DNA of 64,000 nt from NCBI RefSeq assembly GCF_964065165.1, contig NZ_OZ061549.1:1364001-1428000 (forward strand), read 5' to 3'. Both the position numbers and the translations under genes were made by a program. Below, in pieces: positions 1 through 64,000 of this stretch (positions are counted from its first letter, which is position 1; each line of letters begins with the position of its first letter). Below the pieces are notes generated by a model. The model saw only the letters and a program-made list of their open reading frames with translations, ran no database searches and was not told where the DNA came from. Source of the DNA: Levilactobacillus yonginensis. GTDB lineage: Bacteria; Bacillota; Bacilli; Lactobacillales; Lactobacillaceae.

Positions 1-374
1 AAGGCAATATTTAGCCACTTTGCCTGCTTATTAATGTTCGTGACCCCATCCTGATTATTGTCAAAGGCAATCACGATGAAGGGATGATTATCTCCCTGAC
101 GAATCGATCCCGTGTAAGTAACGCGACCATTCGTTTCCACCTGAACCTTCAAAACACTATGACGTACCTTGGTTTCTTTACGTAATTCCTTAATCAATGC
201 ATCAAACCGATTCTGACTAGCACTAGACCCTGGTACCATAATGGTCGGATTCAGTGCCGTTTTATATTGAGTACGATAGTGCGTCGTTCGTTGCCGCATC
301 CAAGCTGTGCTGGGGACAAAGACGGCCAGAATTACTAGAACACCCAATACCCAATGCCACCATTTATGCCCCAT
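1..374 (-). CDS. DUF915-like cell-surface alpha/beta hydrolase, N-terminal part (cut by window edge)
   Basis: Not closed in the window: the frame opens with ATG at 374 and runs off position 1. It begins MGHKWWHWVLGVLVILAVF, a single hydrophobic anchor at about residues 6-20, then a short polar stretch and 'TIMVPGSSASQNRFD', which resembles the first strand and oxyanion region of the DUF915 alpha/beta hydrolases of lactobacilli. The later part 'FIVIAFDNNQDGV' also fits. It overlaps the end of the PTS gene by 11 nt, so the two are probably translated together. The catalytic Ser, Asp and His lie outside the window or are not identifiable, so the enzyme class rests on the N-terminal match only. 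Confidence 0.6.
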   Translation of the reverse strand, partial: MGHKWWHWVLGVLVILAVFVPSTAWMRQRTTHYRTQYKTALNPTIMVPGSSASQNRFDALIKELRKETKVRHSVLKVQVETNGRVTYTGSIRQGDNHPFIVIAFDNNQDGVTNINKQAKWLNIA

Positions 375-1677
375 GGTTCGCACCCCCTTGGCCGTTTAAT
401 AAGCGAACAAATGGCAAATAGACCAGCACAGAAATGCTCAAACATACCAAGCTTAAGGCCAACGCCCGCCAATCACCACCGGTCCCCACGAAGGCAATTA
501 GGGGCCCCGGCGTCGTACTTGGCACCGGATAGACAATCGGCGGTACCAGTTTGAGCGTAATTGCCGCCCAAGCCACCCCAACGTTAACTGCTGGGGCCAC
601 AATAAATGGAATCAACAACACGGGATTATAAAGTAACGGCAATCCTAGCAGCGTTGGTTCATTCAAATTCACTAAATTAGGTAGAAAGGTCTGGTTGGCG
701 ATTCGCCGATAACTGACTTGTTTGGACCCGATCCAAATAGCAATCAGTAGCGCCAGCGTCATCCCCGCGCCCCCAAAGTTGGCGTAAGCGTCGCCCAAAG
801 TATGGAGCGTTACTGGATTAGGCGCCCCCCACCCGGAACCGTGCTGGACCGCATAGGCTAAATTTTGAAGTGACGTCACCGCACTGTTACCGGCCAAAGA
901 GACCGGTCCAATCAAACCGAACCACCACAACAGGTTGTTTAAGACCGTCACGCCCAGAATGACGAACCCCCGATGCCCCGGATTAGCCACCAGTTCGCTC
1001 AGACCCTGATAAACCAAGCCGTTTAATCCACCAGCAGTTAACCAACTCAAACCATAACCAATGCCAATGGTGACAATCAACACCACGGTCAACGGCCAGG
1101 CAACCCGACCAGTCCACGACAGTTGGTAGCGCGGGTGCTTTAATTGCCAGCGCGTTAACCACTGCATGAGGTGCGTGGCAAACCAACCCACACACAGCCC
1201 GACCACGATACCTAAGAAGATTCCTTGTGGTCCCAGGTTGGGCTCCATGAATTTAGACATGCCCTCACCGGTACTGCGATTGATCTGTTCTAACGCGTCA
1301 TAGTTCACATTTAACGTTAAGAAAGCTAGCGCACTCATGACGCCAATAGCCTGGCCATCACCACGATAAGTCTTGGCCAAATAGCGACCGGTAGTGAAGG
1401 CAATAATCACAGCCACTACGCCGTTGATCACGGTACTGGCAACCTGAATTAGTTGTTGCCACAAATCCAGTCCGGGCAACCAGTCACCCACATGATAGAT
1501 TTGAAAAAAGAACCCGTTACTGGCTAGAAAGCTCTGACCAATAACGTCGATCAACGTCATGACTAAGACAAACGGATAAGCGATACGTAAGGCTTCTCTA
1601 ATTGCGCGAGCCGCCCGCCATCGACTCACCCGTTGATTGAACCGCCACAATCTCCTTAAAGGTCGCCACTGTTCCAT
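364..1677 (-). CDS. PTS sugar transporter EIIC, lactose/cellobiose family
   Basis: Membrane-spanning EIIC of a phosphotransferase system that imports a sugar, most likely a beta-glucoside such as cellobiose. About 437 residues with eight to ten hydrophobic segments. The motif 'NEPTLLGLPLLYNPV' near residue 350 corresponds to the NEP-x-G-x-P-x-x-NP substrate-site loop of CelB-type EIIC proteins. I chose the ATG at 1677 (MEQWRPL) because GGAGAGG lies 7 nt upstream; an in-frame start 18 nt earlier lacks this. No EIIA or EIIB gene is next to it, so it must use partners encoded elsewhere. The substrate is an inference from family resemblance. Confidence 0.8.
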   Translation of the reverse strand: MEQWRPLRRLWRFNQRVSRWRAARAIREALRIAYPFVLVMTLIDVIGQSFLASNGFFFQIYHVGDWLPGLDLWQQLIQVASTVINGVVAVIIAFTTGRYLAKTYRGDGQAIGVMSALAFLTLNVNYDALEQINRSTGEGMSKFMEPNLGPQGIFLGIVVGLCVGWFATHLMQWLTRWQLKHPRYQLSWTGRVAWPLTVVLIVTIGIGYGLSWLTAGGLNGLVYQGLSELVANPGHRGFVILGVTVLNNLLWWFGLIGPVSLAGNSAVTSLQNLAYAVQHGSGWGAPNPVTLHTLGDAYANFGGAGMTLALLIAIWIGSKQVSYRRIANQTFLPNLVNLNEPTLLGLPLLYNPVLLIPFIVAPAVNVGVAWAAITLKLVPPIVYPVPSTTPGPLIAFVGTGGDWRALALSLVCLSISVLVYLPFVRLLNGQGGANHGA

Positions 1678-1888
1678 GGTGCCACCTCTCCCCAACTACA
1701 CATATTTATCACTATTATACGAGTTTCCCAGGCAAGATTAGCCCTGACGTCTTATAAATTATTCTTTAGATTGGTCAACTAGTCGATGGGCTACCTCCCC
1801 CATTAGTCACGAAAAGTGCCTATAAATACCCGTTCTCCCGGCGTATACTAAAGGCGTGTCAAAATACATAGTAATTGGAGATGGAGTC

Positions 1889-2374
1889 ATGCAACTCAGA
1901 CAGCGCCTACTAATCGCCACCCTGTTGGCCCTTGGCTTACTCATCGGCCCAGGATCATCGGTGACCGCCCACGCCAAATACAAGGGACATTCACAAACCC
2001 CAACGGAATTACGGGGAACGTGGTACCAATATCAGGGTCATCATAAATGGACAAAAATTAAAATCACAAAGTACAAAGTGATACATAACGGCAAAACGTT
2101 ATATTCTAAGAAGAAAAAGGGTTCACAACGACTCTATGTTAAAAAATACAAGAAAGGTAATGGTGGTGTCAACTATTGCTTAAATGGTAAATTTAAGTAT
2201 GGCTACCAGACCATGGGAAACTTTTGGCTGTCTAAGAAAAAAGTTCACGGTAAGCGAATTATGAAGTCTTATTACAACATGGGGTACTTCCAGGCTTATA
2301 CCCGTGCTAAACTTGCTCACAACTACTCCTATCAATATGATGGGGCCGACTATATGAATAAAATTGGCCGCTAG
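1889..2374 (+). CDS. Small secreted basic protein, unknown function
   Basis: About 161 residues. A typical signal peptide (MQLRQRLLIATLLALGLL, cleavage near 'AHA-KYKG') is followed by a lysine- and tyrosine-rich mature part with no cysteine motif or catalytic signature that I recognise. The repeated K/Y-rich strands ('TKIKITKYKVIHNGKTLYSK') resemble small beta-rich secreted proteins of lactobacilli. The ATG at 1889 was chosen over the GTG at 1856 because a GGAG box lies 6 nt upstream and translation then begins directly with the signal peptide. It stands alone and ends in a strong terminator shared with the convergent toxin gene. Confidence 0.75.
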   Translation: MQLRQRLLIATLLALGLLIGPGSSVTAHAKYKGHSQTPTELRGTWYQYQGHHKWTKIKITKYKVIHNGKTLYSKKKKGSQRLYVKKYKKGNGGVNYCLNGKFKYGYQTMGNFWLSKKKVHGKRIMKSYYNMGYFQAYTRAKLAHNYSYQYDGADYMNKIGR

Positions 2375-2377
2375 CCT

Positions 2378-2421
2378 AAAAAATACCTCACCAACGCAAA
2401 GAAGTTGGTGAGGTATTTTTT
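2378..2421. terminator. Bidirectional rho-independent terminator
   Basis: An 18-bp perfect stem (AAAAAATACCTCACCAAC and its complement) with an 8-nt loop. The A-run on one side and T-run on the other let it stop both the secreted-protein gene on the plus strand and the toxin-antitoxin operon on the minus strand. Confidence 0.92.
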
Positions 2422-2441
2422 AGTTCTAGACATTGAATCTC

Positions 2442-2699
2442 CTACGCCGCGTGATCTCGGCAGGAAAGCACGATAACCGTTTGCCCTTCGACACGGTAAA
2501 TTATGCGTTGACGTGCATCGATTCGTCGTGTCCAGCATCCCCCAAAGACGCCGTGCAGGGCTTCCGGTTGTCCCGGTCCCTTAGTCGGGTTCTCCATGAT
2601 AGCAGTCAGTAAGTCGTTGACTCGTAGTAATAAGCCCAAATCAGCCCGTTGCAAGGCTAAATAATCGGACCACGCATTCGTGGTGAACAAACTATTCAT
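2442..2699 (-). CDS. yoeB: Txe/YoeB family toxin
   Basis: 85 residues, the usual size for YoeB-type RelE-fold mRNA interferases, which cut mRNA in the ribosomal A site. The family pattern is visible: 'QPEALHG' carries the Glu expected to act as base, 'CWTRRID' and 'QRIIYRV' carry the arginines, and 'SCRDHAA' the C-terminal His. Typical YoeB ends in His-Tyr; here the Tyr position is Ala, and the usual Tyr of 'GYWSRR' is Cys. The gene overlaps the antitoxin by 8 nt, the normal order antitoxin-toxin. Family assignment is secure; whether it is fully active is uncertain because of the missing Tyr. Confidence 0.88.
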   Translation of the reverse strand: MNSLFTTNAWSDYLALQRADLGLLLRVNDLLTAIMENPTKGPGQPEALHGVFGGCWTRRIDARQRIIYRVEGQTVIVLSCRDHAA

Positions 2700-2970
2700 C
2701 CTGTTCAGCCACCTCCTGCTCAGTCAGTAAGGTGTGTGTTGCCACCTTACCGGCGTTGACCTGAATCAAAGATTCTTGCAACCAGGCCAGATTTTCCGGC
2801 TTATTCAGGACGTAACGACTCTCCAACAGATTGTTATACTCCTCAACCGAAATCAAGACCGCGTTACGCTTATTTTTACGCGTGATAATAATGGCTTCGT
2901 AGTCGTCTGTCACTTGGTCCACGAACCGTTTCATTTCCTTACGAAAACGTGCAAAAGTTGTTGCGTTCAC
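2692..2970 (-). CDS. yefM: YefM/Phd family antitoxin
   Basis: 92 residues. The N-terminal half 'FARFRKEMKRFVDQV...YEAIIITRKNKRNAVLISVEEYNNLLES' is the Phd/YefM DNA-binding fold with the typical 'NAVLIS-EEY-LLE' ending. The acidic C-terminal tail should wrap the toxin. The start is GTG at 2970, supported by GGAGGAG about 7 nt upstream. The operon normally represses itself, but I saw no clear TGTACA-type operator upstream, so regulation cannot be read from the sequence here. Confidence 0.9.
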   Translation of the reverse strand: MNATTFARFRKEMKRFVDQVTDDYEAIIITRKNKRNAVLISVEEYNNLLESRYVLNKPENLAWLQESLIQVNAGKVATHTLLTEQEVAEQDE

Positions 2971-3425
2971 TTAAGCTCCTCCTCTAGTCAAACCCCTACC
3001 AGATACCTGTTCTTCGGTGCCAGGCCATACTTTCGATCACAGCGAATTGCGTGAGTATCAGCCAAATTGAACGTGACCCTTGGTGATACATCTTTGGTTT
3101 CTTCAAGTCCGTTTCTTCCCCCCACAAAAGAGATTAGACCCAGCATAGCGTAATTTTAGTAAATAGGCAACAATAAATACAGTGCTATCTATATTATTGG
3201 ATTTATGACAGCCGTTTCATCACCAACTTAACGGTATCAAAAAGGCCGTGAATGCCAACGAGTTCACGGTCAATTTATTTTTTTATGGTTTTCTGACCAC
3301 TACACCAATCCCTTAAAGAAAATGCAGATTAACCGCAACGGGCGCAAAGTAGCCATGTTTAACCTTACTATGTGTGTAAACCGTGGCCGCATATCCCACG
3401 TCCTGAACAACTGTCGCCAACCCAC
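2971..3425. other. Intergenic region with one terminator-like hairpin
   Basis: Holds the promoter area of the toxin-antitoxin operon and, at 3244-3285, a 9-bp stem (GGCCGTGAA with its complement) followed on the plus strand by a run of T. A TATATT box near 3190 could start a short plus-strand RNA ending there. No coding frame of note. Confidence 0.4.
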
Positions 3426-3480
3426 CAAAAAAGCGTTGCTGGCAGCCCGCCATCCAGTGGCCACTTACTAGCAACGCCTC
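3426..3480 (-). terminator. Terminator of the secreted-protein gene
   Basis: On the minus strand GCGTTGCT pairs with AGCAACGC around a branched loop containing a second small stem (AGTGGCCACT), followed by TTTTTT. It lies just behind the gene at 3490-4581. Confidence 0.8.
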
Positions 3481-3489
3481 TTTAAATTG

Positions 3490-4581
3490 CTACCAATTCA
3501 ATGAATTACCAGCCAAAATCTCCGGTTGATGGTTACTCATCAGGTAAGCCTGACCATCGCTCCCAAAAGTCAATCCCTCAAACTCACGGTGAGAAGCGAA
3601 ACCGGTCCACTTAACATCCCCACTGTTAAGATGCTCGATCTTTTTAGCTGGTAAACTGGCAATGGAGTCATCCGCCACCAGATAGAGCCGCCCGTTGTCC
3701 GGATTGTACGCCATACTCTGAACACAGGTCCCAGGACCGTGCGCCAAAATCTGCTTCGTCAGCCGGAAGCTAACGTGATTCCGATGAACGTTCCCTTGGT
3801 AAATATAAACTTCATTCACACGTGGTCGCGTCCAAAAGTAGGCGTGGCCTGCCTGATCAAACGCCAACACGTGACCACCAGGAACCGCAAAGTGCTTCGC
3901 TTTCAACCGAAATTGAATCCGGTGGATCGGCTGCAAGGACGTTGCACTAATTTGTTGTAAGACCCCATACTGACTCATGTTGACGCGTGGAGCAGATTCT
4001 CGATCACACCACATATAGAACTGGTGGTTGTGCCAGTCGTAAGCTAATGATTGACCGTGACCCGTCGTAAAGGCTGGCCCCACCTTGATGGCCGAACGAA
4101 TCATCATTTCTTGCGCCGACTGCGCCGCAGCATTGGTGTACACCATCTGTAACTGCCGCGGTGTTGCCTTCAGATCAGCCAAGGTCTGTAAATTAAACCG
4201 AACGATTCGGCCCCGATTATGCCAAGCCGTCGGACAGTAAACAACATAGAGGTAATGCCCCACGACCGCCGAGCTCTGAGGGTCGCCCCAGGCCTGATGT
4301 TGATACCCTGGGATTGGCAATAAATATTTCGTTTTAAACGTCACCGCACTGCCCCGATTACTGGCAATGGTGTTCACACCTTGTGGGTGGGCTGCGTTAG
4401 CATAACTACTTGGAACGGGTACGTAATGCACCTGGCGATCATTCAGCGTGGTCATTCGCTTAGACGTGACTAAGGCCGCCGAGGTTTGTTTAACCATCGT
4501 ATCCGCATGTGCTGGCACCGTCGCTGTCAGGCCAAGGCCTAGACTAAGGATTAGTGCCCCAACTAAATGAATTGTTCTCAT
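3490..4581 (-). CDS. Secreted protein of unknown function, paralogue 1
   Basis: 363 residues with a signal peptide (MRTIHLVGALILSLGLGL, cleavage after 'AHA'). No family is recognised with certainty. Repeating short motifs of the type 'GHGQSLAYDWHNHQFYMW', 'GGHVLAFDQAGHAYFW', 'VQSMAYNPDNGRLYLV' and 'FEGLTFGSDGQAYLMS' occur at roughly 40-60 residue spacing, which suggests beta-propeller blades. The next gene upstream is a close paralogue with the same blocks in the same order. RBS GAGGG precedes the ATG. Probably an extracellular or wall-associated beta-propeller protein; function not inferred. Confidence 0.75.
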   Translation of the reverse strand: MRTIHLVGALILSLGLGLTATVPAHADTMVKQTSAALVTSKRMTTLNDRQVHYVPVPSSYANAAHPQGVNTIASNRGSAVTFKTKYLLPIPGYQHQAWGDPQSSAVVGHYLYVVYCPTAWHNRGRIVRFNLQTLADLKATPRQLQMVYTNAAAQSAQEMMIRSAIKVGPAFTTGHGQSLAYDWHNHQFYMWCDRESAPRVNMSQYGVLQQISATSLQPIHRIQFRLKAKHFAVPGGHVLAFDQAGHAYFWTRPRVNEVYIYQGNVHRNHVSFRLTKQILAHGPGTCVQSMAYNPDNGRLYLVADDSIASLPAKKIEHLNSGDVKWTGFASHREFEGLTFGSDGQAYLMSNHQPEILAGNSLNW

Positions 4582-4666
4582 AATCCCTCATCCCCCAATC
4601 TTTTGCGCAAGTATAAAACCTGTGCTGAAGAGTGGCGGACTTCAGAACTTTTTTAACGATTTAAAC

Positions 4667-5755
4667 TTACCAACTGGTGCGGTTACTAGTCAGAACCTCA
4701 GGATTATGGTTACTCAAGAGGTAAGCTCGTCCGTTCCGCGCAAAGGCTAAGCCTTCCAGTTCACGGCGGGGCGAGAACTTGTTCCATTTAACGTTGTGTT
4801 TCGTCAGATGGCCATTCCCATTCAACTTTTTGGCTGGCAGGTTGGCAATCGACCCATCAGATACGAGGTAGAGCTTGCCCGTGTGCGGGTTGTACCCCAT
4901 ACTCTGCACCCGTGTACCGGGACCGTGTGATAAGACTTGGTGCGTCAGGCGGAAATGAACCTTATTTCGCGAGATTCGACCCTTATAAATATAAACGCGA
5001 TACGTGGATGGTCGAGACCAAAAGTAGGCGTTCCCATACTTATCAAACGTCAGAACATGACCACCAGGTACAGAGAACTTGTGACTCCGCAAGCGGAACC
5101 GAATCTTGTGTAGCACCTTCATTTTACTGGTACTGATTTCACTAATGTATCCGTACTGATTGACGGGTTGGCGGGGGGCCGATTCCTTGTCACACCACAT
5201 ATATAAGTGATGGTTATGCCAATTATACGCCAAAGATTGGCCGTGACCGGTGGTGAAGACGGGGCCCACTTTAATGGCCTTCCGAATAGCGCGTTCTTTC
5301 TTAGTGTGAGAAGAATAGGCTTTTTGCACCTGACGTGGCGTGGCCCGCAAGCCATCTAACTTCGTCATGTCATACCGAACGATTCGGCCCTTGTTCTTCC
5401 AAGCCGTTGGGCAGTAAACGACGTACAAATAACGTCCACTGGTGGCGATACTTTGGGGATTACCCCAGGCCTGATGCTTGTAACCCGGATATGGCAAAAG
5501 ATATTTCGTATTAAATTTAACGGAAGACCCCTTGATACTCTTAATTAAGTTACTACTATGTAAATGCCTAGCGTGGGTATACTTACGAGGAACCCCCGTA
5601 TAGTGCACGGCGCTGTCATTGATACTCCGTAGACGACCAACGCTTAAAGCCGAAGACCGCTGATGGACAATTTTATATGCATGAGCTGGTACGCTGGGGG
5701 TCAGGCTAACTCCCAGTCCAACCAGTAGCACCAACCAAATATGTCTAAACTTCAT
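4667..5755 (-). CDS. Secreted protein of unknown function, paralogue 2
   Basis: 362 residues, signal peptide MKFRHIWLVLLVGLGVSL with cleavage near 'AHA-YKI'. It matches paralogue 1 along its whole length (for example 'KYLLPYPGYKHQAWGNPQS', 'GHGQSLAYNWHNHHLYMW', 'GPGTRVQSMGYNPHTGKLYL'), so the two arose by tandem duplication. The mature part is richer in Lys, Arg and His than its partner. AAAGGA precedes the ATG. The 85-nt gap to the downstream paralogue holds no clear terminator, so co-transcription is possible. Function unknown. Confidence 0.75.
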   Translation of the reverse strand: MKFRHIWLVLLVGLGVSLTPSVPAHAYKIVHQRSSALSVGRLRSINDSAVHYTGVPRKYTHARHLHSSNLIKSIKGSSVKFNTKYLLPYPGYKHQAWGNPQSIATSGRYLYVVYCPTAWKNKGRIVRYDMTKLDGLRATPRQVQKAYSSHTKKERAIRKAIKVGPVFTTGHGQSLAYNWHNHHLYMWCDKESAPRQPVNQYGYISEISTSKMKVLHKIRFRLRSHKFSVPGGHVLTFDKYGNAYFWSRPSTYRVYIYKGRISRNKVHFRLTHQVLSHGPGTRVQSMGYNPHTGKLYLVSDGSIANLPAKKLNGNGHLTKHNVKWNKFSPRRELEGLAFARNGRAYLLSNHNPEVLTSNRTSW

Positions 5756-6057
5756 AGATGCGTTCCTTTCTTCCTAATAACTTGTTATCGAAATTATTCA
5801 ACATATAAAGTGTATCGCATAAGATTCAGGCCATCAATTGAAATATTAATTTTTTAATAAGCAGGATAGCGGTCCCAATTAGGCTGTCATTACTTTAACG
5901 GGCGGTCAACCTCAATAACTGTTTAATTAATTACATTGAAAAAATTGTAGAAACTAGCGTACCCGGCCGACGATAATCCGGTCACTCAACCAGCTGCCAT
6001 AGCATGTTGTGATTCAGTAATACCCGTCAATTTGAGGGCAGATAACGGTAGGCACGA
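5756..6057. other. Intergenic region, nothing clear
   Basis: AT-rich stretch between the paralogue start and the luxS terminator. It must hold the promoter of the secreted-protein genes on the minus strand; I see no further structure. Confidence 0.4.
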
Positions 6058-6098
6058 ACAAAAAAAGCCCCATCAGGTCATTAGACCAAACGGAGCTT
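6058..6098 (-). terminator. luxS terminator
   Basis: On the minus strand a 15-bp stem with some G-U pairs (AAGCTCCGTTTGGTC against GACCTGATGGGGCTT, TAAT loop) is followed by seven T. Confidence 0.9.
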
Positions 6099-6117
6099 CA
6101 ACTTAAGTTTAAATTCG

Positions 6118-6591
6118 TTAAATAACTTCGCGTTTGAATGGATCCTTAGAGATTCCCTTGTCGAGAATATCCTTGCACCATTCTTGAGCAGAAAACAGAC
6201 TGTGGTCGCGGTAGTTCCCGCAACTGTATTTGTCAGTCCCTTGAACGTCCTTCCATTCCGTATCAAAAGCAATCCGGTGAAGGGCAGCCTTCAGGGCCTT
6301 AGCAACTTCTTCAGTGGACTGTTCACCCCAAGTAATCAGATGGAAGCCGGTCCGGCAACCAAACGGCGAACAGTCAATAACGCCAGCCATTTCGTCACGG
6401 AGGTACCCCGCTAAGAGGTGTTCAATCGTATGTAACCCAGCTGTTGGAATTGCGTTTTGGTTTGGTTGAACCAATCGTAAATCAAAGTTAGAGATAACGT
6501 CGCCTTTGTTCCCGGTCTCACGAGTAATCAACCGAACGTAAGGTGCTTTAACAGCTGTGTGATCCAAAGTGAAACTTTCGACTTTTGCCAT
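6118..6591 (-). CDS. luxS: S-ribosylhomocysteine lyase LuxS
   Basis: 157 residues, full length. It splits S-ribosylhomocysteine into homocysteine and the AI-2 precursor DPD in the activated methyl cycle. The zinc motif HTIEH (His54 and His58), the catalytic Cys in 'FGCRTGFH' (Cys79) and the third zinc ligand in 'YSCGNYRDH' are all present. It is a single-gene unit with its own terminator; no pfs gene is beside it. A structured repeat element begins about 75 nt upstream of the start. Assignment is certain. Confidence 0.98.
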
Positions 6592-6664
6592 TATGTGCCA
6601 ACTCCCTTTTAATTTATCTGTACTTTGCTTGCAACTTGGTTAGGCCTTTGGTTGTCGCCTTACC

Positions 6665-6801
6665 GGACGAACCTGTAGGTGCTGGAACGCCATGGGCACG
6701 GTTTTGAGCCAAAGAGCGGTCTCAAAAGCCGGCCCTTCTCTAACCTGAGAAAACCACTCAGCTAAGAGAAATTTCATGGCTGAGCACCTACAGGTTCGTC
6801 C
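6665..6801 (+). repeat. Structured intergenic repeat, copy A (class I)
   Basis: Closed by a 19-bp perfect stem (6665-6683 with 6783-6801). Inside lie a second stem GCCATG/CATGGC, a hairpin TTTTGAG/CTCAAAA with tip CC-AAAGAGC-GG-T, and a hairpin TTCTC-TAACC-TGAG with loop AAAACCA, CTCA-GCTAA-GAGAA. Same plan as the copies at 6871-7001 and 26137-26273. It lies between luxS and the LCP gene. Confidence 0.85.
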
Positions 6802-6870
6802 TCACGGCTTAGTTTGATAATGCCATCAATACACTCTAATACGTGATGAGCGGCATGCATCAGCCGAGAG

Positions 6871-7001
6871 GGCGGGAAAAATAGGCTCAGCCGTGGCACT
6901 GTCTTAACACGGTGACTTTCCGTGGTTAGGCAGAACCGAGTTTCGAGACCGCTTTTTGGCTCGAAATCGTGTTCACAGCGTTCCAGCCTATTTTTCACGC
7001 C
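6871..7001 (-). repeat. Structured intergenic repeat, copy B (class I)
   Basis: Inverted relative to copy A. Closing stem 6871-6887 with 6985-7001, 16 of 17 paired. Read on the minus strand it has the second stem GCTGTG/CACGGC, the hairpin TTTCGAG/CTCGAAA with tip CC-AAAAAGC-GG-T, and a hairpin with TAACC, loop AAAGTCA and GTTAA. The primary sequence differs strongly from copy A but every helix is kept. Confidence 0.82.
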
Positions 7002-7227
7002 CGGCAAGGCGCAAAACCAACCACTTAACAAATTGCAAAGACACGTACGTCCTTACTGTAACCAAATTATTAAGAAATTGCCATCATTTTCTCCGAACGT
7101 TAGGTTTCCTTTCCGAACAGATGACAGATCTGCTAAGAAACCGTAAAAACCAATGGCTCTCACCGCCATTCTAGCTAAGGGTGGGTATACTAGATTGCGG
7201 ATTAAGAGAGTAAGGGGAGGAATCATC

Positions 7228-8223
7228 ATGCAAAATACACCATTACCACCACGACGAGAAAGTTTTGCTCCTCGTCGCCATCATTTACGCCACTGGCTCA
7301 TCGCTCTGTGCAGTCTACTGGCGATTGGCGGTGGCGTCTACGGCTGGCATGCTTGGCACGCGGCCCAGCAGACCTTTTCTGCCACTTATCATGCCGTTGG
7401 CAAGCCCAGTGACACCACCATCACCAGCGGTAAGCCGTTTGCTGTGCTACTCCTAGGAACCGACACGGGTGCGCTTGGGCGTCACGACGTTGGCCGCACG
7501 GATACCATGATTATTGCTACCATCAATCCCCAAAAACAGACCGCTAAATTAACGAGCATCCCTCGTGACACGCTAGTCAACATCTGGGGAAGCCAACAGG
7601 ACGAGGAAAAAATTAACGCAGCCTACCCCCTTTATGGTGCCCAAACCACCATCAAAACGGTAGAGCATCTGGTAAACGTCCCCATCCCCTATTACGTACT
7701 TCTCAACATGGGGGGCCTTAAGAAAATGATCAATGCCGTGGGTGGCGTTACGGTCGACCCACTACTGACTTTTCACTACCAACAGGCTAACGTAGCCAAG
7801 GGCGTCAAGATTCATTTGAACGGCACTAGCGCCTTGGCCTACTCACGGATGCGTGACCAAGATCCATTAGGTGACTACGGCCGGCAAGCCCGGCAACGCC
7901 AAATTATCAAGGCACTCGTCCTAAAGGAAGCTAGCATCGGGTCTTTGCCACGGTATCAATCCGTCCTGGACTCCCTGACTAACAACCTCCAGACCAACTT
8001 AACCTTCCAAGACCTCGTCTGGTTACGCGCCAAGGATGGCCACACCAGCCGCCACATTCAATCACAAACGCTGCAAGGGCAACCAGCGACCATCAACGGT
8101 ATCGACTACCAAATCGCTCCCCAGTCTGAGATTGACAAGGTCTCTACCAGCCTACGTCAGGCCTTGAATCTATCAAGTAATGCTGGCTTTCAAACGGACG
8201 CGTTGGATCCCGTTGGTTTTTAA
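7228..8223 (+). CDS. LytR-CpsA-Psr (LCP) family cell-wall ligase
   Basis: About 331 residues. LCP proteins move teichoic acid or polysaccharide from the lipid carrier onto peptidoglycan outside the membrane. One N-terminal membrane segment (near residues 22-40) is followed by the LCP core 'LLLGTDTGALGRHDVGRTDTMIIATINPQ' and 'KLTSIPRDTLV', which carry the conserved Asp and Arg residues that bind the pyrophosphate head, and 'GLKKMINAVGGVTV' and 'RQRQIIKAL'. The ATG at 7228 was chosen for its GGGGAGG box 7 nt upstream; the in-frame ATG at 7153 lacks one. A TATACT box at about 7186 may be its -10. Single gene with its own terminator. Confidence 0.93.
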   Translation: MQNTPLPPRRESFAPRRHHLRHWLIALCSLLAIGGGVYGWHAWHAAQQTFSATYHAVGKPSDTTITSGKPFAVLLLGTDTGALGRHDVGRTDTMIIATINPQKQTAKLTSIPRDTLVNIWGSQQDEEKINAAYPLYGAQTTIKTVEHLVNVPIPYYVLLNMGGLKKMINAVGGVTVDPLLTFHYQQANVAKGVKIHLNGTSALAYSRMRDQDPLGDYGRQARQRQIIKALVLKEASIGSLPRYQSVLDSLTNNLQTNLTFQDLVWLRAKDGHTSRHIQSQTLQGQPATINGIDYQIAPQSEIDKVSTSLRQALNLSSNAGFQTDALDPVGF

Positions 8224-8306
8224 AGCAAAAGCTTAGAATCGGAGGTGATCAAGTAGTGCTAGTTGCCTTCTACTCCACGTTTCAGCAATCTAAATTTAGA
8301 GTCAGT

Positions 8307-8339
8307 AAAAGGACCTGGAAGAAATCCCAGGTCCTTTTT
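8307..8339. terminator. Bidirectional terminator
   Basis: AAAAGGACCTGG pairs with CCAGGTCCTTTT across a 7-nt loop, followed by T-runs on both strands. Serves the LCP gene and the convergent membrane-protein gene. Confidence 0.92.
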
Positions 8340-8371
8340 GCGTCGTTAACTTAAATCACACTATTTGCCGA

Positions 8372-8956
8372 CTAGCCTTGACTTTGCTCATTCTGCCGAG
8401 CAGTCCAGATATGCCAACCAATCACTAAGACGCTGACATCCCCGAGAATCGTACCCAACGCAATCAACCAGCTACCAGCTGAAGTAACCATCAGACTAGA
8501 TGTCAGTGGAATTCGTGCTAATAGGGCTAGCAACGTCGTAATCCACAGGCTCCCCAGGATAGCGGGGAACCAGGAGTTGACGTGCCGTCGCTGATGCCAC
8601 CAGGTCAACCCGGTCACAATCAACGCAAACAATAGGAGTGTGATACTCCCACCAACACGCGTTAAGTAGACCAATCCTACGGCCGGAACTGTCCGTGCCG
8701 CAATCCACATTGCCACCAGTAGCCCAATAATAATGATCAACCAGCCAACAATCCTCCCTCGTGCGGACGCGCGTTGTGTCAACCACAGGCCCAAAGCCAT
8801 GGCAATCACGAACAGGCCATACTGCACGGCCACTAACAAGAGTTGAAACGGAACTGCTGGCAAAATCACACTTGGTAAAATGGTTCCTAACGTAAAAATC
8901 AACAGTGGTACCAAGAGATCCCAGCTCCACCATTGGGGCTTCGTTTGTTTGGTCAC
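8372..8956 (-). CDS. Multi-pass membrane protein, unknown
   Basis: About 194 residues with six hydrophobic segments (for example 'LLVPLLIFTLGTILPSVILP', 'LLLVAVQYGLFVIAMALGLW', 'IVGWLIIIIGLLVAMWIA'). The overall pattern resembles small uncharacterised membrane proteins of Firmicutes; no catalytic or transport motif is seen. The start is taken as GTG at 8956 (VTKQTKPQWW) because AAGGGAG lies 7 nt upstream; the longer frame from ATG at 8992 has no ribosome site. It lies downstream of, and in line with, the crcB pair. Confidence 0.65.
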   Translation of the reverse strand: MTKQTKPQWWSWDLLVPLLIFTLGTILPSVILPAVPFQLLLVAVQYGLFVIAMALGLWLTQRASARGRIVGWLIIIIGLLVAMWIAARTVPAVGLVYLTRVGGSITLLLFALIVTGLTWWHQRRHVNSWFPAILGSLWITTLLALLARIPLTSSLMVTSAGSWLIALGTILGDVSVLVIGWHIWTARQNEQSQG

Positions 8957-9034
8957 AACGTTTGCTCCCTTCTTTTTCTTCAATGTGTTCAATGATAAAG
9001 AAGTTCCAGAGAAAATACCACTGATTTATCGTGA

Positions 9035-9394
9035 TCAGCCGTGGGTAAGCCCCCACCAGAAGCCCGCCGCAGCCAGTAAGCACCCACCTAAGACACTCAA
9101 CAGTAAGTAACCCAGCACTGCACCAAAACGCCGCTGATCAGCCAGCATCACGACCTCATGGCTAAAGGTAGAGAAGGTCGTGAATCCACCGAGAATGCCC
9201 GTCCCCAATAAAACGGCCCAAAGATTACTAGCCCGTAATCCGGTTAAACCGCCTAATAGCAGGCAGCCCACCCAGTTGATGGTTAGAGTAGCCACCGGCC
9301 AATGATTACTATACCAACGTTGAACCAATCGAGTTGTCCCGTAGCGGCCCAGAGCGCCGAGCATGGCCCCTAATCCTGCTAGTGCCGCCATCAT
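9035..9394 (-). CDS. crcB: Fluoride channel subunit CrcB/Fluc (second of pair)
   Basis: 119 residues with four membrane segments. Fluc channels export fluoride passively and work as antiparallel dimers. The signature 'GALGRYGTTRL' near the N terminus and the phenylalanine box 'GFTTFSTFSHEV' near residue 75 are present. Its ATG overlaps the stop of the upstream crcB by 4 nt, so the two are translationally coupled. In species with two adjacent genes the products usually form a heterodimer, each half in opposite orientation. Confidence 0.93.
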   Translation of the reverse strand: MMAALAGLGAMLGALGRYGTTRLVQRWYSNHWPVATLTINWVGCLLLGGLTGLRASNLWAVLLGTGILGGFTTFSTFSHEVVMLADQRRFGAVLGYLLLSVLGGCLLAAAGFWWGLTHG

Positions 9395-9783
9395 CGTTCA
9401 GCCACCGGAAACGTTCCCCACTTACGCGCGCTCCACAGGCCGAACCAGCTACAAGCCAATCCGCCCACCAGGGTCAGCGCCAAGTAGCTCGCCGCGAGGC
9501 CCCATTGTTGCTGTTGCAGTAAGCGAACCACATCGACACTGAAAGTCGAAAACGTGGTGAAAGCCCCGACACCGCCGACACCCAAACCAACGGTAATAGC
9601 GCTCGGCCAATGAGCCGTTACCCGTTTGGCATGCGACAACCAGGCTAATCCCCCACTTCCCATCAAGTTAACCAGGACAGTGGCCCACGGAAATCCAGAC
9701 GTCGGCGGCAAGCTCTGACCAATGAGGTAACGGCCACTGCCACCTAAAAACGCAAAAAGTGCAATCGAAACGATGTTTGCCAA
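9391..9783 (-). CDS. crcB: Fluoride channel subunit CrcB/Fluc (first of pair)
   Basis: 130 residues, four membrane segments, with 'LGGSGRYLIGQ' and the phenylalanine box 'GAFTTFSTFSVDVV'. The start is TTG at 9783: GGAGG lies 8 nt upstream, and the nearby ATG at 9787 is out of frame and only 3 nt from that box. Partner of the crcB at 9035-9394. The leader is only about 30 nt, too short for a fluoride riboswitch, so control must be different or constitutive. Confidence 0.93.
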   Translation of the reverse strand: MANIVSIALFAFLGGSGRYLIGQSLPPTSGFPWATVLVNLMGSGGLAWLSHAKRVTAHWPSAITVGLGVGGVGAFTTFSTFSVDVVRLLQQQQWGLAASYLALTLVGGLACSWFGLWSARKWGTFPVAER

Positions 9784-9813
9784 GCCATTGACCTCCTTGT
9801 AAATGCTTCGCCC

Positions 9814-9822
9814 ATTATAGCA
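9814..9822 (-). promoter_or_regulatory. crcB promoter, extended -10
   Basis: TGC-TATAAT reads on the minus strand about 30 nt before the crcB start. No good -35 box is present because the upstream terminator occupies that space; the extended -10 could compensate. Confidence 0.6.
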
Positions 9823-9845
9823 AAAAAGGCCGCCCCACGGCGACC
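9822..9845 (-). terminator. Terminator of the thioredoxin operon
   Basis: GGTCGCC pairs with GGCGGCC on the minus strand (loop GTGG), followed by TTTTTT. It directly abuts the crcB promoter. Confidence 0.88.
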
Positions 9846-9857
9846 CTTCATCACGTT

Positions 9858-10121
9858 CTAATGCGTTTTAACCACGAGGTCTAAAGCATCTTGGAGTGCT
9901 GCCTGTTGATCTTCATTGAGTTCATCCTCGGCGACACACTGCTTAACGTTCTCCGCAACAACCACGCCCATCATGCGCTCCACCCCGGAACGCACGGCAG
10001 CTAATTGCGTCAAGATATCCTGACACTCCCGTCCCTCGTCGACCATCTTCAGGATTCCCTGAAGTTGGCCATCGGCACGTCGCAAGCGATTTTTCAATTG
10101 ATTAGCGGTCGTTTGCACCAT
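9858..10121 (-). CDS. CsoR/FrmR family sensor-repressor (CstR-like)
   Basis: 87 residues, all-helical DUF156 fold. Copper-sensing CsoR uses Cys-His-Cys; here the residues are Cys33, Asn58 and Cys62 ('RECQDIL' and 'AENVKQC'), so the copper His is replaced. This is the pattern expected for the persulfide-sensing CstR branch, where the two cysteines form the sensor. It overlaps the thioredoxin stop by 1 nt and is co-transcribed with it. The promoter carries the palindrome ATACCCC-AA-GGGGTAT, a G-C tract operator of this family. It probably represses its own operon and may respond to reactive sulfur or disulfide stress; the ligand is inferred. Confidence 0.85.
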   Translation of the reverse strand: MVQTTANQLKNRLRRADGQLQGILKMVDEGRECQDILTQLAAVRSGVERMMGVVVAENVKQCVAEDELNEDQQAALQDALDLVVKTH

Positions 10122-10447
10122 TAGGCTTTCACCTCAGTCAACTTTTCGTCGAGATACTTCTTCAAAGCCGCTTTAGGATGGAACCCCACCACTTTTTCAG
10201 TTGGCATGCCGTTCTTAAAGACGACCATGGAAGGAATGCTCATAATTCCTAATGATTGTGCCAGCTCCTGATTCTGATCAACATCTAGTGAAGCGAACTT
10301 GACCTGGTCACCATATTCTTGATCTAAGGCTTCCAAGACTGGCGTCTGCATCTTACATGGCCCGCACCAATCGGCCCAAAAATCGACAACGGTTACCGCG
10401 GTATCGTCGCCTACGTGTTCAAAGTCCTTACTCGTAATTGCTTGCAT
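10121..10447 (-). CDS. trxA: Thioredoxin
   Basis: 108 residues, full thioredoxin fold. The active site is 'WADWCGPCKMQTP' (Cys28 and Cys31) and the cis-proline loop is 'GIMSIPSMVVF'. It reduces protein disulfides in the cytoplasm using thioredoxin reductase. First gene of a two-gene operon with the CsoR-family repressor, which suggests this is an inducible thioredoxin rather than the housekeeping copy. GAGGGGG lies about 7 nt before the ATG. Confidence 0.95.
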   Translation of the reverse strand: MQAITSKDFEHVGDDTAVTVVDFWADWCGPCKMQTPVLEALDQEYGDQVKFASLDVDQNQELAQSLGIMSIPSMVVFKNGMPTEKVVGFHPKAALKKYLDEKLTEVKA

Positions 10448-10484
10448 GAAAGAATCCCCCTCAAATTTTATTAATGTGGTTAGT

Positions 10485-10500
10485 ATACCCCAAGGGGTAT
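10485..10500. promoter_or_regulatory. CsoR/CstR-type operator over the trxA promoter
   Basis: ATACCCC-AA-GGGGTAT is a palindrome with perfect 7-bp arms. It overlaps the minus-strand -10 box TATACT (10482-10487), 35 nt before the trxA start, so bound repressor would block transcription. G-C tracts flanked by AT match known CsoR/CstR operators. Confidence 0.85.
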
Positions 10501-10526
10501 TAAAAAGCGAGATTTTTGTTTTCAGT

Positions 10527-10543
10527 TAGCCAGCGAGTCAACC
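10527..10543. repeat. 17-nt sequence shared with the flank of the tnpB element
   Basis: TAGCCAGCGAGTCAACC occurs here and at 19698-19714. Both copies lie beyond the 3' end of a minus-strand IS200/IS605-type gene. Confidence 0.5.
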
Positions 10544-10604
10544 CTCTAATATACCAGTCACAGGCACCCTCCTTGGCCAGCTTCAGTAAACCGCAACAAT
10601 CAAG

Positions 10605-11370
10605 CAAATAAAAACCACCCGTTGAACGGGTGGTTTTCTCGAGGGCTATAAGCCCTGGATACTGGCCAGCGTCTCAAGGCGCTGGCTTTTGTGTGTCAAA
10701 GCCAAATTGCGTTTGCCACTTTTGCTGCCGCTTTAAGCGGCGTTTGTATTACTTACCCTGACCCTTGAAGGGGTCTTCATACTCCCGAACGCTGAGTCTA
10801 TCCACCGCCTGATCACTTTTTTCTTGATCACGAATATATTTTTTGATGGTGGCTTCGTTCAAGCCCACCGTGCTCACGTAGTATCCGATTGACCAGAAAT
10901 GTCGATTTCCAAATTTATATTTCAAATTTGCATGCTGGTCAAACATCATCAACGCACTTTTTCCCTTTAAATATCCCATAAAGCTCGACACACTGAGCTT
11001 GGGTGGGATACTTACCAGGAGATGAGCATGATCTGGCATCATATGACCTTCCAAAATCTTGACACCTTTATACTGGCATAAAAGTCGAATATCCTCCTGT
11101 AAGTCACGTCGATATTGATTATAAATCATCTTTCTCCTATTACTTTGGAGTGAATACGATATGGTACTTGCATAACCACTTTGTGTGCGCAAGACTGTTG
11201 AGTTTATTCGCCATTTGAAAAGTCCCCTTTCGATTTAGCAATGTTGGCTTCGACACCTACATTCTAATTCTTATGGAGGGCTTTTTGGTACAACCGATCT
11301 ATTATCCGCCCGCATAGCGGGTGGGTTTTTGTTTCGCACGCTTTAGCGTGCTCAACTGGGCCTAAAGGCA
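10605..11370 (-). mobile_element. IS200/IS605-family element with tnpA only (ends approximate)
   Basis: A broken tnpA gene is flanked by subterminal hairpins, as expected for elements that transpose as single-stranded DNA. Left side: CCACCCGTT/AACGGGTGG at about 10607-10625, then stems GCCAGCG/CGCTGGC and GCCGCTT/AAGCGGC. Right side: CCCGCATAGCGGG and GCACGCTTTAGCGTGC near 11310-11350. Both ends show AAAAACC(C)ACCCG in opposite orientation. No target duplication is expected for this family, so exact ends cannot be fixed. Confidence 0.65.
10749..11214 (-). pseudogene. tnpA: IS200-type Y1 transposase tnpA, frameshifted
   Basis: HUH single-strand transposase. The catalytic 'DHAHLLVSI' (HxH) and the tyrosine of 'IKKYIRDQ' are intact. 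The canonical N terminus reads from ATG at 11214 as MANKLNSLAHTKWLCKYHIV followed by FTPK and then stop codons, while the remainder 'NRRKMIYNQYRRDL' continues in another frame. One extra base in the A/T pair at about 11140-11141 explains this: the expected AAGTATAGG has become AAGTAATAGG. A 147-residue frame starting downstream at 11192 has a non-homologous N terminus and is unlikely to be functional. Either a recent inactivation or a sequencing error. Confidence 0.85.
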
Positions 11371-11375
11371 CTACC

Positions 11376-11408
11376 AAAAAAACGAGGTGCGACCTTCGTC
11401 TCACCCCG
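11376..11408 (-). terminator. nox terminator
   Basis: CGGGGTGAGAC pairs with GTCGCACCTCG on the minus strand (loop GAAG), followed by seven T. It lies 20 nt behind the nox stop. Confidence 0.9.
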
Positions 11409-11429
11409 CTTCCAATTCAAGTCTTTAAA

Positions 11430-12836
11430 TTAATCTTCAGAAAGTTCAGGATCTGGATCCATCCCAGCAGTTAACCGCGGATTGTTGTGGCCCCGCTTGG
11501 TTTCCTTTTCCACTGCCTGTTGCGCCACGATGTTAAGGAAATTAAACGGATCATCAAAGTTCGGGTTGAACAGCATGTCCACAAAGGCCAGGTCATCAAT
11601 CGTGTTCCGGTTTTGGATAGCAATTGAAATGGCATTAGCCGATTGGGCAACTTCATGCTTACTGAGGAACTGGGCTCCTAGAATCCGTCGGTTCTTCCGG
11701 TTGTAGACCAAGTTGATGGTTAAATCATCCGTAGATGGCATATAACTTGGCCGCCAAGTCCCTTGGAAGGTTACCTGATCAGCGTCAAATCCCGCTGCCA
11801 ATGCATGGTCGATGGTTAACCCAGTTGAGGCTAACGTCCGACCGAAGATCTGCATCGCAGACGTGGCTTGCGTTCCCATATATTTCTGGATGTCACCAAA
11901 AACATTAATCCCGGCAAGCATCCCTTGACGCACAGCGTTAGTAGCGAGTGGCGTGTACGCTGGCTTCCCCGTAGGGTTAAAGTTAACAACACTAGCGTCC
12001 CCACAAGCAAAAATGTCTGGGTTGGATGTCTGAACGTAGTCATTAATGATGATGGCCCCGTGCTTGTCCATGTCCACTTGTCCTCGTAAGAGCTCAGTGT
12101 TAGGGACAAAACCGGTACATACAACCGCTAGGTCAGCCGTAAATTCACCATTTGTCGTTTCAATGACTAACTCGCCATCGTCATTCCCAGTGAAGGACGT
12201 TACCCGCCGATTCAATAGCACCTCCACCCCATTATCCTTTAACAGACTGACAATGTGGTCAGATAATTCTTTATCGACGTAGTGGTTTAAGATGATGTCC
12301 CGTGATTGGATCAATTGAACATCATGCCCGGTCCGAGCGTAGCTTTCAGCAAGTTCCGTTCCAATATAACCAGCACCAATGATGGCAATCCTTTTGTTGC
12401 CCTTAGCAGCGGCATCAATTGCTACCGCCTGTTCGTAGTTCTTGCAAAGCATAACCTTATCTTCATCGATCCCAAAGATCGGTGGCACGGTCACCGTAGA
12501 GCCCGTTGCCATAATTAATTTATCATAAGTATCAGTAGTCAATTCGCCAGAATCCATATCAATGACATCAAGCGACTTGTTTTCTGAATCGATCTTAACG
12601 ACGTTGTGCCGCGTTAAAACCTTAGCACCCGCTTCCGCCAGTTGTTCTGGTGAAGAATAAAACATGTCCTCCAAGTGCTTGACTTGTCCGTCTAAGAACA
12701 GAGAAATACTGCAAGACAAGAACGAAACGTTCGTGTGTCGTTCGTAAATGGTCACATCTGTATCTGGATGGTCACGCAAAATTTGTAGCGCGGCGTTAGT
12801 GCCAGCGTGTGTACTCCCAACAATGATGACTTTCAT
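11430..12836 (-). CDS. nox: Water-forming NADH oxidase / CoA-disulfide reductase family
   Basis: 468 residues. Nox-2 enzymes reduce O2 to water with two NADH, regenerating NAD+ and removing oxygen. The FAD site 'MKVIIVGSTHAGTNAA' at the N terminus, the redox cysteine in 'SFLSCSISLFLDG' (near residue 42), the NADH site 'IAIIGAGYIGTELAESYA', and the second FAD motif 'DIFACGDASVV' are all clear. The C-terminal dimerisation domain is complete. A TAGGAGGG box precedes the ATG. It is a single gene. The related CoA-disulfide reductases share the same motifs, but in lactobacilli Nox-2 is the usual identity. Confidence 0.9.
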   Translation of the reverse strand: MKVIIVGSTHAGTNAALQILRDHPDTDVTIYERHTNVSFLSCSISLFLDGQVKHLEDMFYSSPEQLAEAGAKVLTRHNVVKIDSENKSLDVIDMDSGELTTDTYDKLIMATGSTVTVPPIFGIDEDKVMLCKNYEQAVAIDAAAKGNKRIAIIGAGYIGTELAESYARTGHDVQLIQSRDIILNHYVDKELSDHIVSLLKDNGVEVLLNRRVTSFTGNDDGELVIETTNGEFTADLAVVCTGFVPNTELLRGQVDMDKHGAIIINDYVQTSNPDIFACGDASVVNFNPTGKPAYTPLATNAVRQGMLAGINVFGDIQKYMGTQATSAMQIFGRTLASTGLTIDHALAAGFDADQVTFQGTWRPSYMPSTDDLTINLVYNRKNRRILGAQFLSKHEVAQSANAISIAIQNRNTIDDLAFVDMLFNPNFDDPFNFLNIVAQQAVEKETKRGHNNPRLTAGMDPDPELSED

Positions 12837-13306
12837 GTTTACCCTCCTACGTGAAAAACGATTCTGAATTAAGTCTACTTGAAAGTTAGCGAAAGATAAA
12901 TGACTTCGTCTTGGAAAAACGATGATTTAGCCCCAAAACCTCACACATCGTCAAGATTGACGGAATTATGTGCTCTTTGCACACTTATTTCCCACTAAAA
13001 TTCACATAATCATTACATAAATAATCGCTTAAAAAACCGTCATAATCACGTCGAGAGCATTTTCAACCTAACTTTAAAATTCACTTAGTTTGTTCAGTTA
13101 CTCAGCTAATGTCGACACCATAATCCGTATACCCCAATGAAAGACTAATGGTTAATCGGCAACGGGTTAAACTGTCAGAAAGCCCGATACCGTTAGGAAT
13201 ACCGGGGGATTAAGCTTTCCCCTATCACCTGCTAACCTGATTGGGACGATGAACTGACTTGGGGTGCTCAACTACTAGCCATTTTTCGGAAATAGTCACA
13301 TTTTGG
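12837..13306. other. Intergenic region upstream of nox
   Basis: About 470 nt that holds the minus-strand nox promoter and no coding frame. A small hairpin GGGGGATTAAGCTTTCCCC near 13203-13221 is the only structure I see. Confidence 0.35.
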
Positions 13307-13335
13307 TTGCAGTGTTTTTCAGAACTGACTATGAT
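13307..13335 (+). promoter_or_regulatory. Candidate promoter with inverted repeat
   Basis: TTGCAG, a 17-nt spacer and TATGAT. The -10 is covered by an 11-bp inverted repeat, GAACTGACTAT (13322-13332) with ATAGTTAGTTC (13340-13350), one mismatch, which looks like an operator. The string CTATGATATCGAT recurs at 14447. Confidence 0.45.
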
Positions 13336-13341
13336 ATCGAT

Positions 13342-13490
13342 AGTTAGTTCGTGATACGTTCTGACCTTAAGCACTGTGATAGATGATAGGAATCACTGTC
13401 TATAGATGCACTCCCCCCAAAACAAGTGATTTATTAACAGATTCCTAATATTGGCCCTAAGTAATCCGCATGTTACTTAGGGCTTTTTTA
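13342..13490 (+). ncRNA. Candidate small RNA on the plus strand
   Basis: About 150 nt between the candidate promoter and a strong plus-strand terminator, with no plus-strand gene in between. A 20-codon frame (ATG at about 13384) has no ribosome site. Function unknown. Confidence 0.35.
13454..13489 (+). terminator. Plus-strand terminator
   Basis: GCCCTAAGTAA pairs perfectly with TTACTTAGGGC, followed by six T. The T-run is on the plus strand only, so it ends a plus-strand transcript, although the nearest genes are on the minus strand. Confidence 0.85.
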
Positions 13491-13500
13491 TTGTCTAATT

Positions 13501-14139
13501 TTAGGCGCGGTGGATCCGCAAATAGTGCCAGCCTTGCCGAACTAAGAATGGAACTGCCAGCAGAATCAGAAACAACCAGGTGAAGTTTTGTTGAATGAAG
13601 GGCGTGTTTCCAAAGAAATAGCCAACCGCCGAACAGCTAAAAACCCAGATGAAGCTTCCCGCCAGATTTAGAGCCCGAAATTGCCGCCAATTCATGTCAG
13701 TCGTGCCAGCAATAATGGGAACAAACAGGCCGACAAACGGAATAAACCGGCCAATCAACAAGGTTTGATCCTGATTACGATTGAAAACCGCCGTAGCCTG
13801 TGCGACCTTCTGCTCGGGTAGCTTACTGATGAGGCGTTCCTGCAGGTCACCCCATCGCAACGTCGTCAGATACTTGACCGCTGATCCAGCCGTAGCCGCC
13901 AACGTAAACATCAGAACGAGCCACCAGATGTTGAGCTGTGACTGGGGACTCGCCGCAATTGATCCGACCATGAATAAGAGCGATTGCCCAGGAATAAACG
14001 AGAAAATCAACATCCCTGATTCCAGAAAAATTAAAAAGAAGAGCACTGGATAAATACCAGTTCCCAGTTGATTCGTTAATGGAACCAACACGGTTAGGGG
14101 ATGCCAAATCACATCCCAAACCATCGTCACCAGACTCAT
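13501..14139 (-). CDS. DedA family membrane protein
   Basis: 212 residues with about five hydrophobic segments. The DedA/SNARE-associated domain shows 'YPVLFFLIFLESGMLIFSFIPG', 'GSAVKYLTTLRWGD', 'FNRNQDQTLLIGRFIPFVGLFVPIIAG' and 'FIWVFSCSAVGYFFG'. The FxGRFIPxVR-like block, with Leu-Phe in place of the usual Arg, is the family core. DedA proteins act as lipid scramblases or flippases for undecaprenyl phosphate or phospholipids and support membrane homeostasis. AGGAGG lies 7 nt before the ATG. It stands alone. Confidence 0.88.
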   Translation of the reverse strand: MSLVTMVWDVIWHPLTVLVPLTNQLGTGIYPVLFFLIFLESGMLIFSFIPGQSLLFMVGSIAASPQSQLNIWWLVLMFTLAATAGSAVKYLTTLRWGDLQERLISKLPEQKVAQATAVFNRNQDQTLLIGRFIPFVGLFVPIIAGTTDMNWRQFRALNLAGSFIWVFSCSAVGYFFGNTPFIQQNFTWLFLILLAVPFLVRQGWHYLRIHRA

Positions 14140-14770
14140 ACGATCCTCCTAACTGCTCTCATTTTGTAAGGGGCAGTTTTGCTTGAATGTCCTCAATTAT
14201 ACGCTGACTTCGTGAAATACAAAGGTGGCTGTCCACCGTTTCTAGCTTGAGATTCTAATTCCCACTAATATTTAGGATTTTCAACAAGCCGGCCAACACT
14301 CGTCGAGCTTGACGTCTCCTGGTTCTACCCTATAAACAATTAACAGGTACTCGACAATCGCTTTTTGGGAAATATAAGTTATTTATCCCGAACGCCTTTA
14401 AATAATGTGCCTACTTCTAGCAACTCAAATCAGTGCCTGGGTGCTGCTATGATATCGATTACCACCTAGCCACTCCCCCTGAAGTGTCGCCATTGGCCGG
14501 CTTTACGTTGCCGAACCCAACACATGGACCGGTAGCATCCGCCATTACCAATCGGACCCACTGACCAAGTAACTAAAAACACCGGTCTTATCAGGTTCCT
14601 AGCCCTATTTACCACTGGAAATACTTCTGATTTTGCTGAACTAGCACCTGATATCTTACGTAAAAAGCCGTTGACGATCCTCATCGTCAGCGGTCTTTGG
14701 CGTTATTAGTAAATTTATGAAACCAATCAATTGCACCTAATCAGGCTAGGGGTTACACTACAAGCAAGTT
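14140..14770. other. Intergenic region with a hairpin
   Basis: About 630 nt without a convincing gene. A 10-bp stem near 14664-14690 (TTGACGAT with ATCGTCAG, loop CCTC) is followed by TCTTT on the plus strand and could be a weak terminator. CTATGATATCGAT at 14447 repeats the -10 region at 13329. Confidence 0.35.
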
Positions 14771-14907
14771 AGTAACAACGAGTGTTACTGACGAGGTTGT
14801 ACCAAATTCTTAATACTCTTTTACGAGCAGCACTTAGCACTCCCCCAAAGTTTCTATATTCTGCTCGTATCCCCCCTCAAGCCACGACGAGAATCGTGGC
14901 TTTTTTT
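14771..14907 (+). ncRNA. Candidate structured small RNA ending in a terminator
   Basis: Three hairpins in a row on the plus strand: AGTAAC/GTTACT (14771-14789), TACGAGCAG/CTGCTCGTA (14822-14869, perfect), and the terminator AAGCCACGA/TCGTGGCTT with seven T (14879-14907). No plus-strand gene feeds this terminator. The nearest gene, degV, is on the other strand. No clear promoter was found. Confidence 0.35.
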
Positions 14908-14914
14908 GTTGGCA

Positions 14915-15769
14915 TCAATCCAGGACTTGAACGCCGACACCGATCAAGCCTGGCCCCGTATGGACTCCTAAGGCTGGTGAGACGTCACCGGCATACCACT
15001 GTTCGACGTTAGGATGCGCTTCTTTCAGTTTTGTCAGCACCCGTTCCCTGAGGTCGGGATCAGCCCCGTCACACACGGCAATGTTGACGCGCTTGGCGTC
15101 CCCCACGGCATCATTGACTAACGCCAGTAATTTAGTCAACGTTTTCTTCTCACCACGAACCTTGGCAATTGGGTAATAGATACCCTCACTATCACATGAA
15201 ATGATTGGTTTGACATTCAACAAGGTCCCTGTCATCCCAGCCACCTTCCCAATCCGGCCACCAGCCTGGAGATACTTCAGTGATGGCACGTAAAAGAAGA
15301 CTTTGGTCTGTTTGGTAACACGTTCAACCTCAGTGACGATCTGGTCAAAGGTCAACCCCTGAGCACGTAATCTGGACGCATAAATCGCCGCAAATCCGCT
15401 TCCAATACCAACACTACAGGTATTGATCACATGGACCTTCAGCGGTGAATCCTGTGCTAATAACTGGGTCTCCTGAAAGGTCCCGGACAGAGCCGCTGAA
15501 ATTGTCACAGCAATCACGTGGGTGTAGCCTGAAGCTTGAATTCGTTCCAAAGCTTCTACAATTCGCTTACCCGTAGGACTAGCCGTTGAAGCCTTCTCAG
15601 TTGCCTGACGACGATAAAATTCTGTTGGCGTAATAGTCAACCGGTCTTCGTAGACGTGATCCCGAAAAATCACGTTCATGGGCATCAGTGCCATATCCGC
15701 AGCCTCCAGGACGGCGGTCGGAACGTCAGAACATGAGTCCACTAAAATAGCAATCTTTTCTGGTTGCAT
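14915..15769 (-). CDS. degV: DegV family fatty-acid-binding protein
   Basis: 284 residues. DegV (FakB-like) proteins bind a fatty acid and present it to the FakA kinase. The N-terminal 'IAILVDSCSDVP' and 'MALMPMNVIF', the family block 'ASTASPTGKRIVEALERI', 'HVIAVTISAALSGTFQ' and the C-terminal 'VHTGPGLIGVGV' are all present, with the Ser and His/Gly-Pro-Gly contacts to the carboxyl group. Single gene. Several DegV paralogues usually exist per genome, so the exact fatty-acid preference cannot be told. Confidence 0.92.
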   Translation of the reverse strand: MQPEKIAILVDSCSDVPTAVLEAADMALMPMNVIFRDHVYEDRLTITPTEFYRRQATEKASTASPTGKRIVEALERIQASGYTHVIAVTISAALSGTFQETQLLAQDSPLKVHVINTCSVGIGSGFAAIYASRLRAQGLTFDQIVTEVERVTKQTKVFFYVPSLKYLQAGGRIGKVAGMTGTLLNVKPIISCDSEGIYYPIAKVRGEKKTLTKLLALVNDAVGDAKRVNIAVCDGADPDLRERVLTKLKEAHPNVEQWYAGDVSPALGVHTGPGLIGVGVQVLD

Positions 15770-16390
15770 GGGGGTTACCTCGTTTCTCCTAGTATCAGGT
15801 TCTCATAATAAATGTCATTATAACGCAATCACCTAGTTTTGGGAACTAGATGTGCTATCGTTTGTAACTTATCACGTCGTAACAGAGGTTTCTAACTTGC
15901 CTTTTAAGCTTTACTGATACCACTCCTAGTGGCTATTACTGATGATGCCTAATCACGATTAAAAAAATTTTTTTAACCGGTTAATTAACTCGGCACTAAT
16001 AGTTAAATTAGCTTACCTGCCTGAAAAAAAAGCAGTCATTAATGACCTATTTTTTGTATAGGATTTCACACACTTTGCCGGGGCAAGCATGAAAACGGCA
16101 CCAGTCTAAAAATTTAGTTAAGACTGCTACCAATAGGTTCTAGCAAATAAATCGTTACTTGAATATAAAATCTTTTTTGGCTCACCAAAATTAATTCCCG
16201 TCATGGTTGACATTGCGGCCAAATAGCCTATACTTACGGGTGGAATTAAAGCGCGTCATTAGAGTTAGTTTCGTTAATTTTGCCATTATTCGCACCATTT
16301 ACGCCACGCTGACGCTGACTCGCGTTTACCAGGAAAGGCAGAAGTCAATCGACTACCTGAATTTCTAAGCCAATAGAAAAGAGGGATTTT
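15770..16390. other. Intergenic region upstream of mntH
   Basis: 620 nt. It holds a perfect 12-bp palindrome TTAACCGGTTAA at 15973-15984, a hairpin with GTCATTAATGAC near 16034, and AT-rich promoter-like DNA. No coding frame. Regulatory sites for the manganese gene would be expected here, but I cannot name one. Confidence 0.4.
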
Positions 16391-17757
16391 ATGAAGAATC
16401 ATGAAACCGACGAAAAGACCAAGCACCATATGATTCAGTCAACCGGGAGTAACCAAAAGAGCCTGGATGAAGTCAATGGGACGGTGGAAGTTCCGCAAGA
16501 TGCGGGCTTCTGGCGTACTTTGATGGCTTACACCGGGCCTGGTGCCCTAATTGCTGTGGGGTATATGGACCCCGGGAACTGGATCACGTCTATCGCCGGT
16601 GGTGCCCAGTACAAGTATACGTTGCTGACGATCGTCCTACTCTCCAGTTTAGTTGCCATGTTACTACAAGCCATGTCAGCCCGATTAGGGATTGTGACGG
16701 GAAAAGATTTGGCCCAACTCACCCGTGAACGGACCGGTAAGCGAACCGGCCTCTTCCTCTGGGTAGTCACTGAATTAGCTATCATGGCCACCGATATTGC
16801 CGAAATCATTGGGTCGGCGATTGCCTTGAAGCTGCTATTCGGTTTCCCATTGATCGTTGGTATCATCATCACCGCCATGGACGTTTTGATCCTGTTGGTC
16901 CTGATGAAGTTAGGGTTCAGAAAGATCGAAGCCATCGTGGCCACCTTAGTTGCCGTGATTCTCTTCGTCTTCCTGTACGAAGTTATCCTCGCACAGCCAC
17001 ACATGGCTGAGGTGCTCGAAGGCTATATTCCTTCCAGCAGCGTGGTCACAAACAAAGGGATGCTCTACCTCTCCTTAGGGATTGTCGGAGCGACCGTGAT
17101 GCCCCATGACTTATACTTGGGGTCATCAATCTCACAAACCCGGAGCTTTGACCGTAAGGATCGTAAGAGTGTTGCCAAGGCCATCAAGTTCACGACCATC
17201 GACTCAAACATTCAACTGACCTTGGCGTTCGTCGTCAACAGTCTGTTACTGATTTTGGGAGCCGCCCTCTTCTTCGGAACAAACAGCGACTTGGGTCGGT
17301 TCGTTGACTTGTTCAACGCCCTGAGCGACAGCCAAATCGTTGGTGCCATTGCCAGTCCGATTCTCAGTATGTTGTTTGCCCTAGCCCTGTTGGCTTCCGG
17401 GCAAAGTTCCACCATTACGGTCAAATCATCATGGAAGGGTTCATCAACTTGAAGATGCCACTTTGGGCACAACGGTTAATTACTCGGCTACTCTCCGTGA
17501 CACCAGTTATCATCTTCGCTGTCATCTACCATGGCAATGAAGCCAAGATTGAAAACTTACTGACACTATCACAGGTATTCTTGAGTATCGCGTTACCATT
17601 CGCCATGATTCCACTGGTTATTTTCACCAGTAGCAAGAGTCTAATGGGCGAGTTCGTTAACAAGACTTGGGTCAAGGTACTCGGCTGGATCATCGCCGTC
17701 ATCCTGATCATCCTGAACGTCTACCTAATTTTACAAACCTTACACATCGTGAAGTAA
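16391..17757 (+). pseudogene. mntH: Nramp manganese transporter MntH, broken by a short deletion
   Basis: Proton-coupled Mn2+ importer family. The first frame (16391-17452) carries '[17 protein letters not shown]' with the DPGN metal site and '[16 protein letters not shown]' with the second metal site (usually MPHN; here Asp). It reads '[10 protein letters not shown]' and then shifts. The second frame (17431-17757) resumes with '[19 protein letters not shown]' and runs to the normal C terminus. The residues usually between them (G-T-L-S-G-Q-I-I type) are partly missing: about 13 nt are absent near 17418. The break falls in a core membrane helix, so the gene should be inactive unless this is a sequence error. 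RBS GAGGG precedes the ATG. Confidence 0.88.
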
Positions 17758-17761
17758 ACCT

Positions 17762-17797
17762 AAGTGGTTGAGACCGTGGTCTTGACCACTTTTTTGT
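17762..17797 (+). terminator. mntH terminator
   Basis: AAGTGGT pairs with ACCACTT around an inner stem (GAGACC/GGTCTT), followed by six T. Confidence 0.88.
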
Positions 17798-18026
17798 TTG
17801 GTCTTTGCGGAAACCCTGCCGCTTCCGGTCGGTAGAGTGAGCGCTGGCTGTGGGGGCCAGCTCACCATGTGACGTAGACTCGAAAATTCACCCAGTTAAC
17901 GCCAATTTCATAACCAGCCCCCACCCCTTCCCATCCTACCCACTATTCTTAGTTTGTAAGCGCTTTGACTTTCCCTAACAGAACAGGTATAACAAAATTA
18001 TACTTATAAAACCTGAGGTGGATTCC

Positions 18027-18554
18027 ATGCAATTATCCGTTACGGACAATATCTATATTGAAACACCGGCCATTAGTGACGCTGCTGGCCTGTACCCATT
18101 GATTGAGCAAGACCGGGAGAACCTAGCGCAGTGGCTACCCTGGGCGGCCGCGACCCAATCCGTCATTGATGAAGCCGGCTTTATCCGGAACTGTCTCCAG
18201 CGTATTGAGGACCAACAACTTTGGTTGGGCGTTATCTGGGTCGACCATCATCCTGCCGGCATGATCGACCTGCATGATTTCAAAGATAGCCACGCCGCCA
18301 TTGGGTACTGGCTGGGCAAAGACTACCGTGGCCAGGGTATTTTGGCCCAGTCCTTAGCTGCGCTTGAAAAGTTTGGGTTTGGCCGTTACCGACTCCATAA
18401 GATCAGCATCCTGGCAGAGCCTGACAACGGGGCTAGTCGGGCCGTCGCCGAACGGGCGAATTACCATCAAGATGGCATATTGCGTGAACATATCCCCCAT
18501 CAAGACAGTTTTGCCGACGCTGTTGTTTACTCGAAGCTAAGCACCGAAGCGTAA
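18027..18554 (+). CDS. GNAT acetyltransferase, RimJ/RimL type
   Basis: About 175 residues. Proteins of this group acetylate the N-terminal amine of ribosomal proteins or other small substrates with acetyl-CoA. 'LYPLIEQDRENLAQWLPWA' is the usual N-terminal signature of RimL-like proteins. The acetyl-CoA loop reads 'IGYWLGKDYRGQGILAQSL', with the R/Q-G-x-G/A pattern as RGQGI, and 'LAEPDNGASRAVAERANYHQDG' is the usual C-terminal block. The ATG at 18027 is chosen for its GAGGTGG box 6 nt upstream; a GTG 9 nt earlier is inside that box. Single gene; substrate unknown. Confidence 0.88.
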   Translation: MQLSVTDNIYIETPAISDAAGLYPLIEQDRENLAQWLPWAAATQSVIDEAGFIRNCLQRIEDQQLWLGVIWVDHHPAGMIDLHDFKDSHAAIGYWLGKDYRGQGILAQSLAALEKFGFGRYRLHKISILAEPDNGASRAVAERANYHQDGILREHIPHQDSFADAVVYSKLSTEA

Positions 18555-18586
18555 AGCCGACGAAATAAGTTTAATTGCAAACTAAA

Positions 18587-18624
18587 AGTGAGGTCCGAAC
18601 GTCATGTTCAGGCCCCACTTTTTT
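18587..18624. terminator. Bidirectional terminator between GNAT and SDR genes
   Basis: A 14-bp stem (AGTGAGGTCCGAAC against GTTCAGGCCCCACT, two G-U or mismatched positions), six T on the plus strand and TTTT on the minus strand. Confidence 0.9.
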
Positions 18625-18644
18625 AGATTTAATTTGTCAAATAC

Positions 18645-19394
18645 TTAAGCACGTTGGCCGCCATCGACGGTAAACTCAGCGCCGTTAGCGAAGTGTGATT
18701 CGTCACTGCCTAAGTAGACACAGACTTCACCAATATCTTCTGGCTTGCCCATGTGACCAACGGGAATCGACTTGATAATCTGTTCCTTAGCCGCAGCTGG
18801 CACAATCGACGTATCGATCCAGCCGGGATGAACGGAGTTGACCCGAATATCCACGTGCCGTTGGGCTAAATTCAAAGCCGTCGCGTGTGTTAACATCCGA
18901 CTACCACCCTTGCTGGCTGAGTATGCCGGGGCAAAGGGTAAGCCGACCAGTCCGGCAACGGAGGAAACGTTGATGATCGATCCCTTAGCGTCATTCGTTT
19001 CTTTCATTGCTTTGATGGCAACCTTTTCGCCTAAGAAGTTCGCCGTCAAGTTGACGTCGATGACGGATTGCCAATCGGCTAAGGATAGGTCTTCAATGGC
19101 ACCGTTAACGCCACCAATTCCCGCATTATTCACCAGAATATCCAGCTTACCAAATTTTTCGAGTGTGGCATCCATCGCCTTTTGCCACCCCGCTTCAGTC
19201 GCAACGTCCATTTGAACAAAAAGACTAACGTCACTACCAAACTTTTCAACGGCGGCTTTCCCACCATCGACGTTATGGTTAGCGGTTACAACCACTTTTG
19301 CCCCTTCACGAACGTAGCATTCAGCAATTCCTAAACCAATCCCTGCAACGCCACCAGTAATGATAGCAACTTTACCTTTTAACCGATCTGCCAT
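18645..19394 (-). CDS. Short-chain dehydrogenase/reductase
   Basis: About 249 residues, classical SDR. The nucleotide motif is '[15 protein letters not shown]', followed by 'NNAGIGG', the catalytic Ser in 'INVSSVAG' and the pair 'YSASKGG' (Tyr and Lys). 'VHPGWIDT' and the C-terminal 'AEFTVDGG' also fit. The sequence resembles the R-specific alcohol dehydrogenase of L. brevis in several blocks ('GKVAIITGG', '[18 protein letters not shown]'). It lacks the basic residue expected after the first strand for strong NADPH choice, so the cofactor is open. Start ATG at 19394 follows AAGGGG. Substrate unknown. Confidence 0.9.
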
Positions 19395-19697
19395 TCCTGT
19401 CACCCCTTAGTTATATTCTTACTCGTTCAGGGTATCACACTATGACGGTTAGAAAAATAATTATGCTCAATTACATTGGTAGATCATGAATAGCTAACCT
19501 AACTGTTAAAAAAATGGTTGATCAATAAACATTAACGTCGCTAGCCGAATAGTCCCGGTCTCGAATCGTTGGTCTTTTGGAGGTTAAGCGGGATTAACTG
19601 CCTTTTATCGCACGTTTCGACGATATTCGTTCGGAACGCCAAAAGGGTCTGGAACCCTCGTCCCAAACCCTCGGATTGACTTTACCTTCAAATTTTG
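19395..19697. other. Intergenic region upstream of the SDR gene
   Basis: About 300 nt with the minus-strand SDR promoter. GC-rich stretches near 19560-19680 hold small inverted repeats, but no match to the window's repeat family that I could confirm. Confidence 0.3.
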
Positions 19698-19704
19698 TAG
19701 CCAG

Positions 19705-19866
19705 CGAGTCAACCACGCCCGTTTAAAAAACGGACGCTTGTGAGAACCACACCCTTTGGCATGGTGACCACAACTTGCTTAGATACAGCGTTAGCCTACG
19801 AATAGGACTTATCCGCTAATTACCAAAGCCTTTTAGGTCCGCAGGTTGCCAGACGGACTCGTTTCC
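19705..19866 (-). ncRNA. Candidate omega RNA (reRNA) of TnpB
   Basis: By position: TnpB guide RNAs start within or just behind the tnpB coding region and end at the element's right end. This 160-nt non-coding stretch has several hairpins, including the last one at 19716-19737. The scaffold itself cannot be proven from one copy. Confidence 0.35.
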
Positions 19867-21119
19867 TATAAGGTAGCTAACCCCTTAGCTAGAATATTCT
19901 TAGCTGCATTATGATCACGGACATGAAACGTCCCACAACTAGGACACGTCCACTTGCGATCAGCCAACGTCAACTTGTTCTTCCCGGTCATGACGTAACC
20001 GCAATGGCTACAAGTTTGCGTTGTATTTTGAGGATTGACCGTCAAAAACTTCCGGCCATACAAATCAGCTTTGTAGGACAACATGTTCAAAAGTGTTCGC
20101 CAACCGACGTCCGAGATGCTCATTGCCAAAACGTGGTTTCGTAACATGTTTTTACTCCGCAGTTCTTCAGCTACAACTAAATCGTGGTTTTTGATCAAGG
20201 TCGTAGAGACGTGGTGCAAAAAGTTCTTACGTTGATTGGCAACTTTAAGTTGTAATTTGGCCACTAATAATCGTTGTCTTTGATAATTCTTTGCTTCTGA
20301 TAACCGTCGTTGACTCCTTTTAGCTCGTCTGGCTCGCCGTGACAGTTTCCGTTGAGCCTTAGCCAGCTTTCCTTTAATCACTCGGTAGTAACGGGGGTTA
20401 TCAATCACCTGTCCATTGGAGTCTGTCAGAAAATTGTCAAGATTCAAATCAATGCCGACTTTAGATTTGACGACCGGTCGTTTGACAGCAAAAGAGTATT
20501 CTGACCCAATCTGTAGAGACACAAAGTAATGGCCCACAGCGTCCATTGAGACCGTTGTTGTCCCAATTCTAATGTCCTTAGCCCGGTCTAAAATCCTCAA
20601 TGGAAGCTCCTTGAATCGGAGATACCCTAGCTTGGGTAGTTGTAGATGGCGGTTGTCGATTAGTCTAACGCTACCATTCTCCATAGTTGGGACTGTCACT
20701 TTAGCACTATAAAGACACGATGTTTGATAAGTCTGTGTGTAGCCACGCTTATGGAACTTAGGCGTCCCGGCCCGATGAACCTGGTGGAATAGCTTCCAAG
20801 CAGTCTTGTAATTTTTGATAGCGTTGGCTTTCATCAGACTGTCAAAATCCGGGTGATTTAACCACCCATGAATATTGGAGATAGCAGTCGATGGCTTCTT
20901 TAGACGTGCAGTCAGATCAGCGATTCGATCCAAGACAATTGTAATTGGAATCTTCACTTGTTTTAACCAGAACAGGTCATTATTCATTCCGTTCATCTGA
21001 TTATAAATAAACCGACTAGCGTCACTGTTACGTTTGATCAGACGTTTCTGCTCGGTTGAAGGGAAGACTCGGAGCTTAACCCCATAGTGATAAGGTAATT
21101 GAGACATCGTTTTCGTCAT
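19866..21119 (-). CDS. tnpB: RNA-guided endonuclease TnpB (IS605 OrfB)
   Basis: About 417 residues. TnpB is the ancestor-like relative of Cas12 and cuts DNA with an omega RNA made from the element's own right end. The RuvC residues look intact: Asp in 'GIDLNLDNFLT', Glu in 'VVAEELRSKNM' and Asp in 'RDHNAAKNI'. The zinc finger is 'CSHCGYVMTG' with 'WTCPSCG'. The N-terminal 'YHYGVKLRVFPSTEQKRLI' is typical. Start ATG at 21119 has GGGAGG 10 nt upstream; a longer frame begins at 21182 without a ribosome site. It probably still cuts DNA although its transposase partner is absent. Confidence 0.93.
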   Translation of the reverse strand: MTKTMSQLPYHYGVKLRVFPSTEQKRLIKRNSDASRFIYNQMNGMNNDLFWLKQVKIPITIVLDRIADLTARLKKPSTAISNIHGWLNHPDFDSLMKANAIKNYKTAWKLFHQVHRAGTPKFHKRGYTQTYQTSCLYSAKVTVPTMENGSVRLIDNRHLQLPKLGYLRFKELPLRILDRAKDIRIGTTTVSMDAVGHYFVSLQIGSEYSFAVKRPVVKSKVGIDLNLDNFLTDSNGQVIDNPRYYRVIKGKLAKAQRKLSRRARRAKRSQRRLSEAKNYQRQRLLVAKLQLKVANQRKNFLHHVSTTLIKNHDLVVAEELRSKNMLRNHVLAMSISDVGWRTLLNMLSYKADLYGRKFLTVNPQNTTQTCSHCGYVMTGKNKLTLADRKWTCPSCGTFHVRDHNAAKNILAKGLATL

Positions 21120-21298
21120 AAACTGCCACCTCCCTTTGCTTGATAACCAGCGTACCATATGAATATACTGTATCCATAGCAAAGCGTCTTACAATAATAT
21201 TTATGGAGATAGCATATGAGTATTACTGATCAACGAAAGGTATATTGGCATTCATCCCTTGCTTGAAAGCAAGGGAATTCCGCCTAATTTATATTAAA

Positions 21299-22714
21299 TT
21301 AAAACTTGTGTGGCAGAATCAGTCCACCAGTTTCATCGTCATTAGGATGTTCCCGCTTAACCACGAGTTCTTGGTTCACAAAGCTCGAAATCCCAGTTTG
21401 GCCTAATTCACGACCAAAGCCAGACTTCTTAACACCACCAAATTCAAGCTCTGGCAGTGAGCTGAAGAACGTGTTTACGAAGACCATTCCGGTCTCAATC
21501 CGTGAAGCCAGTGCAGCACCAGATTCAGCGCTCCCAGCAAAGACAATACCACCCAAGCCGTAGTCAGCATCATTAGCTAATTCAACAGCTTCATCGTCAT
21601 TGGCCACCTTGTAAACCTGCGCTACGGGACCAAACATTTCTTTTCCGTAAGCAGGGTTATCCTTGTCAATATTCGTTAAAATCGTTGGCAAGAAGAACTG
21701 ACCATCACTATCTACCGCATCATGAACAAAGTACGCAGTGGCACCACCAGCAATCGCTTCATCAACCTGGGCTTGTAACTTTTCCTTGGCCTTCTTAGAG
21801 TTCATCGGTGCCAACGTCGTGGTTGGATCCATTGGGTCCCCCAACTTGACGCTGGCAAAGGCCGCTTTCAAAGATTCCAAGAATTCATCATAGTGGTTAG
21901 CCGTAACAATAAACCGCTTAGAAGACGTGCAGACCTGACCTGCGTTGTACAATCGTGCTCGTGGAGCAACCGCGTTTACGTCAGCCATATTGGCATCTTC
22001 AGCCACGATAAAGGCATCGACACCACCCAGTTCCATGGTATTCTTCTTCAAATATTTGCCGGCAACTTCAGCGACGGCAACCCCGCCTCGTTCAGAACCA
22101 GTCAAGGCAACCCCCTGAACCCGCTTATCAGCAACCACCTGTGACACTTGGTCATAAGATAAGAAGAGGTTGGTCAGCGAACCATCTGGTGCGCCAGCCC
22201 GCCGAACAGCATCTTCAAAAGCGAGAGCTGAACCTGGTGTAATAGCGGCATGCTTAAACACAATCGGGTCACCTACCGCAAAGTTAGGTGCGAAGATCCG
22301 CATCATTTGGTAGTACGGAAAGTTCCAGGGCTCCACGGCCATTAAAACACCCAGTGGGTGATTTTCCAGCTGTGCTTCACCAGCAATCGTTTCAATCGCT
22401 CGGGGCTTCAACATTTCTTCCGCATGATCAGCGTAGTAATCCGCAATCATCGCACAGAGTTCGACCTCACCCTGCGCTTCCGTAAACAATTTACCCATTT
22501 CTGTGGTTAATACTTTAGCTAAGCGATCCTTTTCATCACGAAAAAGCTGAGCTAGCTGGTGCAGTACGGGAATCCGGGTGGTAACTGGATCATTCCGCCA
22601 TTCTTTATAGAGTTTTTGCGCCTTAGCTAAACTTTCTTCAACGTACTCGGGCGTGGCATTTTCATAAGTCTTGACGACTTCATTGGTATAGGGATTGGTC
22701 GTTTGATAAGCCAT
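21299..22714 (-). CDS. NAD(P)-dependent aldehyde dehydrogenase, succinate-semialdehyde type
   Basis: About 471 residues. It oxidises an aldehyde to the acid with NAD(P)+. The family motifs are 'PWNFPYYQMMRIFAPNFAVGD', 'TMELGGVDAFIV' with the base Glu, and 'NAGQVCTSSKRFIV' with the catalytic Cys. The C-terminal 'FGGVKKSGFGRELG' is typical of the GabD/SSADH group. The ATG at 22714 follows AAGGAGG; the longer frame from 22750 is not supported. It is preceded by a strong inverted repeat and by a TetR gene in the same direction, which suggests control by that regulator. Substrate assignment is by family only. Confidence 0.88.
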   Translation of the reverse strand: MAYQTTNPYTNEVVKTYENATPEYVEESLAKAQKLYKEWRNDPVTTRIPVLHQLAQLFRDEKDRLAKVLTTEMGKLFTEAQGEVELCAMIADYYADHAEEMLKPRAIETIAGEAQLENHPLGVLMAVEPWNFPYYQMMRIFAPNFAVGDPIVFKHAAITPGSALAFEDAVRRAGAPDGSLTNLFLSYDQVSQVVADKRVQGVALTGSERGGVAVAEVAGKYLKKNTMELGGVDAFIVAEDANMADVNAVAPRARLYNAGQVCTSSKRFIVTANHYDEFLESLKAAFASVKLGDPMDPTTTLAPMNSKKAKEKLQAQVDEAIAGGATAYFVHDAVDSDGQFFLPTILTNIDKDNPAYGKEMFGPVAQVYKVANDDEAVELANDADYGLGGIVFAGSAESGAALASRIETGMVFVNTFFSSLPELEFGGVKKSGFGRELGQTGISSFVNQELVVKREHPNDDETGGLILPHKF

Positions 22715-22837
22715 ACTATAATTCCTCCTTATAGGTCCATTTGCATTCACAATGTAACCTCTTACAAAGGTAACTATACCCCCGTCAACCGCTTAATACC
22801 AGCAACTCGTTTGTGATATAATAATCAAAATGTTTGT

Positions 22838-22862
22838 GAAACAACCAAGCCTTGGTTGTTTC
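22838..22862. promoter_or_regulatory. Likely TetR operator upstream of the aldehyde dehydrogenase gene
   Basis: Perfect 11-bp inverted repeat: GAAACAACCAA, GCC, TTGGTTGTTTC. It has no T-run on either strand, so it is not a terminator. It lies about 125 nt before the dehydrogenase start, just upstream of a minus-strand TATTATAT stretch that may hold the -10, and is a good size for a TetR dimer. Confidence 0.65.
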
Positions 22863-22892
22863 AAACGGTTGCATTTTTCGAAAATTGGTCTA

Positions 22893-22925
22893 CAAAAAAA
22901 GCCGCCAGCTTTCGCCAACAACTTT
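22893..22925 (-). terminator. Terminator of the TetR gene
   Basis: On the minus strand GTTGGC-GAAA-GCTGGC (G-U containing stem) is followed by GGCTTTTTTT. It would separate the regulator's transcript from the dehydrogenase gene. Confidence 0.6.
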
Positions 22926-22935
22926 ACGCAAACGT

Positions 22936-23502
22936 TTAACTTAACTTCCAACGATCCAAAATCCCGTTCATCAGCCGGTTGGCCGTCGTAATTTGGTCGA
23001 GGACCGTTCTTGGGCTGGCGGTAAAACTATCATCCGCCCATTTGTTGATAATGCCCAATGAACCTGCAGCAATAAATTCTGCTGATTTATCAATAACGTC
23101 TTCTTTCAAATACCGATACTCCGGCATTGCATGTAGCAAAATTGACAGTCGTGAAGCCACAAATTCATTCATTGACTGGCGCCAAACCCCATCATCATAG
23201 GGGTAAGCGTTTAGGAAAATCTTTGAATTATCCGCAATCCGCTCCAATAATTGGATAACGGCCGGACGCCAATTTTCCAGAGTCAAGGTTAATGGTTGTT
23301 CGCGGCGTGGCGCTTCAACAATGAAGTGCTCGTAAACAAACGCTAACAACTCATATTTGTCCGCGAAGTAGTAGTAAAAAGTTTTGCGGTGGACATCTGC
23401 CTCATCCGCAATTTCCCGAACAGTTACCTTATCAAATGTATTGTGGTTCAACAACGAAGCCAAGGCCTCAGCAATCCGCTCCTTAGTTTCTGATGCAGCC
23501 AT
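22936..23502 (-). CDS. TetR/AcrR family transcriptional regulator
   Basis: 188 residues. The N-terminal helix-turn-helix 'VREIADEADVHRKTFYYYFADKYELLAFVYEHF' is a clear TetR domain of the DhaS-like type. The C-terminal half is helical and unassigned, as usual for the ligand-binding part. GATTGGAGG precedes the ATG. It lies immediately upstream of, and in line with, the aldehyde dehydrogenase gene, and the 25-bp inverted repeat between them is the likely binding site. The ligand is unknown. Confidence 0.9.
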   Translation of the reverse strand: MAASETKERIAEALASLLNHNTFDKVTVREIADEADVHRKTFYYYFADKYELLAFVYEHFIVEAPRREQPLTLTLENWRPAVIQLLERIADNSKIFLNAYPYDDGVWRQSMNEFVASRLSILLHAMPEYRYLKEDVIDKSAEFIAAGSLGIINKWADDSFTASPRTVLDQITTANRLMNGILDRWKLS

Positions 23503-23797
23503 CGTGATACCTCCAATCGTTCACACACCATATTTTATTTAAATTTCGTTCGCTAGTAATCCCCCCCGGATGCTAGTAAACCTAACTAACGCCCTAAGCT
23601 GACTAAAATTATACGCGTTCTAACGAAAGAAGGAACCCCTTTCGTGAAAAAACACCCGTCAAATTTTGCTGGTTATGTATATTAACTGTGATACTCCTCA
23701 GCTTTTGAACACGCTTGATTATAGCATAACTAGCAGCTCATTGTACGATAGATTTGTGCACAATAAGTAATAAATCGGTAAACATTCAGCAAACACC
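23503..23797. other. Intergenic region between ogt and tetR
   Basis: 295 nt, AT-rich, containing the minus-strand tetR promoter. No further structure seen. Confidence 0.35.
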
Positions 23798-24322
23798 CTA
23801 GTTCTTTGTGAAAGTCACCCGGTCCGCCGCATCTGTCAGTTGTCCTTCCAGCTGCAACAAAGCCACTTTACGGGTCAATCCACCGGCATAACCGGTCAGA
23901 TCCCCGTTCCCTGCGACCACCCGATGACAGGGAATCACGATACTAATTGGGTTGTGTCCCACTGCACCACCAACCGCCTGACCACCTACAAAATGGCCGA
24001 CCTGTTCAGCCGCAAGGCTTGCTAACTCCCCGTACGTGCAGACCTTTCCGTACGGAATTTCTTGTAGCAATGACCAAATCGTTTGGCGAAACGGTGTTCC
24101 TTGTGGTTTCACTGGAAAATCAATAGTCGGTTGTTCCCCAGCAAAGTAGGCATTTAGCCACGTTTGAACCCGATCAAACACCGGCCGGTCGCTGACTACC
24201 GTTAATCTCGGCATCGTGCTACCGTAGTATTTCTGATCGGTAAACCACAGTCCCGTCAAAGCGAGGCCATCGGACATTGCCGTGACCGGACCTAGTGGTG
24301 TGGTTAGACGTTTTTGTAGCAT
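23798..24322 (-). CDS. ogt: Methylated-DNA--protein-cysteine methyltransferase
   Basis: 174 residues. A suicide DNA-repair protein that takes the methyl group from O6-methylguanine or O4-methylthymine onto its own cysteine. The active site is 'PISIVIPCHRVVAGNG' (PCHR), and the DNA-binding helix is 'YGELASLAAEQVGH...GQAVGGAVGHNP'. The N-terminal part 'LGPVTAMSDGLALTGLWF' is the usual beta-rich domain. A GGGGGAAGA box precedes the ATG. It stands alone, and no ada-like regulator is present. Confidence 0.95.
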   Translation of the reverse strand: MLQKRLTTPLGPVTAMSDGLALTGLWFTDQKYYGSTMPRLTVVSDRPVFDRVQTWLNAYFAGEQPTIDFPVKPQGTPFRQTIWSLLQEIPYGKVCTYGELASLAAEQVGHFVGGQAVGGAVGHNPISIVIPCHRVVAGNGDLTGYAGGLTRKVALLQLEGQLTDAADRVTFTKN

Positions 24323-24540
24323 CGTCTTCCCCCTTTTCTAATCATTTTACCATTAAATAGGCGAGCCGGCTAACTTTACCCACCCATTAACGGAATTTTT
24401 TTATATTTACTTTATTTATGCTGCTGCACCACTCGAAACGAATAAAATCGGACTAATCAATCTTATAAGTTCAATGGTCTTGTTGGTAGGTCGGCATTAC
24501 ATACCCCCCTTAACGGTCTCATCCCTTCTAAAGGAAACAC

Positions 24541-24570
24541 AAAAAGCCTGACAAATTCATGTCAGGCTTT
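24541..24570 (-). terminator. ndh terminator
   Basis: AAAGCCTGACA pairs with TGTCAGGCTTT, followed by TTTTTG on the minus strand, about 80 nt behind the ndh stop. Confidence 0.88.
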
Positions 24571-24648
24571 CAATTGATTTTCCGTCAGTTTCGCCGATGT
24601 GTAACAGAACATTATTGCCCGTCTACCGGTCAGTAACTCACTTCTGTT

Positions 24649-25860
24649 TTAGTGGTACAGGTCGAAACGCCCCTTAGCCAGCGTAGTACTCAGGTGAGCA
24701 CTTTCCATCAGCGAACGATCCGTGATAACCTTCTTCATAGCTGAAGCAATGTAACCATGAATCTTACGCTTGCTGGCAAAGATTTCACCAATACCATCCC
24801 GATCACTCAGAGAGGCAACGGTCCCACTAGACTTATAAACGAACGGCCGAGTTGCGTGTCCTCGTAACGATAAGCCGATATTTTTAGCAGCCTGAGCCCC
24901 ACAAGCCAACGCAATTTGCGCGGTAGTTGGGTATGGGCGGCCACTTTCTGGATCCATTACAGCGGAAACGTCGCCCACAATGTAGACTTCTGGGTGGCCT
25001 TCTAAGCTCAAGTCATCCTTAACAACGACCCGGTTTCGACGTTGTTCAAAGCCAGAGTCAGCAATGACTTGGGAGCCACTGACCCCAACGGTCCAGACAA
25101 TCGTGTTAGCAGCAACTTCATGTTCCGTATCGTCTTCACTATCCTTGTCTTTGTAAACCACAGCACCTGGCTTGATTTCAGTAATAGCTGCGCCCAGCTT
25201 CATTTCAATGTTGTTCTTAGACATGAAATTCAGAGCGTAGTCAGCTAATGACTTATCAAACATTGGCAGGATCGTCTTTCCCATTTCTAAACACACAACC
25301 TTGATGGCGGGTGTGTTGTAACGGGTCTGTAGCTTTGGTAAGGATTGGCTCAGCTCACCTAATAACTCGATTCCAGTAAACCCGGCACCACAGACGGCAA
25401 TGGTTAAATCATTCTCATCCTTGGTCTCCGCGTAACCCTTGATCTTATCTTCAATGTGGCGGTAAACCGCCTCTGACGTCTCCAAATCATCCATCGGTAA
25501 AGCATTCTCAGCTGCACCCTTCAAGCCAAAGGTTTCGGACTGGAAGCCTAACGCTAAGACTAAATAGTCGTACGTAATCGCTTCATGGTCAGCCAAGGCT
25601 ACCTGCTTTTGATCAACGTCAACGTTCGTGACCGTGTCTTGAATAAACTCGACCCGACTGCCAATAACATCATTGATTTCGTACGTAATCCGGTCCGGCG
25701 CAATAGTTCCTGCGGCCACCTCATGTAAATTGGTCTTTTCTGTATGCGTTCCGGTCTTATCAACCAAAATAATCTTGTCTTGACTGGGAACCTCTTTCTG
25801 CAGGAACTTGATGGCACGCATGCCAGCATATCCGCCACCTAGAACTAAAATCGTTGCCAT
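24649..25860 (-). CDS. ndh: Type II NADH dehydrogenase (NDH-2)
   Basis: 403 residues. A non-proton-pumping membrane-surface enzyme that passes electrons from NADH to quinone. 'ILVLGGGYAGMRAIKFL' is the FAD site, 'IAVCGAGFTGIELLGEL' the NADH site, 'VYIVGDVSAV' the second FAD motif, and 'QIALACGAQAAKNI' the quinone-side motif. The C-terminal amphipathic region 'KVITDRSLMESAHLSTTL' would hold it at the membrane. The promoter probably includes TATAAT at 26014-26019. Single gene. In lactobacilli it works only with supplied quinone or haem, or with other acceptors. Confidence 0.93.
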   Translation of the reverse strand: MATILVLGGGYAGMRAIKFLQKEVPSQDKIILVDKTGTHTEKTNLHEVAAGTIAPDRITYEINDVIGSRVEFIQDTVTNVDVDQKQVALADHEAITYDYLVLALGFQSETFGLKGAAENALPMDDLETSEAVYRHIEDKIKGYAETKDENDLTIAVCGAGFTGIELLGELSQSLPKLQTRYNTPAIKVVCLEMGKTILPMFDKSLADYALNFMSKNNIEMKLGAAITEIKPGAVVYKDKDSEDDTEHEVAANTIVWTVGVSGSQVIADSGFEQRRNRVVVKDDLSLEGHPEVYIVGDVSAVMDPESGRPYPTTAQIALACGAQAAKNIGLSLRGHATRPFVYKSSGTVASLSDRDGIGEIFASKRKIHGYIASAMKKVITDRSLMESAHLSTTLAKGRFDLYH

Positions 25861-26136
25861 AATTTAACGACCCCTTTTCTAATAAAGTTCTCCCCGATCA
25901 CAGTTAGTCCGATACGTTCAATTTAGTTAAAACGGTTACATTTAACTAGTCACCACTACTCCCCCCAAACGGAACCAGTGGGTGATCTAACTGTCAGGGA
26001 TGATTTGTCTCTATTATACGGCTTATCAGGCGAAAAACCAGTTCAAAGCTATCGTAATCTACTTCACAAATAAGTGTACACAATTGAATCGTTACTAAGC
26101 CAATGATTGCACGGTGTTTCGCTTGGCTGCCTTACC
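25861..26136. other. ndh upstream region
   Basis: Contains the minus-strand ndh promoter with TATAAT at 26014-26019. The untranslated leader is about 140 nt long. No other structure seen up to the repeat. Confidence 0.4.
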
Positions 26137-26273
26137 GGGTGAGCTGGTAGGTGCCGGAACACCATAGGTACAATTTTGAGCCAAAGCGCGGTTTCCAAGA
26201 TCGACGTTTCTCCAACCTGAGAAGACCATTCAGCTAAGAGAAATTTCATGGCTGAGCACCTACCAGCTCACCC
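26137..26273 (+). repeat. Structured intergenic repeat, copy C (class I)
   Basis: Closed by an 18-bp perfect stem (26137-26154 with 26256-26273). Compared with copy A, the closing stem differs at five positions on each side and all five keep pairing. The 3' half, with the hairpin TTTCTC-CAACC-TGAG, loop AAGACCA, TTCA-GCTAA-GAGAAA, is nearly identical to copy A. The first hairpin is partly decayed. Located between ndh and the NAD(P)-binding gene. Confidence 0.85.
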
Positions 26274-26503
26274 TCTCGGCTAACGCAGATACACCGCTGC
26301 AACAATCATACGCTTTAAGAATTTATCAAACTAACTTGAATAACGAATCTTCATTAATAGGCAAGCAATCTCACCCGGTAAGGCGTCAATTTTTCCAATC
26401 ATCTATGAATTTGAGCATAATTCACAAGTCATTATTAATGAAATTATAGCTAAAAACATTTATGGTGAAGTTTGTAAGGTAACTTTCGAATGGAGGTATT
26501 TTG

Positions 26504-27145
26504 ATGACAACATTAATTATTGGTGCGCACGGTCACGTTGGCCAGCACATTGTGGAACAACTCGCAGCGACTGGTGAGACCGTCTACGGCGGCATTCGTA
26601 AACCAGAGCAGGCTGAAACCATTACCAAATTAGGTGGCCAAGCCCGCGATGTTAATCTGATGGGCACCGTTGAAGACCTACTGCCGGCCATGAAAGGCGT
26701 TGACACCGTGATTTTCTCCGCTGGTTCTGGTGGCAGTACTGGTGATGACATGACCATCAACATTGATCTGGACGGGGCCATCAAGTCAATGATTGCTACT
26801 GAAAAAGCCGGAATCAAGCGCTTTATCATCGTCAGTGCAATGGGCACCGACGACCGCTCCTTCTGGGATAAATCAGGTATTCGTCCTTATTATGCAGCCA
26901 AATACTACGCCGATCAGTGGTTACGTCATCGGACTGCCCTGGACTATACAATTGTCCGGCCAGGAATTTTAACCAATGACGCCCCCACCGGCAAAATCAC
27001 GACCAATTCCGCTGCCAGTGACAACAAGAAAATTAGTCGGACAGACGTTGCGGCTACGGTGGTGGCTATCGTTCAACACCCACAATCAAAGCAAATTATC
27101 GAAATGGTTAACGGCAATGCCCCCATTGCTGACGTCATTAAGTAA
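26504..27145 (+). CDS. NAD(P)-binding oxidoreductase, atypical SDR (NmrA/SDR_a5 type)
   Basis: 213 residues. The dinucleotide motif is 'TLIIGAHGHVGQHIVEQL' (G-x-x-G-x-x-G). 'VDTVIFSAGSGGSTGDD', 'IKRFIIVSAMGTDD' and 'YYAAKYYADQWLR' (with the Tyr and Lys spaced as Y-x-x-x-K) follow, and 'LDYTIVRPGIL' closes the fold. Such proteins act as flavin or quinone reductases or redox sensors; the substrate cannot be inferred. The start ATG at 26504 follows GGAGG. It ends before a 9-bp hairpin and a terminator. Confidence 0.88.
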   Translation: MTTLIIGAHGHVGQHIVEQLAATGETVYGGIRKPEQAETITKLGGQARDVNLMGTVEDLLPAMKGVDTVIFSAGSGGSTGDDMTINIDLDGAIKSMIATEKAGIKRFIIVSAMGTDDRSFWDKSGIRPYYAAKYYADQWLRHRTALDYTIVRPGILTNDAPTGKITTNSAASDNKKISRTDVAATVVAIVQHPQSKQIIEMVNGNAPIADVIK

Positions 27146-27166
27146 TCGAATTGAGTTCCGTCTCCA

Positions 27167-27214
27167 GTGATTAGAGTGGGGTGCGGTCACAAGAACCACT
27201 TCCGGTCTAATCAC
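27167..27214. other. Hairpin behind the NAD(P)-binding gene
   Basis: GTGATTAGA (27167-27175) pairs perfectly with TCTAATCAC (27206-27214), with an inner GGT/ACC pair. No T-run follows, so it is not a simple terminator. Confidence 0.45.
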
Positions 27215-27270
27215 CCACGGCTACGTATTAATTCAATTTACTTATAACTACAAATAAGAGCAACTAAATT

Positions 27271-27316
27271 ATGGAGAAGAATGTACCGAAAGCTGGGTAC
27301 TTTCTTCTCCATTTTT
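27271..27316 (+). terminator. Plus-strand terminator
   Basis: ATGGAGAAGAA-GTACC pairs with GGTAC-TTCTTCTCCAT (one bulge), followed by TTTTTG. About 125 nt behind the gene at 26504-27145. Confidence 0.85.
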
Positions 27317-27631
27317 GTAGACTGCCAAGCCATGCTTCATTGTGCACAATTGATGCCGTAAAAGTATGCTAGAATAAGCTAAGTAAGCGCTACACAGCAG
27401 TCTAAACATAATCTCAAGCGATATCACTTAACCAGCGATACGCCCCTCATGCTGTTTAGCTTGTCATCGTCGCTGTAGCCACCGGTGCCAGGGTGGCGGC
27501 CACATTCCACCACTTGGAAGTACCGAACCAAACTAAAAAATCAGCAACGGTCCCGCCGTTACTGGTCAGATAGCTTCTATTCTGGTTGGTTGGCATTGCG
27601 CTGAACAACTGGCATCGTTTGGCGATGTTGC
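27317..27631. other. Intergenic region, nothing clear
   Basis: 315 nt. A small inverted repeat (AACGG-TCCCG-CCGTT) near 27545 is the only structure seen. No gene is supported. Confidence 0.3.
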
Positions 27632-27931
27632 TTACTTCAGCTGACTCTCCGTGTGTCGGTTATCCAGGTTCAACGCACTGGCATCGATCACCGTCTGTAC
27701 TTGACTGGAAATGGCTTTGGTTGTCACTCGTTTCAAGCGAATTTTAGTTGGCTGGATCTCGGCGTTGGGCCGGGAGCCAATTTCAACGGTCGTGTCCACG
27801 TCTAATCGTGGAGTGGCCACTGCTACCGTTGAGGTGGTTGCCGCTGAGGCCCCCGCCGAAGTTGCCAATAAAGTCGTTACCGTCATTGCCCCAAGCATTA
27901 CTTTAGTCATCATTGATTTAATCTTAGTCAT
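27632..27931 (-). CDS. Small secreted protein, unknown
   Basis: About 99 residues: a signal peptide (MTKIKSMMTKVMLGAMTVTT, cleavage near 'ASA-ATT') and a short mature part of about 65 residues with Arg, Lys and Thr. No domain recognised. The ATG at 27931 has AAGGAG 8 nt upstream; GTG codons 6-9 nt earlier overlap that site. It lies divergently from the two-component genes, separated by a 176-nt promoter region. It may be a target of that system, but this is only suggested by position. Confidence 0.7.
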   Translation of the reverse strand: MTKIKSMMTKVMLGAMTVTTLLATSAGASAATTSTVAVATPRLDVDTTVEIGSRPNAEIQPTKIRLKRVTTKAISSQVQTVIDASALNLDNRHTESQLK

Positions 27932-28107
27932 GTTCACCACTCCTTGGTTTGATTGTCTGATTGCTTTCGATGTATTAGTTATACCATCCAGAGTGGGGGC
28001 AAATCTTGAACCTACTTTAAGCTTAAAATATGAATTTCTTATTTTCGAAAACCTTTTTTATGATACTATGCCACTAAAGCTCGTCAAATAAAGGAGTCAG
28101 ACCATTT

Positions 28108-28809
28108 ATGAAGAATACAATTTTACTCGTTGAGGACGAAGAAGGCCTTGCCAGCTACGTTGCTAAAGAACTCACCTTCGAAGATTTTGACGTGCTGACC
28201 GCCACCGATGGTGAGGCCGCCTGGGAAACCTACCAGCAAGAAAAAGATAAATTGCTCTTAGTCCTCCTCGATTGGATGCTCCCTAAGATGGACGGGATGG
28301 AAGTCCTCCGCCGAATTCGCAAGCACGACGACCTGCCCGTCATTATGATGACGGCCCGCGACTATCTCGGTGATAAGGTTACGGGACTGGATAATGGGGC
28401 TGACGATTATATTACAAAACCATTTGAAATTGAAGAGCTACTCGCTCGGATTCGGGTGATTCAACGACGGACTGCCCACCAGAGTGGCCTAGATCAGACC
28501 TACCATCTCGGCGACCTCACCCTAGTCACTAAGACCCGCCAGGTCGACCGCGCTGGTGAAACCGTTCAACTGACCCAACGGGAATACGACCTACTTCTCT
28601 TCTTAATGCAACATCCGAGCCAGGTTTTCACTCGCGACGAACTACTCGACAATGTCTGGGGGGTCGACTTCTTGGGCCAACAAAACGTGGTCGACGTCTA
28701 CATTGGTTACCTCAGAAATAAAATCGACGTAGCGGATGCTCCTAATTTGTTCCATACCATTCGGGGCGTTGGTTACAGTCTAAAGGAAGATGATCGTGAT
28801 GCGCACTAA
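28108..28809 (+). CDS. Response regulator, OmpR/PhoB family (ArlR-like)
   Basis: 233 residues. The receiver domain reads 'ILLVEDEEGLASYVAKEL' (acid pocket Glu-Asp), 'LVLLDWMLPKMDGMEVLR' (phospho-acceptor Asp), 'VIMMTARD' and 'YITKPFEIEELLARI' (Lys). The winged-helix effector domain has 'LTQREYDLLLFLMQHPSQVFTRDELLDNVWG' and 'VVDVYIGYLRNKID'. It overlaps the start of its sensor kinase by 11 nt. RBS AAAGGAG lies 11 nt before the ATG. Similarity is highest in pattern to ArlR-type regulators of Firmicutes, though the stimulus is unknown. Confidence 0.95.
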   Translation: MKNTILLVEDEEGLASYVAKELTFEDFDVLTATDGEAAWETYQQEKDKLLLVLLDWMLPKMDGMEVLRRIRKHDDLPVIMMTARDYLGDKVTGLDNGADDYITKPFEIEELLARIRVIQRRTAHQSGLDQTYHLGDLTLVTKTRQVDRAGETVQLTQREYDLLLFLMQHPSQVFTRDELLDNVWGVDFLGQQNVVDVYIGYLRNKIDVADAPNLFHTIRGVGYSLKEDDRDAH

Positions 28810-30163
28810 CTCTCAGCCACGAACGTACGAAGATATTATCCGCCACTCCGTAACCAGTCTCCTGATGACCATTGGCTTAATCATTGTGCTCACAGTCAGT
28901 GTCACCCTAACCGTTGACCAACTTCTCCGTGCCCAGGATCAGGCCCAACAACTGAGTACCAGTTTACAAACGACTCAGGTCAGTAATTTCGAAGACTGGC
29001 TTATGGTCAACAAGGGAAGTGGTCTAAACTCACATAACACCTTTGTTCTCGTTAAGAATGCTAAGGGAGAAACCACTTCCTTGTTACCCCACACTGCCGC
29101 GCTGGCTAAGGCCAATACCTGGTCAGTGCCGTTCACCCATCTGGTTTATATCAAGGGTTGGGGGCTCTATTTCTCGGAAATGTTAAAGACTCGCTCACAA
29201 ACCTACTTTCTCTTCATTGGGATGCACGTACTAGTAGGCAACCTTCACGTTTTAATCGCTGTGCTGATTATCGCCATTGGCTTGAGCCTACTGATTGGCT
29301 TACTCTACGTTCGACGTTTAGCCAAACGTCTGAGTGCCCCCACCATCGCCCTCGCCAATGCGGCCCAACAAGCGGCGGCCACTCCCGAACTCACCCAGCC
29401 AGAATTACCTCAGCCACAGGAACCGGTCGAAGTGGCCCAATTAGCTCGCGACTTCAACCAACTATTAGCTGCTCAAAATGGCCGTCTAGAACGAGAACGT
29501 CAGTTTATTTCCGACGCCTCTCACGAGCTCAGAACGCCCATTGCCACGATTCGGGGTAACATTAAACTAATTGAGCGGCGGGGTGATAAGCATCCTGAGG
29601 TCATCCCCGAGTCAATTGGCTTCATCGACCAAGAGTCACTGCGAATGCAACATTTGATTGAAAACCTGCTACACTTGTCGCGCGCCGATAAAGCGACGGT
29701 CACCCTACAATCCCTTGATTTGGCCGAGCTGACCACCAGCGTAGTCAGTCACTATCAACCCTTGATCCCACAGCCAATCGAGTTAACCGTTCCTGACCAG
29801 CCCGCGCTGGCGTTAGGCAATGCTGACATGCTCTACCAAGTGTTGACGGCCCTACTGGATAATGCCCACAAATACTCACCCACTGACCAACCCATCCAAG
29901 TCACCGTCACCCAACGACCTGGTTTGGTCAGCCTAGTAGTCGGTGACAACGGCCCAGGGATTCCCGAATCTGAACGCACCCACGTCTTTGAACGCTTCTA
30001 CCGAGTCGATGCTTCCCGTTCCACTAAGATTGAAGGGAATGGCCTAGGATTAGCCATTGTTTCCCAACTTGTCAAGCTCAACGAAGGCCACATCACCATC
30101 ACAGACAACCTTCCCAATGGTGCTCTATTTACCGTGACCCTGAAGGACACTAAGGAAAACTAA
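28799..30163 (+). CDS. Sensor histidine kinase (ArlS-like)
   Basis: About 454 residues. Two membrane segments (residues about 20-40 and 145-170) enclose an extracellular sensor of about 100 residues. A HAMP-like linker follows, then the H-box 'FISDASHELRTPIATIRG' (phosphorylated His near residue 243), N-box 'LLDNAHKYSP', G1 'VGDNGPGIP', F-box 'HVFERFYRVD' and G2 'GNGLGLAIV'. The start at 28799 is preferred because the AAGGAAG box is about 9 nt upstream; the in-frame ATG at 28790 sits next to that box. Partner of the upstream regulator. Confidence 0.95.
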   Translation: MRTNSQPRTYEDIIRHSVTSLLMTIGLIIVLTVSVTLTVDQLLRAQDQAQQLSTSLQTTQVSNFEDWLMVNKGSGLNSHNTFVLVKNAKGETTSLLPHTAALAKANTWSVPFTHLVYIKGWGLYFSEMLKTRSQTYFLFIGMHVLVGNLHVLIAVLIIAIGLSLLIGLLYVRRLAKRLSAPTIALANAAQQAAATPELTQPELPQPQEPVEVAQLARDFNQLLAAQNGRLERERQFISDASHELRTPIATIRGNIKLIERRGDKHPEVIPESIGFIDQESLRMQHLIENLLHLSRADKATVTLQSLDLAELTTSVVSHYQPLIPQPIELTVPDQPALALGNADMLYQVLTALLDNAHKYSPTDQPIQVTVTQRPGLVSLVVGDNGPGIPESERTHVFERFYRVDASRSTKIEGNGLGLAIVSQLVKLNEGHITITDNLPNGALFTVTLKDTKEN

Positions 30164-30254
30164 GAAATTCTCAGATAATCCTTAACGAAAATCGCTAGTT
30201 TCCTTCACGTTTTCTCGATATACTGGGTTCATAACTTGAAAGGAAGCGTGTAAT

Positions 30255-30503
30255 ATGCTGATTGATGACAACCCTAAAATTCACACGATTACTCCCGCCC
30301 GGATCACGAAGGTTTTCTACCCTTACGTCATTGCCCAAACGGAAGCTGGGCGTTACGTCAACATTAACCTGAGCGATCAGGAACGCCAAGACCCCCTGTT
30401 TTGGGAGTCCATCGCCAACATTGCCAAAGCTAAACTTTGGGTCCCCATTGGCGAACGGTTCCATCAGCTCCTCTCGTACGACTGGACTTACGCAGCCGAG
30501 TAA
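30255..30503 (+). CDS. Small conserved-type cytoplasmic protein, unknown
   Basis: 82 residues with no signal or membrane segment and no recognised domain. Notable parts: 'TPARITKVFYPYVIAQTEAGRYVNINLSD' and 'FWESIANIAKAKLWVPIGE'. AAAGGAAG lies 8-10 nt before the ATG, and two terminators follow. It lies 91 nt behind the sensor kinase on the same strand and may be read with it or from its own promoter. The good ribosome site and closing terminator support a real gene. Confidence 0.65.
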   Translation: MLIDDNPKIHTITPARITKVFYPYVIAQTEAGRYVNINLSDQERQDPLFWESIANIAKAKLWVPIGERFHQLLSYDWTYAAE

Positions 30504-30524
30504 GCTTACAACTAAATACAATTT

Positions 30525-30549
30525 AAAAGGCGCTAATTAAGCGCTTTTT
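30525..30549 (+). terminator. Terminator 1 behind the small gene
   Basis: AAAAGGCGC pairs with GCGCTTTT with one bulge, followed by TTA. Short but well placed. Confidence 0.7.
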
Positions 30550-30560
30550 ACCAAAATCTT

Positions 30561-30597
30561 GAGGTCCGAGACTAATCGTCTTGGACTTCTTTTTTTC
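30561..30597 (+). terminator. Terminator 2
   Basis: GAGGTCCGAGAC pairs with GTCTTGGACTTC (loop TAATC), followed by seven T on the plus strand. Strong. A third hairpin (30601-30638: CAACCAGGGC with GCCCTGGTTG, inner GAGAC/GTCTC) follows without a T-run. Confidence 0.88.
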
Positions 30598-30689
30598 ATG
30601 CAACCAGGGCCTGAGACAAAAGTCTCAAGCCCTGGTTGTGCTCCGACCGTAGATAGTCGGAACTAGAAATAAATATTTACAGTTCACTG

Positions 30690-31106
30690 TCACCGCAACG
30701 AATTACGTAGAATCTCTGCCTTTTTCCGAAGTTGCGCACGGGTCTGGGTTAGCTGAATCTTTGTCGGTTTGGCAAGATATCCATCCAACGTCCCGCCTAG
30801 ACTCGCTAGGCTAAACGCTAAGAGCCCCCACTCATGAGCTGACCAGCCACCCCCTAGCAACAGTGCTAGCAGTGCACTTAAACCGAATAACCCCAGGTCG
30901 ATCAATGCTGAAGGTCCCTGCCGACCGAAGCGATTGAAGTAAGGGTACTGCCACGTCCAGAAGCTGTCGATAATCAGGAAGGCCAACACCACCCCCACCG
31001 TTAAGCGCAGCGCGTGGTGTTGTGCGACCACTGACGTACTCAATAAAATGACTAGAACCATCAGATACCAGAATGAATGAAACGCATACCGCCAGTCAAA
31101 TTTCAT
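30690..31106 (-). CDS. Small membrane protein, unknown
   Basis: About 138 residues with three or four hydrophobic segments ('FHSFWYLMVLVILLSTSVVA', 'LTVGVVLAFLIIDSFWTW', 'LIDLGLFGLSALLALLLGGGW', 'WGLLAFSLASLGGTL') and a basic C-terminal tail. No family recognised. The ATG at 31106 has GTGAGG 8 nt upstream; the longer frame from 31169 is not supported. It lies downstream of the MFS/MarR operon and may have its own promoter, because a strong terminator separates them. Confidence 0.7.
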   Translation of the reverse strand: MKFDWRYAFHSFWYLMVLVILLSTSVVAQHHALRLTVGVVLAFLIIDSFWTWQYPYFNRFGRQGPSALIDLGLFGLSALLALLLGGGWSAHEWGLLAFSLASLGGTLDGYLAKPTKIQLTQTRAQLRKKAEILRNSLR

Positions 31107-31175
31107 GTCGTTCGCCTCACTTTCATCAGTTCGTTTGACCTTTTGTAAGTGAAGTTTAGCACGCGACAAATCAAT

Positions 31176-31215
31176 AAAAAATAGCGTTACCCTCCTAAGT
31201 TAGGACAGTAACGCT
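31176..31215 (-). terminator. Terminator of the MarR-MFS operon
   Basis: AGCGTTAC pairs with GTAACGCT, with an inner small stem (CCTAACTTAGG), followed on the minus strand by ATTTTTTATT. Confidence 0.85.
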
Positions 31216-31240
31216 ACCAACTTGACACCAGCCTCAGTAA

Positions 31241-32644
31241 TTACTGGACGGTCGTCACTTTACTCAATTTCAGTCCAATAATCATGCATACCAGCGTTCC
31301 AACACTCGCCACTAATAAGACCAGCAGGGCCCACTGTGAACCAGCCGCCGTCTTCACGAGCGTACTGCCCACACTTCCCGCCTGACTGGCACCAATGATG
31401 GCCGACACGATTGCCGTCCCCATGGCACCGGCAAATTGCTGCATGGCATTCATTAGCGCATTACCATCCGCCTTTAAGTTTCTGTCTAAACGCTTCAAGC
31501 CAGCGGTCATAATATTCCCAAATGCCAGACCAATGCCAACCATGTAACCCACGTAGAGGCCCAGAATTGCCAAAACGGACAGGCTGCGGGCGAAGCTCAT
31601 CATTACTGCCAGCATAATAGCGACCAGCGTCAAACCTAATAGGATTGGCCGTTTAGCACCAAAGCGGTCCAAAATTTGCCCGCCAATTGGTGAAAAAGCA
31701 GCCCCAATAACTGCCCCCGGCAAGACAACCAGACCCGCAATAAAGGCGGACTGTTGATTAACCAATTGGAGGTAATTTGGCAGGACAAATGACAGCCCCA
31801 GCGCCGTGATCTGTAGCAAGAAGAAAGCCGCCAAGTGCCAGGCAAACGCTGGATTAGTGACGGCTGCCAGCTGAATCAACGGGTGGGCACTCCGCTTCGA
31901 ACGATTGACAAAGTACAATAGGCCGAGAACTCCCAGTAGGAGCGCACCGCCCACCGACCAGCTGAGAAACGGCTGACTACTCAGCGAGCTAAAGCCAAAG
32001 ATGAGACCACCAAACGTCACAATAATCCCCATCATGCTCAAAAAATCAAAGTGCTCATGCGTGGTTGGTGCCACCTGCTTAATGGTCTTAATTCCGACAA
32101 AGAATGAAATCACTAAGAAGGGCAGGAGAATCCAAAAAATATATCGCCAATTTAAACGGGTAACTAAGATTCCACCATACGTGGGGCCAATGGCTGGCCC
32201 AATGGCGGTAATCAGGGTACCAATTCCCGTCATCATACCAATCCGGCTAAGCGGTACCTGTTCCAAGATAATGTTAAACATCAAGGGCAAGGCAATCCCC
32301 GTCCCAAATCCTTGAATAGCCCGGCCGGTCAATAGCCACGGAAAGCTAGTTGCACAAGCGTCTACGACCAACCCCGTGATAAAGAGTAGGTTGGCGACGA
32401 TAAACAGCTGTTTTAGCTTAAAACGCCGCTTGAGGTACGAAGAAATTGGGACGATGCAAGCGACAATCAGGAGATACAGGGTCGTCATCCACTGCACAGT
32501 CCCGGTCGTTACGTTAAACTGCCTCATTAAGGTCGGGAAGGTAATGTTCATCGCCGTCTCAACGATGACCCCGCTCAGGGACATCAGGCCAGTTGCCAAT
32601 ACGGCACCTACGACCCGTGGATCAATTCTGTCTGTCTTCGTCAT
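31241..32644 (-). CDS. DHA2 (EmrB/QacA-type) MFS drug exporter
   Basis: 467 residues with about 14 membrane segments, a proton antiporter that exports drugs or other lipophilic compounds. The motif 'WMTTLYLLIVACIVPISSYL' and 'RFKLKQLFIVANLLFITGLVV' match the EmrB family start, 'GRAIQGFGTGIALPLMF' is the family's conserved helix, and 'IGPAIGPTYGGILV' is motif C of antiporters. It follows the MarR gene by 7 nt and is most likely repressed by it. Substrate unknown. Confidence 0.92.
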   Translation of the reverse strand: MTKTDRIDPRVVGAVLATGLMSLSGVIVETAMNITFPTLMRQFNVTTGTVQWMTTLYLLIVACIVPISSYLKRRFKLKQLFIVANLLFITGLVVDACATSFPWLLTGRAIQGFGTGIALPLMFNIILEQVPLSRIGMMTGIGTLITAIGPAIGPTYGGILVTRLNWRYIFWILLPFLVISFFVGIKTIKQVAPTTHEHFDFLSMMGIIVTFGGLIFGFSSLSSQPFLSWSVGGALLLGVLGLLYFVNRSKRSAHPLIQLAAVTNPAFAWHLAAFFLLQITALGLSFVLPNYLQLVNQQSAFIAGLVVLPGAVIGAAFSPIGGQILDRFGAKRPILLGLTLVAIMLAVMMSFARSLSVLAILGLYVGYMVGIGLAFGNIMTAGLKRLDRNLKADGNALMNAMQQFAGAMGTAIVSAIIGASQAGSVGSTLVKTAAGSQWALLVLLVASVGTLVCMIIGLKLSKVTTVQ

Positions 32645-32651
32645 TTTAAAG

Positions 32652-33092
32652 TTATTCCTCCTCTGATGTTGAATGATGCCAATGCGAAATCTGAATCAAC
32701 GCGCGTTGAAAAGCGGCCGCCTCACTGACTGACAACCCTGCAACCATCTTGGCATCCTGTTGTACCAGGTGTGCGGTGACGATGGGGACCAGTTCTTGGC
32801 CCTTCGCAGTCAGCTGCAACTGCCGTTTGCGGCTATCTATCGTTGCCACGACCCGTTTCACCAAGTCTCGTTCAACCATCCGTCTCACTAGCAGTGATGC
32901 TGTCGACCGTTGAACGTGAAACTCCCGTTCAACGTCCACCTGATAGGTCACCGCATCCCCTCGTCGACCGAGGTAGTCAATGACGGACATTTGCATCCCC
33001 GTGAGCCCATAGTCGCGCGCGAAGTCATTCATTTCTTGATTCATTTGGTGCTCGGCATCTCGCAGCCAAGCCCCTAGTCTTCGATTCGCCAA
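32652..33092 (-). CDS. MarR family transcriptional repressor
   Basis: 146 residues. Winged helix with 'DYGLTGMQMSVIDYLGRRGDAVTYQVDVEREFHVQRSTASLLVRRMVERDLVKRVVATIDSRKRQLQLTAKG', the usual MarR recognition helix and wing. First gene of a two-gene operon with the DHA2 exporter, a common arrangement for drug-inducible efflux. An 18-bp inverted repeat lies directly upstream of its ribosome site (AGGAGG). Confidence 0.93.
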   Translation of the reverse strand: MANRRLGAWLRDAEHQMNQEMNDFARDYGLTGMQMSVIDYLGRRGDAVTYQVDVEREFHVQRSTASLLVRRMVERDLVKRVVATIDSRKRQLQLTAKGQELVPIVTAHLVQQDAKMVAGLSVSEAAAFQRALIQISHWHHSTSEEE

Positions 33093-33109
33093 AATCTCCG
33101 CCTCCTATT

Positions 33110-33127
33110 TTGTTAGTCAGCTAACAA
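33110..33127. promoter_or_regulatory. Likely MarR operator
   Basis: TTGTTAG-CTGA-CTAACAA is an inverted repeat with perfect 7-bp arms, 18-35 nt before the MarR gene start. TTAG/CTAA half-sites are typical of MarR/SlyA proteins. It fits autorepression of the MarR-exporter operon. Confidence 0.75.
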
Positions 33128-33173
33128 TTTTAACGTGCTCCTCGACTGATTGCAAGTGCAAACTGGTAGCAAC

Positions 33174-33213
33174 TAAAAAAATCTCGGACTAGCCATCGGC
33201 CAATTCGAGATTT
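33174..33213 (-). terminator. Terminator of the pyruvate oxidase gene
   Basis: AAATCTCG pairs with CGAGATTT around a 19-nt loop, with T-runs on the minus strand. Confidence 0.8.
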
Positions 33214-33252
33214 CTTTGATTAATAACGATTATTTTAATGACAAGTCGCAGT

Positions 33253-35013
33253 TTATAAGTTGTCACCCTTAGCCCGTAACAGTGCACCTAAGGATGGCTG
33301 CTTGGCGACGTCGATGTTATTTGCTTCAGCGTAGGCCTTCACTGTGTCTTCACCGTACAATTCAGGATCCAGTGGCATGAAGGCTGTTCCAATTGGGTCA
33401 TCATCCTTGATAACGGCATTGACCACGATTGGCTTTTGATTGCCTTGAGCTTGCAGGTCTTTAATTTGATCAAAGACTCGTTCCACTTCAACGTTGTTGG
33501 TAACCGTGAAGCCAATACCACCCAGACCTTCGGCAACCTTAGCCCAATCAGCATCAGTCAAGTCGACCCCGTACAAGTGTTGCTTCGTGTCGACCTGTTC
33601 TCTGTAAATGAATCCAAAGCGCCGGTTACTAAAGACCACGTTGATCACTGGCAGCTGGTACCGGGCTTCCGTGATAATATCTGGTGCCACCATGGCGAAA
33701 CCACCGTCACCTGACAGTGACCAGGCCTGAGCATCAGGAACACTCAACGCACCAGCTAACCCAGCCGGCAGACCATAACCCATCGTGGCAAACAATCCAG
33801 ACAACGCAAACCGTTGTTCCTTATCCATTGGTAGTCCACGAACAGCCCATTCGGAGACGTTTCCAGTGTCGACACCGTACGTATCTTTAGGTCCCACCAT
33901 TGAAGCAATCTTTTGGGTAACTGCTTCAGGAGCCAGGCCCTTGCTATCATCGGCGGCTTGCTCTGCCAACCAGGCATTCCAATTCTGCTTATTTTGCCGG
34001 TTAGCCGTCAGCCAATCGGTTGCTGGCAACGTCTCACCCGTAGCAATCATCGCCTGCAGATAGCTCTTCGCATCACTGAGAACGGCGTAATCAACGGGAA
34101 CCATTTTCCCAATATCAAATGAATTATTGTTAACCTGGATGATCTTGATGTTCTTTGGCCAGAACTGGGCAAATGGAAATTCGGAACCCAGGAAGAGAAT
34201 CAAGTCGGTATGCTGTAAAGCTTCAAAACCAGACTTCGACCCTAGCCGACCAAACGTCCCAATGGCATTAGGATTGTCGGTAGGAATCACCCCCGTCGCT
34301 GGCACCGTATTCAAAACTGGTACGTTGAATTGCTCACTGAACTTGACCAGCTCTGTTCTAGCCCCCAGTAAACCGCGGCCCGCGTATACCAACGGGTGTT
34401 TAGCCTGCTTCAACAGCTTAAGCGTTTCCTGAACAGCGGTTGGATCGATAACTTGAGTGTATGTGTTGGAAACAACGTTAGGTGTCTTGACAGGTTCGTA
34501 GTCAATTTCCTTAGCGGATAAATCTTCAGGGATGATGACGACCGCTGGCCCCTTTTGCCGGTAAGCTTCTCGAATGGCTTGGTTGACCATGTATGGCAGC
34601 TGTTCCGCCGTCGTGGCCGTCCGGTTGTACACCGCAACGTCACCAAACATAGGCGTTTCATCCATTTCTTGGAAGTAGTTCGTATTCATCGTTGGCTGAG
34701 GCACTTGCCCAACCAAGGCTAGCATTGGGACGTGATCCATCTTGGCATCATAGAGACCGTTGAACAAGTGTGTTGCACCGGGACCCGCTGACCCAAAGGC
34801 AACGCCAACCTTACCAGTGAACTTTGCATCAGCGGCTGCGGCTAGAGCACCAACTTCTTCATGACGCACCTGAATATAATCAACTTTATCTTTTTCAAGA
34901 TACAACCCTTCAACCGTATGGTTAATTGAACCACCAGGAATCCCATAAATGTGGTTCACGTCCCATGCTTCTAAAACCTTTACTAACGCTTGTCCCGCAA
35001 TCATTTTTGTCAT
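33253..35013 (-). CDS. pox: Pyruvate oxidase
   Basis: About 586 residues, the usual length. It turns pyruvate, phosphate and O2 into acetyl phosphate, CO2 and hydrogen peroxide, using TPP and FAD. N-terminal 'GIPGGSINHTVEGLYLEKDKVDYIQVRHEEVGALAAAADAKFTG' has the TPP-activating Glu; 'SGDGGFAMVAPDIITEARYQLPVINVVFSN' is the TPP/Mg motif; the middle domain 'AGRGLLGARTELVKF' binds FAD. The ATG at 35013 follows AAGGAG; the longer frame from 35106 is unsupported. A GTGAA-N4-TTCAC palindrome over the -35 region points to redox-responsive control. Confidence 0.95.
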   Translation of the reverse strand: MTKMIAGQALVKVLEAWDVNHIYGIPGGSINHTVEGLYLEKDKVDYIQVRHEEVGALAAAADAKFTGKVGVAFGSAGPGATHLFNGLYDAKMDHVPMLALVGQVPQPTMNTNYFQEMDETPMFGDVAVYNRTATTAEQLPYMVNQAIREAYRQKGPAVVIIPEDLSAKEIDYEPVKTPNVVSNTYTQVIDPTAVQETLKLLKQAKHPLVYAGRGLLGARTELVKFSEQFNVPVLNTVPATGVIPTDNPNAIGTFGRLGSKSGFEALQHTDLILFLGSEFPFAQFWPKNIKIIQVNNNSFDIGKMVPVDYAVLSDAKSYLQAMIATGETLPATDWLTANRQNKQNWNAWLAEQAADDSKGLAPEAVTQKIASMVGPKDTYGVDTGNVSEWAVRGLPMDKEQRFALSGLFATMGYGLPAGLAGALSVPDAQAWSLSGDGGFAMVAPDIITEARYQLPVINVVFSNRRFGFIYREQVDTKQHLYGVDLTDADWAKVAEGLGGIGFTVTNNVEVERVFDQIKDLQAQGNQKPIVVNAVIKDDDPIGTAFMPLDPELYGEDTVKAYAEANNIDVAKQPSLGALLRAKGDNL

Positions 35014-35121
35014 GTTAATCGCGCTCCTTAGGTCAGGGGTCCTGGCAGTGAATCGTTCGTCGAACACCCCAAAATTATTGATTGGTGTCATCATAGTCCC
35101 CTTCAACCACGAATGCCAGTA

Positions 35122-35155
35122 ATTATACTTACTTTTTGTTAGTGAATATTTTCAC
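35122..35155 (-). promoter_or_regulatory. pox promoter with a Rex-like palindrome
   Basis: On the minus strand GTGAA-AATA-TTCAC (35142-35155) overlaps the -35 area of a TATAAT -10 box (35122-35127). GTGAA-N4-TTCAC is the core of the Rex box (TTGTGAA-N4-TTCACAA), so control by the NADH/NAD+ ratio is possible. A cre-like site (TAAAACCGCTTTCT, one mismatch in a fixed base) lies directly upstream at about 35160-35175. Confidence 0.55.
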
Positions 35156-35286
35156 GGCAGAAAGCGGTTTTACCTAAACCGATAATATTGCCGCCGGTGG
35201 GCAGGGCCGTCGGAGATGACTGATTTCGACCAATGCCTCATCAAGTTGCTCTTGACGAAGCCACCATTCCTGGTCAATTTAAGCAC

Positions 35287-35326
35287 TAAAAAAGCAAGAC
35301 TGAACCCACCTCAGCTCAGTCTTGCT
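35287..35326 (-). terminator. corA terminator
   Basis: AGCAAGACTGA pairs perfectly with TCAGTCTTGCT around a 12-nt loop, followed by six T on the minus strand. Confidence 0.9.
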
Positions 35327-35447
35327 TAATTGCTATTGCATAGAAAAATCCGTGCTGCGACAGCTATGACAATGCCGCTAGCTTGCGTACCCCCACAACA
35401 GGCGAAATTTTTGGTCGGTTCTGTCGGCACAACACAAATCCTGGTAT

Positions 35448-36365
35448 CTACCAGAAATGACGATGGCGGAGCATCATGGCTACGAGACCCATGACCCCCA
35501 GCATCAGTAATACCGTGAAGACCCAGGAAACGGCATCGTTTGCGAATGGTAATTTGACATTCATCCCGTAAAAACCGGTAACGATTGTTGGAATCGTTAG
35601 GACCAGTGACCAAATCGTTAAAAACTTCATCGTGTCGTTCAGGTTATTGTTCAAGACGTTGTTAAACGTATTCGATATCCGGTCGACGACGTCCGCCTCA
35701 ATCGCCGTCATTTCAGATGTTTGTCGTGCTTCGATTACAGCATCCGCCAAGTGTTCATTGTTCTTGTCAGATAGCTGTTTTCCAAACGGTGTACTATTTA
35801 AGTTCACGACCATCATAGCGTTATTTCGGGTGGCACTCACAAAGTACGCCAGACTCTGCTGCAAGTTCGACAGAGCAATTAAATCTTTGTTGTCGGGCGC
35901 CTTATTCAGTTGCCGATCCAACCGGTTCTGCTCGGCATTGATTTTACGAATTGGCGGAATAAATTGGTCAAACAGGATAAACATCCCAATCAACATAAAT
36001 TCATTGGTATCCGAAATCTGCGGTAACTTTAACCGTTCGGTCAACGTTTGGTTGACCCACTGCGTTCGCTTGGTGGTAATCGAGAAGACCTGATTACCCT
36101 TCAATAGAAACGTTACTGGTCGCGTGATATACCGCTGCGACACTTGATCGATCACCACGGGAACGTGGAGCACAAACAATTGTGTGTTCAAATACTCATC
36201 ACGGTCATAGTGGGACCGTTCGTTTTCATCGGTTACGTAGGTCAAAATCTCATCAGTCAGTCCATACGTCGTCTGCAAGGCGGTTCGGTCCTCTTCGCCT
36301 TCAACCATGGCCATGACCCACACCAGGTCCTGTTCCCCCGTCCCAATCTTTCTCTCGACAATCAT
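35448..36365 (-). CDS. corA: CorA family magnesium/divalent cation transporter
   Basis: 305 residues. Homopentameric cation channel. The cytoplasmic N-terminal domain and long stalk helix are followed by two C-terminal membrane segments, with the signature 'FYGMNVKLPF' (GMN motif) between them and a basic end 'MMLRHRHFW'. AGAAGGGGG precedes the start. Mg2+, Co2+ or Ni2+ transport is typical; which one applies here cannot be told. Single gene, with pnuC behind pointing the same way 114 nt upstream. Confidence 0.95.
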   Translation of the reverse strand: MIVERKIGTGEQDLVWVMAMVEGEEDRTALQTTYGLTDEILTYVTDENERSHYDRDEYLNTQLFVLHVPVVIDQVSQRYITRPVTFLLKGNQVFSITTKRTQWVNQTLTERLKLPQISDTNEFMLIGMFILFDQFIPPIRKINAEQNRLDRQLNKAPDNKDLIALSNLQQSLAYFVSATRNNAMMVVNLNSTPFGKQLSDKNNEHLADAVIEARQTSEMTAIEADVVDRISNTFNNVLNNNLNDTMKFLTIWSLVLTIPTIVTGFYGMNVKLPFANDAVSWVFTVLLMLGVMGLVAMMLRHRHFW

Positions 36366-36479
36366 TGGGGAATCCCCCTTCTCTTATTAAGCAATTGGTT
36401 TAAGTGTACCACGAGCGACGAGGAAATTCTTTAAGATTATCCGAACGAATCGAAGGGCCTGACTGACCGCCGTAACTGG

Positions 36480-37232
36480 CTAGTTATTCGACTCTAAGCT
36501 AGCCGCGTAAGCTGCTTCCTGCTTAATGACCCGTTGACGCTCCTTCTCGTTATACCAGGGAGAAATCGTGAACGCCAGCACATCATTGGCCAAGTAGACG
36601 GAACTGTTGATGAACATAGCCAAGGTTGCCGACCCTTGCCGGAAGGAAATGAACCACAGCACCATTTGTGCCAAACCAGACGCAATCCACCAAACATACT
36701 GGTTGTTAAAGCGCAAGAAACAGATAATACCGGCTGCTAAACTAATGGCAAAGCTGATAGCATCAACCCATGGCCGCGGATCATCCGTGAAAGCACCAAT
36801 GGCCCAACCCGAAAGCAGGTAGACGGCCACCGTCGAAACGATAGCAATTACCCAACTGCGCCCGGTAAATTTCCGAATTTTAGACGCCATGTTGACGTTC
36901 CAGCTAGCACTGATCAACACAGGAATGTCCAGGGTCGCCACGTAGGCAATCTGCTCAAAAATACTCAAGTAATTTTTGGCAGCGAAGCCCGTAACGATGA
37001 AACATAACGCTGAGACGATTCCTAGAAAACCATTAACGGACTTAGCCGCATTAATGGCCAAGACACAGAGTACCCCCAATGTAGTTCCCACAAACGTGAG
37101 TAGCGTCAGTGGCGTAATGGGCGAACTAACTAAGGTCATCACCTGACATCCCAGACTAAAAAAGAACAGGCAGTAATTCTGTTGTGGCCACCCTTTAAGT
37201 TGGTGAGCTAGAAATTGAAAATAATGGGTCAT
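36480..37232 (-). CDS. pnuC: Nicotinamide riboside transporter PnuC
   Basis: About 250 residues with seven to eight membrane segments. It imports nicotinamide riboside (or mononucleotide) for NAD synthesis. The block 'FVGTTLGVLCVLAINAAKSVNGFLGIVSALCF', 'AKNYLSIFEQIAYVATLDIPVLIS' and 'WWIASGLAQMVLWFISFRQGSATLAMFINSSVYLANDVLAF' is the PnuC family. The ATG at 37232 has GAGGAG 10 nt upstream; the longer frame from 37265 is unsupported. It is preceded by an untranslated leader of about 105 nt with a palindrome. Confidence 0.93.
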   Translation of the reverse strand: MTHYFQFLAHQLKGWPQQNYCLFFFSLGCQVMTLVSSPITPLTLLTFVGTTLGVLCVLAINAAKSVNGFLGIVSALCFIVTGFAAKNYLSIFEQIAYVATLDIPVLISASWNVNMASKIRKFTGRSWVIAIVSTVAVYLLSGWAIGAFTDDPRPWVDAISFAISLAAGIICFLRFNNQYVWWIASGLAQMVLWFISFRQGSATLAMFINSSVYLANDVLAFTISPWYNEKERQRVIKQEAAYAASLESNN

Positions 37233-37350
37233 GCTGATGATCTCCTCGTAATTTTGATTTACCATATCTGGTAGTTCTCACGCCGGCAAGGTGCGATTTC
37301 AGCACAATATATTGTGGTGCCCGTTTTGAGCAACAGATTTGATTATAGCA
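37233..37350 (-). promoter_or_regulatory. pnuC leader and promoter
   Basis: An extended -10 (TGC-TATAAT, 37342-37350) starts a leader of about 105 nt. It contains the perfect palindrome CACAATATATTGTG (37303-37316) and a second small hairpin TACC-AGATAT-GGTA near the end. Could be an operator (for example for an NAD-responsive repressor) or an RNA switch; I could not match a known riboswitch. Confidence 0.45.
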
Positions 37351-37499
37351 CTTCCATTTTGACCTGCGGGGCTCATTTTAAAATTTGTTTCATGCAAACC
37401 ACCCCAGATTTAAGCGATTACATCCCCGCAGATTCAGCTGTGAAACAGCATTTTTAGTAAGGCAGTCAGCCTCACACATTATCCTGGTTGGGGTAAAAA

Positions 37500-37541
37500 A
37501 GCCAAAATAAAAGGGACTAGTCGCGTACGACTAATCCCTTT
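37500..37541 (-). terminator. Terminator of the MarR gene
   Basis: AAAGGGATTAGTCG pairs with CGACTAGTCCCTTT (one mismatch; loop TACG), followed by TATTTTGG on the minus strand. Also stable on the plus strand. Confidence 0.85.
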
Positions 37542-37559
37542 AGCAAAAACATTTAAGTA

Positions 37560-38042
37560 TTATTCTTCAGCCTCTGCCGGATCATCTTTACTAGTAACAG
37601 CCGCTAGCATTTGCGTCAACTGCCCCACGGTCAAGGCACTCCCATTGCTGTCCAACTGAACGCCACTCATGGTTTTAGCAGCTTCTCTCAGAGCATCTAA
37701 ACAGGTAATTTCAAGTTGTTCACCGGTAGACGTCAACGAAAACGGGCGGACCCGCCGGTCAGAGCTTTGATAACTTTGCACGACATAACCCCGCCGAATC
37801 AATTGGGAAATTCCCCGTGATACCGCGGCCCGTGAGATACCCCGACTATCCGCTACAGTAGCGGACGTAAGCTTACCTGGGTTCTCTAAAATATGGTGCA
37901 AAATTGCGTACTGGTCCACCGAGATCCCCATGGTCCGTTGGAAGCGCGTAGCTGCCTTTTCTAATTCTCTTTTCAACTCCATGAAAGACTCAAAGAAGCT
38001 TTCTGCATGTACGACCTTACTCTTTACCATAGTATTCATCAT
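37560..38042 (-). CDS. MarR family transcriptional regulator
   Basis: 160 residues with a winged helix: 'MGISVDQYAILHHILENPGKLTSATVADSRGISRAAVSRGISQLIRRGYVVQSYQSSDRRVRPFSLTSTGEQL'. An acidic tail follows. AAGG lies close before the first of several possible ATG codons, so the exact start (38042, 38039 or 38030) is unsure. It has its own terminator and no clear target next to it; the nearest neighbours are pnuC and the GH13 glucosidase. Target and ligand unknown. Confidence 0.88.
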   Translation of the reverse strand: MMNTMVKSKVVHAESFFESFMELKRELEKAATRFQRTMGISVDQYAILHHILENPGKLTSATVADSRGISRAAVSRGISQLIRRGYVVQSYQSSDRRVRPFSLTSTGEQLEITCLDALREAAKTMSGVQLDSNGSALTVGQLTQMLAAVTSKDDPAEAEE

Positions 38043-38197
38043 ATCCTTATCTTCACTTACTAACCCTGAATATAATTAACATGATTAGCAATACGCAAAA
38101 TGGTTGACCCCATAGAAATATCTATATAATTAATAATAAAGAACAACCTTACAAAAATCAAGCACTATTCACTGATTTGTAAAAAAGTTTACGGTAT

Positions 38198-38228
38198 AAA
38201 AAAGGAACCGAAGATTTGTTCTCGGCCC
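38198..38228 (-). terminator. Terminator of the GH13 gene
   Basis: A short stem on the minus strand (GGCCGA with TCGGTTCC, imperfect) is followed by TTTTTT, 9 nt behind the stop. Confidence 0.7.
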
Positions 38229-38236
38229 CATACGTT

Positions 38237-39874
38237 TCATTCTAGCTTTCGTAAGTGGTAGAGTCGGGCTTCCCAAGGCTGAATCTGCGGCTCATCTGAG
38301 TCCGCATCCACAGCCATATTGGTCAAAATCAACTCACTGGTGTTCAGGTCAAACTCCTGAGTCGTCGCAACCTGATTACTCATGTTAACGACCACCAACC
38401 AGTTATCGCCGTTCAAAGTCCGCCGATAAACATACAACTGATCATCTTGTGTATCAATCAGCTCGTAGCGCCCTGTTGTCAGGGTCGGGACAGACTTCTT
38501 TAGTCGAATCAACTGCTGATAGAAGTTTAAAACACCATGTGGGTCGTGCCGTTCCTGTTCCACGCTTAAGCCACCCGATCCCAATCCCATATCAATCCAC
38601 GGGGCGTGGTCGGAGAAGCCACCATACTGCGCATGCGTCCAAGAAATCGGGGTCCGCGCATTATCCCGACTCTTCATGGCTAAGTTATGAAGAGCCGTTG
38701 ACGTCGGCACCCCGGCAGCCGTCTGCTGCTGGTAGAACAGTCGACTGTCTAAATCTCGGTACTGACTCGCTTGGGTGAACGCAGCATTGGCCATCCCTAG
38801 CTCCTGTCCCTGATAAATGAAGGGGGTCCCCTTCATCAGGAAGTACCAGAGTGCCAAGGCTTTGGCGGAACGCCACTGATAGTCAGCAGCATTCCCATAG
38901 TATGAAACAGCACGAGGTAAATCATGATTTTCAATGAACAAGGCGTTCCAACCGATACCCTCTAAGCCGAGTTGCCACTTTGAAAGCGTCTCGCGTAACG
39001 CGGCAACTGGGAGTTTGGGCTCAGCTTTTTCCCAGAAATGCACATGATCAAATTCCAAAAGTAAGTCGAAATATCCTGTCCGTGGGTTCAACCAACGTTG
39101 GGCAGTCGCCATATCAATCCCACCGACTTCCCCAATGACGAAGGTATTATTCCGTTGCAGCACGGGCTTCAAAGCAGAAAGGAAAACGTCCGTTCCAGCA
39201 ACATCTCCAGTGTAACCAGTCCGTGGGCGGCCAACATTAGCAAAGTCCTGCCGCTTCTTCAGATGCATGACGCCATCCAATCGAAAGCCGTCAACACCAC
39301 GGTCCACCCACCACTGAATGATGGCACTCATTTCTTGCCGAACAGCCGGATTTTCCCAGTTCAAGTCGGGTTGGCCTTCAGCAAATGTATGCAGATATGC
39401 TGCCTGTACTTCAGCACTATAAGTCCACGCAGAACCACCAAAGACGGACTCCCAGTTGTTGGGGGCAACACCTGGCTGGGCATCCCGCCAAATGTAGTAA
39501 TCGTGGTAGGGACTGGTTACGTCCGTCAAGGCGGCTTGGAACCAGGGATGTTGACTGGACGTATGATTCAACGCTAAATCGATGACCACTTTGATACCAG
39601 CGGCGTGGAGGGCTTCAACCAAACGAGTAAAGTCGTTAAGGGTCCCAAACTGGGGAGCAACAGCTCGGTAATCTGTCACATCATAACCGTTATCCACGTC
39701 ACCTGATGGATAAAACGAGGACAACCAGACAAAATCAACGCCCAGTTCCCTTAGGTAGTCGACTTTTGTTTGGATGCCGGGAAGGTCGCCCACCCCATCG
39801 TGGTTACTATCAAAAAAACTTTGCGGGTAAATCTGGTACCCTACCGCGTGTTGCCACCATTGTGCGTCAGCCAT
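38237..39874 (-). CDS. GH13 alpha-glucosidase (oligo-1,6-glucosidase type)
   Basis: About 545 residues. It cleaves alpha-glucosidic bonds of short oligosaccharides in the cytoplasm. The four GH13 regions are clear: 'VVIDLALNHTSS', 'GFRLDGVMHL' (nucleophile Asp), 'FVIGEVGG' (acid Glu) and 'FIENHDLPRAVS' (third Asp). N-terminal 'VGYQIYPQSFFDSNHDGVGDLPG' is the usual GH13_31 start. The ATG at 39874 follows GAAAGGAAG; the start 24 nt earlier lies inside that site. A cre site 60 nt upstream suggests carbon catabolite control. No transporter is beside it; isomaltose-like substrates are likely but not proven. Confidence 0.92.
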   Translation of the reverse strand: MADAQWWQHAVGYQIYPQSFFDSNHDGVGDLPGIQTKVDYLRELGVDFVWLSSFYPSGDVDNGYDVTDYRAVAPQFGTLNDFTRLVEALHAAGIKVVIDLALNHTSSQHPWFQAALTDVTSPYHDYYIWRDAQPGVAPNNWESVFGGSAWTYSAEVQAAYLHTFAEGQPDLNWENPAVRQEMSAIIQWWVDRGVDGFRLDGVMHLKKRQDFANVGRPRTGYTGDVAGTDVFLSALKPVLQRNNTFVIGEVGGIDMATAQRWLNPRTGYFDLLLEFDHVHFWEKAEPKLPVAALRETLSKWQLGLEGIGWNALFIENHDLPRAVSYYGNAADYQWRSAKALALWYFLMKGTPFIYQGQELGMANAAFTQASQYRDLDSRLFYQQQTAAGVPTSTALHNLAMKSRDNARTPISWTHAQYGGFSDHAPWIDMGLGSGGLSVEQERHDPHGVLNFYQQLIRLKKSVPTLTTGRYELIDTQDDQLYVYRRTLNGDNWLVVVNMSNQVATTQEFDLNTSELILTNMAVDADSDEPQIQPWEARLYHLRKLE

Positions 39875-39933
39875 TCCCGTCTTCCTTTCGTTGCTCATTC
39901 TGCAACCGGTTGTCCCTCTTCATATTCGGGGAT

Positions 39934-39947
39934 TGCATTCGCTTACA
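39934..39947 (-). promoter_or_regulatory. cre site (CcpA) before the GH13 gene
   Basis: On the minus strand TGTAAGCGAATGCA fits the pattern TGNAANCGNWNNCA at all fixed positions, 60 nt before the start. Fits repression by glucose. Confidence 0.7.
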
Positions 39948-40127
39948 ATTGTAACAATAATTATCTTATTTGTCGGCCGATTTGGCAAATTTATTGCTCA
40001 CAACTAATTTGGAAGTTAAATGTTACGGCCATTATTAATTGCGGTGAGCGCTGATAACGTAGCTACGATCGACTAAAATCAACTGACAATCGAGTGTTGC
40101 CAGCTCGTCACATTTTGCTTGAAGAAT
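39948..40127. other. Intergenic region, nothing clear
   Basis: AT-rich and without a supported gene. It includes the upstream promoter region of the GH13 gene. Confidence 0.3.
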
Positions 40128-40162
40128 CAAAATAGGCTAGTAGAAACTAAGTCTGCTAGCCT
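40128..40162 (-). terminator. Terminator behind the FAD-oxidase gene
   Basis: AGGCTAGCAG pairs with CTACTAGCCT (one mismatch), followed by TATTTTGATT on the minus strand. Confidence 0.7.
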
Positions 40163-40278
40163 AACGATTAATGATCACAAAAGTATCGCTAATATTTACA
40201 AAATATTCAGGAGAGAAAGCTAATGCTGGCAATCAGCTGTGTCAGGATTGGCTTCCGGCACGGACCCTTTTCGTAAGT

Positions 40279-41673
40279 TTAATCAATTTTACGCTTAGGA
40301 TTTAAGAGGTTCATTGGATCAAACAGTGTCTTGACCTGGTGTTGTAATTGATCGACTGTTTCGCCAAGTTCAGGGTTGTTCCACTGGTTCTTCAGCATCC
40401 CCACGGCATGTTCACCGGAAATAGTGCCGCCCAATTCCAACGTCTTCCAGAAGGTCTGACGTAAAGCCTCGATAACGACCGCAGGAACTTGGTCTTCGTC
40501 CTCAGACCACGTGAAAGTCGGGTGCACGTTCCCATCACCAGCATGACCAGCCGTATAAATCTTAATCCCCAGCTTCTTGCCCAAGTCCTGGAGGTAATCC
40601 ATCATTGGCGCCAACTTAGACAGTGGCAGGGCCATGTCTTCCATCAGGTGATTGTTGCCCGAGAAAACGGCTGGTAACATATCTTGTCGCAATTTTTCCA
40701 GAGCAGCTTGTTCATCAGGATCGGTCGTCACCTGAACGTGTTGCCCGTTGTACTTAGCCAACAAATCGTTCAAAACGCCAACGCTCTCGTCACTACTACC
40801 ATCTAGCCGGAAGATTAACATAGATCCGCTGTTTTCAGCATAGTGAGTGCCTTTGTAACGGTCCAAAGCAATGACCGTATTTCCATCCAAAGCCTCCAAC
40901 ATTGTTGGATAAACGCCAGACATCCGAATAGCTGAAACACCTTTGGCCAAAGCACTCATATCATCAAAGAAGGCCACTCCCATGACAGACTTACCCAGTG
41001 GAATCGACATTAATTTGACTGTGACTTCGTAAATGATTCCCAGCGTACCTTCAGAACCCACGAAGAGTTGGGTCAGGTCATATCCGAAAGCCTGCTTCAA
41101 CGTCCGGCCGCCAAGTTTCACAATCCGACCATCAGCTAAGACGGCCTTCAAGCCCAAAACATTGTCCTTGGTTGCACCAAACCGCACGGTGCTCATCCCA
41201 CCAGCATTGGTTGAAACGTTCCCACCAATAGATGAAAATGGCTTAGATCCTGGATCTGGTGCGTAGAACAACCCCTCTTTACGAGCAGCCTTATCCAAAT
41301 CACCGTTAACGACCCCGGGTTGAACGACCGCCACGGAATCTTCCTTGCTGAGCTCCAGAATCTGGTTCATCTTACGCGTCGACAGAATGATGGCACCATC
41401 GATCCCGTCGGAACCAATCACCGTACTGCTAAACGTCGTTTGTGGAATGACCGCAATGTGAAACTTCCGAGCAGTCCGTAAGACACCCTGAATGTCTTCA
41501 ACACTGGCAACTTCCACAAATGCCCGTGCTAGTCCGGTTTCTCCACCCGAAGCATTGGGGTTGAAGGATTGCTTCTTCAACGTAGCTTCATCGGTGTGAA
41601 CCATTCCGTCCTTAACCTGTTCTTGAAGGTAACTTAAAATATCTTCGTCAGAATATGCACTAAATACTGTCAT
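40279..41673 (-). CDS. FAD-binding oxidase, D-lactate dehydrogenase / glycolate oxidase (GlcD) type
   Basis: 464 residues. Oxidises a 2-hydroxy acid, most likely D-lactate, with FAD. The FAD-binding-4 domain shows 'VIPQTTFSSTVIGSDGIDGAIILS', 'YAPDPGSKPFSSIGGNVSTNAGG' and 'GSEGTLGIIYEVTVKL'. The C-terminal cap has 'KIYTAGHAGDGNVHPTF' and 'GGTISGEHAVGMLK', with the His residues that bind the substrate and metal. No iron-sulfur subunit (GlcF) gene is nearby, so it is the single-subunit type. Alone in its unit; the electron acceptor is unknown. Confidence 0.9.
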   Translation of the reverse strand: MTVFSAYSDEDILSYLQEQVKDGMVHTDEATLKKQSFNPNASGGETGLARAFVEVASVEDIQGVLRTARKFHIAVIPQTTFSSTVIGSDGIDGAIILSTRKMNQILELSKEDSVAVVQPGVVNGDLDKAARKEGLFYAPDPGSKPFSSIGGNVSTNAGGMSTVRFGATKDNVLGLKAVLADGRIVKLGGRTLKQAFGYDLTQLFVGSEGTLGIIYEVTVKLMSIPLGKSVMGVAFFDDMSALAKGVSAIRMSGVYPTMLEALDGNTVIALDRYKGTHYAENSGSMLIFRLDGSSDESVGVLNDLLAKYNGQHVQVTTDPDEQAALEKLRQDMLPAVFSGNNHLMEDMALPLSKLAPMMDYLQDLGKKLGIKIYTAGHAGDGNVHPTFTWSEDEDQVPAVVIEALRQTFWKTLELGGTISGEHAVGMLKNQWNNPELGETVDQLQHQVKTLFDPMNLLNPKRKID

Positions 41674-41801
41674 GGTACCGGCCTTCTTTTCTCAAAATTA
41701 AGTTTGCACGATCAGTGTAACACGTAATTTTTAAAAGTACAGGTTAAATACTTTCAACCCGTGAGTCTGAACTAACCGGGGCGACCGTTTCATCCACCTC
41801 T

Positions 41802-41879
41802 GGTCGTCAGAAATAGCCCCGCTGTGGGGACTGGGGAAAGCCAAAGAACGTCGACACGCAAACTTAATTCCTGACCACC
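41802..41879 (+). repeat. Structured repeat, degenerate copy G (class II)
   Basis: Keeps the class II edge motifs GCTGTGGGGACTGGGG, AGCCAAAG and CGACACG, and outer arms GGTCGTCAG/CTGACCACC (one mismatch), but the inner hairpins are deleted or decayed. Lies upstream of the FAD-oxidase gene. Confidence 0.55.
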
Positions 41880-42124
41880 TCCGGCTACAATGGTTTCGTT
41901 GTGCATAGAAAATAGCCACATGACAATTGAATTATCATGTGGCTACGGAGCCTTGTATATTAGTTAAATTATACAGATAGATTCATTGAAAAAATCAGTT
42001 AATCCGAGAATGTTTGCATATCAGTTAAACACAGTGAGTCTGTCTCTTCCAGTCATACGACTGCTGACACAATCACGCAAGTTCTATAGCCACTGGCCAA
42101 CGGCGCCTCTGGCTAGCAGGGATG

Positions 42125-42274
42125 GGGCCGGCTGTGTCGGTGGTCTTAGCTCGATGATTTTCTCGAGGTTAGACCACGGGACGAGCTTGGAAACTCGGTG
42201 GTCTTCCGAGATTTCAAGTCGAAGAGCAAGACCGCCTTTTGGCTTGCTCCGGTCCCCACAGCAGGAGCCGGCCC
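42125..42274 (-). repeat. Structured intergenic repeat, copy H (class II)
   Basis: Outer arms GGGCCGGCT (42125-42133) and AGCCGGCCC (42266-42274) and inner GCTGTG/CACAGC. Read on the minus strand: hairpin GAGCAAG/CTTGCTC with tip CC-AAAAGGC-GG-T, hairpin CGACTTGAAAT/GTTTCCAAGCTCG, and hairpin TGGTC-TAACC-TCGA, loop GAAAATCA, TCGA-GCTAA-GACCA, ending in CCGACACAGC. Confidence 0.85.
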
Positions 42275-42298
42275 TGAGCCCATGACATAAAAAGGGCA

Positions 42299-42333
42299 AC
42301 AAAAAAGGGCCCAAGCGCTGTCTTGGGTCCTTT
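42299..42333 (-). terminator. Minus-strand terminator next to copy H
   Basis: AAAGGACCCAAG pairs with CTTGGGCCCTTT (one G-U) around six bases, followed by T on the minus strand. It is the second hairpin behind the ABC genes. Confidence 0.7.
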
Positions 42334-42487
42334 CGTGAAAACTAATCGCTTATCAAATGATGTAGTTTTTAAAGACGTTTCAAATAAGCATTATTGATGC
42401 TCATAAGGTCATCATACGCTTCAATTTATCAAAGTTCAATAATTTTTATCTTAACGAATGTATAACTATTTTGTGAAAATTAACACG

Positions 42488-42525
42488 AAATCGGATAAAT
42501 CCTTACTAGTTAATTTATCCGATTT
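42488..42525 (-). terminator. Terminator behind the ABC exporter genes
   Basis: AAATCGGATAAAT pairs perfectly with ATTTATCCGATTT (loop of 11). The T-run is short on the minus strand, so strength is uncertain. Confidence 0.6.
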
Positions 42526-42585
42526 TCCCTAGATTTGCAAGAAAAAGCACTGGTTAACTTCCGCAGCCGTCAGCCCATTTTCCCC

Positions 42586-43251
42586 TCAAGCTAGCTCTAC
42601 AAACCGTTTATTCTCTAACCGAAATTGGTGATCACACTGACTCGCGACGTCCGGTTCGTGGGTCACGATAATGACACATTTTCCTTGCTCATGTGCAATC
42701 TTTTGGAACTGTTGAATGACTTCTTTCGTATTATCTTCGTCTAAATTTCCAGTCGGTTCATCAGCCACCACCAGCTTCGCATCGCAACACATCGTCCGCG
42801 CAATGGCCACCCGTTGTTGCTGGCCCCCGGAGAGGTGTTGGACGTTGCGTTCGGCTAAATCAGCGCCAATACCTAAGTCGCTTAATACCTGGCGAGCATA
42901 GGCCTGATCACCCGTGTGATCCGCGTTCGTAATCGCCATCGCTGTGAGCAAGTTATTTAACGGTGACATATAGGTAAAGAGGTTGTAAGCCTGAAACACA
43001 ATGGAGACATCGTGCCGGCGGAAGTTGGTCAAGCCAATCTGCTTAAGGGAACGATCATTTAATTTAATATCCCCCTCCTTAGGCCGGTCCAACCCGGCAA
43101 TCAACGATAGAAACGTGGTCTTTCCCGATCCGGAATGACCAAGAATGGCGTAGGACTGACCAACATCAAATTCCAGATCAATCCCCTGAAACAGTGGCTG
43201 GTCCTGATCCCGATACCAGTAGCCCAAATCTTCTGTTTTTAACATCTGCAT
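42586..43251 (-). CDS. ABC transporter ATP-binding protein (MacB/LolD type)
   Basis: 221 residues. Walker A 'LGHSGSGKTTFLSL', signature '[18 protein letters not shown]', Walker B 'KLVVADEPTGNLDEDN' and His-loop 'VIIVTHEPDVASQ' are complete. The 'ADEPTGNLD' form is typical of the MacB/LolD exporter group. Its partner, the FtsX-type permease, lies directly upstream with a 6-nt gap. Such pairs export peptides or drugs, or act in stress sensing; nothing here fixes the substrate. AGGAGG precedes its ATG. Confidence 0.95.
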   Translation of the reverse strand: MQMLKTEDLGYWYRDQDQPLFQGIDLEFDVGQSYAILGHSGSGKTTFLSLIAGLDRPKEGDIKLNDRSLKQIGLTNFRRHDVSIVFQAYNLFTYMSPLNNLLTAMAITNADHTGDQAYARQVLSDLGIGADLAERNVQHLSGGQQQRVAIARTMCCDAKLVVADEPTGNLDEDNTKEVIQQFQKIAHEQGKCVIIVTHEPDVASQCDHQFRLENKRFVELA

Positions 43252-43257
43252 TCCTCC

Positions 43258-44703
43258 TTAGGAAATCAAAACTTTCTTCGGCTCTAGTCGGAGGATTCCG
43301 CCAGAAGCAAGCATGATCGACAGGAACGTAATAGCTAAGCCCAAGCCGCCCAGTTCCGCCAGGTTAACGGCGCTCACCGTCACCTCTAGTTTCGTGTCAG
43401 TTGCCTGCTTAGCCGTCTGGCCAGTGCTACCGGGGCCACCATTGCCACCTCGCAGGCCACTGCCACCATTGCCGCTAGGTTGACCAGTACTACTATTCGT
43501 CGTCTGCGTGGTGATTGCACTCTGCGAGACTAACTGAGTGCCTAGCTGATTACCGACAAACTTGCCACCAGCACCGGCAATCGCCACGGCTACCACAATA
43601 ACCATCAGCATTTCCGTAAAGAATTGGGCAATGATTTTCCACCGAGCTTCACCCAGCGACAACAACACGCCAATTTCAAAACGCCGTTCCCGAATCATCA
43701 AGATGACGATCAGTGCCAGAATAATGGTTCCCGCGATGGCTACCAACCAAACGATTTTGTTGGCAAATCCTTCGACGTTGTCCATCGATGCCTTGACCGC
43801 CTGATAGCTCGCATCATCGGTACCCAAGGAATACTTGCTAGTATTGATCAGCTTTTTGCCCGCTGTCTTGACGCTGCTGACCTTCGCGGGATTGCTGACG
43901 TTAAAAGTCACTGAGTCAGCTATACCAGCGTATTTACTACCCTTAAAAGTGTTGGCTAAAGTGTACGATGTATACATCGTATTCGCCGGATCCGTACTCA
44001 TTGGACTGGCGGTACTGGAACTCGTGGTACTGGCCTTGTAGATTCCAACGACTTTCAGTTTGACCTTATCCTTGTCGCCAGCGGTCTCCTTAACGGTAAG
44101 CGTATCGCCGACCGTCAAGTCATTCTGACTCGCTAAGTCCTTTTCAATCACAACGTTGTTCGTATTCTTATCCGCCGCAGTAATGCCCCGGCCCTTGATA
44201 ATTTTGCTCTGCTTGTTGCTAAAAGCTGTGGCCAAGCTCGTTGCCGTGACCCCGTCGATTTGCGTATCGCCTGTGCTGGTCGCCGATTTCATGCTACCAG
44301 GACCGCCACCGTTACTCCCCATCCCCGTATTCGTGGAAACAGTATCGTAGGAACTGGCATTGACCGAGGTACTACTGGTGACGTTGTAACTACTGATATT
44401 GCTGAGTTTGGCCACCTTAGCTGCATCACTCAGCTTCACGGGTGTCAGTGTCAGTTTTGGCCGGGTCGACTTACTACTAGCCGTACGACTCTGCATTTTC
44501 TTAAAAGCTGCTTGCCGGTTCGCCGATAGTGTGACAGTCGCACCGACGTCCGCCTTCGCCTGACCGGTCGCCTTGACCGCCGCACTCCGAATCAGTAATC
44601 CCGCCAAGACAAACATTAAGATGGCGGACGAGACTAGGATCAGTAAGACTGACCGCCCCTTCTTCGACCACACGTTTAACCAGGCCCGTTTGAAAAAATT
44701 CAT
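43258..44703 (-). CDS. ABC transporter permease, FtsX/MacB family
   Basis: About 481 residues. One N-terminal membrane segment, a large Ser/Thr-rich extracellular domain (about residues 35-300), then two segments, a glycine-rich outer loop ('GQPSGNGGSGLRGGNGG') and the last segment. This is the MacB layout of four segments. 'IREKRFEIGVLLSLGEAR'-like text ('IRERRFEIGVLLSLGEARWKI') is the FtsX coupling helix. ATG at 44703 follows GGAGGCG. First gene of the pair. Confidence 0.9.
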   Translation of the reverse strand: MNFFKRAWLNVWSKKGRSVLLILVSSAILMFVLAGLLIRSAAVKATGQAKADVGATVTLSANRQAAFKKMQSRTASSKSTRPKLTLTPVKLSDAAKVAKLSNISSYNVTSSTSVNASSYDTVSTNTGMGSNGGGPGSMKSATSTGDTQIDGVTATSLATAFSNKQSKIIKGRGITAADKNTNNVVIEKDLASQNDLTVGDTLTVKETAGDKDKVKLKVVGIYKASTTSSSTASPMSTDPANTMYTSYTLANTFKGSKYAGIADSVTFNVSNPAKVSSVKTAGKKLINTSKYSLGTDDASYQAVKASMDNVEGFANKIVWLVAIAGTIILALIVILMIRERRFEIGVLLSLGEARWKIIAQFFTEMLMVIVVAVAIAGAGGKFVGNQLGTQLVSQSAITTQTTNSSTGQPSGNGGSGLRGGNGGPGSTGQTAKQATDTKLEVTVSAVNLAELGGLGLAITFLSIMLASGGILRLEPKKVLIS

Positions 44704-44810
44704 TGAGGTCGCCTCCATTTCATAACATGTCGTTGATTATGGCAAACCGGACTTGTTGGAAACTTAAAGTCGGGACGAATGCCGCGCAAATTAAACAATT
44801 CGCTGGTCAT

Positions 44811-44843
44811 AAAAAATAGCGAACCCCCACGGGTCCGCCATTT
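44811..44843 (-). terminator. Terminator of the AI-2E family gene
   Basis: ATGGCGGACCC pairs with GGGTTCGCTAT (imperfect), followed by TTTTTT on the minus strand. Confidence 0.85.
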
Positions 44844-44882
44844 TACGTACACTTTTTACTTTATAGCATCGTTAATAAATCG

Positions 44883-46052
44883 TTAAGGCTCAAACTCGTC
44901 TGGCGGTAAAACATCCGGGTAAAGCGACGAAAATTCTTGATACCAGGTGAAGCCAGTCGTGGCCAACACCTTGAGGACCGCAAAACCCGGCACACCGAAA
45001 ATCACACCGACTAGTCCAAACATTTTGCCAGCTGCCAGTAACACGAAAACAATGGTGATAGGATGCATCGCCAGACTATTCCCCATGATCAGTGGCGACA
45101 GGACCTGGGTCTCCAAGACCCATTCAATCAGGTAGACGATGACCACCCCCAATAACATTGACGGGCTGGTGACCACCCCAATTATCAGAGCCGGAACCAA
45201 CGCAATGGCCGATCCAAAGTACGGGATTAGGTTTAATGGCCCTGCCAATAACCCGATCAACAATGCGTAGCGGAGACCAATGATGGTATACCCCGTTGTA
45301 AAGATAATCATGACGCACAACGCCACGGTCAATTGTCCACGCACGTAGGAACTAACCTTCACGTTCATCTGGTCCAACATCACGATAAACCGGTCACGGT
45401 ACGCGGTTGGGACGACTTGACTCACAAATTTAGGGAACCGAGACCCATCCTTCAACATGAAAAATAGAACCAACGGCGCTGTGATAATCGTAATGATCCA
45501 GTCAGAGACCGTCGTGACCACGTTTCCCAAAGAACTCAAAGTCCCGGTTAACAGGTTCAATCCCCGCTTAGAAAAGTAAGTGGTCACCCGCTCGTTGATG
45601 TCGGCCAAATTTTTGTTCGACAACCAGTGGTGTTCTTGATTCAAATGGTTGATATTCCGAAGCATATCATTGGCAAACTGAGGCAGCGCACCAATCGCTC
45701 CGGCAGTCTGCCGGGCTAGAAATGGAATCAGATTCAGAAAAATCAGGACGATGATGGCCGCCGTGAGAATCATCGCCGTTGCAATGGCAACTCCCTGCCG
45801 CATGTGCCAGCGACGTTCCATGAAGTGAACGAACGGGTCTAACACGTAGAACAAAATTCCCGCCACCACGACGGCTGGCATCGCAATGCCAATAAACTTC
45901 CATAGCGGATCTAGTAATCCCGCGTTCTGAACGATTTCGTTGAGTACCAATAAGAATAGAAAAATATTTAATAGTAGAATCGTAATATGATTGTTTAAAA
46001 ACCGCTTATAGAACCAGGAGAATCCCGATTCAGGCTGACGCAAATTATTCAA
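44883..46052 (-). CDS. AI-2E family (TqsA/YdiK/PerM-type) membrane transporter
   Basis: 389 residues with seven to eight membrane segments. The family core is 'YGSAIALVPALIIG', 'NLIPYFGS' and 'ETQVLSPLIMGNSLAMHPITIVFVLLAAG'. Family members include the AI-2 exporter TqsA, Na+/H+ antiporters and PerM, so substrate cannot be read from the family name. The C-terminal tail ends acidic (PPDEFEP). Single gene. Confidence 0.93.
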   Translation of the reverse strand: MNNLRQPESGFSWFYKRFLNNHITILLLNIFLFLLVLNEIVQNAGLLDPLWKFIGIAMPAVVVAGILFYVLDPFVHFMERRWHMRQGVAIATAMILTAAIIVLIFLNLIPFLARQTAGAIGALPQFANDMLRNINHLNQEHHWLSNKNLADINERVTTYFSKRGLNLLTGTLSSLGNVVTTVSDWIITIITAPLVLFFMLKDGSRFPKFVSQVVPTAYRDRFIVMLDQMNVKVSSYVRGQLTVALCVMIIFTTGYTIIGLRYALLIGLLAGPLNLIPYFGSAIALVPALIIGVVTSPSMLLGVVIVYLIEWVLETQVLSPLIMGNSLAMHPITIVFVLLAAGKMFGLVGVIFGVPGFAVLKVLATTGFTWYQEFSSLYPDVLPPDEFEP

Positions 46053-46247
46053 TGCGACCCCTCCTGTAAGTTTGCATAGCTTTAGTTTAAGGCTGGTCGG
46101 GGCTGGTGACCAGCCTTTTTTAATGATAGCTGCAGAAAGCGTGGGGCAAAGGGCGCCGAGCTAGCGATCAGTAACTTAAATACCATACCGGGATTAAGTG
46201 CCTGTTGACGCGTATTTCAACTAGATAAGCTTGAAGAGATGCTATAA
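46053..46247. other. Intergenic region, nothing clear
   Basis: Contains a small hairpin GGCTGG-N14-CCAGCC followed by TTTTTT at about 46092-46119 on the plus strand. Otherwise featureless. Confidence 0.35.
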
Positions 46248-46282
46248 GAAGAGGTCTGGAACTTTTTGCTCCAGACCTCTTC
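46248..46282. terminator. Terminator-like hairpin behind the secreted-protein gene
   Basis: GAAGAGGTCTGGA pairs perfectly with TCCAGACCTCTTC around nine bases. T-runs are weak on both sides. Confidence 0.65.
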
Positions 46283-46317
46283 AAAACTATCTCGCTAATG
46301 ATTAAGCCATTATCAAC

Positions 46318-46965
46318 CTAATCCGTCACATTTTGAGCTACCTTTACCGTCGCATCAGCGGTAGTTCCACTAACCTTGTAAACCTGCTTACCGTCTTGCC
46401 AAGTCACGGAATTCGCTTCCTGATTCTCGTCTTGACTGTAGACAGTGACCGCTCCCGTGTCAGCACTCTTGGGGAGGTCTTTCTTAGAAAGTTGCCGGTT
46501 AACCTGCTTTGCAAACTGGGTTGGCGTCCCCGACTCATCAGCGTTACTGGTAACGGCCGTCACTGACCAGTCGCCCTTGGTCCAGTGAACGTAAGTGTGA
46601 CCCATGGTGCCCTGAACCACGGCATGCGTTTGCTGGTTCAGCTTAACTGTAGCTCCAGCCGCACTACCGACGTAGTCCACCTGATCCCGCGCAGTGCTCG
46701 TTGTACCATAGGTTTTCCTCTGAAACGTTGCCGAATCTTCGTCGTTGGTGCCATCTGAGTAAGTCACTTTATAGTTCTGCTTGGTCCCACTTGCACTATC
46801 AGCCGTCAGTTTTGTACTGTCAGCACTGGCCGTTTTAGGCGCGGCCGTCTGTCCCACCGAGCTGATATCATTGGCGGCGTGCATTTGCATCATGGTGCCA
46901 GAACCTAACGCCAGAAAAGCTAACGTGGCCGTTACAGCCGTCATGATTTTTATTCGTCGTTGCAT
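46318..46965 (-). CDS. Secreted protein of unknown function
   Basis: 215 residues: signal peptide MQRRIKIMTAVTATLAFLAL with cleavage near 'MHA-AND', then a Thr/Ser/Ala/Asp-rich mature part. 'QVDYVGSAAGATVKLNQQTHAVVQGTMGHTYVHWTKGDWSVTAV' hints at a compact beta domain. No known family recognised. It follows the GH25 lysozyme gene by 19 nt and is probably in the same operon, so it may act on or at the cell wall too. GAGGCT precedes its ATG. Confidence 0.75.
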   Translation of the reverse strand: MQRRIKIMTAVTATLAFLALGSGTMMQMHAANDISSVGQTAAPKTASADSTKLTADSASGTKQNYKVTYSDGTNDEDSATFQRKTYGTTSTARDQVDYVGSAAGATVKLNQQTHAVVQGTMGHTYVHWTKGDWSVTAVTSNADESGTPTQFAKQVNRQLSKKDLPKSADTGAVTVYSQDENQEANSVTWQDGKQVYKVSGTTADATVKVAQNVTD

Positions 46966-46984
46966 CTCTATTCAGCCTCCTTCA

Positions 46985-48334
46985 TTATTCCGTCACGTGA
47001 CTTTTAAGTGCCGTCACATATTTGCCATTACTCAAGACAAAGTAGCGGGAACCAGTCGACCGCTTTTTCACACCCGTGACCTTCAGTTTAGTCCCCTGCT
47101 TAACTGGCGTTGACCGGTTCGCCTTTTTGAAGGAAGACTTCGTGTATTCGTAGACTTTCTTCCTGGTCGTAATCTGCTTGGAAGACCCTAACGACTCGTA
47201 GTAGGCGTGATCGGAATACTTGCCGTTCCCAGAGATGTACCCCAAATTAGTCTTAATTCGATAGGAGTGGCCACTTGGAGCCTTGACCACTTTTCCAGCG
47301 ACCTTGTCGCCAGCCACGTAGTAACTCCCCGTCTTCTTAGTCAAAGCAGCATCGGAATAAATATTTAGCCTATGCGTCAAATTAAAGGCCCCATGTTGGC
47401 CAACCCAATAACCGGTAGCGTCCTGAGAAAGGACCCATTTGCCTAATTCACTGATATACAAGGCTTGTTTCGATTTGGACCGGGTCAAGCGCTTCACTTT
47501 AGAAATTTTGTAGAACTTCTGCCGGTCTGAAGACGCAATCGCCGAGCCATCGGTATATTTCGTTGCGCCCTTATGTAGGTAGATGTGCTGGCGCACTTTA
47601 TAACTGCTGTAGGCGTACGTCACGTGATTAAACGCTGTTGTCACACCATCCGTCCACCAAGTAATTGGGTGAACGGCGGTAACCGCCTTACTATTATCCG
47701 TGTACTCACTCAGCGCCGACAGATAATTGTGGTCCGTGTACTGCCACAAAGCATACGAAATTGTTGGCGTTGTTGAGTAGTTGGCAATCCACTGCGCATC
47801 AAAACTTTGTCGCGCCGCGTTGGCATAACTTGTCGCAAACGACTGATAAGAATAGAAAATCAATTTTTTATTCGTCAACGCACTCATTTCCGAATACCAA
47901 GCCTTAACGGCAGCGTTTGTAGTCCCAGAACTCACGTCATTTTCTTCAAAGTCCAACACGTAAAATTGTGCGTTTTTATTCGAGCGATTGTAAAAATCTT
48001 TAGCTTCCTGCTTGGCACTAGCCACGCTGGTAAAGCGGGCGTAGTCGTATTCCCCAAACGGGATGCCATACTTCACGTAAAGCGATGTATTATTTGCAGC
48101 ATAAAGATCTTGATATGATGACCCGTATTGTCGCCGATTAATCACGAACGAAACCTGACTCTTTAAGTTGGCTACCTGGCTGGAAGACAGTTTGCCTTGC
48201 CATTCTGAAATATCCGGAATGGCCAAGGTACTGGCATGAGCAACTGTTTGGCCGCCCAAGCCAATCCCAATGAGGGCACTCGCAGCAACGACAGCCTGCG
48301 TTAGCCGCTTGGTCCAATGATGCTTGATCAACAT
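46985..48334 (-). CDS. GH25 lysozyme (muramidase) with C-terminal SH3-like repeats
   Basis: 449 residues, secreted. The signal peptide ends near 'AHA-STL'. The GH25 domain (residues about 36-220) has 'IPDISEWQGKLS' (catalytic Asp), 'YVLDFEENDV' (D-x-E pair) and 'ALWQYTDHN'. Three or more repeats follow ('YKISKVKRLTRSKSKQALYISELGKWV', 'LNIYSDAALTKKTGSYYVAGDKV', 'YSDHAYYESLGSSKQ'), which resemble wall-binding modules of lactobacilli. It cuts peptidoglycan and probably serves in wall turnover. No holin or phage genes are nearby, which argues against a prophage. Confidence 0.92.
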   Translation of the reverse strand: MLIKHHWTKRLTQAVVAASALIGIGLGGQTVAHASTLAIPDISEWQGKLSSSQVANLKSQVSFVINRRQYGSSYQDLYAANNTSLYVKYGIPFGEYDYARFTSVASAKQEAKDFYNRSNKNAQFYVLDFEENDVSSGTTNAAVKAWYSEMSALTNKKLIFYSYQSFATSYANAARQSFDAQWIANYSTTPTISYALWQYTDHNYLSALSEYTDNSKAVTAVHPITWWTDGVTTAFNHVTYAYSSYKVRQHIYLHKGATKYTDGSAIASSDRQKFYKISKVKRLTRSKSKQALYISELGKWVLSQDATGYWVGQHGAFNLTHRLNIYSDAALTKKTGSYYVAGDKVAGKVVKAPSGHSYRIKTNLGYISGNGKYSDHAYYESLGSSKQITTRKKVYEYTKSSFKKANRSTPVKQGTKLKVTGVKKRSTGSRYFVLSNGKYVTALKSHVTE

Positions 48335-48847
48335 AACTTGGCACTTCCCTATTTGAATTTGATGTGCCTACTCCTATTGATGCCTGTCACGTCCCCGACA
48401 CCTGAAAACTCCCCGCTAACTGTTCATCACCTCGTTCCACCACTTTCTAAGATAGCCCTCTCAAATGTGCGCAACGTAACAACGTGATTGCAGTTCAGTT
48501 ACCACATTTTACAATTATATTTATTACATAAGCGCTGTTAAATCAACGATATGCAGCATGGTTATTAACTTAAATTAGTTACCACCATCATCAAAAGGCA
48601 AGATCCACTCATCTTATGAATAATTGCGGCGATTGTTCGTGTTTAATAAAAATAATAATAAGGTCATTATTCTCGGCATAAGCCTAACTATCAAAATGTT
48701 TGTTCGTTAAATTAGTTTGTAAATTAAGGCAAATCCAATTCATGAATTATCCATAATATACGAATATTTATATTTTATTCCGGTTGATTGTTCAGCACAA
48801 TTCGCGTATGATAAATCTAACGCAAAACGACTACAGGAGGTTACCTT
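48335..48847. other. Intergenic region upstream of purH
   Basis: About 500 nt, AT-rich. Contains TGTTCGT at 48635 and 48706 and ACGAATATT at 48760, which resemble halves of the PurR box (CCGAACAWT). The spacing (not the usual 16-17 nt) does not match well. No gene is supported. Confidence 0.35.
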
Positions 48848-50377
48848 ATGCGCCGTGCCCTATTAAGTGTTTCCGATAAATCGGGAATCGTTGAATTCGC
48901 AAAAATGTTGACTGCCCACCAGTTTGAAGTTGTCTCGACTGGCGGCACCCAGGCTGTGCTGGCAGAAGCTGGCGTTGCCGTGACCCCCATCGAGGAGGTC
49001 ACGCACTTTCCAGAAATGTTAGATGGTCGGGTCAAGACCCTGAACCCACTGGTTTTTGGTGGTATCTTAGCCAAGCGGGACAATCCTGAACACCAACAAA
49101 CACTGGTTGACCACGATATCACTCCGATTGACTTGGTCTGTGTTAATCTATATCCCTTTGCCCAGACAATCAGTCAACCTAACGTCACCTTGGAAAATGC
49201 CGTTGAACAGATCGATATCGGTGGTCCCTCACTCATCCGTGCTGCCGCTAAAAACTACGCGGACGTTTTAGTGGTCTGCGATCCAGCCGACTACGATCAA
49301 ATTGGAGAAGCTCTCGAGAATCACACGGATAACCTTCAGCTCCGTAAGCACCTAGCGGCCAAAGTCTTCCATCACACGGCCCACTACGACGCGCTCATCG
49401 CCAACTACTTGACGGACGAAGCAAAACCTGACACGCTGACTCTCACGTACGAACGCCAACAAGCACTTCGTTACGGTGAAAACCCACAACAAACAGCGAC
49501 CCTTTACCGTGATTGCCAACCAGTACCTTTTTCCATTACCGCCGCTAATCAACTTCACGGAAAACCACTATCCTTTAACAACATCAAGGACGCCGACGCT
49601 GCCCTGGGTTTAATTCGTGAGTTTGATGCACCTACCGTTGTCGCTCTAAAGCACATGAATCCCTGTGGCATCGGATCAGCTGACGTACTGGAAACTGCTT
49701 GGGACAAGTGTTATGCTGCTGATTCCATGTCCATCTTTGGCGGTATCATTGTCTTAAATCGCCCAGTCGATCTCGCAACGGCAACAAAAATGCACAAGCT
49801 TTTCTTAGAAATTATCATTGCTCCCGACTTTGACGACGACGCCTACGATTTACTTGCTAAAAAGAAAAACTTGCGCCTGCTGACTGTCGACTTTACACAC
49901 GCCAAAGATCCTGAAGCCGACGAGTTGGTCAGCATTCGTGGTGGCCTATTACGGCAAGAACGGGACAACGTCTTTGACGATCCCAATGAATTCAACGTTG
50001 TCAGCCACGCCCAACCAACTGCCGATCAGCTTGCAGCCATTGAATTTGGCTTAAAAGCAATTAAATTCGTCAAGAGTAACGCCATTCTTGTTAACACAGC
50101 AGATCAAACGTTAGGCGTTGGGCCCGGCCAAATGAACCGAATTGATGCCGTTAAAATCGCCGTAGGTAAGGCCGAAGAAAAGGACCATTTTGACCAAGGT
50201 GTCCTGGTCTCTGATGCCTTCTTCCCAATGGACGATTGTGTTGAATATGCCGCAAAACATGGTATTAAAGCCATTGCTGAACCCGGTGGTAGCATTAAAG
50301 ACGAAGCATCCATTGCGATGGCTAACAAATACGGGGTCGCCCTGATTTTCACTGGCAACCGTCACTTCCGTCATTAA
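48848..50377 (+). CDS. purH: Bifunctional AICAR formyltransferase / IMP cyclohydrolase PurH
   Basis: 509 residues, full length. It carries out the last two steps of IMP synthesis. The N-terminal MGS-like domain ('MRRALLSVSDKSGIVEFAKML', 'GIDTVSTGGT'-like 'FEVVSTGGTQAVL') is IMP cyclohydrolase. The C-terminal transformylase has the Lys-His pair in 'VVALKHMNPCGIG', 'GENPQQ', and 'GQMNRIDAV'. ACAGGAGG precedes the ATG. No other pur genes adjoin it, so in this strain purH is separate from the main pur operon or the rest is lost; the window cannot tell. Confidence 0.97.
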   Translation: MRRALLSVSDKSGIVEFAKMLTAHQFEVVSTGGTQAVLAEAGVAVTPIEEVTHFPEMLDGRVKTLNPLVFGGILAKRDNPEHQQTLVDHDITPIDLVCVNLYPFAQTISQPNVTLENAVEQIDIGGPSLIRAAAKNYADVLVVCDPADYDQIGEALENHTDNLQLRKHLAAKVFHHTAHYDALIANYLTDEAKPDTLTLTYERQQALRYGENPQQTATLYRDCQPVPFSITAANQLHGKPLSFNNIKDADAALGLIREFDAPTVVALKHMNPCGIGSADVLETAWDKCYAADSMSIFGGIIVLNRPVDLATATKMHKLFLEIIIAPDFDDDAYDLLAKKKNLRLLTVDFTHAKDPEADELVSIRGGLLRQERDNVFDDPNEFNVVSHAQPTADQLAAIEFGLKAIKFVKSNAILVNTADQTLGVGPGQMNRIDAVKIAVGKAEEKDHFDQGVLVSDAFFPMDDCVEYAAKHGIKAIAEPGGSIKDEASIAMANKYGVALIFTGNRHFRH

Positions 50378-50394
50378 ACTTTAAAATAACTCCG

Positions 50395-50432
50395 TTAGGC
50401 GTCATAGGCACTGGCTCTATGACGCCTAATTT
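50395..50432 (+). terminator. purH terminator
   Basis: TTAGGCGTCATAG pairs perfectly with CTATGACGCCTAA, followed by TTTATCTT on the plus strand. Strong stem, moderate T-run. Confidence 0.8.
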
Positions 50433-50573
50433 ATCTTCTCAGGCAATGTTAATCTCCCTTAAAAATCGCTTATTTTTGGAGGATTTCTCACCTTTAACCC
50501 CGCAATCGGTTTATCATAGTAGCTAATATATTAAAGGGGCTCCAGGGGGGGCTTTGAGGGAGATAAGTAAATC

Positions 50574-51593
50574 ATGAAACTAGTCAGTGAACCACGGCTA
50601 ACCATTGTGGTACCGTGCTATAACGAGGAACCGGTGCTGCAAACCAGCGCCCAGATTCTCAATGGGATTCTACAAAAGCTGATCACCACCAATCAAGTCC
50701 GCACAGATAGTAAGATCCTCTTTGTCGACGATGGTAGTCAGGACACTACGTGGGACTTAATTACCCAGTTAGGCCAGCAGAATGCTGTTTTTACCGGTCT
50801 AAAATTCAGTCGAAACTACGGCCAAGAGTCCGCGTTAATCGCCGGTATGGAAGTCGCCAATCGCCATTCAGATTTTATCATTACGATTGACGCCGACTTA
50901 CAGGATGACCCTCAAATCATCCCCGACATGGTTACCCAAGCCCTACACGGCATCGACGTGGTCTATGGTGTTCGCAACGACCGAGCCAGCGATTCCTGGT
51001 TCAAACGAACTAGTGCGGAGGGGTTCTACTGGTTCATGAAGAAGCTCGGCGTTGAGCTGGTTCCCAACCATTCGGACTTCCGGTTGCTCACAAACCGGGT
51101 TGTGACCGCACTCATGGCGTGCAAGGAAAGCAACCCTTTCATTCGGGGTATCATCCCACAGCTAGGATTTCCATCAGCTAAGCTCTACTACAAACGCCAA
51201 CCACGTCAGGCCGGCAAGTCAAAGTATCCACTACACAAAATGATTCAGTTTGCCCTAGATGGGATTCTGTCCTTCTCCATCGCGCCAATCCGGATGGTTC
51301 TGTACTTCGGCCTACTGGTCTGCGGTGGCGCCTTAGTTATGCTGTTATGGATTCTCATCCAGCACGCTCACGGCGATGTCGTGACCGGTTGGAGCTCTAT
51401 CATGCTTTCCGTCTGGTTCTTAGGCGGCTTCCAACTCATCGCTATCAGTATTATTGGAGAATACGTGGGTCGGACCTTCACCGAAGTTAAGCACCGGCCC
51501 CGGTTTATCATTCAAACTGACACTTACTCCAAGACGTTTAAATCAACCGAATCAGCCAAGTCGCCACTCACTCGTCAAACAGTCACTAAATAA
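50574..51593 (+). CDS. GtrB/DPM1-like glycosyltransferase (undecaprenyl-phosphate sugar transferase)
   Basis: 339 residues. GT2 domain with 'LTIVVPCYNEEPVL', 'ILFVDDGSQDTTW', 'IITIDADLQDDPQIIPDM' (D-x-D type) and 'NHSDFRLLTNRVV'. Two membrane segments near residues 235-300 follow. Such enzymes load a sugar onto undecaprenyl phosphate at the inner face for later use outside. The next gene encodes a multi-spanning GT-C enzyme, the expected partner that transfers the sugar to a wall polymer. The gap is 11 nt. Confidence 0.93.
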   Translation: MKLVSEPRLTIVVPCYNEEPVLQTSAQILNGILQKLITTNQVRTDSKILFVDDGSQDTTWDLITQLGQQNAVFTGLKFSRNYGQESALIAGMEVANRHSDFIITIDADLQDDPQIIPDMVTQALHGIDVVYGVRNDRASDSWFKRTSAEGFYWFMKKLGVELVPNHSDFRLLTNRVVTALMACKESNPFIRGIIPQLGFPSAKLYYKRQPRQAGKSKYPLHKMIQFALDGILSFSIAPIRMVLYFGLLVCGGALVMLLWILIQHAHGDVVTGWSSIMLSVWFLGGFQLIAISIIGEYVGRTFTEVKHRPRFIIQTDTYSKTFKSTESAKSPLTRQTVTK

Positions 51594-51604
51594 GGAGTCC
51601 GCTC

Positions 51605-53671
51605 ATGAAAATTCGCCAACACCTAACTATTGGCTTAGGCGGTCTAATTAGCCTAACCCTATTTACAGTTTTTGCTTTAGCACTCTGGCCGGTCGTCGTT
51701 CGGGTCGATCACGATTGGCTCCAGCCCTTGGCCTTACTGATTGGTTGTGCTATTTATCTGGGTGGTGTGGGACTCCTTTTTCGCGGTCTACACCGGCTCA
51801 GCAAGCGTGCCAATCAGGCTGTCACCGTGGGACTCTGGTTGATTCTACTAGTTATTCAACTGTGGGTCGCAACCGCATGGATTGCGGCTCCTCGGGCTGA
51901 CCTGTACTTTGTTCAGCAACAAGCCGTGTCGCTTCTCAAAGGGAGCTACGACTGGTTGCCTTACTTCTACACCTACCCGAACAATGTCAGTTATACCCTA
52001 TTGCTAGCGGGGTTATTAAAATTAGCCAGTATGTTAGGCATTACTGACACCGGGGCCTTTCTAAACATCATTCAGTTCATCTGGATTGACCTAGGTGTGC
52101 TGGCTATTTGGCACGAACTTAAGCATCGTAGTCCCGCCCGATCCAACCTACTCATGGTTCTCGTCATCACGGCCGTTCCCTTATATGCTTACGGTCTTAA
52201 CACATACAGTGACACGGCAATTCTACCGCTGGCGCTCTTCGCTATCGTTGCATTCAGACACCTTCGCCACGCCAACACGTGGCAACGAATTACCTGGTGG
52301 AGCATTCTGCTTAGTTTCGTCTTAACCGCTGCACTACTGCTTAAGCCCAACTTTCTCGTTCTAATCATTGCAGCACTAATGATCCTGTGGTTTCGCGCGA
52401 ACCGGTCTCCTCATCAGGGAACGACTCGGTGTGTGGCCACCTTGCTTCTCTTAGCTACACTGGCCACTGGCACCGGACTAGCACATAACCTACAAAAATC
52501 CTATGGCTACCAGGTCGATCATGACCAGGCGCTTCCGGTAATGAGTTGGGTTGCCATGAGTTGGAACCCCAACTATTATGGCCAATACAATCGGCACGAC
52601 GTCACCCAAATGATTAAGGCGCCCACGAAAGAAGCCAAAGCTACACTAGCCAAACAAACGCTGACCGAGCGGCTCCACAAACTAGGAGCCGGTGGTATTC
52701 TCTACCATTTAGTACAGAAAGCTCGACTCTTTATCGCAAATGGGACCTTCGATAGTTTCCAAATTAATCCTGCCTTCACTAAAGCTCCCAACTGGTACCG
52801 CCAGCACCGAGCAACCAGTGATTGGTTTCTAGCAAACTGGTGTCAGATTAGTTATTTGGCTCTGCTCTTGGTAAACGCAGGCTGGGGATGGCAACAAGTC
52901 CGTCGCCGTCACTTGTCAACTGGTTACCTCTTAGGCGGCGTCTTCGTCATTGGCTTGATTTGCTTCCACGTAATCTTCTGGGAATCAGAGGAGCGCTATG
53001 CACTCCCCCTTCTTCCCCTACTCCTCGCTGGAACCGCAGCCGGCTACCGCCAACCGTTGAATATTCTCCATTACTCAGAACGATCACGTTGGTTACCACT
53101 AGGAATGGCAACCGCTTTCACCGTACTTCTATCTCTAGCCGCTTGGCAAAGTAGCGGCTTGATGACCCATTCCAACAGTGAACCGGTCAGCGTTCTCAGC
53201 CAAAACGAGGGGCGCTACTATCAAAATCATCACCTCCGGCTCAAGCCTAATGCCAGTCTGACCCAGCCATTTTCGACTACGTTGCCATTTGATCAATTAA
53301 TCATCAATAATGGCGAACGTTTCCCGGGTCAGCTGACGCTAAAAAAGGCCAACGGCCGAACCGTTTGGCAGTCTAAGGGAAAGACTTCCATGTTGGCCCA
53401 AACTTTTCCTGTGCAGCCAGCAGGCACGTACACCTTGACCGCTACGAATCATGGCAAACGACGGGTCAAACTCATCACAGCACCAGCCAATTATGACTTA
53501 CTACCACAGTCCCTGATTGGCCATCCCAACCAGTATCTCCGTTTCGAGATCCAGCAAAGCAGTGTGGCCCCAGTCCTTTCCAACGGTAAATTTTGGTTAC
53601 TCTTTGGCGGTATGTGGCTAGCTGGACTATTAGTGGTCGACCGCTTCTATTGGTATCGCCGCCATATTTAA
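51605..53671 (+). CDS. Multi-spanning membrane glycosyltransferase (GT-C fold)
   Basis: 688 residues with about 12-13 membrane segments and a large C-terminal outside domain of about 150 residues rich in beta strands. An acidic residue in an early loop ('AAPRADLYFVQQQAV') is where GT-C enzymes carry their catalytic Asp. Its partner upstream makes a lipid-linked sugar, and this enzyme likely adds that sugar to teichoic acid or another wall polymer outside the cell. AAGGAG precedes the ATG. The exact acceptor is inferred. Confidence 0.85.
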   Translation: MKIRQHLTIGLGGLISLTLFTVFALALWPVVVRVDHDWLQPLALLIGCAIYLGGVGLLFRGLHRLSKRANQAVTVGLWLILLVIQLWVATAWIAAPRADLYFVQQQAVSLLKGSYDWLPYFYTYPNNVSYTLLLAGLLKLASMLGITDTGAFLNIIQFIWIDLGVLAIWHELKHRSPARSNLLMVLVITAVPLYAYGLNTYSDTAILPLALFAIVAFRHLRHANTWQRITWWSILLSFVLTAALLLKPNFLVLIIAALMILWFRANRSPHQGTTRCVATLLLLATLATGTGLAHNLQKSYGYQVDHDQALPVMSWVAMSWNPNYYGQYNRHDVTQMIKAPTKEAKATLAKQTLTERLHKLGAGGILYHLVQKARLFIANGTFDSFQINPAFTKAPNWYRQHRATSDWFLANWCQISYLALLLVNAGWGWQQVRRRHLSTGYLLGGVFVIGLICFHVIFWESEERYALPLLPLLLAGTAAGYRQPLNILHYSERSRWLPLGMATAFTVLLSLAAWQSSGLMTHSNSEPVSVLSQNEGRYYQNHHLRLKPNASLTQPFSTTLPFDQLIINNGERFPGQLTLKKANGRTVWQSKGKTSMLAQTFPVQPAGTYTLTATNHGKRRVKLITAPANYDLLPQSLIGHPNQYLRFEIQQSSVAPVLSNGKFWLLFGGMWLAGLLVVDRFYWYRRHI

Positions 53672-53706
53672 CTTTTTTGCTAAAAGACTTGCCTTAAGGT
53701 CACTCT

Positions 53707-53757
53707 AAGGGACTACGATGAGATACGTAGAGGTCAACCTCTTCAATCTAGTCCCTT
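53707..53757 (+). other. Three-way-junction hairpin before the DUF3737 gene
   Basis: AAGGGACTA pairs with TAGTCCCTT, enclosing CTAC/GTAG and GAGGT-CA-ACCTC. It has no T-run and lies 28 nt before the next start, so a leader structure is more likely than a terminator. Confidence 0.5.
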
Positions 53758-53785
53758 CATCGGCAAAAAGGAGTCGAATCATATT

Positions 53786-54643
53786 TTGACAAAAACATTA
53801 AACCAACAAACATTTACGGGGGAACGGGTCCTCTTTCAGGCACACGACCTCCATATCACCAATAGCACCTTTGTCGACGGCGAATCACCATTGAAACACG
53901 GTGCTAATCTCACCATCGATCACACAATTTTTAAATACAAGTATCCACTGTGGTATACCAACAATGCCCAGCTCGACTACACAACGTGGCAGCCAGATGC
54001 CCACGCCGGCATCTGGTACACGACCAACCTCACCATGAGTAATTCAATGGTCCGTGCCACCAAGACTTTTCGGCACGCTAGTTATTTAAAAATAAACGAT
54101 GTGACCTTTGCGGACGCTGGCGAGACACTCTGGTGGTGTGACCACGTCGAGTTGAACAACGTGACTGCTAGCGGCGATTACTTTGGTATGAACAATGATC
54201 ACGTGGTGGCCAACAATCTGAAGATTACCGGTAACTACGCCTTTGATGGGAGTAAAAACGTTGAGGTCCACAACTCCACGTTCATCACGCACGATGCTTT
54301 TTGGAACTGTGATAACGTGACCGTGTACGATTCCACCATCATCGGCGAGTATCTGGCTTGGAACACTAAGAATATCACCTTCATCAACTGTTGGCTGGAA
54401 AGTGATCAGGGGCTGTGTTACGTTGAACACCTAACGTTAAAGAATTGTTCGCTGCTCAATACTGACCTGTCCTTTGAGTACTGTTCAGACATTGATGCCG
54501 ACATCAATACCACCATTGATAGTGTTAAGAACCCTATCAGTGGTAAGATTTCTGCACCGAAGATCGGTCAAGTAATCTTTGACGATCCCCAGATTGACGC
54601 TTCGCGAACGACTATCACAACGACTGAGGAGGAACATAACTAA
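53786..54643 (+). CDS. DUF3737 family protein (right-handed beta-helix)
   Basis: 285 residues. Repeating N-x-x-F/L strands such as 'LHITNSTFVDGESPLKHGANLTIDHTIFKYKYPLWYTNNAQLDYTTW' and 'LWWCDHVELNNVTASGDYFGMNNDHVVANNLKITGNYAFDGSKNVEVHNSTF' fit the DUF3737 fold, a right-handed beta-helix of unknown function common in lactobacilli. The start is TTG at 53786 with AAGGAG 12 nt upstream, a long spacing; no ATG is available. It shares a 1-nt overlap (TAATG) with the next gene, patB, so the two are translated together. Confidence 0.88.
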   Translation: MTKTLNQQTFTGERVLFQAHDLHITNSTFVDGESPLKHGANLTIDHTIFKYKYPLWYTNNAQLDYTTWQPDAHAGIWYTTNLTMSNSMVRATKTFRHASYLKINDVTFADAGETLWWCDHVELNNVTASGDYFGMNNDHVVANNLKITGNYAFDGSKNVEVHNSTFITHDAFWNCDNVTVYDSTIIGEYLAWNTKNITFINCWLESDQGLCYVEHLTLKNCSLLNTDLSFEYCSDIDADINTTIDSVKNPISGKISAPKIGQVIFDDPQIDASRTTITTTEEEHN

Positions 54644-55803
54644 TGCGTTATAACTTTTCTGAAATGGTCGACCGCCGCCACACCGCTTCTATCAAGTGGG
54701 ACGTTAAGGACAAAGAGCTCCCCATGTGGGTAGCCGACATGGATTTTCGGACGGCTCCCGAAATCGTAGCGGCCATCAAGCAAAAGGCAGAAACCGGTAT
54801 CTTCGGCTATGAAGAAGTACCTGCCGCCTACTTTGAGGCGGTTCAACACTGGTACGCCACCGAACACGACTGGGCACCCAACACCGACTGGATGCGTTTT
54901 GTAACCGGTGTGGTCCCAGCACTTTCATCAGCCGTGCGCCGCATTAGTCATCTTGGCGATAACGTACTGATTCAAGCGCCTGTTTACAATATCTTCTATA
55001 ACTCCATTCTTAACAATGGCCGCCACGTCCTTTCCAGCGATTTAGTTGAAGATAAAGGAACCTACAGCATCGATTGGACAGACTTAGCGGATAAGATGGC
55101 AGACCCCCTCACCACCATGATGATTCTATGTAATCCACACAATCCGATTGGCCTCATCTGGCAACCGGCTGACCTCAAACGAATCGCAACCCTGGCGGCA
55201 GCAAACCATGTGACCATCTTCGCTGACGAAATTCATGGTGATATTACCGACCCTGGATATGGTTACACGCCGTTTGCATCCGTTAGTGATGACGCAGCCA
55301 TGAATAGTGTTACCGCTGTGTCTCCCAGCAAAACCTTCAACGTAGCCGCCCTGCACGCAGCAACGTTGATTATTCCTAACGAAAATTTGCGTAACCAAGT
55401 CGACCGGGGAATCAACAGTGAGGAATTAGCTGAACCCAACGCCTTTGCCATCCCCGGGAGTATCGCTGCTTATACCAAGGGTGCTGACTGGGTTCATGAG
55501 TTAAATACCACCATCACGGCTAACAAGCAAATACTGAGCAAATTCATCGGCAACCAGCTACCAAAACTCCACGTAATTGCTGGCCACGCTACTTACTTGG
55601 TGTGGATTGACTGCCATGAAATCACGAATGACACCACCGCACTCTGCGACCACATTCGGCAAACAACTGGCTTATATATTTCAGCTGGCGAAGTTTACGG
55701 TGGTGACGGTCATCACTGCATTCGTATTAATGTTGCTTGTCCTGCTGAACGCCTCAAAGACGGCCTGAACCGTCTAGCTAAAGGTGTTGCCAGCTTTAAA
55801 TAA
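54643..55803 (+). CDS. patB: PatB/MalY-type aminotransferase (cystathionine beta-lyase)
   Basis: 386 residues, a fold-type I PLP enzyme. 'MWVADMDFRTAPEIV' is the MalY/PatB N-terminal signature, and 'CNPHNPIGLIW', 'IFADEIHGDI' and the PLP Lys in 'AVSPSKTFNVAAL' follow. Such enzymes split cystathionine or other C-S bonds and make homocysteine or thiol compounds from sulfur amino acids. Coupled to DUF3737 by overlapping stop and start codons. Confidence 0.93.
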   Translation: MRYNFSEMVDRRHTASIKWDVKDKELPMWVADMDFRTAPEIVAAIKQKAETGIFGYEEVPAAYFEAVQHWYATEHDWAPNTDWMRFVTGVVPALSSAVRRISHLGDNVLIQAPVYNIFYNSILNNGRHVLSSDLVEDKGTYSIDWTDLADKMADPLTTMMILCNPHNPIGLIWQPADLKRIATLAAANHVTIFADEIHGDITDPGYGYTPFASVSDDAAMNSVTAVSPSKTFNVAALHAATLIIPNENLRNQVDRGINSEELAEPNAFAIPGSIAAYTKGADWVHELNTTITANKQILSKFIGNQLPKLHVIAGHATYLVWIDCHEITNDTTALCDHIRQTTGLYISAGEVYGGDGHHCIRINVACPAERLKDGLNRLAKGVASFK

Positions 55804-55961
55804 TGACCAAATCGATGACGCTTGTTAACTAACTTAACGGGCGCCATCTTTCTAACTGCAACCACATCGCAATTCTCAAACCGTCAAGCGCCATCCCGTC
55901 CGCTGACCATGCTATACTCGTTGAAACGACTGATTATTGAACTTCAGAGGAGGAACCTTGC

Positions 55962-56915
55962 ATGCCTATTAACCCTGCCGACGCCCAAGACGTTTACCGT
56001 GATGCTGGTGACAATATCATGTTTACTACCTACTTGATTGACCGTGACCACTTAGATTCAGACCGTGACGCCCTCGCCGAGTTTGCCGACCGCCTAGCTG
56101 CCATCGAACGGAGTATGGCTATCCGTTATCCGGACGCCCAGTTGAAAGTGGCGTTTGGAATTGGGGCGACTGCTTGGCAACTCCTCTTTCCAACCGCTAA
56201 TCGGCCCAAAGAACTCGTTGACTTCCAGGCGGTTCAGGGGCCAAAATACACGGCACCAGCCACACCGGGTGACCTTTTTCTGCATGTTCGGGCCAAAGAA
56301 ATGGCCGTCGTCTATGAAGTCTTAGACCAGGCTCGCGAGTTTCTCCGTGATTGGACGACCGTCGTTGACGAAACACCGGGATTTCGGTACTTTGAAGGCC
56401 GCGCTATCATCGGCTTCATCGATGGCACAGAAAATCCGGCTGGTCCCGACGCGACACAATACGCCTTGATTGGAGACGAAGACCCAGAATTCAGCAACGG
56501 TTCTTACGCTTTCGCCCAAAAGTACGAACACAACATGGACGCATGGAACGCCCTCAAGACTGAAGACCAGGAGAAGTCGATTGGCCGACATAAGTTTAGC
56601 GACCGCGAGCTAGAAGATAATGAAAAGTTGCCTAATGCTCATAATATTGCTTCGCAGGACAACGAAGATGACATTGAACACAAAATTGTGCGCATGAACG
56701 TACCGTACGCCCTGCCTGGCCAAGGCATCGTGGGAACCTACTTCATCGGCTATGCTCGTCACTTCACCGTGACCCAGCGCATGCTGACTAACATGTTCAG
56801 CCAAAGTGACCGGCTCTTAGACTTCAGCACTCCCATCACTGGGAACGCCTTCTTCATCCCATCGCGCCGCCTACTTGAACGAATTGCCGATGGTGATTAC
56901 TTCCCAGAAGCCTAA
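55962..56915 (+). CDS. DyP-type haem peroxidase
   Basis: 317 residues. Dye-decolourising peroxidase with the G-x-x-D-G motif 'GFIDGTENPAG' (distal Asp), the proximal His in 'LPNAHNIASQD' and the distal Arg in 'KIVRMNVPY'. It reduces hydrogen peroxide, which fits a strain with pyruvate oxidase, but the cell must obtain haem. GAGGAGG precedes the ATG. No Tat signal, so it is cytoplasmic. Single gene. Confidence 0.93.
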   Translation: MPINPADAQDVYRDAGDNIMFTTYLIDRDHLDSDRDALAEFADRLAAIERSMAIRYPDAQLKVAFGIGATAWQLLFPTANRPKELVDFQAVQGPKYTAPATPGDLFLHVRAKEMAVVYEVLDQAREFLRDWTTVVDETPGFRYFEGRAIIGFIDGTENPAGPDATQYALIGDEDPEFSNGSYAFAQKYEHNMDAWNALKTEDQEKSIGRHKFSDRELEDNEKLPNAHNIASQDNEDDIEHKIVRMNVPYALPGQGIVGTYFIGYARHFTVTQRMLTNMFSQSDRLLDFSTPITGNAFFIPSRRLLERIADGDYFPEA

Positions 56916-56940
56916 CCAATCAATACTAATTTAAAACAGT

Positions 56941-56977
56941 AGCGGGTACGCCATCTACACGACGTACCCGCTATTTG
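56941..56977 (+). terminator. Terminator behind the DyP gene
   Basis: AGCGGGTACG pairs perfectly with CGTACCCGCT around 12 bases; the T-run is short (ATTTG). Confidence 0.7.
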
Positions 56978-57032
56978 CGTCTTGACACTGCTAGTCGCCC
57001 TTCAAGAAATTTTAAAATTTAACGCCGCATTA

Positions 57033-57054
57033 CGCTCACAACCAATTGCGAGCG
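57033..57054. promoter_or_regulatory. Inverted repeat before the MFS gene
   Basis: CGCTCACAA-CCAA-TTGCGAGCG, eight of nine paired, 140 nt before the start. It resembles a LacI-type or TetR-type operator (TTGTGAGCG half-site). The regulator is not identified. Confidence 0.4.
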
Positions 57055-57196
57055 CATACAAATAAGCACTAAGCGTTGACCTTCCGGGAATATGGGGGTA
57101 TGTTAGTAGGGTTGCCATTTCGATTAAGTCACGATTAGTTTGCGTTACTACGGGTAATCTCACTAATCAATTCATTCAATAAGGAGTTGAACCGTT

Positions 57197-58429
57197 TTGG
57201 ACGAAACTGAAAGAGAACACGGACCTTGGCGTCGTAATCTGCGGGTTCTCTGGTTTTGTACGTTCGTTGCCGGCATGGCTTTCAGTGAAATCATGCCATT
57301 TTTATCGTTATATATTAGTAGTTTAGGTGATTACACCAAATCACAAGTCACCATGTACAGTGGATTAGTCTACGCGGCCGACTTCTTTGTCAGCGCCATC
57401 GCCTCACCACTTTGGGGTATGGTTGCTGACCGCAAGGGACGGAAACTCATGCTGCTTCGGTCTTCATTAGGTACGGCCGGTGCTATGGCATTGATGGGTT
57501 TTGCTACCAGCGTTTGGCAGTTGGTGGCACTGCGAGCCCTCCAGGGGGTCTTCGCCGGTTTCATTTCTAACGCGCAGGCCTTGGTGGCCTCGCAGACACC
57601 GCGGAATCACAGTGGGGCTTCCCTCAGCACTTTAATGACTGGTGTTACTAGCGGAATGCTGCTGGGCCCCGTCATCGGTGGTGTACTAGCACAGGTTTTC
57701 TCAATCCGATTAACTTTCTTCATCACCGCTGCTCTGTTATTCATCACCTTTATCATGAGCTGGGTCTTAGTAGAGGAAAAGTTCAAACCAGTTCAAAAGA
57801 AACCAGCGTCGGAACGCAGCCACAATCCACTGGCCGCCTTCCCGAATCCTAAACTAATTCTGGTGCTTCTGACATCGACCTTGATTGTCCAATTTGGGAA
57901 CATTTCCATTTCTCCCATCATCAGTCTCTACGTCAAGGAACTGATGCACAACGTTGGTCCCATTACCGTGGTTGCCGGAGTCATTGCAGCCCTGCCCGGA
58001 ATTTCAAACATCTTTGCCTCGCCACGACTAGGACGTTACGGTGATGAACACGGCTCTGGTAAGGTACTCATCTTCGGTTATGTTTTCGCGTTCCTGATGT
58101 ACCTGCCACAAGGACTGGTCACCAGTGTCTGGGTCTTGGGGATTCTCCGGTTTATGATTGGTATTTCTGATGGGGCCCTGTTCCCTGAAATTCAAACGTT
58201 GTTGACCAAAAATTCACCGGTCGAGTTAACTTCCACCGTCTTCAGTTGGAACCAGTCCTTCCAAGCAATTGGAAACATGCTAGGATCACTATTAGGTGGG
58301 TGGATTGCCGGGGTCTTCAACTACAACGCAGTCTTCTTCTCAACGGCGGCCCTTATGCTGATCAACCTCGCGTTGATTTGGTGGCTCGTCCCAGAAATCC
58401 GCAAATCTAAGGTTCAATCGGCCGCTTAA
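57197..58429 (+). CDS. MFS multidrug exporter, PmrA-like
   Basis: 410 residues, about 12 membrane segments. 'FVAGMAFSEIMPFLSLYI' is the first helix and 'SPLWGMVADRKGRKLMLL' is MFS motif A. 'GLVPGASVGPALGG'-like motif C reads 'MTGVTSGMLLGPVIGGVLA'. The overall pattern resembles PmrA/NorA-type drug exporters. The start is TTG at 57197 with AAGGAG 10 nt upstream. It ends in its own terminator. Substrates unknown. Confidence 0.9.
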   Translation: MDETEREHGPWRRNLRVLWFCTFVAGMAFSEIMPFLSLYISSLGDYTKSQVTMYSGLVYAADFFVSAIASPLWGMVADRKGRKLMLLRSSLGTAGAMALMGFATSVWQLVALRALQGVFAGFISNAQALVASQTPRNHSGASLSTLMTGVTSGMLLGPVIGGVLAQVFSIRLTFFITAALLFITFIMSWVLVEEKFKPVQKKPASERSHNPLAAFPNPKLILVLLTSTLIVQFGNISISPIISLYVKELMHNVGPITVVAGVIAALPGISNIFASPRLGRYGDEHGSGKVLIFGYVFAFLMYLPQGLVTSVWVLGILRFMIGISDGALFPEIQTLLTKNSPVELTSTVFSWNQSFQAIGNMLGSLLGGWIAGVFNYNAVFFSTAALMLINLALIWWLVPEIRKSKVQSAA

Positions 58430-58440
58430 TGACCATTACC

Positions 58441-58503
58441 AAAATAGACGCTGTCGCAGAATGGCTTGATCTTTCAAGTCCTTCCGCGACAACGCCTATT
58501 TTT
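58441..58503 (+). terminator. MFS gene terminator
   Basis: A long imperfect stem (AAAATAG-CG--GTCGC--GAA-GG-TTG against its complement) with TTTTT at the end on the plus strand, 12 nt behind the stop. Confidence 0.8.
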
Positions 58504-58517
58504 GGTCAAAAAGTTCT

Positions 58518-58706
58518 GGGAGCACCGTCTCCGGTCGGTCGAAACGCCACCCCGTGAGGCAGACCTGGGGCCTAAGAAACGGTCCCCAGGGCGACTTGAA
58601 GCCTTCAACCCAAGTCTTCAAGCTCGGCCAGTCCTCTAAGATCGGGAAGTTCACCCGATCTTAGAGGACCGACACGGGGTTCTGTTCCTACCGACCTGCG
58701 ACTCCC
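58518..58706 (+). repeat. Structured intergenic repeat, copy D (class II)
   Basis: Outer arms GGGAG and GGTCGGT pair with ACCGACC and CTCCC; inner ACCCCGTG/CACGGGGT. Hairpins: CCTGGGG/CCCCAGG with tip CC-TAAGAAAC-GG-T; CGACTTGAAG/CTTCAAGCTCG; and a 16-bp perfect stem (GTCCTCTAAGATCGGG with its complement) with loop AAGTTCA, then CCGACACGG. Same plan as copies at 42125 and 58896, with different bases in every stem. Confidence 0.85.
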
Positions 58707-58895
58707 ACTGGTTTAAACCAAAAAGACACGCTCACTAAGGCTCGGATAGTTCTGAGGTGAATAAACTCACCGCCCAAATTTTCAGTACTTCATGCATTCA
58801 CCAATATGGCAAACAGCAACCTGCGTTTTGATTGAATATCGACTACTCCAAATCATCCTCACTACAGGTGCCCGCACCCCACTACCGTAACCGGA

Positions 58896-59068
58896 GGTCG
58901 CCAGAAATGGTGGCTGCTGTGTCGGTGTTCTTAGTCTGATGAACTTGCGGACTTAGAACACGGAATGAGCTTGGAAACTCGGCAATTTTTTCGAGATTTC
59001 AAGTCGAGGAGTAAGACCGCTTCTCAGGCTTACTCCGGTCCCCACAGCAGACGCCATCCCTGGCAACC
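58896..59068 (-). repeat. Structured intergenic repeat, copy E (class II)
   Basis: Outer arms of 26 nt, 22 paired. Read on the minus strand: hairpin GGAGTAAG/CTTACTCC with tip CC-TGAGAAGC-GG-T; hairpin CGACTTGAAATCTCG/CGAGTTTCCAAGCTC; hairpin GTGTTC-TAAGTC, loop containing AAGTTCA, GACTAA-GAACAC, then CCGACAC. It lies 190 nt from copy D, in opposite orientation, in the same convergent gap. Confidence 0.85.
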
Positions 59069-59081
59069 GCAGGTGTTGTAC

Positions 59082-59570
59082 TTACCCCGCGAACTTAGTT
59101 AGGGGCACGTCAGCATCGTCGCTCCCAAAAACCTTAACGGGCGCTGGGTTAATTGCCAACAGCGTGTTGATTTCGCCAAAGCCATCCACGAGGTCAAAGT
59201 CCAGGCCAGCCGTCATTAGTTGCCGCCGGGCATCTCTGATTTGGCCGGGCAATTCCACAATGTCGTCAGTTCGACCGACCAACAACCGGCGCGCTCCAGC
59301 AGCCTGGGCCGCGGTAATCAGCGTTGACACCGTCTGGGTTAATTTGATAGTTGGCACCAAGGCCACCACCATATCTTGGTCGAGCATGGCGGCCGTTAAG
59401 CCACCCTCGTCCAACGTCTCACCGGTCAGTGCCATGACAGATTGCGGTAAGTCGACCGCACTCGGCGTGTACACGGTTAAACTCACGTGACTATTTTGAC
59501 TGAGTTGGCGGACAAAGGTTTGGCTGGTCGTGTCTAACGCCCCAGCGAGCAGGATTCTTTTCAAGGTCAT
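59082..59570 (-). CDS. Small NAD(P)-binding protein, atypical
   Basis: 162 residues. A single Rossmann-like domain similar to short NmrA/SDR proteins ('RILLAGALDTTSQTFVRQL', 'AGARRLLVGRTDDIVELPG', 'LDFDLVDGF'). The usual glycine motif G-x-x-G-x-x-G is degenerate (only 'AGALDTTSQT'), so cofactor binding is uncertain. Length is about two thirds of the family norm. AAAGGGAG precedes the ATG. It has no partner gene. Confidence 0.7.
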   Translation of the reverse strand: MTLKRILLAGALDTTSQTFVRQLSQNSHVSLTVYTPSAVDLPQSVMALTGETLDEGGLTAAMLDQDMVVALVPTIKLTQTVSTLITAAQAAGARRLLVGRTDDIVELPGQIRDARRQLMTAGLDFDLVDGFGEINTLLAINPAPVKVFGSDDADVPLTKFAG

Positions 59571-59799
59571 AACTCCCTTTCGTTTTGATGATGTTTCTTA
59601 GTATAAGGGGTTAGACTTAGTCGAAGGCAAGCTCTATTTTTAAAATAATTTCCGCTGAGTTTAATAAGAAATTTCTTATTAAAAATTCATTTTTCCTAGG
59701 AATTTTTGAAGGCGGTTCATTGCTTACTGCTATACGGGATAAGGGCTTACGTGAATTCGTTCACACTCACATACCATCAACACTCACAATAGTTATCTT
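59571..59799. promoter_or_regulatory. Divergent region with palindromes before opuC
   Basis: Contains a perfect 24-bp palindrome at 59660-59683 (half-site TTTAATAAGAAA with its complement) and the Rex-like GTGAA-TTCG-TTCAC at 59751-59764. It lies between the small NAD(P)-binding gene and opuC. The regulators are unknown. Confidence 0.5.
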
Positions 59800-59828
59800 T
59801 TGGATTACGGGGGTAATTCGTGTACAAT
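59800..59828 (+). promoter_or_regulatory. opuC promoter
   Basis: TTGGAT, a 17-nt spacer and TACAAT. The leader of about 140 nt carries a small hairpin (CGCCGA/TCGGCG) near 59922-59941. Confidence 0.55.
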
Positions 59829-59972
59829 GAGTACTAATCGAGAGTTGAGAATTCAAATACGACCGGTCCCCAGGTTGCTTCGTGACTAACGCGTGCTGCC
59901 GGCACACCGATCGTTATTTTTACGCCGAAGAATTGTCGGCGAATGTGACACCATCACACAGGAGGTTAATCT

Positions 59973-61178
59973 ATGCTACTTTCAATGGAACATCTACGTA
60001 AAGAATATCCTAACGGTAAAATAGCCGTCGACGACTTCAACTTAGAGGTCGACCGCGGCGAATTTATTGCCTTCATTGGGACGTCTGGTTCCGGTAAGAC
60101 CACGACCATGCGGATGATCAATCGCATGCTCAACCAAACTTCCGGTACCATCAAGATCAACGGTAAGGATATTTCCAAGATGGATCCAGTCAAGCTCCGG
60201 CGGTCAATCGGCTACGTGATTCAAAACACCGGGCTGATGCCCCATATGACCATTCAAGAAAACATTGAAATGGTGCCGAAACTATTGGGTTGGTCCAAGG
60301 AAAAGCGCGAAGAACAGGCACATAAGATGATTGCCCTGGCACAGTTACCAGATGAAATGCTGCAACGCTACCCCGGAGAGCTATCCGGGGGGCAGCAGCA
60401 ACGGATTGGGGTCGTCCGCGCCCTAGCTGCCGATCAAGAGCTTATTTTAATGGATGAACCCTTTGGGGCTTTGGACCCCATCACACGTGAATCACTTCAG
60501 GACCTGGTTAAGCACTTACAAGAGGACCTCGGCAAGACCTTCATTTTCGTCACCCACGATATGGATGAAGCGCTGAACCTCTCAACCAAAGTCGTGATCA
60601 TGAGTCAAGGGAAGCAGGTCCAGGTCGACACACCCGAAAATATTCTCCGTCACCCCGCCAACGAGTTCGTCACGAACTTGATTGGAGAGGAACGCCTGAT
60701 CAGAGCACAACCAAACATCCTGACGGTTAGTCAGATCATGTTAAAGAACCCTGCCGCTATCACGCCTGACAAGACGTTGGAAGACGCCATTGATCAAATG
60801 CATGAGCGGCGAGTTGATACACTGTTGGTTACCGACAAGGACAACGTCTTGCAAGGGTTTGTTGACTTAGATGACATCAACCGTATCGCAGACGCCCACA
60901 CGCCGGTCAGTCGGTTCACGCAAGATCGGGTTTTCTACGTTAAAGCAAACGCGTTGATCGGTGACACTGTTGACCGTATCTTGAAAAAGGGTGTGAAGAA
61001 CGTACCCGTTGTCGATGAGAAAAAACACTTAGTCGGCATCGTTACGCGGACTGCCCTCGTAGATATCGTCTACGATGCCTTACGCGGCGCACCTGACGCT
61101 AATGAGAAACCAGCTTCACCAATTAATGCTGACATCCATGCTGCCGCAACCCGTGAAGGAGGCGAAATGCCACAATGA
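59973..61178 (+). CDS. opuCA: Glycine betaine/carnitine/choline ABC transporter ATP-binding protein OpuCA
   Basis: 401 residues. An ABC ATPase of the ProV/OpuCA group: Walker A '[14 protein letters not shown]', signature '[17 protein letters not shown]', Walker B '[13 protein letters not shown]' and His-loop '[12 protein letters not shown]'. Two CBS domains (about residues 250-370) follow, as in all OpuCA; they sense ionic strength or bind c-di-AMP. It imports compatible solutes under osmotic stress. First gene of a four-gene operon. AGGAGG precedes its start. Confidence 0.96.
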
Positions 61179-61801
61179 TGCACTTTTTAGCAACTTATGG
61201 GACTCAACTGCTCAGTAAGACGGGGCAACACCTGTTGATCTCCGCAGCTGCCCTGGGGCTAGGTGTCATCGTGGCCGTTCCGCTGGGAATCTTACTCACC
61301 CGCATGAAACGCGGCGCTAACCTGGTAATGTCACTGGCCGGGGTGCTGCAAACCATCCCCGCCATGGCCCTGTTAGCGATGATGATTCCTATCTTTGGTA
61401 TCGGCTCCACACCTGCCATTGTGGCCCTCTTCATTTACTCGTTGTTACCGATCCTCCGCAACACTTATTTAGGCATGCAGGGGGTCTCACCGACCGTCCG
61501 GGATGCCGCTAAAGGGATGGGCATGACCTGGTGGCAAATGATGACCCGCGCCGAGATTCCGTTGGCCGCGCCCGTCATCATGTCTGGGATTCGGCTATCC
61601 GCCACCTACGTGATTGCCTGGGCCACACTGGCTTCCTACATTGGTGCCGGCGGTCTCGGGGACTTCATTTTTAATGGGCTGAACCTTTATCGATCCGACC
61701 TGATTCTTGGCGGCTCAATTCCCGTTATCCTGTTGGCGTTACTCGTCGACTATCTGCTGGGTAAAGTGGAACGCGCTGTCATGCCCAAGCCATTACGATA
61801 G
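61175..61801 (+). CDS. opuCB: Osmoprotectant ABC transporter permease OpuCB
   Basis: 208 residues with five to six membrane segments. The ABC coupling loop is '[32 protein letters not shown]'. Its ATG overlaps the OpuCA stop by 4 nt. Partner permease is OpuCD. Length and loop match the family. Confidence 0.95.
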
Positions 61802-61811
61802 GAGGTCCGTT

Positions 61812-62750
61812 ATGCGAAAACATTTACGCAAATGGCTCGCCGGACTTCTGGTAGTCATTGCAATATTACCGTTAAGTGGTTGCAGCTTCAGTTTACCTGG
61901 GCTATCCGGTTCGGGCGACAACACCGTTCGTATCGCCTCTCAGAACACAACTGAGCAGCAGATCATGGCCTACATGATTCAAGGCATGATCACCCACTAC
62001 ACCAAATTAGATTCAACCATCATCAACAACCTGGGCTCTGGTAACGTTAGTTTCAATGCCCTAAAAAATAAGCAAGCTGACATCTCGTCCATCCGATTCT
62101 ACGGGACCGACTTAACGACCGTCCTGAATGAGAAATTCGAACGGGACCCCGCCAAGGTCAAGTCGACCGTCAAAGATGAATTTCAGAACCGTTACCATAT
62201 GACCTATCTTAAGGATTATGGGTTCTCAGATACCTACGCCTGGATGGTCAAGCAGAGCTATGCCAAGAAACACAACCTGCAGACCGTCAGCGACTTGCAA
62301 AAACTTTCACCCAACATGACCGTCGGGATTGACCAAATCTGGCAGAACCGTCAAGGAGACGGCTACCCCGCCTTCCAGAAAATGTACGGTTTCGGCTTTG
62401 GTAAAGTTTTACCGATGCAGACTGGACTGCTCTACGATGCACTATCTGCCGATAAAATGGACGCCATCTTGGGTTACTCCACCGATGGCCGGGTCTCCAG
62501 CTATCATTTGAAATTGCTAAAGGATGACAAGAACTTCTTCCCGCCTTACGATGCCGCACCGGTTGCGACCGACGCCATCCTAAAGGCCCATCCGGAATTG
62601 AAGCCCGTCTTAAACCGGTTGGCTGGCAAGATTTCCTTGAAGACCATGCAGACGTTGAACTACAAGGTGGACGACCAACTCGAAGAACCACAGACCGTGG
62701 CCAACGACTTTTTGAAGGCGCACCACTACTTTGAAGGGGGGAACGACTAG
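61812..62750 (+). CDS. opuCC: Osmoprotectant-binding lipoprotein OpuCC
   Basis: 312 residues. A lipoprotein signal 'LLVVIAILPLSGCSF' with the lipobox Leu-Ser-Gly-Cys (Cys about residue 23) anchors it outside. The mature part is the type II binding fold of the glycine betaine/carnitine group ('ASQNTTEQQIMAYMIQGMI', 'YGFSDTYAWMVKQSYAKKH', 'DDKNFFPPYDAAPVA'). ATG at 61812 follows AGGAGG; a longer frame from 61707 overlaps the permease and is not used. Confidence 0.95.
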   Translation: MRKHLRKWLAGLLVVIAILPLSGCSFSLPGLSGSGDNTVRIASQNTTEQQIMAYMIQGMITHYTKLDSTIINNLGSGNVSFNALKNKQADISSIRFYGTDLTTVLNEKFERDPAKVKSTVKDEFQNRYHMTYLKDYGFSDTYAWMVKQSYAKKHNLQTVSDLQKLSPNMTVGIDQIWQNRQGDGYPAFQKMYGFGFGKVLPMQTGLLYDALSADKMDAILGYSTDGRVSSYHLKLLKDDKNFFPPYDAAPVATDAILKAHPELKPVLNRLAGKISLKTMQTLNYKVDDQLEEPQTVANDFLKAHHYFEGGND

Positions 62751-62751
62751 T

Positions 62752-63414
62752 ATGAAAGACATGGATCTGTTCAATCAGTTAATTTACTATTTCAGCCATA
62801 ACGGGATGTACGTCCTCAGTCAATTCAACCAGACGTTCCTGGTCTCCATCTACGGCGTGCTCCTGGGCGCCATTGTGGGGATTCCGCTGGGGATCTGGAT
62901 TTCCCAGTACCGGCGGCTCTCACCAGTGATCATCGGGATTGCGAACGTGATTCAGACGGTGCCTTCACTGGCGATGCTGTCGATTCTGATGTTAGGCTTA
63001 GGACTCGGGGAAAATACGGTGATTGCGACCGTCTTCCTCTACTCCCTCTTACCCATCATCAAGAACACCTATACTGGGATGCTCAGTGTCGATGGTGACG
63101 TACTGGACGCTGGTAAAGGAATGGGGATGACGCGGTTCCAAGTCATGAAGACCATTCGGATTCCACTGTCGCTCTCCGTCATCATTGCTGGGATTCGTAA
63201 TGCGCTGGTTATCGGAATTGGGATTACCGTTATCGGCTCGTTCATCGGTTCCGGTGGGCTCGGAGACATCATCGTCCGCGGGACCAACGCAACGAATGGT
63301 GGGGCAATCATCCTGGCCGGTGCCTTGCCAACCGCTTTAATGGCAATCATCACCGACCTGGTACTGTCCTTCATCGAAAAACGCTTAACGCCGAAGACTT
63401 CTTCGGAGGGTTAA
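62752..63414 (+). CDS. opuCD: Osmoprotectant ABC transporter permease OpuCD
   Basis: 220 residues with five or six membrane segments and the ABC loop 'LDAGKGMGMTRFQVMKTIRIPLSLSVIIAGIR'. It starts 2 nt after the OpuCC stop, with GGGGGG before the ATG. Last gene of the operon; a strong terminator follows. Confidence 0.95.
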   Translation: MKDMDLFNQLIYYFSHNGMYVLSQFNQTFLVSIYGVLLGAIVGIPLGIWISQYRRLSPVIIGIANVIQTVPSLAMLSILMLGLGLGENTVIATVFLYSLLPIIKNTYTGMLSVDGDVLDAGKGMGMTRFQVMKTIRIPLSLSVIIAGIRNALVIGIGITVIGSFIGSGGLGDIIVRGTNATNGGAIILAGALPTALMAIITDLVLSFIEKRLTPKTSSEG

Positions 63415-63427
63415 TTTTAATTTGTTT

Positions 63428-63465
63428 GACGTCAGTATGCCGCTTGGGTATGCTGGCGTTTTTTG
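63428..63465 (+). terminator. opuC operon terminator
   Basis: CGTCAGTATGCC pairs with GGGTATGCTGGCG (G-U and one bulge), followed by six T. Confidence 0.88.
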
Positions 63466-63529
63466 TTTGCTCCTAAATTGTTAGTCTTAGATCAAAGTGC
63501 AGGTAGTGGGCAGTTGGCCGCCTGTGGCT

Positions 63530-63608
63530 GCCAGGTAGTACGCTGTGGGGCAACCCATGTTCTAAGCGGCAAAACCGCTAAGAACATCGACACTGCGCAC
63601 CACCTGGC
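63530..63608 (+). repeat. Structured repeat, copy F (class II, internally deleted)
   Basis: Outer arms GCCAGGTAGTACGC/GCGCACCACCTGGC (two mismatches), inner GCTGTGGGG and CGACAC as in the other class II copies, and one hairpin ATGTTC-TAAGCGG, loop CAAAA, CCGCTAA-GAACAT. The two other hairpins are missing. It follows the opuC terminator. Confidence 0.7.
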
Positions 63609-63705
63609 CTCCTCCGGCTCTGAATTGCGTATCAATTTGAACGAGACCAATAAGTATCCAACTGGCGCATGATAACCTAACTAAAACACTAAAGGAGATG
63701 GTGAG

Positions 63706-64000
63706 GTGCACAGCGTCCGCCAAATGGGCATCGACTTCTCCGTCGGCACCCTCAACTTTTTAGCTAACATTGGCATCATGCTGCCCTACATCCTGATGCT
63801 ACTAAAGTATCAACAGACCCAGAGTGAGACGTTTCTGATTGCCCTGGTTGCCTTCTACATTTCCCGAGCCGCCAGCATCTTCTACACCAAGCGGCTCAAC
63901 CTGCGTTCTACGACCTATCTCATCGTGAGTCTAGTCTTTGGGGCCGTCGGTAGCCTGACGTTTGCCCTAAACAGTGCCGTTGGCTGGCTGATTGTCGGCA
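63706..64000 (+). CDS. Multi-pass membrane protein, N-terminal part (cut by window edge)
   Basis: The frame opens with GTG at 63706 (VHSVRQMGIDFSVGTLNFLA) after AAAGGAGA and stays open to the window end, about 98 residues. Hydrophobic segments: 'TLNFLANIGIMLPYILMLL', 'TFLIALVAFYISRAASIFY', 'TTYLIVSLVFGAVGSLTFAL'. Layout suggests an MFS-type transporter, but no motif is complete. An ATG at 63698 gives only a short frame. Confidence 0.6.
   Translation, partial: MHSVRQMGIDFSVGTLNFLANIGIMLPYILMLLKYQQTQSETFLIALVAFYISRAASIFYTKRLNLRSTTYLIVSLVFGAVGSLTFALNSAVGWLIVG

Follow-up and report, generated by a model that had tools for sequence, protein, structure and literature searches.

Paired, structured repeats at gene ends of Levilactobacillus yonginensis: an apparently undescribed family with a covarying fold

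Copies in the window, the genome and related genomes

The 64-kb window, i.e. the whole stretch of Levilactobacillus yonginensis DNA analysed here, carries nine copies of a structured repeat (Table 1) that belongs to a family seemingly without earlier description. Eight of the stretches had been put forward as one family in a preliminary description of the window, and all eight match a single covariance model, R1, at E ≤6.5e-6. R1 was trained on 30 full copies that include 42102-42290, 58523-58705 and 58887-59078, leaving five independent matches among the eight. Taken on the plus strand and within the boundaries first listed, seven of the eight stretches had fold z-scores of -5.4 to -10.3 against shuffled sequences; the copy at 41792-41888 is counted as decayed because its fold z lies near that of the shuffles. 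A shared plan of closing stem, inner stem and hairpins had also been proposed. One covariance model does cover the copies, but the two or three hairpins ascribed to each do not extend to 63516-63621, which has a single inner hairpin; the middle hairpin H2 is missing from the 6653, 6860 and 26125 copies. Identity had been located in the loops; instead, conserved letters often lie in junctions and internal loops, and apical loops are variable. The arrangement of window copies as divergent pairs (6653/6860, 41792/42102 and 58523/58887) had gone unremarked.

Table 1. Copies of the repeat family in the 64-kb window and the spacers between divergent 5' ends
Positions	Strand	Feature	Model match	Fold z and remarks
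6653..6811	-	H1+H3 element, left partner of 6860-7014 (divergent)	R1 62.2 bits, E 3.3e-13; R2 147.4 bits, by construction (training row)	6665-6801, reading strand: -9.07
6812..6859	.	spacer, first pair		48 nt, between 6653-6811 and 6860-7014
6860..7014	+	H1+H3 element	R1 57.8 bits, E 3.7e-12; R2 155.9 bits, by construction	6871-7001: -5.85
17817..17943	-	ninth copy, partly decayed	R1 32.4 bits, E 4.4e-6	-3.02 own strand, -1.41 other strand; absent from the preliminary description
26125..26283	-	single H1+H3 element	R1 37.0 bits, E 3.5e-7; R2 116.7 bits, by construction	81% identity to 6657-6809 across 153 nt
41792..41888	-	decayed copy, left half of divergent pair	R1 31.7 bits, E 6.5e-6	-0.79, no better than shuffles; 41802-41879: -0.08 (+), -2.04 (-)
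41889..42101	.	spacer, second pair		between 41792-41888 and 42102-42290
42102..42290	+	full element, H1+H2+H3	R1 159.3 bits (training copy)	-5.37
58523..58705	-	full element, H1+H2+H3, left of divergent pair	R1 126.0 bits (training copy)	58518-58706, + strand: -7.56
58706..58886	.	spacer, third pair		181 nt, between 58523-58705 and 58887-59078
58887..59078	+	full element, H1+H2+H3, right of pair	R1 171.3 bits (training copy)	58896-59068: -7.31
63516..63621	-	variant reduced to the closing stem and a single hairpin, H1	R1 64.4 bits, E 9.5e-14	63530-63608, - strand: -6.46

Genome-wide, R1 gave 142 matches and a second covariance model, R2, gave 112. Together with weaker copies from a model scan of fetched stretches, their union places a minimum of 198 copies on contig 1, and one more lies on contig 5. 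In the scan of fetched stretches, the best 150 of 268 matches and 24 others were retained, the rest being antisense shadows or overlap duplicates; one duplicate among the retained rows was then removed. The context counts given below (placement, ends and promoters) cover 173 copies without C1:1349070, which the union of 198 includes; genes were called by a simple longest-ORF method, and because flanking gene calls were lacking for three of the 173, placement counts refer to 170. A full module measures about 190 nt; the reduced forms come to about 155-170 or 90-105 nt. With 42125-42274 as a DNA query, at least 40 genome matches were obtained (the query itself counted), and with a median best identity to another copy of 76.5% the matches are not limited to recent identical copies. 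The family, unrecognised at the outset, stayed so in Rfam 15: no element in the 64-kb window was matched at or above gathering score, and three weak snoRNA-type matches below that score all lay away from the elements. Word searches of the open-licence literature returned no recognisable description of the family, nor did a term search of PMC8040213. A repeat family named Lac-1 is listed for L. johnsonii in PMC2267715.

To date, the family is known only from Lactobacillaceae. Counting the own genome, 33 of the 35 Levilactobacillus genomes searched carry it; elsewhere in the bacterial family it is patchy, and none of 23 genomes from other families of the order gave a match. Under strict filters and with six candidates taken from each genome, an order-wide search was positive in 21 of 395 genomes, all of them Lactobacillaceae and from six of 80 genera, and a class-wide search in one of 398, namely the own genome. 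Of the 35 genus genomes, two gave no match at all and a third gave just six; the family is therefore dispensable. Phage, plasmid and viral sequences yielded no copy to one 190-nt module query and one exact pattern, which distant copies could escape.

Covariation and strand asymmetry of the fold

A full module consists of a long closing stem, with an internal loop near its outer end, and two three-way junctions bearing the hairpins H1, H2 and H3. The letters of the closing stem are almost unconstrained. Across the 30 full copies, two-sided compensation was seen in 48 of 63 pairs, the covariation score was 0.461 as opposed to 0.183 after shuffling, and paired cells made up 94.8%, against at most 44.1% when the pairing was slid. 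Across all five measures, none of 500 shuffles scored as high, which makes the covariation strong and far above chance. The earlier claim that structure is kept despite sequence change thus applies in the genome as well as in the second subfamily (two-sided changes in 37 of 50 pairs), at orthologous loci and outside the genus, where copies of other genera show it in 58 of 63 pairs, though in an alignment that was fitted to the model and so leans toward it.

The two strands are not equivalent in this respect. Among 8926 cells, G-U was found in 505 and A-C in 129, and when the two columns in which G-U is the rule were set aside, 368 and 126 remained. Per copy (n = 149), G-U was in excess in 112, in deficit in 10 and equal in 27. 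The foot of H2 has a conserved G-U in 26 of 30 copies, and the excess in H3 is slight (25 to 16). For the G-U count in other genera, one antisense shadow row and one duplicate row were removed. This preponderance of G-U over A-C on one strand argues for a single-stranded molecule and against cruciforms.

A similar lean was observed at orthologous loci. Rows below 80% identity, with fewer than 700 aligned bases, with the element uncovered or with more than 25 gaps were excluded, and L203, which overlaps L202, was left out of the change counts. Loci from relatives with a name number 56, of which 36 are from L. yonginensis or L. tongjiangensis. Divergence was 4.7% in stems, 8.2% in loops and 8.4% in flanks, the last including coding sequence. 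In 35 orthologous elements, changes from an element's own Watson-Crick pairs led to G-U 47 times, to A-C 20 times and to a transversion mismatch 13 times; 20 elements leaned toward G-U and five toward A-C. Double exchanges in the same elements kept the pairing in 25 cases and broke it in three. Some double exchanges may stem from gene conversion among copies. The preference for G-U holds for GC pairs (61 to 35) as well as for AU pairs (25 to 8), while unpaired changes are near parity (C/T 79, A/G 69), and it is therefore not a mutational skew. These counts speak for a fold maintained on a single strand, with RNA as the likeliest form.

Placement at gene ends, spread and likeness to known repeats

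Neighbours less than 1 kb apart are arranged mainly in divergence (50 '-+', 1 '+-', 6 '++' and 7 '--'), with a median spacer of 197 nt. In 120 of 170 cases, the 3' end of the module faces the 3' end of a gene on the opposite strand, at a median distance of 76 nt (lower quartile 23), and the rule extends to single copies (53 of 68); it is broken by 50 of the 170, whose downstream gene lies on the same strand. With respect to replication, GC-skew bins assign 96 copies to the lagging and 77 to the leading side, without a clear bias. Spacers are mostly unrelated (11 BLAST matches, nine of these inside one subfamily), and eight divergent neighbours with spacers above 450 nt enclose between zero and six genes. 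No gene recurs between pairs, and no protein cluster exceeded three among 510 proteins of at least 100 aa from the fetched stretches.

As to the module ends, the 5' tetranucleotide is GTAG in 49 of 173 copies, others being TAAG, TTAA, TTAG, AGAG, TCAG, TGAG and so forth. A T5 run within 60 nt past the 3' end occurs in only 17 of 173, and an intrinsic terminator on the reading strand was rejected; A5 runs over the same distance (52 of 173) are as expected for terminators of the opposite gene. Within 100 nt upstream of the 173 5' ends, no sigma-70 promoter signal rose above shuffles: the fraction of copies above the shuffled 95% level was 0.01, in a low-power test of the sigma-70 consensus that gave only 0.13 upstream of long ORFs. 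An RNA would hence need read-through or unusual promoters. In the 100 nt downstream, on the opposite strand, the promoter score fraction was 0.10.

Past spread by copying is supported by unlinked copies that are up to 94% alike, by relatives that include loci without the copy and, in one subfamily, by five pairs at unlinked places whose spacers share stretches of 47-74 nt with 81-91% identity. Some indels resemble the decay of pairs via deletion in the own lineage rather than insertion. Of the initial proposal of an RNA class spread by copying, the spread is thus supported, whereas a stand-alone non-coding RNA gene, for which the sigma-70 signal is lacking, is not. The proposal of a MITE-like element agrees with the copying and with terminal inverted repeats, the latter being the closing stem of each module; the letters of this stem differ among copies, as they seldom do in MITEs. 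However, no linked transposase was found, and no target-site duplication was evident in the part of the flank list looked over by eye. Mobilisation in the manner of RAYT and REP was rejected: a Y1 transposase (PF01797) is encoded in 23 of 35 genomes, both element-free ones included, and is missing from seven genomes with at least 44 element matches each. A link to reverse transcriptase (group II intron or retron) was rejected too, RVT_1 being found in just 10 of 34 genus genomes.

By description, rather than by sequence, the family seems to resemble BOX, bcr1 or BIME in kind. REPs occur as inverted pairs. Common to REP/BIME/REPIN elements and the present family are inverted pairing and a preference for gene ends, and many of the present copies (49 of 173) start with the GTAG of REPs, the others with different letters. 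Yet REPs are short, simple palindromes of 20-40 bp (PMC3733652, in the part drawn upon), whereas the present modules are multi-branched and span about 90-200 nt; excerpts on GTAG REP families place them in Proteobacteria, Cyanobacteria, Chloroflexi and the PVC phyla, and REP/BIME come with a RAYT transposase, unlike the present family with its lack of a linked Y1 enzyme. BOX of Streptococcus pneumoniae, treated together with RUP and SPRITE, is likewise dispersed and modular with a stable predicted RNA fold; its boxB is absent or present in several copies, and BOX is over-represented between convergent genes (PMC3049150, in part). Divergent pairing is not described in the same portion of that source (PMC3049150), and the present family is distinguished by its long closing stem and two three-way junctions. 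The bcr1 repeats, which are about 150-167 nt long and reach 130 copies, are similarly restricted to one bacterial group, the Bacillus cereus group, and combine features of a mobile element with a conserved predicted fold (PMC6542083, PMC2267715, each in part). Their mobility is tied to a TTTAT motif in the excerpted text of PMC6542083, and pairing and orientation at gene ends, both seen in the new family, are not described in the portions of PMC6542083 and PMC2267715 consulted.

Possible origin and function

With moderate confidence, we favour the view that the modules are non-autonomous, mobile-derived structured repeats that are maintained today for their fold, perhaps to block antisense run-on into genes. 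The family would have spread as DNA, partly as whole pairs, through an enzyme acting in trans, and resident copies would be kept for an RNA that folds on the sense strand when stray transcription crosses the module. The guard role is proposed because of the placement: a transcript would meet the module just ahead of its antisense entry into the 3' end of the neighbouring gene, where the fold might stop, cleave or destabilise antisense-bound transcripts. Of two modules in divergence, each would guard the gene on its own side. On the other hand, the G-U excess over all copies does not depend on how the upstream gene is oriented (2.52 and 2.49 for its two orientations where the module faces an opposite-strand gene downstream, 4.10 and 4.12 elsewhere), so that local read-through is not favoured as the source. 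Nor is the excess stronger in guard-placed copies, and this independence of context weighs against the guard; single-stranded DNA, or selection acting while the copies spread, would agree with it just as well. At orthologous loci, G-U against A-C stood at 28 to 10 with the upstream gene in line and at 19 to 10 otherwise.

The independence of local gene context also suits a purely selfish MITE or giant REP-like repeat, the fold of which would serve a transposition enzyme working on just one strand, in single-stranded DNA, while fixed copies have no host role and the gene-end bias reflects insertion tolerance or target preference. About 200 copies with defined ends, a GTAG start in 49 of 173 as in REPs, the movement of some pairs as a unit (shared spacer stretches) and the resemblance of divergent pairs to inverted REP pairs all point in this direction; pneumococcal repeats, over-represented between convergent genes, are interpreted as parasitic in the part of PMC3049150 used. 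We nevertheless regard this as possible but unlikely: the one-strand fold is still kept in fixed orthologous copies, the distribution of Y1 transposase does not follow that of the repeats, the pairs hold no recurrent gene, and insertion tolerance alone leaves the orientation of single copies (53 to 15) unexplained, although target preference could account for it. More doubtful still is the strongest form of the functional reading, in which some 200 strand-specific 'antisense guards' per genome would constitute new locus-acting RNA modules. Derived from a mobile repeat and often arranged in divergent pairs, they would shield each gene end against opposite-strand transcripts and would persist solely through selection on the RNA fold.

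Independent small-RNA genes, transcribed outward from within the spacer, would make sense of a strand-specific fold and of divergent pairs that, at such spacings, look like back-to-back transcription units; yet with 5' ends devoid of promoter signal, mostly unrelated spacers and so few T-runs, we consider such genes improbable. DNA cruciforms, the third of the initial suggestions, or other two-strand structures such as gyrase or nucleoid sites, would agree with closing stems that are long and often perfect and with the frequent position between convergent genes, at which supercoils accumulate, but both strands are extruded in a cruciform and no one-strand preference would be expected, so that the G-U excess and the conserved G-U at the foot of H2 make this reading very improbable. 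Least credible of all are cis-regulatory leaders of the riboswitch or attenuator type. Some copies do precede a gene of the same orientation, the two at 6653-7014 among them, but only 50 of 170 have a same-strand gene at their 3' side, and no protein cluster above three recurs nearby.

For REP, BOX, ERIC and bcr1, whether such repeats are parasites or parts of the host is the standing question. The freely varying closing stems of the present family make strand-specific constraint measurable per copy and per locus, and the question thereby becomes testable from sequence. Its hosts are associated with food and should lend themselves to deletion work. A family with such a retained fold is probably not mere inert genomic litter, and, if constraint at the RNA level proves true, it would represent a large, apparently unlisted family of structured RNAs at many gene ends of a fermentation genus.

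Fold and copy number

The consensus fold was obtained from 30 full copies of the module, which were aligned and then jointly folded (alignment A1). Three pairs at its outer end are followed by a 3x3 internal loop, in which GNA usually faces GGA. Further in lie a closing stem of some 16 pairs and a short GCUGUG/CACAGC stem. The stem of the first hairpin, H1, is interrupted by a small internal loop, and next come a GGGAC/GUCCC stem and the hairpins H2 and H3. Among the eight stretches that the preliminary description had presented as structured, seven fold far more stably than their dinucleotide-shuffled versions, with z from -5.4 to -10.3 for the strand as listed, whereas 41802-41879 does not. 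Its proposal that structure is kept despite sequence change was borne out on A1, where 48 of 63 pairs carry two-sided changes and the covariation score is 0.461 against 0.183 for shuffled alignments, with 0 of 500 shuffles reaching it on any measure. Under the named structure 94.8% of the cells of A1 are paired; shuffled alignments reach 80.2%, and sliding the structure gives no more than 44.1%. This last control is generous to the structure, which was derived from the same copies. Two-sided change is likewise seen at 37 of 50 pairs in an H2-less subfamily (alignment A4, 22 copies) and at 58 of 63 pairs in other genera (31 distinct copies fitted to the model, one row being an antisense shadow).

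DNA searches of the own genome (2.88 Mb, five contigs) with two stretches as queries gave 9 and at least 40 matches, the latter from 40 scored among 98 candidates. Genome-wide, the covariance model built from A1 (R1) matched at least 142 times (150 of 826 candidates scored) and that of the H2-less subfamily (R2) at least 112 times (150 of 766). Running R1 on fetched stretches added weaker copies. Merging all of these gives at least 198 copies on contig 1, which together span about 34 kb, and a further one on contig 5; this is a lower bound because only part of the candidates was scored. The copies are spread unevenly along contig 1, crowding together around 0.2-0.65, 1.2-1.65 and 1.9-2.55 Mb and thinning out over 0.0-0.2 and 0.7-1.2 Mb.

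The folding strand and constraint at orthologous loci

Across 150 copies, pair cells comprise 7753 Watson-Crick, 505 G-U, 129 A-C and 539 other combinations. As A-C on one strand is G-U on the other, this argues that the reading strand is the strand that folds. The G-U excess is present in every helix class, weakly in H3 (25 vs 16), and also in copies from other genera (65 vs 25); per copy, G-U lies above A-C in 112, below in 10 and level in 27.

Relatives' orthologs diverge by 4.7% in stems, 8.2% in loops and 8.4% in flanks (57 comparisons, 38 elements), the flanks containing genes and hence being no neutral yardstick. To keep the relative from influencing the structure, the count was restricted to pairs with Watson-Crick bases in the own genome. 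Changes in 35 elements then led to G-U 47 times and to A-C 20 times (p 0.0013), with 13 other mismatches; double exchanges kept pairing in 25 cases and broke it in 3. G-C pairs (61 vs 35) and A-U pairs (25 vs 8) lean alike despite needing opposite mutations, and unpaired differences are balanced (C/T 79, A/G 69), which argues against a mere skew in mutation. Individual double exchanges may stem from gene conversion by other copies, yet this is not the rule, as orthologs are a median 94.7% alike, against a median of 76.5% for the closest match of a copy at another place in the genome.

Placement, mobility and range

Neighbouring copies less than 1 kb apart are mostly divergent, 5' ends facing each other (50, against 1 convergent, 6 '++' and 7 '--'), with a median spacer of 197 nt. 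Divergent pairs also occur in other species of the genus (e.g. L132, L133, L134, L143, L163) and in Companilactobacillus (one at locus L159, two at L171), and in several cases the halves come from different subfamilies (e.g. 1940136/1940551, 2094748/2095072). The gene 3' of the module lies on the opposite strand for 120 of the 170 copies that are flanked by a gene on either side, and for 53 of 68 single copies (p 4e-6). From the module's 3' end to the end of this gene the median is 76 nt (lower quartile 23 nt); on 5' sides, median gene distances are about 366 and 390 nt. Judging from this placement, the modules might guard against antisense transcription, their RNA fold checking transcripts about to run into the 3' end of a neighbouring gene. 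However, the G-U/A-C ratio is independent of the upstream gene's strand, both where the downstream gene is opposite (2.52 vs 2.49) and where it is not (4.10 vs 4.12), which counts against local read-through as the sole RNA source and somewhat against such a guard. No sigma-70 promoter signal was found upstream of the modules, a T-run is absent 3' of most copies, and no recurrent gene is associated with them.

Two unlinked copies are 94% identical. Divergent spacers are largely unrelated (11 BLAST matches among them, 9 inside one subfamily); five pairs at unlinked places share spacer stretches 81-91% alike, thus suggesting that this subfamily moved as whole pairs. The pairs at L178, L184, L186, L193, L194 and L198 have a spacer in common, and inspection by eye suggests additional similar hairpins beyond them; this subfamily is perhaps a larger composite mobile unit. 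In L. tongjiangensis, about 480 bp of the own genome carrying a '-' element and, judged by eye, an apparent '+' partner are missing, while at another locus it has a '-' element absent from the own genome; L. parabrevis shows a 52-bp gap opposite a 644-bp pair region. At two loci, one pair half appears to have been deleted in the own genome. L. mulengensis, with flanking genes 76-80% identical to 41700-42626, carries an identically oriented module in this interval, but its closing-stem letters differ greatly; it may be the insertion seen in the own genome or an independent one.

R1 matches 33 of 35 genus genomes, own included; G022 and G031 are without any family match, yet both have Y1 transposases. 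Syntenic stretches of L. yonginensis and L. tongjiangensis are about 84-99% identical to the own genome. Among 23 genomes from other families of the order it matches none. Under strict filters, with six candidates scored per genome, R1 was found in 21 of 395 genomes across the order, which belong to 6 of 80 genera and to a single family, and in 1 of 398 across the class, the own genome. An exact pattern matched 56 stretches in named genomes, mostly Levilactobacillus, and otherwise Lactiplantibacillus herbarum, Furfurilactobacillus milii, three Companilactobacillus species and an uncultured Lactobacillus assembly. With the queries used, searches of phage, plasmid and viral sequences turned up no copy.

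Readings of the family

The family had not been recognised initially, and comparison of the window with Rfam gave no match at an element either. Neither a Y1 transposase nor a reverse transcriptase is linked to it; the own genome has eight Y1 matches, three of equal score, including the one in the window.

Other features of the window
Feature	Position	Strand
Adjacent genes sharing stretches of 72-74% identity; probable tandem duplication	3490-4581 and 4667-5755	-
Y1-type (IS200-like) transposase gene	10749-11192	-
Perfect inverted repeat, 11-nt arms, no clear T-run, in the second pair's spacer	41913-41945	

We favour a mobile-derived repeat that is now kept for an RNA role. A purely selfish repeat working through single-stranded DNA is less favoured, because fixed copies still hold the fold and because tolerance of insertion alone leaves the orientation to gene ends unexplained. 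G022 and G031 should be useful for finding what family-free genomes are without.
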